From Streptomyces palmae (lineage in GTDB: Bacteria; Actinomycetota; Actinomycetes; Streptomycetales; Streptomycetaceae), in assembly GCF_004684805.1 (NCBI RefSeq), contig NZ_SRID01000014.1:1-43983 (forward strand): DNA of 43,983 bases, read 5' to 3'. The notes under the pieces were generated by a model. That model saw nothing but the letters and a program-made list of their open reading frames with translations, did no database searches and was not told the origin of the DNA. The position numbers and the translations under genes were made by a program. This document shows, piece by piece, positions 1 through 43,983 of the stretch (position 1 is its first letter; every line of letters begins with the position of its first letter).

Positions 1-196
1 GGGGGAACGGGAGCCGGGCATGGGCGTCCTCCGGGTGCGGGGGGCTGCGGACAGCGCCCCATCCTGCGGTCGCGGTCGCCCGTCGGGCCATGGGTGGGGC
101 GCACACCCCCGCACCCCGTCCGGTGTGGCCCATCGTAGGAGCGCCAGGCTGAGCCCGCCTCCCGCACGGAGGCCGCCGGCCTCCTGGGGCGGTGGG

Positions 197-1009
197 TCAG
201 CCCGGGCGGACCGCCAGCTCGTCCAGGGCGCTCAGCAGCGCGGGCAGCTCCGGCCCCCGGCCGACCGGAAGCACCTCCCCGGGGGCCTCGTCCAGCAGCA
301 CGAAGGCGATGTCGTCGGTGCGCGCGACCAGACTCCAGCCGGGCCCGTCGGCGCGCAGCGTACGCGCCTGGCCGGGGGCGAAGGCGGACCGGACCCGGCC
401 CGCCGGGGGCGGTGTCCTGGTGTAGCCCCGCGCCTCCTCCAGCACCCGGCGCACCCCCTGGTGCGGCTGCCGCCCGGCGGGGACGAAGGTGTCCTCGTCG
501 CTGATCTGCTCCCGCCAGGACGCCCACTGCAAGGCGATCTCGTCCGCCCCCAGCCGCCGCTGCGCCGGGCCCCACCGCTCGGCGTCCGCCGGGGTGAGCG
601 GCGGCCGGGCTCCGTCGGCGCCCGGGGGCGGGTCGTGCGGCGCGGGGATGCCGGGCACGGCCACCGCGACCGCGAGCGGCCAGCCGGGCAGCGAGGCGGT
701 CACCGACCGGTCGTCCAGGGTCAGTTCGTACTCCATGCCGCAGTCCCAGGTGGCGATGGCGCAGGCCACCAGCGACACGTCGGCGGTCACCACCGTCCAG
801 CGCGCGCCGGCCCCGTCCTGGCCCAGGACCAGGCCGTACCCCGCGTCATGAGGGGCCAGCCCCAGGGCCGCGCAGGCCTGGGGGAAGTCGTCGCCGAGCA
901 CGCTGGGGAACCGCGCCGGCGTCAGCAGGACCGCCGTCAGCACGTACAGCGGTTCGTCACCGGGCTCGCCCTCCGGCCCCGTCGGAGCGTCTCCCACCGT
1001 CGCGGCCAC
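197..1009 (-). CDS. Hypothetical protein (Streptomyces type)
   Basis: This is a 270-residue protein that I do not recognise as a named family. The frame is open further upstream, but I place the start at GTG 1009 because a perfect AGGAGG lies five bases before it; the earlier codons look non-coding. The protein is acidic, has no signal peptide and no obvious membrane segment. Tryptophan and short hydrophobic strand-like stretches (for example DIAFVLLDEAPG near the C terminus) suggest a mixed alpha/beta cytosolic fold. It could be a SUKH- or SseB-like accessory protein, but I see no diagnostic motif. It lies downstream of the PadR gene on the same strand with a 170 bp gap, so co-transcription is possible but not shown. 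Confidence 0.75.
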   Translation of the reverse strand: MAATVGDAPTGPEGEPGDEPLYVLTAVLLTPARFPSVLGDDFPQACAALGLAPHDAGYGLVLGQDGAGARWTVVTADVSLVACAIATWDCGMEYELTLDDRSVTASLPGWPLAVAVAVPGIPAPHDPPPGADGARPPLTPADAERWGPAQRRLGADEIALQWASWREQISDEDTFVPAGRQPHQGVRRVLEEARGYTRTPPPAGRVRSAFAPGQARTLRADGPGWSLVARTDDIAFVLLDEAPGEVLPVGRGPELPALLSALDELAVRPG

Positions 1010-1178
1010 GGCAGCCTCCTCGTTCGGCGTTCCGCCTTCACCGGCGCGGGCGCAACTTAACCCGCCGGTAGCCTTGGCGTCGAGAGGTGGCACCGCAACG
1101 AAATCCGTGCCCGGCGGGGGTCCGCGAGCCCTCCTCGCCCTGCCGGGCGGCCCGGTACGGCGGGCCGCCGCGCGGCCG

Positions 1179-1715
1179 TCAGTCCCCGGCCGCGGCGTGC
1201 AGTGACGCCAGGGTCCGCCGCAGCCAGGCGAGTTCGGCCCGGCTGGTGGCGCGGGCGATGGTGAGGATGCCGTTCCGGAAGGGATCCTCGACCTCCTCGG
1301 CGCGCAGCGGCCGGTCGCCCTCGTAGAAGAAGCTGGTGGGCCGGCTCAGGAAGTCCAGACGGCGCTGGAGGACGGCCGCCTGCGCCCGCGGGTCCTCCAG
1401 GTGCCGCAAGAACGCCAGCAGGGTGAACCAGCGGTTCTCGTCGCTGATCTCCCCCTCCGCGGGCTCGGCGAGCCGACGGCGCAGCTCCGCGCGGCCGGCC
1501 GGGGTCAGCGTCAGCACATGCCGAGGGGCGGCGCCGCTTCCCGGCTGCGTCTCGCGGGCCAGCAGCCCACCCTTCTCCAGGCGCTTGATGGCGGGGTAGA
1601 GGGTGCTCTCCGCCACCGGCTTGATGTGCCCGGTCAGCGCCGAGATGCGCTTGCGCAGCTCATAGCCGTGCAGCGGGAGGTCGTAGAGGAAGCCGAGGAC
1701 GGCGAGTTCCAGCAT
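1179..1715 (-). CDS. PadR family transcriptional regulator
   Basis: This 178-residue DNA-binding repressor has the PadR winged helix at its N terminus: MLELAVLGFLYDLPLHGYEL, then the recognition region with TLYPAIKRLEKGGLL and the wing ending in LTPAGRAEL. The C-terminal half is helical, as in PadR subfamily 2 proteins that dimerise through it. The start is put at ATG 1715, the usual PadR N terminus; GTG 1721, two codons earlier and six bases after a GAGG, is a real alternative. A perfect inverted repeat sits 40 bp upstream, between this gene and the divergent hydrolase gene. This suggests autoregulation and control of the hydrolase. The ligand cannot be told from sequence. Confidence 0.93.
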   Translation of the reverse strand: MLELAVLGFLYDLPLHGYELRKRISALTGHIKPVAESTLYPAIKRLEKGGLLARETQPGSGAAPRHVLTLTPAGRAELRRRLAEPAEGEISDENRWFTLLAFLRHLEDPRAQAAVLQRRLDFLSRPTSFFYEGDRPLRAEEVEDPFRNGILTIARATSRAELAWLRRTLASLHAAAGD

Positions 1716-1754
1716 GCCCACATTGTGCCTCAGTGGCGCTGTACCTCGCACTTG

Positions 1755-1778
1755 CAATACATCGGCACCGATGTATTG
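1755..1778. promoter_or_regulatory. Probable PadR operator (perfect inverted repeat)
   Basis: Two 11-bp arms, CAATACATCGG and its exact complement CCGATGTATTG, flank a 2-bp CA spacer. The ATACAT/ATGTAT core is of the kind seen in many PadR operators. It lies in the intergenic region between padR (minus) and the alpha/beta hydrolase gene (plus), where one repressor dimer could control both. Confidence 0.8.
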
Positions 1779-1858
1779 TCTGAGCGCGGCGCGACCGGCG
1801 CCGCCATCACCGCGAGGACGGCGGAGGCCGTTACGGCCCGCGGACAGCAGGAGGGGAC

Positions 1859-2617
1859 ATGCGACACACCGAGTTCACCGACAACGGGGATCTCGTCTGC
1901 TGGACCGAGGCGGCGGGGGAGGGACCGGCCCGGGTCTATGTGCACGGGCTGGGCAGCTCCAGCGCGCCCTACCACGCGCACATCGCCGCCGACCCCCGGC
2001 TGACCGGACGGCGGTCGCTCTTCGTCGACCTGCCCGGACACGGGCTCAGCGACCGCCCCCGGGACTTCGGCTACACCCTCGAGGAGCACGCCGGAGCCCT
2101 GGCCCGGGTGCTGGAGGCGGCCGGGGCCCGCGGCGCGGAGATCGTGGGGCACAGCATGGGCGGCGCGGTGGCCATCGTGCTCGCCCACCACCGCCCCGAC
2201 CTGGTATCCCGCCTGCTGCTCACCGAGGCCAACCTCGACCCCGACCCGCCGGCCACCGCCGGCAGCAGCGGCATCGCCGGCTACACCGAGGAGGAGTTCG
2301 CGCACGGTGGGGGCTGGGCCGAGACCCTGGAGCGGGTGGGGCCGGTCTGGCGGGCCACCATGCGGCTCGCCGACCCCGCCGCCCTGCACCGCTCGGCCCG
2401 CAACCTGCGCGCGGGCACCCGGCCGACCATGCGGCAGATGCTCCTCGCCCTCCCGATGCCGCGCACCTTCGTCCAAGGAGAACTCAGCGGGCCGCCCGCC
2501 GGTCGGGCGGAGCTGGAGGAGGCGGGGGTGCGGGTGGTCACCGTGCCGGGCGCCGGGCACAACGTGATGTTCGACAACCCGGACCGCTACGCGGAAGCGA
2601 TCGCCGCCCAGCCCTGA
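1859..2617 (+). CDS. Alpha/beta fold hydrolase
   Basis: This 252-residue cytosolic protein belongs to the alpha/beta hydrolase superfamily. It shows the oxyanion HG motif (VHGLG, residues 28-32), the nucleophile elbow GHSMGG with Ser99, and the catalytic His234 in GAGHNVMF. The usual Asp after strand 6 is not obvious; the loop reads FVQGELSG, so a Glu may serve. The start ATG has a strong AGGAGGGG ribosome site. It is divergent from the PadR gene and shares its promoter region, so it is probably the regulated target. Substrate is unknown; esterase, lactonase or epoxide-type activity are all possible. Confidence 0.9.
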   Translation: MRHTEFTDNGDLVCWTEAAGEGPARVYVHGLGSSSAPYHAHIAADPRLTGRRSLFVDLPGHGLSDRPRDFGYTLEEHAGALARVLEAAGARGAEIVGHSMGGAVAIVLAHHRPDLVSRLLLTEANLDPDPPATAGSSGIAGYTEEEFAHGGGWAETLERVGPVWRATMRLADPAALHRSARNLRAGTRPTMRQMLLALPMPRTFVQGELSGPPAGRAELEEAGVRVVTVPGAGHNVMFDNPDRYAEAIAAQP

Positions 2618-2887
2618 CCGGCCCGGCCGCACCCAAGCCCGTGGCTGAAGGGATTGTCCCAAGGGCCGCCAGCGTCTCCGCAGGACGGCATTCCGAAGCG
2701 ATCAGTCAGCCGTCACGCTCCACCCCGCTTCTGCCGCTGCCGTGTTTCTCTGGCACCGTATCGGGCACGGGTGCGAAACCTGGCCGTGGCAAAGGCCAAC
2801 GCTCCCCGGCCCGGTCCTGCCCGGCCTGGGAACGCGCGCCTACCCGCTTACCGGCCCGTCCACCACTGGCATCAGACGCCGGCCGTG

Positions 2888-3191
2888 ATGAAGCACACAC
2901 CTGGAAGTTCCTCCGGACGCCCGATGGCTGCTACCGCATCACCAACTCCCTGCCCAGAGGTACTTGGGCACCGAAGGCGGCCTGGTCCAGCTCAACAAGA
3001 GGCTGTACCTCCCGGAGATCGACCAGCGGCCGGTCTGGCGGATAGAAAGGCAAGGCGACTGTCGCCTGATCACACCCCGCGCCGACCCGGAATTGGCCAT
3101 GGCACCCGAACACGACGGCGAAGACGTGCATCTGCGCTTGTGGAATCGGTGGTGGACGATGGACCGCCTCTGGTTCATCCTCAACGCCTGA
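2888..3191 (+). pseudogene. Frameshifted remnant of a small beta-trefoil-like protein
   Basis: Between the hydrolase and the MmyB-type regulator (2618-3299) there is no intact gene, but two adjacent frames read as one protein. One frame gives WKFLRTPDGCYRITNSLPR (from about 2902). After a slip near 2957-2960 the next frame continues YLGTEGGLVQLNKRLYLPE, then VWRIERQGDCRLITP, and ends at TGA 3191 after LWFILNA. The pattern of W-x-I/F followed by a short gap and Y/C-R-I/L recurs three times, as in beta-trefoil lectin or protease-inhibitor (I66-like) folds. A further slip at the CACACAC run near 2894-2900 would connect to ATG 2888. The family assignment is tentative. The rest of the gap shows nothing I can name. 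Confidence 0.45.
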
Positions 3192-3202
3192 CTCGCGTGT
3201 CT

Positions 3203-3218
3203 ACCGGCACGTGCCGGT
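3203..3218. repeat. Perfect 16-bp palindrome
   Basis: ACCGGCACGTGCCGGT is self-complementary with no spacer. It lies just after the stop of the pseudogene and before the 3' end of the convergent MmyB-type gene. With no T tract and no loop it is not a convincing terminator; it could be a relic operator or part of a transcription-end structure. Confidence 0.5.
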
Positions 3219-3299
3219 CCAGCCGGTCGCTTTCAGCCGGACCGGGCTCTCGGTCACCTTGGGTACGTCACATGCGGGACGTACCGCGGGCGCCTGGGG

Positions 3300-4106
3300 T
3301 CAGAGCGTGCGGAGCGCGGCTTCGGAGGACGATCCGGGTTCCACGGGGTACAGGCCGAGGGTCTGGCGCGGGGATCCGGCGGGTGTGAACGCCTCGAAGC
3401 CGAGGGTGAGGTCGCCGGCGATCGGGTGGTGGTAGAGCTTGGTGCCGTAGGTGGGCCGGTACACGTCCTGGTCGTCCCACAGGCGCCGGAAGTCGGGGTT
3501 GGCGGTGAGGTCGTCGACGATGCGGGCGAGGCGTTCGTCCTGCGGGTTGCGGCCGGCGTAGAGGCGCAGCATGCCGACGTTCTCGCGGGCGGTCTCGCTC
3601 CAGTCTGCGTAGAGCTCGCGGGCGGCGGGGTCGAGGAACATGAAGCGGGCCATGTTCCATTCGCCGGCCGGGGCGTCGTCGAAGGTCGGGTAGAAGGCGC
3701 GGGCGAGGCGGTTCATGGCCAGGACGTCGAGGCGGTGGTCGAGGACCAGCGCGGGGATGTTGGTGATGTTGTCCAGGGCGTGGAGCAGGCCGGGGCGTAC
3801 CGCCTCGGGTGCGTTGTGGGGCTGCGGTCGGGCGGGCTTGGCGAGGGCGAAGAGGTGGTCGCGTTCGGCGGCATCCAGTTTCAGGGCGCGGGCCACGGCG
3901 TCCAGGACGGCGGGGGAGGCGTGCGGGTTGCGGCCGCGTTCGAGGCGTACGTAGTAGTCGACGCTGACGCCGGCGAGCTGGGCGACCTCTTCGCGGCGCA
4001 GTCCGGGGACGCGACGAACCCCGGGCGGGCGGGGCAGGCCCGCGGCCTCGGGGCTGACGCGGGCGCGACGGGAGCGCAGGAAGTCCCGCAGGTCACTGTC
4101 GGTCAT
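3300..4106 (-). CDS. Helix-turn-helix regulator, MmyB-like
   Basis: This 268-residue protein has an N-terminal XRE-type helix-turn-helix (residues about 10-85; GLRREEVAQLAGVSVDYYVR followed by LERG) and a C-terminal MmyB-type ligand-binding region (about 110-265; ALDNITNIPALVLDHRLDV, WNMARFMFLDPAARELY, LTLGFEAFTPAGS). Actinobacterial members are local regulators and often sit divergent to short-chain dehydrogenase genes, as here. The start ATG at 4106 opens the conserved N terminus; no strong ribosome site precedes it, so a leaderless or weakly initiated mRNA is possible. A palindrome lies 70 bp upstream in the shared promoter region. Confidence 0.94.
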   Translation of the reverse strand: MTDSDLRDFLRSRRARVSPEAAGLPRPPGVRRVPGLRREEVAQLAGVSVDYYVRLERGRNPHASPAVLDAVARALKLDAAERDHLFALAKPARPQPHNAPEAVRPGLLHALDNITNIPALVLDHRLDVLAMNRLARAFYPTFDDAPAGEWNMARFMFLDPAARELYADWSETARENVGMLRLYAGRNPQDERLARIVDDLTANPDFRRLWDDQDVYRPTYGTKLYHHPIAGDLTLGFEAFTPAGSPRQTLGLYPVEPGSSSEAALRTL

Positions 4107-4175
4107 AGCTGGCGAGACTAGCCGACTCACCTGCCCGGCGGGGCAGGCCGCACCCCTCCGTCCCGGGGGTCCAGA

Positions 4176-4196
4176 GGGGGGTATGCCGTACCCCCC
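4176..4196. promoter_or_regulatory. Probable operator of the MmyB-like regulator
   Basis: Perfect 8-bp arms GGGGGGTA and TACCCCCC are separated by TGCCG. The site lies in the 202-bp divergent region between the MmyB-like regulator and the SDR-SDR-AKR run, about 110 bp before the SDR start. This position fits a dimeric regulator acting on both sides. Confidence 0.65.
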
Positions 4197-4308
4197 GTAC
4201 GCGGTGCCGAGGGTTCGGTTCCCGTCTGCCGCCACCGTCGCGGCGGTGGTGGTCTGGATATGTCGCGACCGACACCCACCTCTTCCGGAACCCCGAAGGG
4301 AACGAGCC

Positions 4309-5043
4309 ATGAGCACGTCCAAGATCGTTCTGATTACCGGCGCCTCCAGCGGTATCGGCGAGGCCACCGCCCGCCGGTTGGCCGAGTCCGGGCACCACGT
4401 CGTTCTCGGCGCCCGCCGCGTGGACCGCCTCGCCCGGCTGACGGCCGAGCTGAAGGAGGCCGGGTACGAGGCGGAGTACGCGGAGCTGGACGTCACCGAC
4501 CTTGACAGTGTGCGCGGTGTCGTCGACGACGTCCTCGCCCGGCTCGGCCGGCTCGACGTCCTGGTCAACAACGCGGGCATCATGCCGCTGTCCATGATCG
4601 AGGAGCTCCGGGTCGACGAGTGGAACCGGATGATCGACGTGAACCTGCGGGGCGTGCTGCACGGCATCGCGGCCGTCCTGCCGTCGATGCGCGAGCGTCA
4701 CTCCGGGCAGATCATCAACGTCGCCTCCACCGCCGCCAACCGGGTCGACCCCACCGGCGTCGTGTACTCCGCGACGAAGTACGCCGTGCGCGCAGTGTCC
4801 GAAGGGCTGCGCCAGGAGACCTCCGACATCCGCGTCACCGTCGTCTGCCCCGGCCTCACCCGCACCGAGCTCACCTACTCCGGTGGCACGGACCAGCTCC
4901 AGGACGCGGTCCGCGGCGCGCTCAGCGTGGTCGGTCTCGACGCCTCGGCCATCGCGGAGGCCATCGGCTACGCGGTCGACCAGCCCGAGGGCGTCGACGT
5001 GAACGAGCTCATCGTCCGCTCCACCGCCTCGCTCCAGGGCTGA
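4309..5043 (+). CDS. SDR family NAD(P)-dependent oxidoreductase
   Basis: This 244-residue classical short-chain dehydrogenase/reductase has the cofactor motif TGASSGIG (10-17), NNAG (87-90) and the catalytic Ser140, Tyr153 and Lys157 (YSATK). Basic residues after beta-2 (ARRVDR) favour NADP(H). Its sequence style resembles YdfG-like serine/3-hydroxy acid dehydrogenases. The start ATG follows a GAAGGGAACG ribosome site. The frame is open upstream, but those codons cover the promoter and operator region. It is first in a run with a second SDR and an aldo/keto reductase, divergent from the MmyB-like regulator. Substrate unknown; reduction of a carbonyl compound is likely. Confidence 0.94.
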   Translation: MSTSKIVLITGASSGIGEATARRLAESGHHVVLGARRVDRLARLTAELKEAGYEAEYAELDVTDLDSVRGVVDDVLARLGRLDVLVNNAGIMPLSMIEELRVDEWNRMIDVNLRGVLHGIAAVLPSMRERHSGQIINVASTAANRVDPTGVVYSATKYAVRAVSEGLRQETSDIRVTVVCPGLTRTELTYSGGTDQLQDAVRGALSVVGLDASAIAEAIGYAVDQPEGVDVNELIVRSTASLQG

Positions 5044-5087
5044 CCCCACCCGCCACCGCAGCAGTACACGAGAGGGGAAGAAGGACC

Positions 5088-5846
5088 ATGACGAAGCAGT
5101 TCGCGGGGAAGACGGCACTGATCACCGGCGGGGGCAGCGGGATCGGCCGGGCCAGCGCGCTGGCGCTCGCGGCCGAGGGCGCCTTGGTGACCGTCGCCGG
5201 CCGCACCGAGGAGTCCCTGAAAGAGACCGTGCGCCGCATCGAGGCCGCCGGCGGCACCGCTCGGTACGTCCTGGCCGACGTCTCACGGGAGGACGCCGTG
5301 GAGCGGGCCGTCGCGGCGGCGGTCGAAGGCACCGGCCGGCTCGACATCGCGCTCAACAACGCCGGCTACGACGGAGAGTTCCAGTACACCTGGGAGTACG
5401 ACGCCGACATGCTCGACCGGATGCTCGCCACCAACACCCGCGGCGTGTTCCTGTCGATGAAGCACGAGCTGAAGCACATGGTCGCTCAGGGATCCGGCGT
5501 CATCGTGAACATGGCCTCCGGTGCCGGCCTGGTCGGGGTCACCGGCTTCTCGGGCTACACAGCCACCAAGGCGGCCGTGATCTCCATGACCAAGAGCACG
5601 GCACTGGAGGCCGCCCCGCACGGCATCCGCGTCAACGCGGTGGCGCCCGGGCTGGTCGAGACCCCGATGATCGCGGCCATGGACCCGGACACAGGGCCTA
5701 TGAAGTCGATCGTCGCCTCGCATCCACTAGGTCGGATCGCCCGGGCCGCGGAGGTCGCCGACGCCGTGGTCTGGCTCAGCTCTGAGCGGTCGAGCTTCGT
5801 CACCGGCGCGGTCGTCCCGGTCGACGGCGGCTACACCGTCCCCTGA
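5088..5846 (+). CDS. SDR family oxidoreductase
   Basis: A second classical SDR, 252 residues, with TGGGSGIG (13-20), NNAG (90-93), and Ser144, Tyr157, Lys161 as the catalytic triad. The C terminus ends in the usual VTGAVVPVDGGYTVP. Arg39 after beta-2 suggests NADP(H). It resembles the broad group annotated as glucose 1-dehydrogenase/3-oxoacyl-ACP-reductase-like, which does not fix the substrate. It starts 44 bp after the first SDR with a GAAGAAGGA ribosome site, so the two are probably co-transcribed. The two SDRs differ clearly and are not a recent tandem duplication. Confidence 0.94.
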   Translation: MTKQFAGKTALITGGGSGIGRASALALAAEGALVTVAGRTEESLKETVRRIEAAGGTARYVLADVSREDAVERAVAAAVEGTGRLDIALNNAGYDGEFQYTWEYDADMLDRMLATNTRGVFLSMKHELKHMVAQGSGVIVNMASGAGLVGVTGFSGYTATKAAVISMTKSTALEAAPHGIRVNAVAPGLVETPMIAAMDPDTGPMKSIVASHPLGRIARAAEVADAVVWLSSERSSFVTGAVVPVDGGYTVP

Positions 5847-5955
5847 CCGCACACCCTCCCATCGCCCGGCAGCGGACGGGACCCGGCCCCAGCCGGCTGG
5901 TGCTCCCGCCCGCCGCCGACCCAGCCACCGAACGAAGCGACCGCAGGAGAACGGC

Positions 5956-6858
5956 ATGACCACCAAGCCCCAGGAACCCACCACGCCGGCAGCCGGGACC
6001 GTCACCATCGGCGGGGACCTCACCGTCCGCCGCATCGGCTACGGCGCGATGCGACTGACCGGGCCGAGGGTCTGGGGCGACTACCCCGACCGCGCCCGTG
6101 CCGTGGGCGTTCTGCGCGCCGCCGTCGAGCGGGGCGTGAACCTCATCGACACCGCCGACGTCTACGGCCCCCACGCCAACGAGGAACTGATCCATCAAGC
6201 CCTCCACCCCTACCCGGACGACCTGGTGATCGCTACCAAAGGCGGCTTCGTACGCGGCGGCCCCGCCTACGGCGACCTGGGCGCGGTCGGCAATCGCAAC
6301 TACCTGCGACAGGCCGCCCACATGAGCGCACGACGGCTGGGCCTGGACCACCTCGACCTCTACTACCTCCACACGTCGGCCATGACCGACGTACCCTTCG
6401 AGGACATCGTCGGCACACTCGCCGACATGCGGCGCAGCGGCCTCATCCGGCATATCGGCCTGTCCAACATCAACGCCGACCAGCTCCGCACTGCCTTGAC
6501 CATCACTGACATCGCGGCCGTCACCGTGCAGCACAACGTGATGGTCCGGGAGAACACGGCCGTACGGCGAGCAGCGGAAGAGGCCGGGGTCGTGTTCTCG
6601 CCCTGGCACCCAGGCGACATCCCCGAAGAAGGCGAAGGCGACGTCTTCCACGCGGTCATCGCCCCGATCGCCGCCGCCCACGAGGCCACGCCGCGGCAGA
6701 TCGCCCTCGCGTGGCAGCTGCACCTGGGCCCCCGGACCCTGCTTATTCCCGGCACCACCAGCATCCGGCACCTGGCACAGAACCTCGACGCCGGACACAT
6801 CCACCTCGACGCCGACGAGGTCGACGCCATCACAGCACTCGTCCCCGAAGAACACTGA
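5956..6858 (+). CDS. Aldo/keto reductase
   Basis: This 300-residue NADPH-dependent (beta/alpha)8-barrel oxidoreductase shows the full catalytic tetrad: Asp65 and Tyr70 (DTADVYG), Lys95 (ATKGG) and His139 (YYLHTS). The nucleotide site is seen near LIPGTTSIRHLAQNL at the C-terminal end. It is of the bacterial pyridoxal-reductase/AKR13-like type. The start ATG follows GCAGGAG. It is the last gene of the run after the two SDRs (109 bp gap). Three carbonyl reductases under one MmyB-like regulator suggest a response to reactive carbonyls or quinones; this is inference. Confidence 0.94.
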   Translation: MTTKPQEPTTPAAGTVTIGGDLTVRRIGYGAMRLTGPRVWGDYPDRARAVGVLRAAVERGVNLIDTADVYGPHANEELIHQALHPYPDDLVIATKGGFVRGGPAYGDLGAVGNRNYLRQAAHMSARRLGLDHLDLYYLHTSAMTDVPFEDIVGTLADMRRSGLIRHIGLSNINADQLRTALTITDIAAVTVQHNVMVRENTAVRRAAEEAGVVFSPWHPGDIPEEGEGDVFHAVIAPIAAAHEATPRQIALAWQLHLGPRTLLIPGTTSIRHLAQNLDAGHIHLDADEVDAITALVPEEH

Positions 6859-6862
6859 GAAG

Positions 6863-6877
6863 GGGCAGCCCCTGCCC
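6863..6877 (+). terminator. Possible short terminator hairpin
   Basis: GGGCAG, a CCC loop and CTGCCC form a 6-bp GC stem a few bases after the aldo/keto reductase stop. There is no T tract, which is common in high-GC actinomycetes, so support is weak. Confidence 0.35.
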
Positions 6878-7612
6878 GAGCCCACCTCCCTTCTTACCGA
6901 CTGGTTCAGCATGGCCATAGCCTGGTCGCACGGTGGAGTCCACCTGCACCATCCGGAGGGAAGGACGCCCGCCGGACGCCGGCGGTGCGGCGCGGACGGT
7001 CATCGCGTACATGATCCATCGCCACGGAGCGATCCATTTCGGCCGAATGGCGGCGGTTGCGGGAAACCGGCACCGCAGCCCTGACCAGCCGTCAGGCCGC
7101 AGATCTCGGTATCTCCGAAAGCCCCGCCGATTTCCCTACCTGACCTGCGATTTCGTCACGCACGCCACCGTGTGCCCAAGCCCCTTCGCCCCGGACCCGG
7201 CACCGCGGCGGTCGGCGATCCGGGTGGTCCGAAACCGCGACCGCTCGGCGCCGCCGCTCGGCTCCGCGCGCCCGCCCGCCAGGAGATTCGACGGCGACCG
7301 GCGGCCCGTCCTCGGTGCACCGCGCCCCGTCCCCACCGGTGCGGATCGCCTTGCCGGGCCAACTCCTTTACCTCTTCGCGGCGTTGCCCACCAGGTCATC
7401 CCCGGTCGGCGGGAACCGCGCCGGCATCCGCGGTGCGCCCTCCCCGCCGGGGGCGCGGCGGGCCACGGAATCCGGCCCACCCTGTAGCGATGTCTCCATC
7501 CTGTGCCAAGCCACCCCCGTTCACGTGCCGAAGGGTCGGTCGGCTTGCCCTGAAAGCCCGGGTGAGAAAGGCTGGCACGGCATTACGGGGAAGTCGGGAC
7601 GGGGAGGACACG
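6878..7612. other. Gene-free stretch before the roadblock gene
   Basis: About 735 bp hold no gene I can support. Open frames here lack ribosome sites and Streptomyces-like third-position bias. A short plus-strand piece at about 7014-7142 reads EWRRLRETGTAALTSRQAAD and then LGISES before a stop, which resembles a helix-turn-helix fragment, but it has no start codon. The last 150 bp presumably carry the promoter of the roadblock gene; no clear -35/-10 pair was found. Confidence 0.5.
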
Positions 7613-8023
7613 ATGGCACAGGACCAGGGGCTCGACTGGCTGCTCGATGATCTGGTCGAGCGGATAGAGCACATACGGCACGCGCTCGTACTGTCCAGCG
7701 ACGGCCTGGTGACCGCGGCGAGCTCCACGCTCGCCCGGCAGGACGCCGAGCACCTTGCCGCCGTCTCGTCCGGCCTGCACAGCCTGGCCAAGGGCTCAGG
7801 ACACCACTTCCGGACCGGCGAGGTGCGTCAGACCATGGTGGAGTACGAGGAGGGCGTCCTCTTCGTGACGGCCGCGGGCGACGGGAGCTGTCTGTGCGTC
7901 CTCAGCGGCCCGGACAGCGATGTCGGGCAGATCGCCTACGAGATGGCGCTGATGGTCAACCGGGTCGGCGAGCACCTGGGCGTCGAGGCGCGCCAACGGG
8001 GCAGCGCCACCAGTCACCCGTGA
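7613..8023 (+). CDS. Roadblock/LC7 domain protein (CvnB-like)
   Basis: This 136-residue protein is a roadblock/LC7 fold, which in Streptomyces acts as partner of small Ras-like GTPases in the conserved Cvn signalling units. Typical features are LDWLLDDLVERI at the N terminus, HALVLSSDGLVTAASSTL, and the ending GQIAYEMALMVNRVGEHLGV. A GGGGAGG ribosome site precedes ATG 7613. In a normal cvn operon it would be flanked by a sensor kinase, a DUF742 protein and a GTPase; here it stands alone between an intergenic region and a convergent chitinase gene. It may act with a GTPase encoded elsewhere. Confidence 0.93.
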   Translation: MAQDQGLDWLLDDLVERIEHIRHALVLSSDGLVTAASSTLARQDAEHLAAVSSGLHSLAKGSGHHFRTGEVRQTMVEYEEGVLFVTAAGDGSCLCVLSGPDSDVGQIAYEMALMVNRVGEHLGVEARQRGSATSHP

Positions 8024-8086
8024 GCCGCCCGGGCGGGAAGTGAACCACGGCAGGCCCGGCCCCGGAGGGGCGGCCGCCACGGGGAA

Positions 8087-8127
8087 CGCGGTGGTGTCCG
8101 ACGGCTCGACCGCCGGACACCACCGCG
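8087..8127. terminator. Bidirectional terminator hairpin
   Basis: A perfect 14-bp stem (CGCGGTGGTGTCCG with CGGACACCACCGCG) closes a 13-base loop that can itself add three pairs. It lies between the convergent roadblock and chitinase genes, 64 bp and 16 bp from their stops, the right place for a shared terminator. Confidence 0.8.
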
Positions 8128-8142
8128 GAACCGCGGCCCCTG

Positions 8143-9666
8143 TCAGCAGGCGCCCAGGTCCTGCCAGACGCCCCACTCGCCGGTGGTGCCGGGCTCCTCG
8201 CCTGTCGTCCACCACTTGGCCTTCCAGGCGTGGCCCTGGTGGGAGACCTGCTGGCCCCCGGTGTAGACCGCGCCGGCGGACCAGGGGGCGGCCGTGCACT
8301 GGCCGCCGTTCCCGCCGGTGACGGTCAGGGTGTAGGAGGCGGTGTGCCTCCCGGAGGAACCCGTGCCGGTGACGGTGAGGGTGTAGGTGCCCGGGGTCGT
8401 CGCCGCGGTGGTGGCCACGGTCAGGGTCGAGGACCCGCCGGCGGTCACCGTGGCGGGGCTGAGGGTGGTGGTGGCGCCCTGGGGGGCGCCGCTGACCTCG
8501 AGGTCCACCGGCTGTGCCTGACCGGCCGTCACCGCGGTCTTGACGGTGGTGGTGGCCGTGCCTCCGGGGGCCACCGAACCGGTGGCGGGAGTGGCCGTCA
8601 CCGAGAAGTCGTCGGCCGGATGGGTGCTCCCGCTGGTGAACGGGGCGAAGATACGGCTGAAGTCCCAGGTGTTCTGCTGGATCCCGGAGCAGTCGTCCGC
8701 CGCCGGGCCGCCGGGGCAGCCGCCGTTGTCCCGCTGGAGCGCCCACATCGACAGGGTGCCGATGCCCTTGTCGACCGCCCAGTCGTAGACCTGGCGGGCG
8801 TCGGCCAGGGTGAAGGTCTCGGCCGGGCCGAAGTCGTCCACCCCCGGCATCTCGGTGACCCCGATCATGCCCCAGAGCTGGTCTGAGGTCTTGTCCGGGT
8901 AGATGGCGGCCAGTTGGTCGTGCAGCCCCTGCGCCGCGGTCTCGGTGTCGTCGGCCATGTGGTGCGTGGCGTTGTCGTAGTAGTCGAACGTCATGATGTT
9001 CACCACGTCGACCCGTGCCCCGTTGCGTACCGCGTTCTTCAGCACGGCGAGCCCGCTGCCGGTCGGACCGTGGGTCGTGGTCGGCAGCGTGTAGGAGACC
9101 TCCAGCGGGCGCCCGTTCTGCGCCGCCCAGTCCTGGACCAGTTTGATGGCCTTGTTGCGGCGGTCGATGGCGGCCGAGTCGTCCAGCGAGTCGGCCTCGA
9201 TGTCCATGTCGAGCCGGGAGACCCCGTACACCGTGATGACCTTCTCGTACGCCGCGGCGATCTTCTGCACATCGGTGCAGCTGTCGGCGATCTCGGTGCC
9301 GGTGGTGTCCGCGGTGTAGCCGCCGAAGGAGGGGATGGCGTCGCCGCCGTTCGCCTGGAGGGTGGCGATGTCGCTGCCGAAGGAGGCCGAGGAGATGGGC
9401 ATGGCGGTGTCGCCGTTCCAGTACGGCGTGCAGGAGCCGGCGGCCTCGGTCTGGATGAACGCCATGGTCAGGTACGTGTTGCCGGACTGGGCGGCGAGGG
9501 CGGCGGGGCTCTCGCCGGTCCACGCCTCGAAGTACGGGGCGAAGACGTGGGCCGGCAGGGGGGTGGCCGCCCGGGCGGTGCCGCCGCCCGCCAGGGCCAG
9601 GCCGGCCGCGGCCAGGGTGGTGGCGGCCGCGGTGAGGACCGTGCGGAGGGAACGCATGCGTCTCAT
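8143..9666 (-). CDS. Secreted GH18 chitinase with CBM5/12 domain
   Basis: This 507-residue exochitinase/chitinase-like enzyme hydrolyses beta-1,4-N-acetylglucosamine polymers outside the cell. A Sec signal peptide (MRRMRSLRT, hydrophobic alanine/leucine core) is probably cut after ARA-33. The GH18 catalytic domain follows (about 36-330), with Asp153, Asp155 and the acid/base Glu157 in LDMDIEAD. Then comes an Ig-like domain rich in T/V (about 345-450), and a C-terminal CBM5/12 chitin-binding domain with the WKAKWWT motif. ATG 9666 is chosen; ATG 9657 three codons later is also possible, and neither has a strong ribosome site. Chitinase-type operator repeats lie upstream. Convergent with the roadblock gene. 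Confidence 0.95.
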   Translation of the reverse strand: MRRMRSLRTVLTAAATTLAAAGLALAGGGTARAATPLPAHVFAPYFEAWTGESPAALAAQSGNTYLTMAFIQTEAAGSCTPYWNGDTAMPISSASFGSDIATLQANGGDAIPSFGGYTADTTGTEIADSCTDVQKIAAAYEKVITVYGVSRLDMDIEADSLDDSAAIDRRNKAIKLVQDWAAQNGRPLEVSYTLPTTTHGPTGSGLAVLKNAVRNGARVDVVNIMTFDYYDNATHHMADDTETAAQGLHDQLAAIYPDKTSDQLWGMIGVTEMPGVDDFGPAETFTLADARQVYDWAVDKGIGTLSMWALQRDNGGCPGGPAADDCSGIQQNTWDFSRIFAPFTSGSTHPADDFSVTATPATGSVAPGGTATTTVKTAVTAGQAQPVDLEVSGAPQGATTTLSPATVTAGGSSTLTVATTAATTPGTYTLTVTGTGSSGRHTASYTLTVTGGNGGQCTAAPWSAGAVYTGGQQVSHQGHAWKAKWWTTGEEPGTTGEWGVWQDLGAC

Positions 9667-9731
9667 GTCAGTCCAACCGGTGAGGGGGAGTGGCCGCACG
9701 CTCCCGTGGGGCGGCGGCACCGGGGCTTTCT

Positions 9732-9789
9732 GGGATAGCCCTGCGGTCAGAAACATGTCAATGGTCTGAACCAAAATAGGACTGGACCA
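9732..9789 (-). promoter_or_regulatory. Chitinase promoter with two chitinase-type operator repeats
   Basis: On the minus strand, TTGACA (9756-9761) and TATCCC (9732-9737) form a -35/-10 pair with 18-bp spacing. Directly upstream lie two 12-bp direct repeats, TGGTTCAGACCA (9762-9773) and TGGTCCAGTCCT (9778-9789), 16 bp apart. Such paired repeats are known from Streptomyces chitinase promoters. The first matches the DasR-site core TGGTCTAGACCA at 10 of 12 positions and the second at 9 of 12. Regulation by chitin breakdown products through DasR or a chitinase two-component system is likely. Confidence 0.8.
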
Positions 9790-10071
9790 ATTCGGGGGTG
9801 CGGGGTGCCCTCCGGCCGGGCCGGCCGCCGCGGTCAGCTGGCCGAACGCTCGCAGGCGCCGGCCGGCCACCCCCTTGCCGACACCGAACCGCACACGGCG
9901 TGTTCGAACAGCCGGCGCCGACCGCCGCGGGGCCCGCGCCGCCGTCGAAACCCGACCGGGGCGCGGCCCGGTGCCGGCGCGCCCTGCGACCCGGCGCGGC
10001 GACGCGGCGCCCAGGCCCTACGCCCGGCGAACGGACCGTCAGGTGGCGGCCCCGGTCCGCGCCCCCGCGGG
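9790..10071. other. Gene-free stretch between chitinase promoter and mnhD
   Basis: About 280 bp of very GC-rich sequence with no convincing gene. Frames stay open only because stop codons are rare at this GC content. Several short GC-rich inverted repeats could end the antiporter operon transcript, but none stands out. Confidence 0.5.
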
Positions 10072-11886
10072 TCAGGTCTGGGCGGCCAGCATGGCGCACA
10101 GCACCGCGACGCCGAGTGCCAGCCAGGCCAGATAGTCGCCGAGGTGGCCGGAGTGCAGGCGGCGCAGCGTCCGGACCGCGCGGGCGGCCGGGTGCCACCG
10201 CGGCGGCTGGGACCCGTACCGGACCGCGGTGGCGGCGAGTGCCGTGGCCAGGCCCGCGGACAGCAGGCCGAGGAGCACCCCCGCGGTGGTCCACCCGGCG
10301 GCCGGCTCGTGCGCACCTGACGAGGCGCTCCGCCCGGTGATCACGGCGGCCCGGTAGGAGGCCGGGTCGGTGAAGGCGGCCGCCCCCCGCGCCAGAGCAC
10401 CGGCGACCGCGGGCAGGCAGCCCAGCGCGAGGGCCAGCGCCAGCAGGACCGCGGGAACGAGGACCATGGTGGGCGGCAGGGTGCGCCGCGGGGAGCGGAT
10501 CTCGGGCTCCTCGCCCTCGCCCGAGGTCTCCTCCTCGCCCGGCCGGCCGCGCGGCACCGGGCCCAGGCCCCAGAAGATCCGCAGGCCCGCACGGAGCACC
10601 GCGGCGCCGGTGACGGCGGAGGCGGCGACGAACATGGCGGGCAGCCACGGCTGCCAGTGGCCGGCGGCGTCCTCGCTGAGGGCCTTGCCCAGCCCGGTGC
10701 CGAACGGCGGCAGTCCGGTCAGCGCCAGAGCGCCGGCCGCGAACAGCAGGCCCACGGGGCGAAGGGCACGAGCCCTGCCGTGCAGACCGTGCTCGTCGAC
10801 AGAGCCGTAGCGATCCAGCAGCACCCCGCTCAGGGCGAACAGAGCCGCTTTCACACAGCCGTGCGCGGCGACGTAGAGCGCCGTTCCGGTGGCACCGTCG
10901 GGGGTGAGCAGGGCGACACCGATGAGGAACAGGCCGACATGGCTGACGGTGGAGAACGCCAGCAGGCGCTTGAGGTGCCGCTGCTGCCAGCACATCACCG
11001 CGCCCACCAGAGCCGTCAGCACCCCCAGCGTCACGAAGGTGGTGCGGAACGCGCCGTGCGGGATGCCGCCGGGCCCCGAGAAGACGGTCCAGTACACGCG
11101 ACCGATGCCGTACGCACCGAGTTCGACCATGGCGCCGGACATCAGCATGCACACGGGCGTCGGGGCGACCGCGTGCGCGTCGGGCAGCCAGAAGTGGAAC
11201 GGCACGGCGGCGGCCTTCACCAGCAGAGCGGTGGCGATCAGCACGAACCCGACCACGGTCAGCAGATCGGTGGGGTGTCCGGCCAGGCCGCGCCCGAGGC
11301 GGGCGAGGTTGAGTTCGCCGGTACGGGCGTACAGCAGGCCGATGCCGAGCAGGGAGCAGTAGGCGGCGAAGGAGGTGACGACGCCGAAGGCCAGCGCCCC
11401 TTGCAGGGGCCGGGGGTCTTCGATGCGGTAGCCGGTCAGGGCGTAGGCCGCCGCGCCCATGAGCTCGAAGAAGACGAAGGCGTTGAACAGGTCCCCGGTG
11501 AGCGCGAAGCCCGCCATCCCCGCCTCGAACAGCAGGATGAGGGCGGGGAAGACGCCGGCGTGCTGCCCCCGCGGTTCGTCGAAGTACCGCCAGGAGTACA
11601 CCACCACCGCGAGCACCAGGACGGCGACCAGCAGCGCCAGGCCGGCGCCGATCGGGTCGGCCGCGAGCACGATGCCGACCCGGGCCGGCCAGCCACCCAG
11701 CTCCGCCGTGGCGAGGTGGCCGCCGCGCGTCCACAGCAAGGCCAGGCAGACCACCTCGGCGGTCGCGGCGGCGGTGGCCACGATGTCGCAGCCGACCCGG
11801 GACAGCAGCCGGCCGGTGACGGCGAGCAGGGCGGAGCCGAGCAGGGGAATGGCCACGGCCAGGGGCAGCAGCGCGGCCGGGCCCAC
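10072..11886 (-). CDS. mnhD: Mrp/Mnh-type Na+/H+ antiporter subunit D
   Basis: This 604-residue polytopic membrane protein is homologous to NuoN/NuoM/MrpD proton-translocating subunits. The core has many helices, with the lysine-bearing segment LLVKAAAVPFHFWLPDAHAV followed by APTPVCMLMSG, and the helix with CVKAALFALSG. These match the conserved Lys and discontinuous helices of the family. A hydrophilic acidic insert (EEETSGEGEEPEIRS) follows, then extra C-terminal helices. The start is GTG 11886, two bases after the stop of mnhC, so the two are translationally coupled. It is the only antiporter-like subunit in this operon. Confidence 0.93.
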   Translation of the reverse strand: MGPAALLPLAVAIPLLGSALLAVTGRLLSRVGCDIVATAAATAEVVCLALLWTRGGHLATAELGGWPARVGIVLAADPIGAGLALLVAVLVLAVVVYSWRYFDEPRGQHAGVFPALILLFEAGMAGFALTGDLFNAFVFFELMGAAAYALTGYRIEDPRPLQGALAFGVVTSFAAYCSLLGIGLLYARTGELNLARLGRGLAGHPTDLLTVVGFVLIATALLVKAAAVPFHFWLPDAHAVAPTPVCMLMSGAMVELGAYGIGRVYWTVFSGPGGIPHGAFRTTFVTLGVLTALVGAVMCWQQRHLKRLLAFSTVSHVGLFLIGVALLTPDGATGTALYVAAHGCVKAALFALSGVLLDRYGSVDEHGLHGRARALRPVGLLFAAGALALTGLPPFGTGLGKALSEDAAGHWQPWLPAMFVAASAVTGAAVLRAGLRIFWGLGPVPRGRPGEEETSGEGEEPEIRSPRRTLPPTMVLVPAVLLALALALGCLPAVAGALARGAAAFTDPASYRAAVITGRSASSGAHEPAAGWTTAGVLLGLLSAGLATALAATAVRYGSQPPRWHPAARAVRTLRRLHSGHLGDYLAWLALGVAVLCAMLAAQT

Positions 11887-11888
11887 GG

Positions 11889-12236
11889 TCAGCCCTTGAG
11901 GCCGGTGAGAGCCTGCGGGTCGACGGTGTGGTGGCGTTTGCGCAGCTGGATGGTGAGGGCGAGCAGCAGCGCGGTGACGGTGGCGCCGACGACCACATCG
12001 GTCAGGGCCAGGGCCTGGACGACGGGATCGACCACGGGGCGGGTGCCGGGGGTCAGGTCGGAGTAGACGGGGGCGGTGCCGCCCCGGCGGTAGCCGACGG
12101 CGAGGAGCAGCAGATAGGTCGAGGACTGGGCGACGGCCAGACAGCCGATGGCATGGATGAGGTTGTGGCTGGTGACCAGGCCGTAGAGGGCGACGAGCAG
12201 GACCCAGCCGGCGGCGAGGTAGGGCCAGATCCCCAT
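11889..12236 (-). CDS. mnhC: Mrp/Mnh-type antiporter subunit C (NuoK-like)
   Basis: This 115-residue membrane protein has three predicted helices and is of the NuoK/MnhC type: WPYLAAGWVLLVALYGLV, HNLIHAIGCLAVAQSSTYLL, and DPVVQALALTDVVVGATVTA. The DPxxQALxLTxIVIG-like segment is diagnostic for the family. Its ATG overlaps the TGA of mnhB by one base and its stop is two bases from the mnhD start, so expression is coupled. In Mrp complexes this subunit packs next to the D subunit and is needed for cation/proton exchange. Confidence 0.94.
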   Translation of the reverse strand: MGIWPYLAAGWVLLVALYGLVTSHNLIHAIGCLAVAQSSTYLLLLAVGYRRGGTAPVYSDLTPGTRPVVDPVVQALALTDVVVGATVTALLLALTIQLRKRHHTVDPQALTGLKG

Positions 12237-12988
12237 CAGTCCCCTCCGGTCTCGTGCTGGTCGGGATCGGTGAGTTCGACGGCCTGGTCGAGGAAGTGGG
12301 CGAGCAGGGCGATGAGGCCGGAGGCGACCTCGATGCCGACCGCCGCGTTGAGGACCGGGACGGTGCCTCCGGAGGTGATCTGGTTGAAGGTGCCCAGCGG
12401 CAGTACGTTCTCCAGGAACGCGCCACCGGCGACCAGGCCGGCCAGCCCCACCAGGGTGAAGGAGGCGGCGGCGAGCGAGTCCGCGACGTCCAGGAAGGTC
12501 AGCGGGCGCAGTCGCTTCAGGGCGCGGTAGTCGGCGGCGACATAGGCCAGGTGCAGGGCGGTGGCCAGGACGACGCCGCCCTGGAAGCCGCCGCCGGGGC
12601 TGAGCTGGCCGTGCGCGACGATGTACACCCCCACGACCAGGGTGACCGGGAGCAGCAGTGTGCCGAACAGGCGGGTGGTGGGCATGACGCGCTCGGCCTC
12701 GGCCCGCCGGTGGCGCTCGTCCCGGGCCCGGCGCAGCAGCAGGGTGGCGCCGAGGACGGTGCCGAAGAGGATGGACTCCTCGCCGAGGGTGTCGAAGGCC
12801 CGGATGTCGAAGTTGACGGAGGCGACGGTGTTGGCGGTGCGGTGGGCGAGGGCCGCCGCCACCGCTCGGGCGGCGTACGGGTGGTCAGGTGTCCCGAAGG
12901 GCGGCAGCCGCGAGCAGGCGGCGGCGAAGAAGCCGGCGATCACCGCGGCCGCGGCCAGGAACATGATCAGCCGGGTGCGTGCCGTCAT
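12236..12988 (-). CDS. mnhB: Fused MbhE-like/MrpB antiporter subunit
   Basis: This 250-residue membrane protein has two parts. Residues 1-100 resemble the last domain of MrpA, a separate MbhE subunit in archaeal hydrogenases (VNFDIRAFDTLGEESILFG). Residues 105-250 are an MrpB/MnhB domain with the hallmark HGQLSPGGGFQGG. The start ATG overlaps the TGA of the DUF4040 gene (ATGA). The fusion explains why no separate gene for the MrpA C-terminal domain is present. It works within the multi-subunit cation/proton antiporter complex. Confidence 0.92.
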   Translation of the reverse strand: MTARTRLIMFLAAAAVIAGFFAAACSRLPPFGTPDHPYAARAVAAALAHRTANTVASVNFDIRAFDTLGEESILFGTVLGATLLLRRARDERHRRAEAERVMPTTRLFGTLLLPVTLVVGVYIVAHGQLSPGGGFQGGVVLATALHLAYVAADYRALKRLRPLTFLDVADSLAAASFTLVGLAGLVAGGAFLENVLPLGTFNQITSGGTVPVLNAAVGIEVASGLIALLAHFLDQAVELTDPDQHETGGD

Positions 12989-13269
12989 CCCTCCTCCTTG
13001 CCGCCGCCGCTCTCGCGGTGATCGGTACCGGAGGGCCTGCGGCTGACCTTGCGGACGCTGAGGAGGATCAGCAGCGGGGTCAGCGCGCTGCCCACCGCCA
13101 GCTGGGACAGGGCCACATCGGGGGCCTGGAGCACCGCGAACAGCACGGCCAGGCCCAGACCGAGCGCGGACAGGACGACGGCCTGGCGGGCCGGGTCACG
13201 GGTGAGCACGGCCGCGGTGGCGGACAGCACGACGAACGCCAGGGCAGCGCCGATCAGCCACTCGTTCAC
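12985..13269 (-). CDS. DUF4040 (MbhD-like) antiporter subunit
   Basis: This 94-residue membrane protein has about three helices. It corresponds to the DUF4040 segment normally inside the C-terminal part of MrpA, or MbhD in archaeal hydrogenases. The conserved stretch is AVLFAVLQAPDVALSQLAVG followed by SALTPLLIL. The start GTG overlaps the TGA of mnhG (GTGA), and its own TGA overlaps the ATG of mnhB. The highly charged end (KVSRRPSGTDHRESGGGK) should lie in the cytoplasm. Confidence 0.92.
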   Translation of the reverse strand: MNEWLIGAALAFVVLSATAAVLTRDPARQAVVLSALGLGLAVLFAVLQAPDVALSQLAVGSALTPLLILLSVRKVSRRPSGTDHRESGGGKEEG

Positions 13270-13565
13270 GGTCTCCCGCCTTCCGCCTCGGCCTGGTGGG
13301 AGGCGCGGCCGACGGCGATCGTCGTGACCGTGCTCCCGGCGGCGAAGAGCAGGCCGATGACCAGCGTCTTGACCGCCGCCCGGCTCCCCCCTTGGTCGAC
13401 GGCCACGGCCACGGCGATCAGCGGCACCCCGAGGACGGAGGCGGGAGCCAGGGCGTGCAGGCGCATCAGCGTGCCGCGGAGCCGCAGGATGGCGAGCGCG
13501 GAGAGCAGCAGGCACCCGGTCCCGGCCCACAGCATGACGAGTACCACCAGGTGACGCGCCGTCAT
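13266..13565 (-). CDS. mnhG: Mrp/Mnh-type antiporter subunit G
   Basis: This 99-residue membrane protein of the MnhG/PhaG family has three helices. Diagnostic parts are the first helix with GTGCLLLSALAILRLRGTL and MRLHALAPASVLGVPLI, and LVIGLLFAAGSTVTTIAVGR. A GGGGGG ribosome site lies four bases before ATG 13565. The gap to the mnhF stop is 46 bp, the largest inside the operon. It is a small accessory subunit of the antiporter complex. Confidence 0.93.
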   Translation of the reverse strand: MTARHLVVLVMLWAGTGCLLLSALAILRLRGTLMRLHALAPASVLGVPLIAVAVAVDQGGSRAAVKTLVIGLLFAAGSTVTTIAVGRASHQAEAEGGRP

Positions 13566-13611
13566 CCGACCCCCCGATCCCGCCGCCGGCCGTGCCCGGA
13601 CCAGGCGCCGA

Positions 13612-13908
13612 TCACGTCGGCGCACCGGGAGCGCCGCCGGTCGGCCGCCGTCCACGGTGCCCTCCGGCCAGGAAGCGGGTGAAGACGAGGGTGCCGGCGG
13701 GGGCCAGGACGGCCAGTATCAGCGCGAGGTCCTGGTAGGAGGGCCGGCCGTAGGCCTGGGGCAGCAGCAGGAAGACCGCGCCGACGACGGTCGACAGCAG
13801 CGAGGCTCCGGCGAGCCGTCGCACGGCGGTGCCGTGCCCCACCACCCACAGGCAGGCGGGTACCGGGACGGCCAGCAAGGCCAGGGCGGCCGCGGCCCAG
13901 GCATTCAC
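13612..13908 (-). CDS. mnhF: Mrp/Mnh-type antiporter subunit F
   Basis: This 98-residue membrane protein of the MrpF family has three helices, including LLSTVVGAVFLLLPQAYGR and the strongly conserved YQDLALILAVLAPAGTLVFT. GTG 13908 is the start; it overlaps the stop of mnhE as GTGA, so translation is coupled. The C-terminal tail is basic and proline/glycine-rich and probably lies in the cytoplasm. In Bacillus, MrpF has been linked to cholate and sodium efflux, but no such role can be read here. Confidence 0.92.
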   Translation of the reverse strand: MNAWAAAALALLAVPVPACLWVVGHGTAVRRLAGASLLSTVVGAVFLLLPQAYGRPSYQDLALILAVLAPAGTLVFTRFLAGGHRGRRPTGGAPGAPT

Positions 13909-14381
13909 CGCGACCCGCCCGCCTGGGAGACGACCTCTTCGAGGGGTCCCGCCTCCGGACGCAGGGCATGCACCACCGCCGTGTCCTCGCGCGGGACGTC
14001 GATCACGCAGGTGTCCGGGGACGCGGCGAGGAGCGCCGCGGCCCATCCCGCGTGGGCCTCCGGTTTCAGACGGACGCTCCGCACCGTCGCCCCGGTGGGG
14101 CGGGCGACGACGGCGACCACCAGGGCGGCCAGGCCGCGCAGGACCGCACGGGGCAGTGCCGGCACGGCCCGCGCGGCGCCGCGGACGCCCGTCACCTCCG
14201 CGCCGGCGGCCCGGCGCATCCGCCGGGCCGCGACCGCCCCGCCCGAGGCGGCGGCGCCGGCCACCGCCAGCTCGACGGGCGAGACCGCGCTGATCGACAC
14301 CACCGCCAGCCCGAACAGCACGGCGCCCCACACCGTGATCTCCGCCGCAGCGCGCACCAGACCTCCCGTCACCCAGGCCAT
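13905..14381 (-). CDS. mnhE: Mrp/Mnh-type antiporter subunit E
   Basis: This 158-residue protein is of the MnhE family: two N-terminal hydrophobic helices (MAWVTGGLVRAAAEITVWGA, VVSISAVSPVELAVAGAAA), then a soluble domain with TGATVRSVRLKPEAHAGWAA and CVIDVPREDTAVVHAL, matching the ferredoxin-like C-terminal part of this subunit. It is the first gene of the seven-gene antiporter operon. ATG 14381 is used; the 188-bp region before it is shared with the divergent methyltransferase gene and presumably carries both promoters, though no clear -10/-35 was found. Confidence 0.9.
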   Translation of the reverse strand: MAWVTGGLVRAAAEITVWGAVLFGLAVVSISAVSPVELAVAGAAASGGAVAARRMRRAAGAEVTGVRGAARAVPALPRAVLRGLAALVVAVVARPTGATVRSVRLKPEAHAGWAAALLAASPDTCVIDVPREDTAVVHALRPEAGPLEEVVSQAGGSR

Positions 14382-14569
14382 TGTTCGACCCCGCGGGGCC
14401 CGGCGACGCCTGATGCCGGGTGGCGTGCCCGGGTATCACCCGCTAGGCGCAGCACCACGGCCGAGCGGTCCCGCAGGCGCCGGGTCTTCGCGGGCCCCTC
14501 CGCCCGCCGGCGTCGGCGGGCGGTCCCCGATCCGGTTTCGCCGGCGCCGCGAGGGGTACCCCGTGGCGG

Positions 14570-15226
14570 ATGGGGCTGCTGACACTTCCCCGGGTGTACC
14601 CGCCGCAGGAGGACACGGCCCTGCTGGAGCGGGCGCTGCGCGGGGAGGGGACGCTGACCGGCGCACACGTCCTGGACGTCGGTACCGGCTCGGGGGCGCT
14701 GGCCCTCGCCGCCGCACGGCGCGGGGCGGAGCGAGTCGTCGCCGTCGACATCGCCTGGGCCGCCGTGCTCACCGCCCGGCTGAACGCCGCACTGTCCCGG
14801 CGGCGTGTCCGGGTGCTCCGCGGGGACCTGCTGGCCCCGGTGGAGGGGCAGCGGTTCGACCTGATCGTGGCCAACCCGCCCTATGTGCCCTCGCTCGGCG
14901 AGAAGGTGCCGACACGCGGGCGCGGACGCGCCTGGGAAGGCGGACGGAGGGGCCGCGAGCTGGTGGACCGGCTCTGTGCGGGGGTCATGCCCCTGATGCG
15001 GCCAGGGGGTGTGCTGCTGGTGGTGCACTCCGAACTGTGCGGGACGGAGATGACGCTCGAGCGCCTGCGGCAGGCCGGGCTGGCCTCGGAAGTCGCCGAA
15101 CGGCACCGGGTGCCGTTCGGGCCGGTCCTCCGCTCGCGCGGCGGCTGGCTGCGGGCGCAGGGGCTTGCCGGGCCGGACCAGGAGACGGACGAACTGGTGG
15201 TGATCCGTGGCCGACGCCCCGCGTGA
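14570..15226 (+). CDS. HemK2/MTQ2-type N-methyltransferase
   Basis: This 218-residue class I SAM-dependent methyltransferase has the SAM-binding DVGTGSGAL (36-44), an acidic Asp60 after beta-2, and the catalytic NPPY (102-105) that marks N-methylation of Gln/Asn side chains or exocyclic amines. The short N terminus (LTLPRVYPPQEDTALL) is typical of the HemK2/MTQ2 subfamily; it lacks the N-terminal domain of release-factor methyltransferase PrmC. Target protein is not known in actinobacteria. Its end overlaps the start of the CDGSH gene by 20 bp, so the two are probably translated together. Confidence 0.92.
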   Translation: MGLLTLPRVYPPQEDTALLERALRGEGTLTGAHVLDVGTGSGALALAAARRGAERVVAVDIAWAAVLTARLNAALSRRRVRVLRGDLLAPVEGQRFDLIVANPPYVPSLGEKVPTRGRGRAWEGGRRGRELVDRLCAGVMPLMRPGGVLLVVHSELCGTEMTLERLRQAGLASEVAERHRVPFGPVLRSRGGWLRAQGLAGPDQETDELVVIRGRRPA

Positions 15227-15680
15227 GCGTGAGGCCCCGTACGACCGTGAGGTCCCGTACGTCCGCGAGGCTTCGTACGACCGCAAGGCCCCGCACGGCT
15301 GTGAGACCCCGCACGACTGCGAGACCCCGCACGACTGTGAGACCCCGCACGACTGCGAGACCCCGCACGACTGCGAGGCCCCGTACGACAACGAGGCTCC
15401 GCACGGCTGCGAGGTTCCGTGCGACCGTGAGGCCCCGCAGGACCGGGGGGAAGGCGACCGGAGGCGGCCCGCGCGGCGCGTGTGGCAGGAACCCGGCGGG
15501 CCCGTGCTGATCGAGGGACCGGTCGAGGTCGTCATGGAGGACGGCACCATCCTCCGCTCCGACCGGCCGATGGTGGCGCTGTGCACCTGCCGGCGCAGCC
15601 ACATCCAGCCCTGGTGCGACACCAGCCACCGGGACCGGCGCCGACCCGCCTCAGGAGCCGGGGAGCGGCGCGCGCAGTGA
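15207..15680 (+). CDS. CDGSH iron-sulfur protein with hexapeptide repeats
   Basis: This 157-residue protein ends in a CDGSH-type [2Fe-2S] binding site: Cys126, Cys128, Cys137 and His141 in CTCRRSHIQPWCDTSH. It is preceded by the usual strand GPVLIEGPVEVVMEDGTI. The first half is unusual, made of twelve six-residue units (E-x-P-x-D-x; residues 9-80), four of them identical ETPHDC, giving extra cysteines and histidines. GTG 15207 is the start and overlaps the methyltransferase gene. The 3' end overlaps the convergent redox enzyme gene by 30 bp. The protein may transfer electrons or clusters; the repeat might bind metal, which is inference. Confidence 0.9.
   Translation: MADAPREREAPYDREVPYVREASYDRKAPHGCETPHDCETPHDCETPHDCETPHDCEAPYDNEAPHGCEVPCDREAPQDRGEGDRRRPARRVWQEPGGPVLIEGPVEVVMEDGTILRSDRPMVALCTCRRSHIQPWCDTSHRDRRRPASGAGERRAQ
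15231..15446 (+). repeat. 18-bp tandem repeat inside the CDGSH gene
   Basis: Twelve in-frame 18-bp units code for E-x-P-x-D-x hexapeptides. Units five to eight (15303-15374) are nearly identical at DNA level, differing mainly by TGC/TGT in the cysteine codon, a sign of recent slippage or unequal exchange. Outer units have drifted (EAPYDR, EVPYVR, KAPHGC, EAPQDR). Confidence 0.9.
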
Positions 15681-16637
15681 CGTGCGGCCCGAGCGCCAGG
15701 CGTCGAGCAGGCACCGGGCGAAGCGGTCCTCCAGGAACCGGGTGACGCGGACGCCGAAGGCCACGTCCGCGGCCAGCCGGGGCTCGCGGCGGAGCAGGTC
15801 GCCGATGACGTCATGGCGCACGAGTTGCTCGTGGACGGCGTCGGCCTCCACGTGCTCGGCGTAGAACCGCACCGCGGCCGGCCCGGCGCCCAGCCGTTCC
15901 ATCGCCTGGACCAGCCGCCGGGAGGCGGGTGGCGAGGTGGCCTCCACCACGGCGAAGTGGCCCACGAGACCGCCGCGCAGCGCACGGTGCAGTCCCAGCA
16001 GGGACATGACGTTGACCGTGGCGAGGGTGGGCGCGGGGAGGTCGTCGAGGTAGTACCCGTGGGTGTCGTCGAGCCCGAGGTCCCGCATCAGGTCGGCGAA
16101 CAGCCGCGCGTGCACCCGGTCGGCCCGCCCGGCGCCGAACTCGTCGTACTCCACGGCGACCAGGGACGCCTTGGCCCGCCCGGTCAGCCGCGGCACGGCC
16201 CAGACGTGCGGGTCGGCCTCCTTGAGCTGGTAGAGCGAGCGGTGGGCGGCGTACTCGCGCAGCTGCCACAGCTCACCCTCGTCGCGGAGGAACGACGACA
16301 CGCCGGTACCGCCCGCGGGCTCGACCAGCACCTCCCGGAGGGCGGCGTCCACATCGTCACCGTCCGGGACGTCCGCACGCAGCCGCTCCAGGAAGAGCCG
16401 CTCCAGCGCGGCGCGGAAGCGCAGCAGGTCCGGGTCCCACTCCCACTCGTCAGCGACGCCGTGCAGGCCCTGATAGTGCAACTCGTAGCAGAGGCAGAGG
16501 GCGAGCTGGAGGTCATCCCCGTACGGATCGGCGCCGGCGACCGCCGATCCGGCGGGCGGAGCCCGGTCACCGGGCGGTCCGTCGAGCAGGTCCAAGAGGG
16601 CGGCGGACAGCTCGCCGCGCGGACGCGGGCGTCTCAT
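15651..16637 (-). CDS. Iron-containing redox enzyme (heme-oxygenase-like fold)
   Basis: This 328-residue protein fits the iron-containing redox enzyme family, di-iron proteins with a heme-oxygenase-like helical fold. Possible ligand helices carry YELHYQGLHG, VAVEYDEFGAGRADRVHA, GHFAVVEATSPPASRRLVQA and FYAEHVEADAVHE, giving the Glu/His/Asp pattern expected of two metal ligands sets. Related proteins carry out oxidative chemistry on amino or fatty acids, but the substrate cannot be told here. It is convergent with, and overlaps, the CDGSH gene; the methyltransferase-CDGSH-iron enzyme grouping suggests a shared role. No clear ribosome site was found for ATG 16637. Confidence 0.88.
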   Translation of the reverse strand: MRRPRPRGELSAALLDLLDGPPGDRAPPAGSAVAGADPYGDDLQLALCLCYELHYQGLHGVADEWEWDPDLLRFRAALERLFLERLRADVPDGDDVDAALREVLVEPAGGTGVSSFLRDEGELWQLREYAAHRSLYQLKEADPHVWAVPRLTGRAKASLVAVEYDEFGAGRADRVHARLFADLMRDLGLDDTHGYYLDDLPAPTLATVNVMSLLGLHRALRGGLVGHFAVVEATSPPASRRLVQAMERLGAGPAAVRFYAEHVEADAVHEQLVRHDVIGDLLRREPRLAADVAFGVRVTRFLEDRFARCLLDAWRSGRTSLRAPLPGS

Positions 16638-17140
16638 CCCTCCTGCTTACCACCCCTCGCCAGGGCCCGCACGCCGACACCGCCCGCCCGGCCCGGGCCG
16701 TCCAGGCCGATCGCCCCGCCCAGCGGCCGGCGCCTGCCACAGGCCGCGGCCGGATGGGTGGCAAGGCGAACACCGCGGCGGATCCGCGACACCTTCCTCA
16801 CCAGCGCGTTCCGTGCGGAGTTCCAAGCCGTCGGCTCGACGGCTCGGGTCACGACGGCCGCATGGCACGCGGTCCCATGGGCGCGGGCCGGTTCTCGCCG
16901 GCAGCCGAGACATCGGGACGTACCGCAGGCCGTCCTCACCACCCGAGCTGCCGCGGCATCCCCGGCCCAGCCTTCACAGAACCCGTCGGCCCAGCTCGTT
17001 ACCGCCAACTCCCCGACTGTGACAGGGTGTTGCATCGGTGAAGCGCCATGTGGGCTGCGGCTGTCGGTGAGCCGGCATCGTCAGTCACCGGTGCGCGGGC
17101 GACCTGCACCCCACCCTCGGCACGGACTGGAGCAGGACTG
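16638..17140. other. Intergenic region before the multidomain immunity-like gene
   Basis: About 500 bp between two divergent genes. Open frames on both strands lack recognisable protein signatures and ribosome sites. It should carry two promoters; I could not identify convincing -35/-10 elements. Confidence 0.5.
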
Positions 17141-19294
17141 ATGACCGGCTATGTGATGGCTGCCACCGACGCCGGTGGTAAACGGCTCGGGGAACGCGTC
17201 GTCGCCACCGCGCCCACCCTGGGCGAAGCCGCCCAGCTCGGCGACAGCCATCGGATGAACTATGTGTCGGTCCGCCACGGCCACGACATCACCCTCTACG
17301 GGAGAGACACCACCGGCACCTGGTCGGTCCTCGTCGCCGATGCGCCCGCCGCTGTCGTCGTGGAGATACGCCGGCAGCACGATGCCCGGTGCCGGCCGGG
17401 GCCGGACTGGGACGACGAAGCCCAGGTGGGCTTCGAGTACGCCCCCGCCCCGGACAGCGGCTATCTGCTGACCGCCGTCGGGGTGGACGGCGAGCCGTTC
17501 GGAGAGCGCGTCAGCCCCACGGCGCCCACCCCCACCGAGGCCGCCGAGCTCGGCGGTCGCCACGGGTCGGACTACGTCATAGCCGGCCGGGACGACAGCG
17601 ACGTGGTCACGCTCTACGGGCGGGACGCCGGCGGCTCCTGGTCGGTGATCGCGGCCGATGTCGACGTGGACACCGCCGAGGAGATGTGCCTCTGGTTCGA
17701 CCTCACGCAGCACTACCGAGGCCGATCGCCGGCCGGCCACCACCCCCTCGACGACGTCCCGGCGCCCGAGGACGGGCGGATGGCGGCGCCACAGGCGATC
17801 TCACTGGTGGTGGCAGAGGTTCGCTCACGCGACCTGGACCACCCGACACAGGGTCTGACGGCGGATCGCTTCGCGGCGGGCTGGAGCGTATACGCCCCGG
17901 TGGACGTCGACGACAGCGACCCGATGGCATTCCTGGACATACCGGTGGGCCGATCGGTGTTCCTCGTCAGCGACGCCGGGCGGGTCAAGGAGATCTCGAG
18001 TGCGATCCCGCCGCAACAGGCGGAGGCGTTGTTCACCGCCGAGGAGGCCTACGTCCGCCGGCAGCTCGCCGAGGAACGCTTCATGGCCGATCTCAGGGGC
18101 GAGGTCATGCGGCTCGACTCCGCGTCCGGCCGCTCCGCGGGCATCGGCTCGTTCACCGTGGACGGTCCCTCCCAGGAGGTGATCGCGACCAGGGCGTCCC
18201 GGCTGGTCGGCCCGATCGCCCAGCAACTGGCGCTGCTCGGCCCGCCGGGATGGGACCACTTCACCGCCGTCTTCTCCTGCACGGTCTCCGGCGAGGTCAC
18301 CCGGCTGCGGTTCCGGTCCGGGAAACGGAGCACCGAGGCCCGGGTACCCGAGCGGACAGCCGTGCTGGTCCGCCGGCAGCGGCACCTCGCCGCGCGCATG
18401 CCGGCCGGGCCGTGGTGGCGCCTGCTGCTCACCGTCAGCCACAGCCCGGGAACGGGCGCCCGGATGACCACCGACTACGACTACGGCGACCAGCCCTTCC
18501 CCGAGGAGGATCTGCTGGCCCCGGAGCACTACCGCAACGACCTGGCCGCCTACCCGCGCACCCACACACCGGCATGGCTGTCCGCGTACGCCGCGGGCGC
18601 CGGCCGGCCCGGCCGCGCGACCACCCCCACGGCACCGCAGGCCAGCACCGGGGCGGCGGGGCGGCCCTCCAGCCCCCGGCAGGACCGGACGGCGATACCG
18701 CCCGAGCGGCCGGCGCAGCCTGGACCGGTTCCCGTGCTCGATACGCGGATCGGGCGGAAGCGTCTCTACGCCGACCCCCATGAGATCACCTACGGAAAGA
18801 AATCGATCGCGCTCGACCAGGTGGAGTGGGTCGGTTACGCGGCGACCCACACCGCCACCAAGCGCTTCCTGTACCCGACGACCCACGACAGCACATGGGA
18901 CTTCGTCGTGGGCAGATACCCGTACCACGGCGGGCCCTCGGTCCGGGTGGGCTTCTACCGGACGGGCCGCCGAGCCGAGCAGCCGGAGGAGTGGGCGTTC
19001 CTGGTGAACCTGGTCAGGCAGTACGTGGAGCCCCGGTTGCTGGCGGAGTCGGTCGCGCGGGTCCGCCGAGGTGAGACCGTGACCGTCGGCGGCGGCGTCA
19101 AGGTGGACCAGGCAGGCATCGCGTGCGCGAAGCCACGGCTCGCGCTGCCCTGGGGGTCCCTCCACAGCTCACAGCTCAACGGCGGCATGATCTGCGTCTA
19201 TCAGAGGGGCAGCGAAAAACCGGTACTGACCGTGCCGCTGAGCCACCCCAACGCGGCATTGATTCCCGACCTCTTCGCGGCGCTCACCTCGTGA
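17141..19294 (+). CDS. Large multidomain protein with immunity-like modules
   Basis: This 717-residue cytosolic protein looks like a string of small domains. Residues about 2-95 and 106-200 are two diverged copies of one unit (compare ATDAGGKRLGERVVATAPT with GVDGEPFGERVSPTAPT, and ITLYGRD with VTLYGRD). Residues about 225-320 (RFAAGWSVYAPVDVDD, VFLVSDAGRVKEISS) resemble YrhB/Imm35-like immunity domains. About 345-490 (WDHFTAVFSCTVSGEV, MTTDYDYGDQPFPEEDL) resembles the YezG/DUF600 immunity family. After a proline-rich linker, residues about 535-717 look like a PH-like domain (RKRLYADPHEITYGKKSI). ATG 17141 is used, with GGAGCAGGA upstream. No toxin gene is adjacent. Domain names are by eye only. 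Confidence 0.8.
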   Translation: MTGYVMAATDAGGKRLGERVVATAPTLGEAAQLGDSHRMNYVSVRHGHDITLYGRDTTGTWSVLVADAPAAVVVEIRRQHDARCRPGPDWDDEAQVGFEYAPAPDSGYLLTAVGVDGEPFGERVSPTAPTPTEAAELGGRHGSDYVIAGRDDSDVVTLYGRDAGGSWSVIAADVDVDTAEEMCLWFDLTQHYRGRSPAGHHPLDDVPAPEDGRMAAPQAISLVVAEVRSRDLDHPTQGLTADRFAAGWSVYAPVDVDDSDPMAFLDIPVGRSVFLVSDAGRVKEISSAIPPQQAEALFTAEEAYVRRQLAEERFMADLRGEVMRLDSASGRSAGIGSFTVDGPSQEVIATRASRLVGPIAQQLALLGPPGWDHFTAVFSCTVSGEVTRLRFRSGKRSTEARVPERTAVLVRRQRHLAARMPAGPWWRLLLTVSHSPGTGARMTTDYDYGDQPFPEEDLLAPEHYRNDLAAYPRTHTPAWLSAYAAGAGRPGRATTPTAPQASTGAAGRPSSPRQDRTAIPPERPAQPGPVPVLDTRIGRKRLYADPHEITYGKKSIALDQVEWVGYAATHTATKRFLYPTTHDSTWDFVVGRYPYHGGPSVRVGFYRTGRRAEQPEEWAFLVNLVRQYVEPRLLAESVARVRRGETVTVGGGVKVDQAGIACAKPRLALPWGSLHSSQLNGGMICVYQRGSEKPVLTVPLSHPNAALIPDLFAALTS

Positions 19295-19471
19295 CGGCCA
19301 AGCGCCGGCCACCGTTCGTCCAGCCAAGGCCTCGGCGGCACCTTGAGGACCATCCCACCAGCCTCGCCGGCCAGCGCGGTGGCCGACGACATGCGGCAGA
19401 TCCGCCGGGCCAAGCGGACCTCATCGAGGGGGACACCCGGATGACCTGGCCATCGGGGTCGGCGAAGGCTG

Positions 19472-19894
19472 TCACCGGACAACCGTGATCCTCGGGAGCG
19501 GTTGCCGCCATCCACCCATTTCCGCAGCAAGAACTCGGCGTGCCAAGCACCGAGTCTGGGCCCACCCCGCGTCGGTGGACAGGGCGTCCGTTGTCCACCG
19601 ATCGGTGATCTCGTCGTCGCTCATCCCGCTGAGGATCGCGTCGATCTTCCCCAGGGCGGCCATCACTCCGCCGGAGAGCCGGCCTTCGGCCACCAGGGCG
19701 TCGGCCATGCGAAAGGCATGATCGAAGTCCAAAGCGATCTCGTCCGCCATCACGCCATGGCTGTCCAGCCAGGCGGCCTGGGTTTGGGCATCAGCTGCCA
19801 ACACGGCCAGCGATTCGATCAGCAGACGCTGACGGAACAAGGGACCAGGTGTCTCCACACCACGATCGTCGCATGGCCCCTCTCCCGCGCCCAC
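19472..19894 (-). CDS. Small hypothetical protein
   Basis: This 140-residue acidic, mainly helical protein is unrecognised. Sequence features are AVLAADAQTQAAWLDSHGV, ALDFDHAFRMADALVAEG and ILSGMSDDEITDRWTTDAL. It contains no signal or membrane segment. GTG 19894 is the longest start; GTG 19858 (before ETPGPLFRQR) is an equally plausible one, with no decisive ribosome site for either. It is convergent with the multidomain immunity-like gene and lies upstream of the conflict-type operon in the opposite direction. Its size and helical content would suit an immunity or antitoxin-like protein, but that is only a guess. The 177 bp before it (19295-19471) hold nothing firm. Confidence 0.65.
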   Translation of the reverse strand: MGAGEGPCDDRGVETPGPLFRQRLLIESLAVLAADAQTQAAWLDSHGVMADEIALDFDHAFRMADALVAEGRLSGGVMAALGKIDAILSGMSDDEITDRWTTDALSTDAGWAQTRCLARRVLAAEMGGWRQPLPRITVVR

Positions 19895-20006
19895 CAGTGG
19901 TGCCGAGGTTCTCCGGGGTGGCGGTGAGTGCCGTGCGCGGTAGGCCGGAGATCGACCACCAGGGAATCGCCTGGAAGCTACCTCGGAGTTCGGCTTCGGG
20001 GTGGCT

Positions 20007-20070
20007 AAATGATCATTTCAAGATTCTCGGATAAAGGGATCGTCCTACGTCCTGTTGTGCCATCATGATG
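20007..20070. promoter_or_regulatory. AT-richer control region with two palindromes, upstream of the large operon
   Basis: The 254 bp before the eight-gene operon are less GC-rich than the surroundings. They contain two perfect palindromes: AAATGATCATTT (20007-20018) and CATCATGATG (20061-20070). A possible promoter is TTGTGC (20055-20060) with TACGAG 18 bp later, just overlapping the second palindrome. These may be binding sites for a regulator not encoded in the window. Confidence 0.45.
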
Positions 20071-20148
20071 CACTCGGGTACGAGCACTTCCGGTCGGCGG
20101 TCGAGTGTGTCGTGGTGATCAAGTGCGCGGCCCGAGAGGCGAGACGGC

Positions 20149-22116
20149 ATGTCGACATCGGTGATCGACAGATCGCATCGGGGGAGTCGCCGGATGGGAG
20201 GATCCCATATTGATCAAGCGTGCCCGGTGTGCGGAAATCCCGAGCAGGGCACCGAGTTCTGCGCGGTCTGCGCATGGCTGCTCCACGATGATCCGGTTCT
20301 GGGCGACCTGACCGAGGAGGACGTGCGCCGGGCGGCCTCGGCGCTGCGGGCGGCCGAACACGCCTGGGACGTACGGGCGGCGGCGCTCGCGGTGCGGGGC
20401 GCCGACGTCCGCGACGGCGGTGGCGGCGGACCGGTCGCGGACGTACTCCGCGGGGGGCCGCCCAGGCCGGGGGAGAAGGTGCCGTCGCCCCCGGAGGATT
20501 CTCCCGGGAATATGCCAGAAGCAGGCGCGGCAGGGTGTCGGGACATTCTCGACGAGCTGCTCGGCCGCCATGTCGAGGAATTGCTGTTCATCGAATTCAC
20601 GCCTGAGGGCGTGCAGGTGATCAAGGTTTCGGTGGGCGAGGGGGGAATACCGCGCCACACCGACGGGGGAAGCACCGAATGGCGTTCCCTGGCGCCGGCG
20701 CTCGACGCCCGCGAGGATATCCGCCGCTTTCAACTCGCGGGCGGTATCGGCACGCTGCCGCCCGTCGGGCGCACGGAATTCGACGCCACCGTCCGGCGCT
20801 GGCTCAGGGCGTACATCCCGCCCTCCCGCGAACGCTCCCTGGTGCTGCTGACCCCCCGCGGCGGATGGGTCCTGCTGGAGCGCGCCGCGGCCATCGTGCG
20901 CGGCGCCTATCCCCTCCGGGCCGAGCTGCGCAGGGGCCACGCGGTCGCCGCGGACGGTCCGACCCCCGATGCGGTGGGGGAGGTACTGCGCACCGCGCCG
21001 CTGCTGGCCGACCACACGCTGCTGCTGGCCCGAGCCGACCGGCTGACCGGTGCCGTGCGCCCGCACAGCCATGTGCTCTTCCCCGCCGGTTCCCGGCTCG
21101 CCCCCGGGGAGACGGCGACCGCGGAGGTCGTCGTGCACGGCGGAGTCGGCCCCCCGGCGCCGCTGCTGCTGCCCGTGCTGGCCGGCGCGCCCGCCGCCGA
21201 CGGCACCGGCGCCGTTCCGCTGGCCGTCCACCAGGTCACCGTGGGACCGCTGGAACAGGCCCGGTTGCGCTTCGTGCTGCGCGGGCCCGGCGAGGTCGAC
21301 CTGGTCGCACCCGCCGCCGGCGCCCCGGGAACGCAGGGGCGGCGGTCCGCCGTCGACGTGCCCGGCCTGGTCCGCCGACTGCCCCGCCGCGTCATCCGCC
21401 CGCCCCGGCTGGAGCTCCTGTGCACCGTCGAACTCAGCGGCGCGCAGCAGGCGGAGACCGAGGAGCGGCTGGCCTTCGTCCGCGACCTGATCACCGCACT
21501 GGCCCGGCAGGACGGATCCGGTGCCGCCTTCCGCGCCGGCGCGGTCGGCCACTACGACCACGCGGTCCACGAGAACCTCTACACCTCCCGGCGCACCCTG
21601 CTGCAGGCGCCGGTGCCGGCCGGCCCCCCGCACACCACGCTCGCCGCACTGGCCGGCTGGCGGCCCGCACAGCGCACCCAGGACATGGCCTCCTCGCTGG
21701 AGGACGCGCTCAAGGCGCTGGTGCAGCTCGTCACCGGTGCCGCCGGTGCCACCGGCGCCGAGGACGTACGGCGCGTGGTGCTGATCGTCGCGCGCAGGCC
21801 GCCGGGACTCCCCGAGCAGCGCGGCATCGTCCCGGCCTGTCCGCTCGGGGTGGACTGGCAGCCGGCGCTCGACCGGCTGCGCGCCGCCGGCGTACAGGTG
21901 ATGACCAGAGCGGACCCGGTCACCGGTCCGCTGCCCTACGACCACCCGGGCGCCGCGGCCCGGCGCTACGCCGACGCGGCGTGGGCGGCCCTCTCCGCCG
22001 ACGGCGCCTTCCGACCCGGCACCGACTCGGCGGCGGACGTGGCCAGGGCACTCGCCCCGCCGTGGCGGCTGGAGGGCCCCGACTGCCGCCTGGCCTTCGC
22101 CGCCCCGCTCATATGA
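20149..22116 (+). CDS. Zinc-ribbon protein with degenerate vWA domain
   Basis: First gene of the operon, 655 residues. A C4 zinc ribbon is formed by Cys25, Cys28, Cys38 and Cys41 (CPVC, CAVC). A variable linker and a middle domain (about 130-290) follow, then a beta-rich part (about 300-410) and a C-terminal von Willebrand factor A-like fold (about 423-640). In it the usual DxSxS is replaced by VELSG, the TxD-type helix TQDMASSLEDALKAL is kept, and the LxDG strand reads VLIVARRPPG, so the metal site is broken. ATG 20149 is used; ATG 20194 with a GGGGGAG ribosome site is a serious alternative. It is likely a cytosolic scaffold or sensor. The next gene is 27 bp downstream. Confidence 0.82.
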   Translation: MSTSVIDRSHRGSRRMGGSHIDQACPVCGNPEQGTEFCAVCAWLLHDDPVLGDLTEEDVRRAASALRAAEHAWDVRAAALAVRGADVRDGGGGGPVADVLRGGPPRPGEKVPSPPEDSPGNMPEAGAAGCRDILDELLGRHVEELLFIEFTPEGVQVIKVSVGEGGIPRHTDGGSTEWRSLAPALDAREDIRRFQLAGGIGTLPPVGRTEFDATVRRWLRAYIPPSRERSLVLLTPRGGWVLLERAAAIVRGAYPLRAELRRGHAVAADGPTPDAVGEVLRTAPLLADHTLLLARADRLTGAVRPHSHVLFPAGSRLAPGETATAEVVVHGGVGPPAPLLLPVLAGAPAADGTGAVPLAVHQVTVGPLEQARLRFVLRGPGEVDLVAPAAGAPGTQGRRSAVDVPGLVRRLPRRVIRPPRLELLCTVELSGAQQAETEERLAFVRDLITALARQDGSGAAFRAGAVGHYDHAVHENLYTSRRTLLQAPVPAGPPHTTLAALAGWRPAQRTQDMASSLEDALKALVQLVTGAAGATGAEDVRRVVLIVARRPPGLPEQRGIVPACPLGVDWQPALDRLRAAGVQVMTRADPVTGPLPYDHPGAAARRYADAAWAALSADGAFRPGTDSAADVARALAPPWRLEGPDCRLAFAAPLI

Positions 22117-22143
22117 CCCACCGTCCCGGTACGAGGAGACCCC

Positions 22144-23304
22144 ATGTCCGCTGATTTCTACGACCCGAACAAGAAGTCGTCCGGCGGTCCGACGACGTCC
22201 TCCGCCGGTGGCCCCGCAGCGTCCGCCGAGCCCGCACCGCCGCCCATCCCGCCGCCCGCGGGCGCGCCCGCCTACCCGGTCCAGCCGCCGCTGCCGCCGG
22301 TGGCGGACGGCAACCTGGAACCGCTGCGCATCCCGACCGCGCCGCAGGGTGAGGGGGCGGCCCAGGACCGCGTCCGGATCGGGCTGTGGGGCGCGCCGCG
22401 CTCGGGCAAGACGACCTATCTGGCCGCGCTGCCGATCGCCGCGATGCAGGGCCGGCGGCACAGCCCGCACAACTGGCTGATCAGCGGCATGACACCGGAG
22501 GCCAACAACTTCCTCGGCGACAGCGTCTCCCAGCTCGCGGTCCGGCGGGTCTTCCCTCAGGCCACCGTGGGCATCCAGAACATGAGCTGGGCGTTCCAGG
22601 GCGAGGTGGCGCCGTCGGGGATGATGCGGCACCGGACCCAGCAGGTGAGCTTCGTACTGGAGATCCAGGACGCCTCGGGCGAGGTGTTCAAGCGGGACCA
22701 CCCCCAGCACCAGGGGATCGTCGACCAGCTGGCCCGGGCCCAGGGCCTGATCTACCTCTTCGATCCCCTCGGCGACGCCCAGGAACTGACCGAGAGCCTG
22801 ACCTTCTTCTACTCGACGCTGAACGAACTGAGCACGCGCATCCGGGACATGGGCGGGCACTACCGCGGCCGACTGCCGCACCATGTCTCCGTCTGCGTCG
22901 CCAAGTTCGACCACCCGGACGTCTTCCGGCCCTCCGTGGAGGCGGGCTGGGTCACCCAGGACACGGTGGGCTCGCAGCTGCCCAGGGTCCCCGCACAGCT
23001 CAGCGAGCGCTTCTTCCAGTGGATGTGCGACGACTTCCGCGGCTCCAACGCCCGCCTGGTGCGCGACGGGCTGGCCAACTTCTTCCATCCCGACCGCATC
23101 AGCTACTACGCCACGTCGGCCATCGGGTTCCGGCTCAATCCGCAGCACGTCTTCGACTACCGCAACTACGTCAACGAGGAGATCGTCGACGGCGTGCGCC
23201 GGATCTGCACCTCGCCCGAGCCCATCAACGTCCTGGAACCGCTGACCGACCTGGAGCACAACATCCGCACCGCACGCGCCGGGCGCAAGGGGTGGCGGCG
23301 GTGA
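22144..23304 (+). CDS. TRAFAC-like GTPase (double-GTPase family type)
   Basis: This 386-residue P-loop GTPase starts with a disordered Pro/Ala-rich tail of about 75 residues, then the G1 motif GAPRSGKT (83-90), a G3-like DxxG in EIQDASGEVF, and a G4-like AKFD (VCVAKFDHPDVF) in place of NKxD. Conserved tryptophans and the NNFLGDSV region fit the TRAFAC-type GTPases that pair with GTPase-associated protein 1 in actinobacterial conflict systems (family name from memory). It should be a cytosolic switch or assembly factor. Ribosome site GAGGAG is five bases before the ATG. Its stop overlaps the next start (GTGA), strong coupling to its predicted partner. Only one GTPase is present, though the family name implies pairs. 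Confidence 0.85.
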   Translation: MSADFYDPNKKSSGGPTTSSAGGPAASAEPAPPPIPPPAGAPAYPVQPPLPPVADGNLEPLRIPTAPQGEGAAQDRVRIGLWGAPRSGKTTYLAALPIAAMQGRRHSPHNWLISGMTPEANNFLGDSVSQLAVRRVFPQATVGIQNMSWAFQGEVAPSGMMRHRTQQVSFVLEIQDASGEVFKRDHPQHQGIVDQLARAQGLIYLFDPLGDAQELTESLTFFYSTLNELSTRIRDMGGHYRGRLPHHVSVCVAKFDHPDVFRPSVEAGWVTQDTVGSQLPRVPAQLSERFFQWMCDDFRGSNARLVRDGLANFFHPDRISYYATSAIGFRLNPQHVFDYRNYVNEEIVDGVRRICTSPEPINVLEPLTDLEHNIRTARAGRKGWRR

Positions 23305-25949
23305 ACGAGGGCCTCGGATCGGTGCGGTTGACCGCCGACTGGGCGGTGCTGGGCAAGCATCCGGGGCAGGCCATGGGGTACGACGTCCTGGACGGCAGCC
23401 TGCCGGCGGACCGCGCCAAGCGCTACCTCTGGGGCGCCACCACCGGGGTCCCGGACAACCGGGACCCCGCGGAGGGGCTGCCGTGGCGGGTGTTCCTGGG
23501 CAGTGTGAGCACGGACCCGACCCCGGTGTGCGCGGCCGTGGAGACCACCTGGGACGGCAGCGCCGACGGCACCGGCGCCCCCAGCTACACCTGGCGGCTG
23601 CTCCTGCTGGAGTGGCCGCAGGCCAGCAACGCCCAACTGACCTGGTCCGCGATCGACCAGGTCCTGCCGCGCGACCGACTGCCCGACTCCGGGACCGGGG
23701 TGTCCCTCGCCGTGCCCCGCACCCCCGCCGCCGAACTCGCGGCCACCGTCGACCGGCTGGGCTTCGACTGGGCCGCCCGGGTCGCCGCCCTGCTGCTCGA
23801 CCACCGGCAGGTGGCGATCGTCACCCCGCCCGGCGCGGCACTCCCGGAGGTCGCCGAGCGCGTCCGCGTCCTGGACGCGGTCTGCTCGCTGCTGCCGTAC
23901 GGCTGCCGCGCCTGGCTCAGCGCCGCGACCTGGACCGGCCACTCCGAGCACGGCCTGCGGCTGGTCTTCGCGGCCACCGCGCGGACCGGGCAACTGGAGG
24001 TCCGGCTGGGCGCGGGCAGCCTGCCCGAACCCCAGGGCGCCGCGGCGCGCACCTATCTCGACGAGCTGCTGAGGCTGCGGGCCAAGCGCCACTCGACCAC
24101 CGACCTGGTCGCACACCTGCTGGCCGCCGTCGCGGTCATCCCGGCACACGGTGCCGCCGAGGCGGTCCGGGTGCTGCGCGAGGCCGACCTGCTGGACTCG
24201 GTCATCGCGGAGATCGGTCACGGACGCGGTGAACTCCACGACGTGCAGCGGGTGCTGGAGCTGTATCCGGCGCACGCCCTGGGCGAGAACCGGCTGCGGG
24301 TGCTGGTGCCCTTCCTGGCCCAGCGCGCGAACCGCGGCAGCCTCCTGGCCCAGGCGGTGCTCCAGCAGCACTGGAGCCCGCTGACCCCGGGGCTGCTCGC
24401 CCGGGACGTCGTCCAGAGGGGCTCGACCCAGGAGTCCTTCGCACGGGCCAGGGGCTATCTGAGCCTGATGAACGCCCTGAACGCGGACCGTCCCGGTGCC
24501 TTCGAGGAGCTGTTCACCGACCTGGTGGGCGACCCGAGCCAGGATCCCGGCTGGACCGGGAACCTCATCTACATGGTGGAGAACGAGTTCGGCCACCGGT
24601 CGGAGGCGGCCGACGCCTTCCTCCTGCGCTCCCCGGCCGCCGGGCTCGCCTGGCTCCGCACGCTGGCGAAGAACCAGACCCCCGACCTGGCCCCGCTCCG
24701 CCGCCTGGCGGAGCGGGGGATCGGCGGGGACGCCGGCGGCACCGCCGGGTGGCCGCGCTTCGCCGCGGTCCTGGTGGGGATCGCCACCCCGGACCAGGCC
24801 ACGGCCGAGGACGCCGCCGAGTTCACCGCGGCCATGGACGACGCCTGGCGGTTCGCCCTGGACATCGCCGCGACGGAGGGCCGGCCGGAGGTGCTGGGCC
24901 TGCTGGGCCCCGAGCTGCGGGAGGTGGCACGGGGCCGGGCCGGCCGCACGTATCTGCTGCACCTCCTGGACCGGCTGGTTCCGCCCGCGGCCGGCGGCAC
25001 GGCGCCGGAGGTGGCCGCGGACGCCGATCTGCTGTACGCGCTGATCGCCGCCGCGCCGGGCGAGGTCCGGATGCCCTTGGCGCTGCCACGGCTGCGGCGG
25101 ATCACCGGCGCGTGGGAGCAGGACGCCTACGCCTCCGCGCTGGTCGACCGGATCGGACCCGACGACCAGCTCCTTCGACTCGTGGTGGAGGCCCTGCTCG
25201 GCGAGGTGCCGAACGCGGACTCCTGGCGGGTGCTCAGCCGGCTCATGGAGCGTCGGCCCACCGCCGAGCACCTGGTGTGCGACGGCCTTGAGCGGCGGCT
25301 CACCCACAACCACCGGACCTGGCTCGACCTGGACTTCCCCGAGGAACTGATGGCGGCGCTGGAGCGCCGGCGCCACCTGGACTGGCTCCGGCCGCTTCGG
25401 GACTTCCGGAACGCCGTCCGGGCCCGCGAGCCGATCGAGGACCTGGCCCGGATCATCGTCCGGGCCACCACTTCGGCCTCCCGCGGGTTCCCCCCGCAGC
25501 TGCTTGCGGAGATCAGCGTCTGGCTGCGGGCCTACGGGGCGTCGGAGGGGTACGCCCTGAAGACCGCGCTGGACGCCGTGGTGCCCGGTCTGGGGCTCGA
25601 GTTGTACACGGCGGTCAGCCGGGGCGAGGAGGGCAGGGCGCTGCGGGACCAGCTGGCCCGGTTCAGCCGTCTCGAAGTCGACCGCCACCAGCGGATCCTG
25701 GCGGCCCTGGGGGCCGTACCGCAGGCCCTGCCCCAGGCGCAGCCGAGCCCGCGGCCCCTGCCGGCCGCACAGCCCCCGCTGCCGGCCCCTCAACCAGCGT
25801 CGCCGAACCCTCAGCCGCCGCCGGCTCCCCAACCACCGGCGGGGACCCTGCCGCCCGTCGCGCCGCCCCAGCACGCCGAGCGGAAGAAGGGCCTGCTGCG
25901 GAAACTCCTGCCGGATCGCCCCGACTGGTATCGGGGTACGAGGGAATGA
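23301..25949 (+). CDS. GTPase-associated protein 1 (GAP1)-like
   Basis: This 882-residue protein follows the GTPase with a 4-bp overlap. The N-terminal 120 residues (SVRLTADWAVLGKHPGQAMG, then YDVLDGSLP, and later YTWRLLLLEWP) match my recollection of the GAP1 N-terminal domain. The large middle is helical and repeat-like (for example LVPFLAQRANRGSLLAQAVL). The C-terminal end is a Pro/Ala-rich linker (about 810-860) and a basic tail KKGLLRKLLP that might touch membrane or nucleic acid. No catalytic motif is visible. The name means only that it goes with the GTPase; a GTPase-activating function is not implied. Start GTG 23301 overlaps the GTPase stop. Confidence 0.82.
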   Translation: MNEGLGSVRLTADWAVLGKHPGQAMGYDVLDGSLPADRAKRYLWGATTGVPDNRDPAEGLPWRVFLGSVSTDPTPVCAAVETTWDGSADGTGAPSYTWRLLLLEWPQASNAQLTWSAIDQVLPRDRLPDSGTGVSLAVPRTPAAELAATVDRLGFDWAARVAALLLDHRQVAIVTPPGAALPEVAERVRVLDAVCSLLPYGCRAWLSAATWTGHSEHGLRLVFAATARTGQLEVRLGAGSLPEPQGAAARTYLDELLRLRAKRHSTTDLVAHLLAAVAVIPAHGAAEAVRVLREADLLDSVIAEIGHGRGELHDVQRVLELYPAHALGENRLRVLVPFLAQRANRGSLLAQAVLQQHWSPLTPGLLARDVVQRGSTQESFARARGYLSLMNALNADRPGAFEELFTDLVGDPSQDPGWTGNLIYMVENEFGHRSEAADAFLLRSPAAGLAWLRTLAKNQTPDLAPLRRLAERGIGGDAGGTAGWPRFAAVLVGIATPDQATAEDAAEFTAAMDDAWRFALDIAATEGRPEVLGLLGPELREVARGRAGRTYLLHLLDRLVPPAAGGTAPEVAADADLLYALIAAAPGEVRMPLALPRLRRITGAWEQDAYASALVDRIGPDDQLLRLVVEALLGEVPNADSWRVLSRLMERRPTAEHLVCDGLERRLTHNHRTWLDLDFPEELMAALERRRHLDWLRPLRDFRNAVRAREPIEDLARIIVRATTSASRGFPPQLLAEISVWLRAYGASEGYALKTALDAVVPGLGLELYTAVSRGEEGRALRDQLARFSRLEVDRHQRILAALGAVPQALPQAQPSPRPLPAAQPPLPAPQPASPNPQPPPAPQPPAGTLPPVAPPQHAERKKGLLRKLLPDRPDWYRGTRE

Positions 25950-27271
25950 CCGCGCCCACCGCGATAGCGATCGACGCCGGCGCCCGCTTCACCCGCATCG
26001 CCCACCTCGGCGAGGACGGGACGCCGGTGCCGGCCGAGCTGCCCGGTTCGGTGCCCGGGGAGGGGCTGCCCACCCCGGTGGGCACCGGCGGTCACCGCGG
26101 CGCCGCCCTGCGGGACGCGTACGCCGCCTACCGCGAGCACCGCGGCACCCCCGAGCGCGTGGTGCTGGTCGTCCCCCAGCAGGACCGGGCCGACCACGCG
26201 CGCCGGGCAGTGGACGTGCTGACCGCCCTCCACGGCACCGACCCGATGCCCCGGCTGCGGGTGCTGGGAGCGCCGCACGCGGTCATGGCGCTGCTGCGGC
26301 ACACGGCCACCGCGACCGCCCCCCGCTACACGGTGTGCGATCTGGGCGCCGGGGCGGTGGAGGTGTCGCTGTGCGCCTTCACCGCGGGCTCGGTGGCCGT
26401 GACCGGCTCGGCCCGGTACGGGCCCGCCGGCGGCTACGGCGCCGCATCCGACGCCGCCCTGCTGGACGGCGCCGGGCTGCCGGACGACGACGCGGGCCGC
26501 CGGGCACTCGACCAGGCCAGGGCACGGCAGGGGGCAGCGCAGCGGCTCGACGTCGCACTGCGGCGCACCGCACGCCACCCCGGGCGGTACGAGGACACCG
26601 TGGTCCTCCAGGTGGCCGGGCGGGACATCACCGCCGGCATGGTGCGCCGCGCGCTCGACCGGCTCGCCGCCGGTCTCGACCGGGCGCTGGCCGAGGCGCG
26701 GGGCGGCCGGCCCGCCCCGCCGGTGGTCGCGGTGGGCGGCGGGGCGCGGTTCGGCCCGCTGCTGCGGCATCTGGCGGACCGCCAGGGCGAGCCGGTCGCG
26801 CTGCCCGGCGGTGTGGACCCCGCGCACGCCGCCGTGTTCGGCGCCGCGCTGGTCGCCGCCGGCCGGGTCGACCCGGCCGACCGCTATCCGTACGCCGTGA
26901 GCGTGGGCACCCACCGGACCGCGGCGGGCCGACCCCGCGCGGAGGAACTGCTGATCAGCCCCGCCGGCGCGCTGGAACCGGGAGGCGCGACGGTGTTCGC
27001 CGAGTCCGGCGGGCGACGCGTCCTGGTGCGCACCGGGCCGGCCGGTGCGCGGCCGGTCCGGATACAGGTACGCGACGCCGAGAGCGGCGCGGTGACCTCG
27101 GCGGGCACCCTGACGATCCCTCCGGGCGCCGAAGGGGCGCGCTTCCACGTGGGCGTACGCATCGCCGCCGACGGGACGGCCCGTCTCGTCCTGCACCCGC
27201 TGGGCTCCGGGACGCCCAGCGAACACCCGCTCGGCGCCTTGCCGACCGACATCGAGGGAGCCCGTTCGTGA
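25946..27271 (+). CDS. Hsp70/actin-fold ATPase, compact
   Basis: This 441-residue protein has the actin/Hsp70 ATPase fold: phosphate-1 loop AIAIDAGARFTRIA (6-19), phosphate-2 loop VCDLGAGAVEVSL (about 130-142), and adenosine loop VVAVGGGARFGPL (about 263-275). The nucleotide domain is followed by only about 110 residues of beta-strand sequence, much shorter than the substrate-binding part of DnaK, and there is no helical lid. Such divergent Hsp70s accompany GTPase/vWA systems and may remodel partner complexes. Its ATG overlaps the previous stop (ATGA), and its TGA overlaps the next ATG. No J-domain protein is present nearby. Confidence 0.88.
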   Translation: MTAPTAIAIDAGARFTRIAHLGEDGTPVPAELPGSVPGEGLPTPVGTGGHRGAALRDAYAAYREHRGTPERVVLVVPQQDRADHARRAVDVLTALHGTDPMPRLRVLGAPHAVMALLRHTATATAPRYTVCDLGAGAVEVSLCAFTAGSVAVTGSARYGPAGGYGAASDAALLDGAGLPDDDAGRRALDQARARQGAAQRLDVALRRTARHPGRYEDTVVLQVAGRDITAGMVRRALDRLAAGLDRALAEARGGRPAPPVVAVGGGARFGPLLRHLADRQGEPVALPGGVDPAHAAVFGAALVAAGRVDPADRYPYAVSVGTHRTAAGRPRAEELLISPAGALEPGGATVFAESGGRRVLVRTGPAGARPVRIQVRDAESGAVTSAGTLTIPPGAEGARFHVGVRIAADGTARLVLHPLGSGTPSEHPLGALPTDIEGARS

Positions 27272-28878
27272 TGCGATCCGCCGGGGGCCGTGTGCCGCGC
27301 CCCCACCCAGGGAACCGGGCCGCCCGGCGCGGCCGGCGTCTGGCCGCGCGGTGCCGGGGCGCCCTGCTGGCCGTGGCCCTGCTCTCCGTCTCCCTGCTCG
27401 CCGGTTCCGCGGCACACGCCGACGCGGGCCCCTCACGCGCCGAGATCTACCAGGCGCTCGGACTGAGCGACCAGCCCGCCGACTACGTCGTCCTGGTGGA
27501 CACCTCGGGCTCGATGGCGGACGACGGCCGGTACAGCACCGTCCGCTCCACCCTGCGCTCCTTCCTGGACGGCCTGTCGCCCCGCGACCACATCGCGCTC
27601 ATCACCTTCGACTCCCGCCCCGAGCCGCGCTACATCGGCCCGGCCGAGAACGCCGACCGGATCATCTCCCGGCTGCCCAAGGCACCCGATCCCCGGGGCG
27701 AGACCGACATCGGCGCGGCACTGGACAGCGCGCTGCGCGAGCTGGAGAGGGGCGACGCCGCCGAGATCGCCTCCGTGGTGCTGCTCACCGACGGCGAGCA
27801 CCACCCGCCCAGGGGATCCGGGTACCCGAAGTCGAGCGGCGCCCCCTGGAACGCGCTGCGCCAGCGGGCCCACGCCATCGACCAGCGGGCCGAACTCGCC
27901 GGGTACGCCCTTCCCTTGGGCAGCGGGGCCAGCGGCGCCGAACTGCTCGGCGACGTCGTGGACGACACCACCGTGCTGCGGCCGGACAGCATCCAGGACC
28001 TCGACGCCTACCTGGAGCGGGCCGGCGACGGCACCCGGGCCCGCAAGGCGCGCCTCCTGCTCGCCGACGACATCGGCAAGGGGATCACCGCGTCCTGGAC
28101 CGAGCGCGGCCGGCGCGATGTCACGGACGGATCCGCGACGGCCTCCGTCACCCTCCGCTCGACGTCCCGCCACACCCCGCTGACCGTCACCGGCCTGCGC
28201 GTCTCGGCCGACGGCACCCCGCTGCGGCTGAGCGGCCTGCCCACCCGGCTGACCCTGGCCCCGGGCACCTCGAAGACGTACTCGGTGCGGCTGCGCGGCA
28301 CACTGCCGGCCGGCGGCGTGCCGTACCGCCACGCCGAGGAGACCGACGCGACCCTGCGGGTGTCCGGCCGGGTGACCTCGGCATGGCAGCGGGCGCTCGC
28401 CCCGGATGTGCGGCTGAAGGTACCCGAGCGGGTCCGGGTCACCGGGGCGGCCCTGCCGTTGCGGGCCACGGTCGGCTCGGCGGTCCTCCTGCCCGCCGCC
28501 GGCGCGGGCCTGGCAGCGGTCCTCGTGGCCGCCTGGCTGTGGTGGCGGCGCGTCCACCGTCCGCCGCTCCGCGGCGAACTGCTCGTCGTCCCGGCCTTCG
28601 GCGGGGAACTGCCCGAACGCATCGCCCTCTCCGGGCGCAGGGCGTCGCTGCGGCCGCGGTCGGGCGGGCGCGGCACGGTCCACGGCCGGCGCCGCAGGAC
28701 GGACCGCGGGCCCCGGGTGGACCTGCTGATCCGCTACACCCCGGACGGCTCCGCCGACCGGCAGAGCGACGCCACCTGCGTGCCCGGCCGCCAGGCCGTC
28801 GTCAACGGGATGTCGTTCACCTATCTTCCCGAGCAGCGGGCCGAACAGGCAGCCCCCGGCAGCGGCCGGCCGCGATGA
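27271..28878 (+). CDS. Secreted, membrane-anchored vWA protein
   Basis: This 535-residue protein has an N-terminal Sec signal (basic start, hydrophobic ALLAVALLSVSLLAG, likely cut after AHA-50). A von Willebrand factor A domain (about 70-250) has an intact MIDAS: DTSGS 77-81, Thr in GETDIG, and Asp in LTDGEHH. A beta-rich domain follows (about 270-390), and a single membrane helix (about 400-422, VLLPAAGAGLAAVLVAAWLW) ends in a basic stop-transfer WWRRVHR. The last 110 residues would be cytosolic. The vWA would thus face the cell surface, linking the intracellular NTPases to something outside. Overlaps both neighbours by 1-4 bp. Confidence 0.9.
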   Translation: MRSAGGRVPRPHPGNRAARRGRRLAARCRGALLAVALLSVSLLAGSAAHADAGPSRAEIYQALGLSDQPADYVVLVDTSGSMADDGRYSTVRSTLRSFLDGLSPRDHIALITFDSRPEPRYIGPAENADRIISRLPKAPDPRGETDIGAALDSALRELERGDAAEIASVVLLTDGEHHPPRGSGYPKSSGAPWNALRQRAHAIDQRAELAGYALPLGSGASGAELLGDVVDDTTVLRPDSIQDLDAYLERAGDGTRARKARLLLADDIGKGITASWTERGRRDVTDGSATASVTLRSTSRHTPLTVTGLRVSADGTPLRLSGLPTRLTLAPGTSKTYSVRLRGTLPAGGVPYRHAEETDATLRVSGRVTSAWQRALAPDVRLKVPERVRVTGAALPLRATVGSAVLLPAAGAGLAAVLVAAWLWWRRVHRPPLRGELLVVPAFGGELPERIALSGRRASLRPRSGGRGTVHGRRRRTDRGPRVDLLIRYTPDGSADRQSDATCVPGRQAVVNGMSFTYLPEQRAEQAAPGSGRPR

Positions 28879-29534
28879 GCACCGCCCCCGCCGTGCTCAA
28901 CGTCGCGGCCACGCATGTCGGCACCGAGGCCCTGGGGCCGGGCGTGCGGTCCGCCCTGTGGGTGCAGGGCTGCCCCTTCCACTGCGCGGGCTGCGTCGCC
29001 CCGGACTGGATCCCCGACCGCCCGGCCCGGCGCGCCACCCCCGGGGAACTGGCGGCGGAACTCCTCGCCGACCCCCGGGTGACCGGTCTGACCCTCTCCG
29101 GCGGAGAGCCGATGCGGCAGGCGGCCGGACTGGCCGAGGTGGTCGGGATCGCCCGGGAGATCCGGGACGTCTCGGTGATCTGCTTCACCGGGTACCGCCT
29201 GGAGCGGCTGCGCGCCCAGCCGCCGGATCCCGGCGTACCGGCGCTGCTCGCCGCCGTCGACGTACTGATCGACGGCCGCTATGTGGCCGCGCTCGACGAC
29301 GGGCGCGGGCTGCGCGGCAGCTCCAACCAGCGGATCCACCACCTCACCCGGCGGTTGGCCGACAGCGGGCACGACCTCGACCGCGGACCCCGCAGCGCCG
29401 AGATCGCCATCCGCGGCCCGGAGGCCCTGCTCATCGGGGTGCCCCCGCCAGGGCTGCCGGCCGCCTTCGACACCGCGGTCGACGCCGTCCGCGGCCGTAT
29501 GTCCCCAGGAAGGAAGCACCACCGTGAGCGGTAA
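28875..29534 (+). CDS. Radical SAM activase, NrdG-like (4Fe-4S single cluster)
   Basis: This 219-residue protein is of the anaerobic ribonucleotide reductase-activase type. The CxxxCxxC cluster motif is complete (Cys33, Cys37, Cys40 in GCPFHCAGC), followed by the SAM-binding TLSGGEP and the VICFTGYRLERL strand. VLIDGRYV and GSSNQRIH are also typical of NrdG-like proteins. In canonical systems this enzyme makes a glycyl radical on a partner enzyme. No glycyl radical enzyme is visible in the window, so the target here is unknown. ATG 28875 overlaps the vWA stop (ATGA), and the stop overlaps the next gene by 11 bp, so it is a true operon member. Confidence 0.9.
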   Translation: MSTAPAVLNVAATHVGTEALGPGVRSALWVQGCPFHCAGCVAPDWIPDRPARRATPGELAAELLADPRVTGLTLSGGEPMRQAAGLAEVVGIAREIRDVSVICFTGYRLERLRAQPPDPGVPALLAAVDVLIDGRYVAALDDGRGLRGSSNQRIHHLTRRLADSGHDLDRGPRSAEIAIRGPEALLIGVPPPGLPAAFDTAVDAVRGRMSPGRKHHRER

Positions 29535-30936
29535 GAAGCGCATCCAGGTCGACGAGTCGGAGTGGTACCGCCTCCAGCGGGAGGCGCAGCAGCTGAAGAA
29601 CGTGCAGCGCAACCTCCCCCGGCTCATCGACGACGTACGGGCCCGGACGCGCGCGGACATCGACCGGACCTTCTCCACCGTCCAGGAGCGGCAGCGGCAG
29701 CACGAGGAGGCGGTCCGCCGGCTGAGCGACCGGACCCGGGAGATGGAGGCCGACACCACGCGCAGGCTTCGGGAGCAGGCCGCCGAGCTGCACCGCACCC
29801 TGCACGAGACCGCCGGCCGGATGCAGGAGGAGACCCGCCGCCGGCTCGCCGAGCAGCAGGCCGAGACCCGGCGCGCGATCGCCGAGGAACGCGCCGAGCG
29901 GCGCGCCGAGACCGCCCGGCTGTCCCGGGAGATCGACGCCCTCACCGAGGACCGGGCGCGGGCCGCCGAGACCGTGCGGACCTGGCTGGCGGACGCCGAC
30001 ACCATGGCCGGGCTGATCGGCCGGACGCTGCCGCACCAGCGGTACGCGCCGGGGGAACTGGACCGGCTCACCGCCCGGCTCGGCACCGCGCGGCACAACG
30101 CCGCCGACGGCCGGTTCGACGCCGCCCTCGCCATGGCGCAGGACACCTACCACTCACTGGGCGAGCTGCGCGTGGACATCGAGCAGCGCGAGCTGGAACG
30201 CTGCTCGGCGCAGCAGGAGGCGGTCGAGGCCCTGGTGCGCGTCGAGACCCTGATCACGGGCAACGAGCAGCGGCCGGTCATCGGGCCGGACGGCGAGGCC
30301 CTGGCCGGATATGTGCTCGACGTCGTGTACTGGTCGGAGGGCGAGCTGGAGGAACTGCGCCGGGAGACCGGGCACGCGCTCACCCGGGCACGTGACGACG
30401 CGACGGCCACCGAGGAGTTGCGCGGCCTGCGCGACGAGGAGGCGCCCCGGCTCGAACAGGCCCTGGGGGGCACCGTGGAGCGTGCCGGGATGCGCCACCT
30501 CGCCTCGCAGATACGTGTCAACCTGGCCGACGCGGTGGCCCAGAGCCTGAGCGAGTACGCCTACTACGACCTGGTCGACGGCGAGTACGAGGCCGCGGAC
30601 CCCCGGGGCAGGTACTACGCCAAGCTCCGCAACGACGCCACCGGCAACGAGATCGTGGTGGACATCTCGCAGGCCGACCGGGACTCCGAGCAGTGTGTGG
30701 TGCGGGTGCTCTCCTACGACCACGACGCCACGGCCGAGGCCGTCCTCCAGGACCGCGCCGAGGCGATCCAGCAGGCGCTGGCGGCGGACGGCCTGAGTGC
30801 GTCGGCGCCGGTGAGGGAGCCGGGCCTACCGGACCCCGCGCTGACCGACATCGCACGGCACCGCGAGCCGGACCCGGCCGCGCAGGCCGCGGCGCGGCCC
30901 CCGGAGGGGCGGCGGCCGGGGGCGGCCGCCGAATGA
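29524..30936 (+). CDS. Coiled-coil protein
   Basis: This 470-residue protein starts with an ordinary short head (KKRIQVDESEWYRLQREAQQ) and a long charged coiled coil to about residue 150 (repeated REQ/AEERAERRAE-type heptads). A helical middle (about 160-300) is followed by a compact domain (about 310-430) with YAYYDLVDGEYEAADPRG and EIVVDISQADRDSEQCVVRV, a strand-rich, conserved-looking part. No catalytic motif is seen. Its likely role is oligomerisation or scaffolding for the ATPases around it. Start GTG 29524 has a GGAAGGAAG ribosome site and lies inside the radical SAM gene. The stop overlaps the AAA+ gene start. Confidence 0.85.
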   Translation: MSGKKRIQVDESEWYRLQREAQQLKNVQRNLPRLIDDVRARTRADIDRTFSTVQERQRQHEEAVRRLSDRTREMEADTTRRLREQAAELHRTLHETAGRMQEETRRRLAEQQAETRRAIAEERAERRAETARLSREIDALTEDRARAAETVRTWLADADTMAGLIGRTLPHQRYAPGELDRLTARLGTARHNAADGRFDAALAMAQDTYHSLGELRVDIEQRELERCSAQQEAVEALVRVETLITGNEQRPVIGPDGEALAGYVLDVVYWSEGELEELRRETGHALTRARDDATATEELRGLRDEEAPRLEQALGGTVERAGMRHLASQIRVNLADAVAQSLSEYAYYDLVDGEYEAADPRGRYYAKLRNDATGNEIVVDISQADRDSEQCVVRVLSYDHDATAEAVLQDRAEAIQQALAADGLSASAPVREPGLPDPALTDIARHREPDPAAQAAARPPEGRRPGAAAE

Positions 30937-33557
30937 CGGAGCCGGCGGTGGAGACGCCACCCGCGCCCGGCCCCACCATGGAACGGTTCGATCCGGCCGT
31001 CCTGCACAGCGGCGAACCGTTCACCATCCTCTACGGCCCGGGCGTGGGAGACGTCTTCGTGGACAGCGCCTACCAGATCTGCTTCTTCGAACAGGCGCTG
31101 TGGCGGCTGCTGCGGGCCGACGGCTTCGAGCGCATCGTCTTCAGCTCCCTCCAGCACCCGGTCTACTTCCGGGACCACGCCTCCCGCGACCTCTCCCGCG
31201 GCGAGAGCCGCCGAACCGCCAGCGCCCCGAACCCGCCGGGCGCACGGACCATGCGGCACCCGCGGCTGCGCGGGCCGCTCGACGCACTGCTGGTACGGGA
31301 CTTCGGCCGCCGACCGGCCCCGGAGCCACCGGGGAACCAGCCGGCCGGCGCCGCCGGCACCGGCTCCGCACCCGCGGCGCCGTCCACCGGAGTCTCCGAC
31401 CCGTTCGGGGTGATGACCCTCGTCGGCTATCTGCGCGGGTCGAAGCGGCGGACCGCGGTGGTCTTCCCGCACGCCGAGGAGATCCTCCGCCACACCCGCG
31501 CCCCGCGGCAGCTGGCCGACGCCCTGGCCGGCTGGGCCGACCACGTCGACGACCGCAACCAGTGGATCCTGGTCTTCAGCAAGCCGACCCTGGACGAGGT
31601 GGCGGAGTTCGTACGGGGCTGCGGCAACTATCCGCGGCTGGACACCTTCGTCACCGAGCGGCGCGCCGCGCCGGGCCGCGGCGGCACCCTCCGGATCGAC
31701 CACCCCCAGGCCGCCGAACTGGAGCGGCTGATCCACGCGGTGCGGGTACGAGAGCGCCTGCGGATCGCCGACTGGCGGGAACTGGACCCGATCGTCAAGG
31801 CGATGGCCGCCCATCCGGAGACCGCCCGCGCCTGGCGGACCCGGCTCAGGGAACTGGCCGCCGCGGGCGGGGAGCTGAGCCGCGACACGGTGCGCCAGTG
31901 GGTGGGCGCGGTGGCCGCCGACGGCCGCACCCCCTGGGAGCGGCTGGCCGCCATGCCCGGACTCGACGCGCTCAAGGAGCATGTCGAGCAGCTGCGGGCC
32001 GAGGTGGAGGCGAACGCGGAACTGCGGGCCGCGGGGCGGCTCACCCACGCCGAACCCCCGGCGCTGCACCTGGTGTTCACCGGCAATCCGGGCACGGGCA
32101 AGACCACCGTGGCCCGGCTGGTCGGCGAGATGTACCGGGACCTGGGCCTGCTCAGCCGCGGGCATGTGTTCGAGGCGAGGATCAGCGACCTGGTCGCCGG
32201 ATACGTCGGGCAGACCGCCGGGCGGACCGAGGCGGCCGTGGACCGGGCCCTGGACGGGGTGCTGTTCATCGACGAGGCCTATGGACTCAGCGACCAGCGG
32301 GAGGGGTTCGGCGGCGAGGCGATCCAGACACTGCTCAAGCGCATGGAGGACGACCGGGGCCGCCTGGTCGTCATCGTGGCCGGCTACCCGGAGAAGATGG
32401 CGGAGTTCCTGGCCGCCAACCCCGGCCTGGCGAGCCGGTTCCCCGGGTACAACATCATCGACTTCCCCGACTACCCACCCGAGACCCTGCACGCCATCCT
32501 GCTGCGCCGCCTGCACGAGCTCGGCCTGAGGCCGGCCGCCGACACCGCCGACCGGCTGCGGGAGATCGCCACCGAGATGCACCGGACCCGCGGCGAGGAC
32601 TTCGCCAACGCCCGGGACATGCGCACCCTCGCCGACGCCGTGCGCAGGGAGTGGGCGCGACGCGTCCGGGGCAACGTCACGGAGCCGGTCAGCGCCGCCG
32701 ACATCCCCGAGCAGTACCGGGCCTACCTGCCCAAACCCCCGCCCACCCCCGCCGCCCTGCTGGCCGAACTCGACGACTACGTGGGTCTCACGCCGGTCCG
32801 GGAGGTGCTCACGGGCCTGGCCGACCGGCTGAGGATGCGCCAGGACCTGGGCAAGGACACCATCGCCCCGCCCCATCTGCTGTTCACCGGGCCGCCCGGG
32901 ACCGGCAAGACCACCGTGGCCCGGCTGATCGGGAAGCTCTTCCGCGACCTCGGCCTGCTGCGCAGGGGACACATGGTGGAGGCGACCCGCACCGACCTGG
33001 TCGCCGGCTATGTGGGACAGACCGCGCCCCTGGTGCGCCAGGCCGTGCACGACGCGCTGGACGGGGTGCTGTTCATCGACGAGGCGTACAGCCTGGTCCG
33101 CGACACGGGAGGACAGGGGGGCTTCGGCGCCGAGGCCATCGACACGCTGAACCGCGAGATGGAGGAGTGGCGGGGCCGCCTGGTGGTGATCGCGGCCGGC
33201 TACCCGCGGGACATGGACGCACTGCTGGACTTCAACGCGGGGATGCGGTCGCGGTTCACCACCCGGGTGCCCTTCCCCGAGTACACGCTCGAGGACCTGG
33301 TGGAGATCCTGCGCCGGATGGCCGCCGCGGACGGCTACACCCTGGGCGCGGGAGTCGTCGAACGGGCCGCGAGCTGGCTGGAGCGGACCCGGCGGGCGAA
33401 TCCGGCCGCCTTCGGCAACGCCCGTACGGTGCGCGGACTGCTGGGGACCATGGAGGGCCGGATGGCGGCCCGGTACGTACCGGGGGTCACCGAACCGGAG
33501 TTCCGGCCCGAGGACGTGCCCGGCCCGCCGGTCAGCCCCCCGTCCGAAGGAGGGTGA
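30933..33557 (+). CDS. Tandem CbxX/CfxQ-type AAA+ ATPase
   Basis: This 874-residue protein has two full AAA+ modules of the CbxX/CfxQ (rubisco-activase/EccA-like) class. The first has Walker A GNPGTGKT (384-391), Walker B VLFIDEAYGL and a GRLVVIVAGYP sensor strand. The second has GPPGTGKT (653-660), VLFIDEAYSL and GRLVVIAAGYP. Both carry the family's VAGYVGQTA pore-region motif. The first 330 residues look like a third, degenerate P-loop module: GPGVGD (35-40) in a Walker A position without the Lys, and AVVFPHAEEIL in a Walker B position. Last gene of the operon, expected to form a ring that remodels proteins. Its 3' end overlaps a convergent gene by 26 bp. Confidence 0.93.
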   Translation: MTEPAVETPPAPGPTMERFDPAVLHSGEPFTILYGPGVGDVFVDSAYQICFFEQALWRLLRADGFERIVFSSLQHPVYFRDHASRDLSRGESRRTASAPNPPGARTMRHPRLRGPLDALLVRDFGRRPAPEPPGNQPAGAAGTGSAPAAPSTGVSDPFGVMTLVGYLRGSKRRTAVVFPHAEEILRHTRAPRQLADALAGWADHVDDRNQWILVFSKPTLDEVAEFVRGCGNYPRLDTFVTERRAAPGRGGTLRIDHPQAAELERLIHAVRVRERLRIADWRELDPIVKAMAAHPETARAWRTRLRELAAAGGELSRDTVRQWVGAVAADGRTPWERLAAMPGLDALKEHVEQLRAEVEANAELRAAGRLTHAEPPALHLVFTGNPGTGKTTVARLVGEMYRDLGLLSRGHVFEARISDLVAGYVGQTAGRTEAAVDRALDGVLFIDEAYGLSDQREGFGGEAIQTLLKRMEDDRGRLVVIVAGYPEKMAEFLAANPGLASRFPGYNIIDFPDYPPETLHAILLRRLHELGLRPAADTADRLREIATEMHRTRGEDFANARDMRTLADAVRREWARRVRGNVTEPVSAADIPEQYRAYLPKPPPTPAALLAELDDYVGLTPVREVLTGLADRLRMRQDLGKDTIAPPHLLFTGPPGTGKTTVARLIGKLFRDLGLLRRGHMVEATRTDLVAGYVGQTAPLVRQAVHDALDGVLFIDEAYSLVRDTGGQGGFGAEAIDTLNREMEEWRGRLVVIAAGYPRDMDALLDFNAGMRSRFTTRVPFPEYTLEDLVEILRRMAAADGYTLGAGVVERAASWLERTRRANPAAFGNARTVRGLLGTMEGRMAARYVPGVTEPEFRPEDVPGPPVSPPSEGG

Positions 33558-34506
33558 CCCGCCCTTCGGTGTCCTGCGCCCCGCGCTCCTCCAACACCTG
33601 GCCCAGCGCCTCGTCCGCCGCCCGGAGCCGCTGGTCGATGGCGTCCGTCACGGCCTCCACCTCCTCCAGCGTGGCGTGCTGCCCCGCCTGCGCTTCGGCG
33701 GTGCCCCCCGCCGCCGCGGCGGCGCCGCGCAGCGCCCGGGCGAGTTCGCGGTCGGCCTGCGCGTGCCGGCGCAGGGACGCCAGCCGCGAGCCCCGCTCGG
33801 CCTGGATGCGCTCCAGGCGGTCATGGCAGGAGGCGAGCTCGGCGAGGCTCGCCTCGTGCTCCCGCTCCGCGGCGGCCAGCGCCCCCTGCGCCTTCGCCGC
33901 CCGCTCCAGGACCTGCCTGGTCTGCGGTGCCAGGACCGCGAGCTGGTCCTCGGTGAGCCGCACCAGCGCGTCACTGCCGGTGCGCAGCGCCCCGTCCACC
34001 CCGGTGTCCCGGCCGCGCAGCTCCGCCAGCCGGCCGCCGATGACCTCCTGCTGCTCGCGCAGCGCGTCCAGCGCGAGAACCAGCCGCTCCAGCCGGCGCA
34101 GCTCGTCGACCTGCCGACGCAGCTCCTCGTGCTCCGCCAGCCGGCGGCGCAGGGCCTCCTCCGCGGCCACCAGCTTCTCCAGGACCTCGCGCTCGGCCGC
34201 GACCCGGTCGCCCGCCTCCGTGAGCTGCCGCATCAGCTCCTCGGTGCCGCGCCCCACCCGGTCCCCGGGCCGGGCCGTCGCCAGCAGCCCGGGCAGCGCC
34301 TCGGCCAGCCCCCGGCCCTCCTCCAGCGCGTCGTCCAGCTCGTACAGGACCGCGAGCGCGTGACTGCCGCCGGCGCCGCCGTCCACCCGGCCCACCGCGG
34401 CCGCGGCCCACCGCAGGGCGCACCCCAGCACCCGCAGCGCGGCCTCCTGCTCGCCGATGCCGGTGGCGGCCAGCACATCCGCGATCTCCCGCCTGGTGTC
34501 GTCCAC
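33532..34506 (-). CDS. Coiled-coil protein, convergent with the AAA+ gene
   Basis: This 324-residue protein is mostly helical. The N-terminal 110 residues (ADVLAATGIGEQEAALRVLG, AVLYELDDALEEGRGLAEAL) are a separate helical region. The rest is coiled coil rich in Glu, Arg and Ala (LAEHEELRRQVDELRRLERL and similar). No membrane segment is present. I prefer GTG 34506 (before DDTRREIADVL), preceded by GGGGGG; ATG 34545 is the alternative. It shares a 167-bp divergent region with the Trypco1-like gene and ends inside the AAA+ gene. It may be an extra scaffold of the system or a regulator of the protease unit. No named family recognised. Confidence 0.75.
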   Translation of the reverse strand: MDDTRREIADVLAATGIGEQEAALRVLGCALRWAAAAVGRVDGGAGGSHALAVLYELDDALEEGRGLAEALPGLLATARPGDRVGRGTEELMRQLTEAGDRVAAEREVLEKLVAAEEALRRRLAEHEELRRQVDELRRLERLVLALDALREQQEVIGGRLAELRGRDTGVDGALRTGSDALVRLTEDQLAVLAPQTRQVLERAAKAQGALAAAEREHEASLAELASCHDRLERIQAERGSRLASLRRHAQADRELARALRGAAAAAGGTAEAQAGQHATLEEVEAVTDAIDQRLRAADEALGQVLEERGAQDTEGRVTLLRTGG

Positions 34507-34673
34507 GACGCCCCCCGTCGGACTCCCGTCCCCTCGGACCCTCATCGAACCCGCCCGTGTCCGGACCGCACCGGCCGGCCGCGGTGCATCACCGGGAAAC
34601 CCGCCCGCGGACGGCGCTCCCGGCACTATCCTCCTTCAGACCGGTGTCCGGCGGGTGGCAGTTCGGGGGACTG

Positions 34674-35003
34674 ATGGCCGAGTTGGTGCGATTCGACGGT
34701 CCTGAAGGGACCTCACTGCTGGTCGAGGTGGCGGACGACGGACCGGAGCTGGAGCTCATCGCCCGGGATCCCAGCGGCGTGGCGCAGGCCGGCCGCCGAC
34801 TGGAGGAGGCGCTGGCGGCGGTGCGCCCGGCCCTGCGCTCGGTGGCCGACTCGATACGGGCCCTGGCGCCCGACGAGTACGAGGTCGAGTTCGGGATGAA
34901 GCTCAACGCCGAAACCGGTGTGGTGATCGCCAAGACCGCCCTCGAGGGGCACTTCAACGTCACCCTCCGTTGGAGCCGGAGCGCTCAGGGCACCGGGGAG
35001 TGA
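34674..35003 (+). CDS. Trypco1-like (trypsin-co-occurring domain) protein
   Basis: This 109-residue protein matches the small proteins annotated as CU044_2847 family/trypsin-co-occurring domain 1 in actinobacteria. It has an N-terminal strand pair (VRFDGPEGTSLLVEVAD), a helix (GRRLEEALAAVRPALRSVAD), and the conserved end VEFGMKLNAETGVVIAKTAL then GHFNVTLRW. Proteins of this family are found next to genes for trypsin-like protease-NTPase fusions. The next gene, 4 bp downstream, is exactly that. The start ATG has GGGGGA upstream. It is a likely partner, inhibitor or adaptor of the protease. Confidence 0.9.
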   Translation: MAELVRFDGPEGTSLLVEVADDGPELELIARDPSGVAQAGRRLEEALAAVRPALRSVADSIRALAPDEYEVEFGMKLNAETGVVIAKTALEGHFNVTLRWSRSAQGTGE

Positions 35004-35007
35004 GCCG

Positions 35008-38000
35008 GTGGCCGCGGCTCGGGAGCGCCCGCCCTGGCTGGTGAGCGTCCGGCGCTCCCGCGCCGAGGATCCGGTCGGCGCCGGGCTGCTGGTCACTCCG
35101 CGGCACGTGCTGACCTGCGCCCATGTGGTGCGCCCGGGGTCGGCCCCGGGGCTGCCCGAGGACCCGGTGTTCGTGCAGTTCCAGCACGCCTCGGCACACG
35201 AGCCGATCCCCGCCACCGTGGTGCCCGGCGGCTGGCACCCGGTCTCCGGCTCCGGGAACGGTGACATCGCGGTCCTGGAACTCGGCGCCCCGGCGCCCCC
35301 GGAGGCGGAGCCCGCACCGCTGCGCAGTACGGACCCCGGCACCTGGGACCACCGGTTCCGCGCCTACGGCTACCCCCAGGAGCGCTCGCGCCAGGGGGTT
35401 CCGGTGCGGGGCGAGATCATCGGCCACGCCGGCAGCGAATGGCTGCAGGTGGAGGCGAGCCCGCACAGCGGCTGGGCGCTGGAACGGGGTTTCTCCGGCT
35501 CCCCGGTGTGGGACATGACGAGCCAGGGTGTGATCGGCGTACTGGTCGCCCGCGACTCGGTGAAGAAGGTCGACCGGCGCACGGCCTACGCGATCAGGGT
35601 GGAGACCCTGGTGCGGTACTGGCCCGCGCTCGCCCCGTACGTCCGCGACGCGACCTCCGAGGAACTGCGGACCCGCCTGGAGAACCTGCTGTGGATCCCG
35701 CTGACCGAGGAGGGGGAGATCCCCCGGGTCGACCAGGTGGACCCGCACGACATCGGGGTCTCCCGGTCCACCTACAGCGACCACCCGGACCAGGCCCCCT
35801 ATGTGCCCCGGCGCCGGCAGGACGACCAGCTCGACGCCGCCCTCGCCGGGGCCAGGTTCGTCCTGCTGGCCGGGCGCTCCAAGGCCGGCAAGTCCCGCAC
35901 GCTGTACGAGGCGCTGCGGCGCACGCTGCCCGGCGCCCGGCTGATCGTGCCGCGCCCGGACAGCTCGGGCTCCCGGATCCTGGACGACCTGAGCCGGCTC
36001 AAGCTGCCGACCGGATCGGACCGGTCCGTGCTCTGGCTCGACGACCTGCACCGCTACCTCCAGCCCGGCGGCCTGGACCTGCAGATCCTCGACCGGCTGG
36101 CCCACCGGAACCCGGCCGTCACCGTGGTCGCCACGCTGCCTGCCAAGCAGCGGGCGGCGCTCACCGCCATGGAGAACGAGGTCGGCCGCATCGCCCGTAC
36201 CGTCCTCGGCAAGGCGCGCACCGTCGAACTGCCGTCGTTCCTCGCCGCCGAGGACGCCGCCGTCGCCCGGGAGCTCTATCCCAGGGAGGACTTCACCTCC
36301 CGCGGCATCGGCGAGCTGATGGTCGCCGCTCCCGCCCTGGAGCAGCGTTTCGGCGACGCCCCCGAGAGCTGCCCGGCCGGCTGGGCGCTGGTGAAGGCCG
36401 CCGCCGACTGGCACCGGATGGGCATGACCGCGCCGGTGCCCGAGGCCGCGCTGCTGGAGCTCTTCGAGGCCTACCTCCGCGCCCACCCCCCGCACGTCGA
36501 CGCCGACGAGTCGCTGTACGGGACGGGCCTGGCCTGGGCGCGGGAGCCGGTCGCCGGCGGCATCGCCCTGCTGGAGCGGGTCCCGGGCCCCGACGGCAGG
36601 CCCGCGTACGCCGGATCCCCGTACCTGTCCGAGTACCTGGACGGCAGGTCCGACGACCCGTCCGCCGCGGTGCCCGCCTTCGCCTGGGAGTACCTGGCCG
36701 GCCGGCAGCCGGCCGGGGAACTGCTCCGGATCGCGTACGTGGCGCTGGTGCGCGCCGAGCCCGATGTCGCCGTGCGGATGTTCCAGCGGGTCGCCCGGGT
36801 GGCGGACGACCGGGAGGGTTCGGCCTGGGCCTCGCTGATGCTCGGTGAGATACGCCTGTACCAGGGGGACTTCGAGCAGGCCGTGGCCCTGCTGGACACC
36901 GCGGCCTCCTCGGGCGCGGAGGACGTGGTCCCGCTCGCCCAGGTCGAGCTGGCCGGAGTGCTCATGATGACCGGTGAGCGGGCCCGCGCGCGAGCGCTGC
37001 TGGAGGTGGCCGTCGGCGCCCGGGACCCGCAGGTCTCGCAGATGGCCCAGGTCGGTCTCGCCCGGGTGCTGGCGTTCCAGGGCGAGGCCCAGCGGGCCGA
37101 ACAGCTGCTGGAGGCCGTCCTCGCCGCCGGCGACGCGGAGGTGACCACCCTGGCCCAGACGGAGCTGGTCCGGGCGCTGACCGACGGCGGCTCGCGGGGA
37201 GTGCGCTCCGGGCGCGCGGCGGGCCGCGAGATCGGAAAGCCCGGTGGCCCGGCGCTGGGAGCCGCCCGCGCGGGTTCGGCCGAGATGGCCGAGCAGCCCT
37301 GGGCGCTGTCCCGGGCGGTGGGCGACTCGATCGCGGGCCAGATCACCGGGCTGGCCGAGGTGAACCTCAGCGGGCTCTACGCCAACCAGGGCAAGCTGGA
37401 CCGGGCCGAGGAACTGCTGAAGTCGGCGGTGAGCAGCGGCGGGTACCACATCGTGCCGCAGGCCCAGTGGGGCCTGGGCGAGCTGTACATGCTGCGGGGC
37501 AGGCTCGCCGAGGCTCACGGGATGCTGGAGGCCGTACTGCGCTCCGGACATCCGCTGCTGGTCCCGCCCGCCACGGTCAGCCTCGCGATCGTGCTGCTGC
37601 GCCAGGGCGACGAGCGGGCCCTGCCCATGCTGCGCGAGGTGGACCGGCTGGGCCATCCCGATCAGGGGCCGCGCGCGGCCTGCGTCCTGGGCGAGTGGTA
37701 CACCGGCCAGGGGGATGCCGAACCGGCCCGGCACTGGCTGGACCGGGCGATCGCCTCCGGCCACCCGGACTGGTCGCTCACCGCCCGGGTCGACCTCGCC
37801 TTCGTCGTGGCGGCGGACCGGGAGACGGACGGCGAGCAGGACGGGACGGCCCGGGCCGAGGAACTGCTGAGGGAGGTGATGCGGTCCGGGCACCCGGAGC
37901 AGGCCCCGCGCGCCGCCGACACCCTGGGTGAGCTGCTGGCCGCGGAGGGCCGGCCGGGCGAGGCGGAGGAGGCCTACCGGGCGGCGATCGCCTCCGGTCA

Positions 38001-39423
38001 CCGCGACTGGACCCAGATCTCCCGGATCAACCTGGCCGCCGTACTGTCCGGCAGCGGGGAGAGCGGCACGGCCGAGGTGCGGGAGCTGCTCACCGAGGTG
38101 ATGGGGTCCGGGCACCCCGAACAGGGTCCGCGCGCCGCCGACATCCTGGGTGATCTGCTGGCCGCGGACGGCCGGGTGGAGGAGGCGGAGGAGGCCTACC
38201 GGGTCGCGATCGACTCCGGCCACGGCGAGTGGTCCCTGATCGCCCGGATCGACCTGGCCGTGATGCTCGCCGACAACGGGGACCTCGCACGGGCCGAGAG
38301 CCTGCTGCGGGTGGTGGCCGAAGCGGACAACCCCACCGCGGCGGTCTGGGCCAACACACTGCTCGGCATGGTCCTGGTGTACGGCGGCCGCAGCGCCGAA
38401 GGCTTCCCGTACCTGCGTGAGGCGGGTGAACGCGGTCAACCGCCGGTGGCCCAACTGGCCCGCTTCCAGCTGGCGAAGTTCCTGCTCGACGGCGACGGCG
38501 ACGGCGACGGCGGCGCCGACCACGCCGAGGCCCGCGAACTCCTGCGGTCCGTGGTCGAGGACGCCCCCTCGGACGTGACCGAGGTGGCCCGTGCCTACCT
38601 GTGCGTGCTGCTGCTGCGCGAGGGCAACCACGACGCGGCCGGGGAACTCATGCTCGGCGTGGAGGAGTCGGGCGACACCGAGGCGATCGCGGTCGCCTAT
38701 CTCGGCGCGGGGGAGTATCTGCTGGAGGTCGGTGAGGTGGAGGCGGCCGGGGACCTCCTGGAAGGCGCCCTGCACGCGGACGACCCGCAGGTCGCGGCCC
38801 GGGCCGGGGCGCTGCTGGGTGTCGTACGCCGTTCCGCCAACGACTTCGAGGAGGCACGGCGGCTGCTGGGCGACGCCCTGGCCACCGGGGACCCGGAGGT
38901 CGAGCCGATGGCCCGGCGCTACCTCGGCAGCACCCTCTTCCGGATGGGCCTGCTCCGGGAGGCCGAGGAGGTCCTGCTCCCCCTGGGCCGCTCGGCGGAC
39001 GCCGAGCACCGGCCGCAGGCGCTGCGCCTGCTGGGGCAGGTCCTGGTGGCGGACGGCAGGCCGGAGGAGGCATACCCCTGGTTCGAGGAGGCCATCGGGT
39101 GCGGCGACCCGGAGACCGAGTCCGCGGCCCGCTACGACTTCGCCGAGTTGCTGCTCAGCATGGGGCAGCGGGAACGGGCCCGGGAGGTCTGGGCCCCGGA
39201 GGTGGCCGAGGAGGAGGAGCCGGCGGACGGCCCCGCCGGGACCGGCCCCCTCCCGGCTCCGGCCGCCGGGCGTGCGCCGGCCGACCCGCCGGGGCCCGCC
39301 CCGCACCCCCTGCCGGCGGTGGTGCTCTCGCTGCTGGGCGACGTGGCCTCCGCCGAGGGCGACGAGGCCGAGGCCCGCTACTGGTACGGCCTGGCCGGGA
39401 ACGGGCCGGAGCCCTCGGCATGA
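35008..39423 (+). CDS. Trypsin-like protease-P-loop NTPase-TPR protein
   Basis: This 1471-residue protein has three parts. Residues 1-205 are a trypsin-like serine protease with His39 (LTCAHVV), Asp86 (NGDIAVLEL) and Ser163 (GFSGSP), all present. Residues about 270-560 are a STAND-like P-loop NTPase with GRSKAGKS (289-296) and Walker B VLWLDDLH (341-348). From about 590 to the end lie many TPR-like helix pairs (AEELLxxAxxSGHPEW style), with the last units also enriched in Gly/Pro. There is no signal peptide, so the protease should act inside the cell. GTG 35008 has a GGGGAG ribosome site and follows the Trypco1-like gene by 4 bp. It is the probable effector of the locus, with the TPR region as sensor. 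Confidence 0.93.
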   Translation: MAAARERPPWLVSVRRSRAEDPVGAGLLVTPRHVLTCAHVVRPGSAPGLPEDPVFVQFQHASAHEPIPATVVPGGWHPVSGSGNGDIAVLELGAPAPPEAEPAPLRSTDPGTWDHRFRAYGYPQERSRQGVPVRGEIIGHAGSEWLQVEASPHSGWALERGFSGSPVWDMTSQGVIGVLVARDSVKKVDRRTAYAIRVETLVRYWPALAPYVRDATSEELRTRLENLLWIPLTEEGEIPRVDQVDPHDIGVSRSTYSDHPDQAPYVPRRRQDDQLDAALAGARFVLLAGRSKAGKSRTLYEALRRTLPGARLIVPRPDSSGSRILDDLSRLKLPTGSDRSVLWLDDLHRYLQPGGLDLQILDRLAHRNPAVTVVATLPAKQRAALTAMENEVGRIARTVLGKARTVELPSFLAAEDAAVARELYPREDFTSRGIGELMVAAPALEQRFGDAPESCPAGWALVKAAADWHRMGMTAPVPEAALLELFEAYLRAHPPHVDADESLYGTGLAWAREPVAGGIALLERVPGPDGRPAYAGSPYLSEYLDGRSDDPSAAVPAFAWEYLAGRQPAGELLRIAYVALVRAEPDVAVRMFQRVARVADDREGSAWASLMLGEIRLYQGDFEQAVALLDTAASSGAEDVVPLAQVELAGVLMMTGERARARALLEVAVGARDPQVSQMAQVGLARVLAFQGEAQRAEQLLEAVLAAGDAEVTTLAQTELVRALTDGGSRGVRSGRAAGREIGKPGGPALGAARAGSAEMAEQPWALSRAVGDSIAGQITGLAEVNLSGLYANQGKLDRAEELLKSAVSSGGYHIVPQAQWGLGELYMLRGRLAEAHGMLEAVLRSGHPLLVPPATVSLAIVLLRQGDERALPMLREVDRLGHPDQGPRAACVLGEWYTGQGDAEPARHWLDRAIASGHPDWSLTARVDLAFVVAADRETDGEQDGTARAEELLREVMRSGHPEQAPRAADTLGELLAAEGRPGEAEEAYRAAIASGHRDWTQISRINLAAVLSGSGESGTAEVRELLTEVMGSGHPEQGPRAADILGDLLAADGRVEEAEEAYRVAIDSGHGEWSLIARIDLAVMLADNGDLARAESLLRVVAEADNPTAAVWANTLLGMVLVYGGRSAEGFPYLREAGERGQPPVAQLARFQLAKFLLDGDGDGDGGADHAEARELLRSVVEDAPSDVTEVARAYLCVLLLREGNHDAAGELMLGVEESGDTEAIAVAYLGAGEYLLEVGEVEAAGDLLEGALHADDPQVAARAGALLGVVRRSANDFEEARRLLGDALATGDPEVEPMARRYLGSTLFRMGLLREAEEVLLPLGRSADAEHRPQALRLLGQVLVADGRPEEAYPWFEEAIGCGDPETESAARYDFAELLLSMGQRERAREVWAPEVAEEEEPADGPAGTGPLPAPAAGRAPADPPGPAPHPLPAVVLSLLGDVASAEGDEAEARYWYGLAGNGPEPSA
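37636..38304 (+). repeat. Recent tandem duplication in the TPR region
   Basis: Units starting near 37861 and 38083 are 222 bp (74 codons) apart and share about two thirds of residues by hand count (SGHPEQ, PRAAD, EAEEAYR in both). A more diverged copy begins near 37636 (LGHPDQ, PRAACVLGE). Recent expansion suggests active evolution of the putative sensor surface. Confidence 0.75.
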
Positions 39424-39533
39424 GCCCCGGACGGGACGCGGCTTCCGCGGCCCTGGTGTCGCCGGACGGTCGCGAAGGAGCCCTCGCTGGGGAACCCGGG
39501 GTCCGGCCGCTCCGGGAACCGCGCTCCGATCAC

Positions 39534-39563
39534 CGGCACATCGGTTGAATGACCGATGTGCCG
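39534..39563. promoter_or_regulatory. Strong inverted repeat upstream of the amidohydrolase
   Basis: Two perfect 12-bp arms, CGGCACATCGGT and ACCGATGTGCCG, flank a 6-bp TGAATG spacer. It lies 101 bp before the amidohydrolase start and 111 bp after the protease gene stop. An operator, possibly for the LuxR-type protein encoded two genes on, is likely; a terminator of the protease unit is the other option, though there is no T tract. A weak -10-like CATAGT lies at 39579-39584. Confidence 0.6.
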
Positions 39564-39663
39564 CGCCGCCGGCAGGGCGCATAGTCCTCATCGTTCGACC
39601 TTTCCGTGCCCGTACGCGCTCCGCGTGCGCTCGGCTCGGACGTACCGATGAAAGGACGCCGCC

Positions 39664-41367
39664 ATGGCCACTCCCGCAGACCTGGTCTTCCTCAACGGGT
39701 CCGTACTCACCGTCGATCCGGCCTTCACCGTCGCCTCCGCGGCGGCCGTGACCGGCGGGGTGATCAGCGCCGTCGGCGACCACGAGGCTGTCGCGTCGCA
39801 CATCGGTCCCGACACCCGGGTCGTCGACCTCGGCGGCAGGACCCTGCTTCCCGGCATCAACGACTCGCACCTGCACGGCTGCGCGTTCGGCATCGGCATG
39901 CCGCCGCTGTCGCTCGCCGTCGGCTCCCCGGCGGTGCGCTCCCTGGCCGACGTGGCCGAGGCCGTGCGGGAGGCGGCTGAGCGGACCCCGGCGGGGGAGT
40001 GGATCACCGGGCACGGCTGGGACCCCGGCTACCTGGAGGAGTGCGTCGCCGACCCCTCCCGGCTGCCCACCCGCCACGACCTGGACGCGGTCAGCCCGGA
40101 CCACCCGGTGCTGCTGTACTCCTTCTCCGGCCACGCGACCTGGGTCAACTCCGCCGCCCTGGAGCTGACCGGGGTCGGCCGGGACGCGGTGGCCGAGTAC
40201 GGCTCCCTCATCGTCACCGACGCCGACGGAGAGCCCACCGGCATCCTCCACGAGGCTGCCCAGGACCTGGTCCACCGGGCGCTGCCGGCGCTCGACCCGG
40301 CGGTGCGGGCCACAGCGATCAAGGCGACCCTGGGCGCCCTCGCCGCCCTCGGCATCACCAGCTACACCGAGCCGGGGCTCGGCCCCGGCGGCGACGCACT
40401 GATGCGCGGCGCGATGGCCCACAGCACCCTGGACGTCTACCGGCGGCTGCTCGCCGACGGGGAGCTGACCGCGCGGGTCAGCGTGCTGCTGCTGCCGAGC
40501 GGGATGGGGGGCACCGCCGAGGAGTTCATCGAGGCCCTGGACGGGCTCGGCACCGTCACGACCGCCGACCCGCGACTGCTCAACGTCGTCGGGGTCAAGG
40601 TCTTCGCCGATGGCGTCGTGCCGAACAAGACCGCCTGGATGCACGAGCCGTACGTCGGCGGCGGCTGCGGATCCCTGTGCGTCGGCAGCGGCAGCGACGA
40701 TGAGCGGGTCGCCGAGGTCCGGCGGATGATCCGGCACGCGCATGCCGCCGGCTACCAGCTCGGCGTCCACGTCACCGGGGACCGCGGCATCGACGCCGTC
40801 ACCGAGGCCTTCGCCGAAGCGGCCACCGAGCACCCCCGGACCGACCCCCGCCACTACGTCATCCACGGAGACTTCCTCAGCGCCCGCAGCATGAAGACGC
40901 TCGCCTCGCACGGCTTCGGCGTCAACATGAACCCCACGATCAAATGGGTCGTGGCGGACCTGGAGGAGGAGTTCGTCGGGGCCGAGCGGGCGGCGTACGC
41001 CTGGCCGTACCGCGACGCCATCGACGCCGGAGTGACCGTGGCCAGCGGCTCGGACGCCCCGGTGACCTTCCCCGACTGGCGCCAGGGGGTCGCCACCATG
41101 CTGCTGCGCGAGTCCAAGGCGAGCGGCCGGGTCAGCGGGCCGGACCAGCGCATCCAGCTGGCCGAGGCGCTCCGCACCTACACGGTCAACGCCGCCTGGC
41201 AGGACTTCGCCGAGGAGTGGAAGGGCTCGCTGGAGGTCGGCAAGGTCGCCGACCTGTGTGTGCTCGAGGGGGACCTGCTCACCGCCGCCCCGTCCGACAT
41301 CCCGAACATGCCGGTGGTCCTCACCGCGGTCGGCGGGCGGATCGTGCACGACCTGCTGAAGGACTGA
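39664..41367 (+). CDS. Amidohydrolase, YtcJ-like
   Basis: This 567-residue metal-dependent hydrolase of the amidohydrolase superfamily has the N-terminal metal pair His69 and His71 (DSHLHG). The beta-barrel metal ligands are seen around VKVFADGVV, GVHVTGDRGID and VIHGDFLS, and the last Asp in VASGSDAPVTF. Length and order fit the YtcJ type (N-acyl/imide hydrolase-like), whose natural substrates are mostly unknown. It lacks a signal peptide. The ATG is preceded by GAAAGGA. The LuxR-type gene starts 28 bp after the stop, so the two are probably one transcript. No transporter gene is adjacent to hint at the substrate. Confidence 0.92.
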   Translation: MATPADLVFLNGSVLTVDPAFTVASAAAVTGGVISAVGDHEAVASHIGPDTRVVDLGGRTLLPGINDSHLHGCAFGIGMPPLSLAVGSPAVRSLADVAEAVREAAERTPAGEWITGHGWDPGYLEECVADPSRLPTRHDLDAVSPDHPVLLYSFSGHATWVNSAALELTGVGRDAVAEYGSLIVTDADGEPTGILHEAAQDLVHRALPALDPAVRATAIKATLGALAALGITSYTEPGLGPGGDALMRGAMAHSTLDVYRRLLADGELTARVSVLLLPSGMGGTAEEFIEALDGLGTVTTADPRLLNVVGVKVFADGVVPNKTAWMHEPYVGGGCGSLCVGSGSDDERVAEVRRMIRHAHAAGYQLGVHVTGDRGIDAVTEAFAEAATEHPRTDPRHYVIHGDFLSARSMKTLASHGFGVNMNPTIKWVVADLEEEFVGAERAAYAWPYRDAIDAGVTVASGSDAPVTFPDWRQGVATMLLRESKASGRVSGPDQRIQLAEALRTYTVNAAWQDFAEEWKGSLEVGKVADLCVLEGDLLTAAPSDIPNMPVVLTAVGGRIVHDLLKD

Positions 41368-41395
41368 CCAGCCTTCATGCGATGATCGTACTGAG

Positions 41396-42394
41396 ATGGT
41401 GGCGAAGCGGAGCTCAGTACAGGTGCTCGGCGCGGCCTTGCGGGTACGCGAGGCCGCGCGGCACGCCGTCCGCGGCGAAGCGGACGCCGCGGCCGTACTC
41501 ACGGCACTGTCCGAGGTCATCGACTACGACCATGCCTCGCTGTCGCGCTGGGACCCACTGCTCCGCCGCCACCTCACGCTGACGGGCAGCTACCCGCCCG
41601 AGGTCACCGCGTACATCGAGACCCGGCTGTACGACGACCCGATGTTCGCGCTGATCCGCCACTCGGCGGACGCCGCGCGCTGGCTCCGCGACGTGCCGGG
41701 CCCCCTGCGGCGGATATCGCCCGGCTTCCGCGAGGTGCTGGAGCCGAAGGGCATCACGGACGGGGTGGCGCAGTGCCTGTTCACCCCCGACGGCCGGTAC
41801 GTCGGCGTGCTCAACGTCAGCACCACACGGGTGCGCGGCCGGCGCGACCCCGCCCGGGCCGCCCTGCCGCTGCTGGCCGACTGCCTGGCGGCGGTCGCCG
41901 ACCGGCCGTGCCCGCCCCCGGCCGCCGCACCCGGTACCGCGGCGCCAGGAGGCGGAGAGGGGGTGGGCGTCGTGCTGTTCCCGGCGCGGCGGGCCGAGCC
42001 GGTGCCGCTGGAGGGACGCGTGCCACCGGAGCTGGCCGACGCCGACTCACCGCTGGCCGCCGTCGTCCGGCGGGCCGGTGCCGAGCGCCCGCTGCCCGCC
42101 ACCTTGCTGGTGCCCCACGGGCCGCGACTGCTGGAACTCCGGCTGACCCGCCAGGGCGCCGAGACCGTCGTGGTGTGCCGTCCCGTCGCCCGCCCCGGCG
42201 GGCTCTCCCCGCGCGAACTCCAGGTACTGGCCGAGCTGACCCTCGGGCGGACCAACCAGGAGATCGCCACCCGGCTGTTCGTCACCCCGCGCACGGTCGC
42301 CACCCATGTGGAACACATCCTGGGCAAGCTCGGCCTCCACAACCGCGCCGCCGCCGCCGCACGCGCCGCCGCCTGGGGGCTGGAGCCGCTGTAG
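41396..42394 (+). CDS. LuxR family transcriptional regulator
   Basis: This 332-residue regulator has an N-terminal GAF-like sensing region (about 10-170, YDHASLSRWDPLLRRHLTL, GVAQCLFTPDGRYVGVLNVS) and a C-terminal LuxR-type helix-turn-helix (about 265-330, LSPRELQVLAELTLGRTNQE, then VATHVEHILGKLGL). No receiver domain is present, so it should respond to a small ligand rather than to a kinase. A flexible Pro/Ala/Gly linker joins the two. It follows the amidohydrolase gene by 28 bp and may control it through the upstream inverted repeat. The ribosome site is weak. Confidence 0.92.
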   Translation: MVAKRSSVQVLGAALRVREAARHAVRGEADAAAVLTALSEVIDYDHASLSRWDPLLRRHLTLTGSYPPEVTAYIETRLYDDPMFALIRHSADAARWLRDVPGPLRRISPGFREVLEPKGITDGVAQCLFTPDGRYVGVLNVSTTRVRGRRDPARAALPLLADCLAAVADRPCPPPAAAPGTAAPGGGEGVGVVLFPARRAEPVPLEGRVPPELADADSPLAAVVRRAGAERPLPATLLVPHGPRLLELRLTRQGAETVVVCRPVARPGGLSPRELQVLAELTLGRTNQEIATRLFVTPRTVATHVEHILGKLGLHNRAAAAARAAAWGLEPL

Positions 42395-42398
42395 CCGG

Positions 42399-42415
42399 GC
42401 CCGGACACCCCGGGC
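42399..42415 (+). terminator. Possible terminator after the LuxR gene
   Basis: GCCCGG and CCGGGC form a 6-bp stem with an ACACC loop, starting five bases after the LuxR-gene stop. The stem is short and no T tract follows. The remaining 140 bp to the convergent helicase gene hold no other feature. Confidence 0.35.
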
Positions 42416-42555
42416 AGCACGGTGGTGGGCCCACCGGCGGGCCGGACCCGCCCGAAGGCGGCAGCCGGGAGGGGATGGCGACCCCGGCGGGCCGGTCCCC
42501 GGCCGCCCGGCGCGAGCGGGGACTTCCGACCAGGTGCCCGCCGGGAGCCGGGGGA

Positions 42556-43983
42556 CTACAGGGCACCCACCTCGGTGACGCGGATGACCGCACGGCCCTC
42601 CTCGTCCGAGGCCGCCAGGTCCACCTCCGCCGAAATGCCCCAGTCGTGGTCGCCGTTCGGGTCGGCGAAGGTCTGCCGCACCCGCCACAACCCGTGCTGC
42701 GGCTGCTCCTCGATGCTCAGCAGCTTGGGCCCGCGGGCGTCCGGACCGGTACCCAGGTCCTCGTACTCCTCCCAGTAGGCGTCCATCGCCTCGCCCCAGC
42801 GCTCCTCGTCCCAGCCCGACTCCCCGTCCAGCTCGCCGAGCTCGGCCACCTTGTCCAAGGCGGCCAGCTCCACCCGGCGGAACATCGCGTTGCGCACCAG
42901 CACCCGGAACGCCCGGGCGTTCGCGGTCACCGGCTTGACCTGGTCGGCCCGCTCCTGTGCCTCCTCCGGCGACTCCTCGCCGGGGTTGGCCAGCTGCTCC
43001 CACTCGTCCAGCAGGCTGGAGTCCACCTGCCGCACCATCTCACCCAGCCAGGCGATCAGGTCCTCGAAGTCCTCCGACTTCAGGTCGTCCGGGACGTTGT
43101 GGTCCAGTGCCTTGAACGCACTGGCCAGATAGCGCAGCACGATGCCCTCGGTGCGGGCCAGGTCGTAGAACGAGGTGAACTCGGTGAAGGTCATGGCCCG
43201 CTCGTACATGTCGCGGATGACCGACTTGGGGGAGAGCGGGTGGTCGCCCACCCACGGGTGGCTCTTGCGGTACAGCCCGTACGCGTGGAACAGCAGCTCC
43301 TCCAGCGGCTTGGGGTACGAGACCTCCTGGAGCCGCTCCATCCGCTCCTCGTACTCGACGCCGTCCGCCTTCATGGCGGCCACCGCCTCGCCGCGCGCCT
43401 TGTTCTGCTGCGCCGCCAGGATCTGCCGCGGGTCGTCCAGCGTCGACTCCACCACCGAGACCATGTCCAGCGCGTACGAGGGGGACTCCGGGTCCAGCAG
43501 CTCGAACGCGGCCAGCGCGAAGGTGGACAGCGGCTGGTTCAGCGCGAAGTCCTGCTGCAGATCCACGGTCAGCCGGACGATCCGGCCCTCCGCGTCCGGT
43601 GTCTCCAACTGCTCCACGATCCCGCCGTCCAGCAGCGAGCGGTAGATGGCGATGGCCCGGCGGATGTGCCGCAGCTGGTTCCGGCGCGGCTCGTGGTTGT
43701 CCTCCAGCAGCCGCCGCATCGCCTCGAAGGCGTTCCCCGGCCGGGCGATCACCGACAGCAGCATGGCGTGGGTGACCCGGAACCGCGAGGTCAGCGGCTC
43801 CGGTTCGGAGGCGATCAGCTTCTCGAAGGTGTTCTGGCCCCAGCTGACGAAGCCCTCGGGGGCCTTCTTGCGGACCACCTTGCGGCGCTTCTTGGGATCG
43901 TCTCCCGCCTTGGCCAGCGCCTTCTCGTTCTCGATGACATGCTCGGGCGCCTGGGCCACCACGAAGCCGGCGGTGTCGAACCC
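42556..43983 (-). CDS. DEAD/DEAH box helicase with DUF3516, C-terminal part
   Basis: Only the last 475 residues are in the window; the gene begins beyond position 43983. The frame enters as GFDTAGFVVAQAPEH, a stretch conserved at the end of the helicase core of these actinobacterial RNA/DNA helicases. It continues with the DUF3516 region (WGQNTFEKLIASEPEPLTSR, then FRVTHAMLLSVIARPG, and later YPKPLEELLFHAYGLYRKSH), and closes with a small strand-rich end ending EGRAVIRVTEVGAL. It is probably a HelY/Ski2-like helicase with a housekeeping role in RNA metabolism. It is convergent with the LuxR gene and unrelated to the neighbouring accessory region. Confidence 0.93.
   Translation of the reverse strand, partial: GFDTAGFVVAQAPEHVIENEKALAKAGDDPKKRRKVVRKKAPEGFVSWGQNTFEKLIASEPEPLTSRFRVTHAMLLSVIARPGNAFEAMRRLLEDNHEPRRNQLRHIRRAIAIYRSLLDGGIVEQLETPDAEGRIVRLTVDLQQDFALNQPLSTFALAAFELLDPESPSYALDMVSVVESTLDDPRQILAAQQNKARGEAVAAMKADGVEYEERMERLQEVSYPKPLEELLFHAYGLYRKSHPWVGDHPLSPKSVIRDMYERAMTFTEFTSFYDLARTEGIVLRYLASAFKALDHNVPDDLKSEDFEDLIAWLGEMVRQVDSSLLDEWEQLANPGEESPEEAQERADQVKPVTANARAFRVLVRNAMFRRVELAALDKVAELGELDGESGWDEERWGEAMDAYWEEYEDLGTGPDARGPKLLSIEEQPQHGLWRVRQTFADPNGDHDWGISAEVDLAASDEEGRAVIRVTEVGAL

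Follow-up and report, generated by a model that had tools for sequence, protein, structure and literature searches.

The closest described relatives of the module reported here are the GTPase-centric conflict systems of Kaur et al. 2020 (PMC7159879), of which it is a putative variant with a predicted function. In the sections of that article on GAP1-N2-type DO-GTPase systems, a DO-GTPase-like gene is followed by a GAP1-like gene, an Hsp70 partner appears in one theme, and membrane vWA proteins, variable effectors and multicellular actinobacteria are described, all of which have counterparts here. Unlike in these systems, FNIII, tubulin and GrpE components are unmatched in the present module, its GAP1-like protein keeps a weak GAP1-M region alone, and its trio of radical SAM, coiled-coil and AAA+ genes is absent from the GAP1-N2 sections of the article. 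The term 'radical SAM' occurs once in the main text, under FtsH-type MoxR-vWA ternary systems, which as described there share with our module a metal-less vWA protein, an AAA+ protein whose N-terminal part is degenerate, a radical SAM gene and caspase-like effectors; the AAA+ protein here, however, is of the CbbX/SpoVK type with two intact AAA+ domains, a GTPase is present and no MoxR was recognised. The third point of comparison is provided by the Trypco1/trypsin peptidase pairs of the VMAP systems in the same article, in which Trypco1 directly precedes the trypsin-like gene, as it does here. In the locus studied by us, however, this pair is tied to the radical SAM/GTPase module, and neither VMAP nor MoxR was found among the scanned window genes. 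No radical SAM/GTPase/AAA+ module of such make-up was found in the titles and abstracts of the literature matches listed, a scope that leaves out supplements and most subscription papers.

The window, i.e. the whole stretch of 43,983 bp that was analysed (74% G+C), comes from a genome of 7.5 Mb in 801 contigs that is 99.4% complete. A sequence-only reading had delimited an eleven-gene block at 20149-39423, composed of eight tightly coupled genes, a convergent coiled-coil gene and a pair of genes for Trypco1 and a trypsin/NTPase/TPR protein, and this layout was confirmed. Genes A-H and the K-J pair are on the + strand and I is on the - strand:

A, 20149..22116, + strand: zinc ribbon (CPVC...CAVC), Hsp70-like beta region (suggestive) and vWA domain without the DxSxS metal motif
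B, 22144..23304, + strand: DO-GTPase2-like TRAFAC GTPase with proline-rich N-terminus, Walker A GAPRSGKT and DxxGE
C, 23301..25949, + strand: divergent GAP1-like protein, with a GAP1-M stretch as the sole recognisable part
D, 25946..27271, + strand: compact Hsp70/actin-like ATPase (FGGY_C 2e-4, HSP70 0.23)
E, 27268..28878 (GTG at 27268 or ATG at 27271), + strand: predicted exported, membrane-anchored vWA protein with DTSGS (VWA_2 5.7e-15)
F, 28875..29534, + strand: radical SAM protein similar to NrdG and pyruvate formate-lyase (PFL) activase, CX3CX2C (Fer4_12 1.4e-30)
G, 29524..30936, + strand: coiled coil with a conserved N-terminal MSGxK tail, a long helix and a C-terminal alpha/beta domain
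H, 30933..33557, + strand: N-terminal region without Walker A, then two CbbX/SpoVK-type AAA+ domains
I, 33532..34626, - strand: coiled-coil protein, located after an Hsp70-like gene in other lineages; possible co-chaperone
K, 34674..35003, + strand: Trypco1 protein of 109 aa (PF19493, 91.9 bits)
J, 35008..39423, + strand: trypsin-like protease (TCAHV, GFSGSP), P-loop NTPase (GRSKAGKS) and TPR; exchangeable effector slot

We tentatively favour the view, at somewhat less than even chances, that this is a rare accessory module tied to an exchangeable protease and acting as a threshold-controlled immune or suicide system, in which the radical SAM protein would arm the complex before the protease is released. 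Upstream of A, the window contains a 750-aa open reading frame (17042-19294) with no Pfam match at E ≤ 0.001.

Genome contigs were scanned with a radical SAM alignment, and the best 80 of at least 339 confirmed loci were taken, the 45 closest of which are L001-L045. F, G and H are consecutive on one strand in 43 of these 45 loci (best 80 of at least 339). An extra 1.2-1.4 kb separates F from G in L012 and L032, with the order otherwise kept, and the two exceptions are L007, in which the contig ends before H, and L040, which has F and H without G. Among the remaining 35 of the best 80 loci, G and H were both found in L052 and L057 alone. The close loci belong to Streptomyces, Kitasatospora, Actinomadura, Actinocorallia, Acrocarpospora, Frankia, Actinoplanes, Lentzea, Nocardia, Actinophytocola and Chloroflexi. 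Of the 45 closest loci, 32 contain GTPase B and 13 gave no match for it (best 80 of at least 339); among these 13, the contig of L021 breaks off and L013, L025, L042 and L045 are short stretches, so absence is not established for each, and the whole genome of L013 contains no match to the GTPase profile. The constant core is thus the F-G-H trio of radical SAM, coiled-coil and AAA+ proteins and not the GTPase/GAP1 pair.

The genes around the core keep their linkage across lineages. In all 19 actinobacterial loci outside Streptomycetaceae in which the right flank was examined (L146-L164), the order is F-G-H-A-B-C, an open reading frame in the place of D, and I, all on one strand; a twentieth flank, from Kribbella (L165), has no D or I. 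The D-place frame matched the D profile in 10 of the 19 loci and was unrecognised in 9, which counts against the favoured reading. By reading, its start resembles an actin-fold ATPase in L146, L149 and L156 and does not in L162 and L163. The place and a C-terminal beta motif are kept in L150, L155, L157, L160, L162 and L163, where the Hsp70-like profile does not recognise the gene, and here it seems to be decaying as an ATPase. D also adjoins I in L033, in genome G342 and in the Chloroflexi loci L025, L026, L029 and L044 (the last a weak case), and because the two keep adjoining across lineages, I is proposed as a co-factor of D. An Hsp70-like family (f23) considered as a replacement for D was dropped, since G342 and L033 have D beside I too. 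No GrpE match to I was found at E ≤ 1; the Hsp70-like D itself is present. Sixteen Streptomycetaceae loci have a visible right flank (the window, L001-L006, L008-L012, L128, L129, L131 and L133, of which L002 and L003 are near-identical). Their order is A-B-C-D-E-F-G-H with I inverted, so that compared with other actinobacteria two blocks are swapped and still linked.

Further arrangements were observed around the core. In Streptomyces loci L013 and L022 (the latter in G342), A-C are missing near F, and zinc-ribbon/WD40 and Hsp70-like genes follow H. In the Chloroploca locus L026, tandem zinc-ribbon/WD40-type matches (14980-20453) lie behind Hsp70-I-F-G-H; the type I GTPase-GAP1 pair was not seen in the examined part of the locus, where a distant GTPase match lies at 5755-6981. 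Fourteen loci between L014 and L034, many of them from Actinomadura, carry a relative of the DUF4407 membrane protein of L015 upstream of F on either strand, and a DUF4407-type relative follows I in Nocardia L162 and L163. In Frankia L152 (G437), a second GTPase-GAP1-E set is located on the opposite strand beside the first module.

A second type of module was found in the same genus. Counts of both types over 392 same-genus genomes rest on F, J and H; distant F proteins (110-142 bits) occur in 10 of the 392, and G342 carries both types. The type II order is CHAT-type gene, vWA, radical SAM, coiled coil, ClpB-class AAA+, DO-GTPase2 and GAP1-N2. In the ten loci L136-L145, a vWA gene that we take to be TerY-like is present in 10/10, as are F, the coiled coil and the ClpB-class AAA+ gene (partial in L143), CHAT-type genes in 8/10, and the GTPase and GAP1 within the examined stretch in 6/10. 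L144 has a DO-GTPase2 at 39.5 bits and a complete GAP1, whose N2, M and C domains reach 129.7, 82.1 and 281.8 bits, which places type II close to the published GAP1-N2 systems, and the GTPase and GAP1 of the other five loci are relatives of the L144 pair (phmmer). By comparison, type I as found in the window is a divergent relative. In profile comparisons, H aligns with the type II-class AAA+ protein, N-terminal region included (hhalign, 98.4%), and G with coiled coils from loci of Microcoleus, planctomycetes and Chthonomonadales (96.4%).

The most conserved operon protein is F. Mean pairwise identity over the 16 loci is 0.72 for F, 0.59 for G and H, 0.56 for B, 0.54 for E, 0.52 for D, 0.50 for A, 0.48 for I and 0.43 for C, and 0.61 over 10 loci for J. 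In the window, the cluster motif that identifies F as a radical SAM protein is formed by C33, C37 and C40 (CX3CX2C); among F homologues it is found in 97/98 and the GGE motif in 98/98 (three loci counted twice). F resembles NrdG and PFL activase in its radical SAM core, CX3CX2C motif and small size. The NrdG model is its best NCBIfam match, at 92.6 bits with a cut-off of 126.1, so F falls short of an NrdG equivalog, and its best PDB match is PFL-AE (2.9e-6). F differs from both enzymes in its usual neighbour, which is a coiled coil, and in the lack of a glycyl-radical enzyme in the genome: NRDD and Gly_radical had no match in the 99.4%-complete source genome, and the same searches were positive in 6/14 and 3/14 control genomes. 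The idea that F is a stray NrdG for an anaerobic ribonucleotide reductase, present in the operon by chance, has the NCBIfam match in its favour, but given the score below the cut-off, the missing NrdD and the linkage of F to G-H in two phyla, it is very improbable, and F was rejected as such an NrdG. As no NrdD or other glycyl-radical enzyme was found, F most likely serves a client encoded in the module. PFL activases act on glycine. Since the nearest solved relatives of F do so, the glycine in the tail of G would be the natural candidate substrate.

The gene that follows F begins with MSG-x-K in type I and MSGSPK in type II. The pattern MS[GCT]-x-[KR], sought from 80 bp before to 700 bp after the end of F, was found in 48 of the 54 loci with F above 220 bits (46/51 without three repeats), and in L012, L134 and L032 the tail is present farther from F. 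As a control, the pattern occurs at 171 of 38,840 start codons of other open reading frames with 150 aa or more (0.44%, a set that contains some of the type II coiled coils). Within 25 aa of the profile start, it is found in 5/236 members of A, B, C, D, E, H and I, compared with 52/54 in G. The G alignment contains nine invariant columns, M1 and S2 among them, and G3 and K5 are conserved in at least 90%. In some loci, overlap of the F stop with the G start constrains parts of codons 2 to 4 at most; it leaves the tail unexplained in L026, L029 and L042, where F and G do not overlap. Two observations count against the favoured reading: sister loci L004 and L005 have MSC instead of MSG, and among loci with weaker F the pattern is present in 15/44 (9/10 type II Streptomyces included) and 29/44 lack it beside F.

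In the AlphaFold model of G, the tail precedes the long helix and has low confidence, with a mean pLDDT of 50 for residues 1-10 and 54 for residues 11-20. The fold has no structural match at E ≤ 0.001, and weak matches to AMPK C-terminal regions, above this threshold, were set aside. H contains two GxPGTGKT motifs and matches TIGR02881 at 429 bits (cut-off 423) and CbbX (3zuh) at 2.9e-85. It belongs with CbbX, SpoVK and EccA in the AAA+ domain family and differs from them in having two AAA+ domains, preceded by a long stretch that lacks Walker A. As the sole AAA+ gene recognised among the scanned window genes, matching best as SpoVK/CbbX, it leaves no MoxR beside the vWA genes. CbbX-type motors pull on chain ends. 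The MSG tail could thus serve H rather than F, as a handle for the motor, and F would then modify another target, for example A, H or some small peptide. We regard this as quite possible though doubtful: G-H adjacency is almost as frequent as that of F and G, and the low model confidence over the tail would also agree with such a handle, but in L069 a tail-bearing G lies directly before F and no H was found in 20.6 kb.

B reaches 26.0 bits against PF19993 (cut-off 27), and its 91% identical relative P0001 carries PF19993. In the B family alignment (n = 20), D176 is invariant and G179 and E180 are conserved in at least 90%, which gives the conserved Walker B glutamate expected of DO-GTPases. 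The Pfam DO-GTPase model found no match in the source genome at E ≤ 0.001, which counts against a DO-GTPase assignment of B. GAP1-M was recognised in 6 of 16 members of family C at E ≤ 0.1, the best at 9.6e-5 (23 bits, cut-off 24) and none over the cut-off, and GAP1-N2 and GAP1-C matched none of the 16 at this threshold, so the family lacks the recognisable three-domain GAP1 architecture. Direct comparison of C with the GAP1 of L144 aligned a short GAP1-M stretch alone, at 1% probability. The vWA fold of A is clear by its Z score of 17.1, DxSxS being absent; the structural alignments cover model residues 417-639 and barely test the other parts. Foldseek matches of A to Hsc70 have TM scores of 0.14-0.17 and are suggestive at most. 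A counterpart of D (L026:7307-8890) matches HSP70 at 7.8e-14. In E, hydrophobic stretches at 28-46 and 400-418 flank the vWA domain, with DTSGS at 77 between them, and export is predicted solely from these features. FNIII was unmatched at E ≤ 1 in the ten window proteins scanned (for H, among the 25 of 43 families listed) or in K at E ≤ 0.01. Among relatives of B, P0078 and P0085 are fused to an N-terminal TIR domain.

The K-J pair occupies the end of the module. J matches Trypsin_2 at 3.9e-13 and also TPR, and Trypco1 lies upstream of J in 12/12 further J loci, GTPase-less G342 and fragmented G186 included. I is present in all 16 Streptomycetaceae loci, and the slot contains Trypco1-J in 11, a CHAT protease in four (L004, L005, L008 and L133) and neither in one (L012). 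In four of the five loci without the protease pair, CHAT thus sits in the same place; it was identified by Pfam in L004 and in the other loci by a match to an L004-type profile. The pair is an exchangeable part and no fixed second half of the system. The suggested proteolytic output gains from the CHAT replacement (4/16) and from a caspase-type gene (C14) at the module end in L153. At the same end, L161 has a CHAT-like gene below the cut-off, L159 a TPR gene with a sub-cut-off NACHT match on the other strand, and L164 a BTAD/NB-ARC/TPR gene; in L018 and L027, CHAT genes precede the DUF4407-type gene and F-G-H. The four CHAT loci group as a single clade when eight families are joined in one tree, which was counted against repeated change of the slot, so one event may explain it in Streptomycetaceae. 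Separately, a J-like TPR protein, excluded from the J counts, lies near an F homologue in Anammoxibacter (L068:12662-15952). Upstream of A in G049, another CHAT gene lies with genes for a RES domain (1.5e-18) and, weakly, a Macro domain, and G114 contains similar ones (L170:3101-9084 and L174).

The module is rare. F scores above 270 bits in 10 of the 392 same-genus genomes and J is found at E ≤ 1e-40 in 7, with both in 6. In the seventh J genome, G186, G-H lie at a contig end and I beside J on a different contig, which brings the genomes with the module to 11/392 (10 by F and G186). Linkage itself is invisible in G281, where J, F and H each lie on a contig of their own. In the F genomes that lack J, the slot contains CHAT (G049 and G114) or neither (G345, L012), or the contig ends inside H (G155). 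All seven J genomes have module genes, in agreement with the expectation that the protease pair and the eight-gene unit travel together, and neighbourhood analysis does not bear out the contrary case of units that rarely co-occur (F and J as found, Fisher p = 3e-10). The presence of the module in 11/392 genomes also makes a conserved housekeeping role unlikely.

Rarity bears in the same way on the rival idea that the module responds to envelope or protein-quality stress. In this reading, AAA+, Hsp70 and GTPase proteins would form a chaperone machine at the membrane, and the protease would serve as an outlet for quality control instead of killing the cell. In PMC11237479, a DO-GTPase gene next to PSP genes is reported to be predicted for membrane stress. 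The chaperone-like H, D and I and the membrane vWA or DUF4407-type partners would suit such a role, as would the flanks of the window, which are ordinary metabolic genes with no defence island, a finding that was counted against the defence reading. The same holds for PADLOC, which recognised no defence system among the ten window proteins scanned (K left out); its matches for G, H and J were weak or generic, that of J being to the protease part of Avs1b (27.6 bits). A stress role nevertheless appears unlikely to us: 11/392 genomes is rare for quality control, unrelated proteases are exchanged, and the RES gene and second CHAT upstream of A in G049 and G114 (scanned in G049) are effector-like. 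RES proteins are toxins. Together with the TIR-GTPase fusions P0078 and P0085, the second CHAT, RES and weak Macro genes before A in G049 (in G114 by similarity) would fit a conflict role. The 10-kb flanks of the window, G107, G038 and G194 have A as the sole gene in common. Plasmid carriage was considered and set aside; the 134 plasmid records that match F are all below 60% identity.

For the threshold-controlled immune or suicide system that we tentatively favour, the following course may be envisaged. The membrane vWA protein E, or DUF4407-type proteins in other lineages, would act at the envelope as the sensor of damage or of a phage product, with GTPase B, GAP1-like C and the zinc-ribbon/vWA adaptor A setting the threshold and the Hsp70-like D with coiled coil I holding the complex. 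As the arming step, F is predicted to modify G at its MSGxK tail, with the glycine as the most plausible site. The tandem CbbX-type motor H, encoded beside G, would then pull G and remodel the complex, and the K-J pair (CHAT elsewhere) would be released to cleave proteins and stop the cell. A bolder version, which we consider unlikely as a whole, is radical-armed immunity: an NrdG-type radical SAM protein would mark the MSG tail, perhaps with a glycyl radical or its product, and so license the tandem AAA+ motor, under GTPase/Hsp70 control, to free an exchangeable suicide protease, with a core common to Actinobacteria, Chloroflexi and other phyla. If right, the proposal would extend GTPase-centric conflict systems by a step of radical SAM modification and by a tail dedicated to it as substrate, and give an NrdG-like protein a role in a bacterium without recognisable NrdD. 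Computer-predicted systems would gain a biochemical handle in one enzyme, one tail and one neighbouring motor, and the protease, linked yet exchangeable, opens the suicide-effector idea to a direct test.
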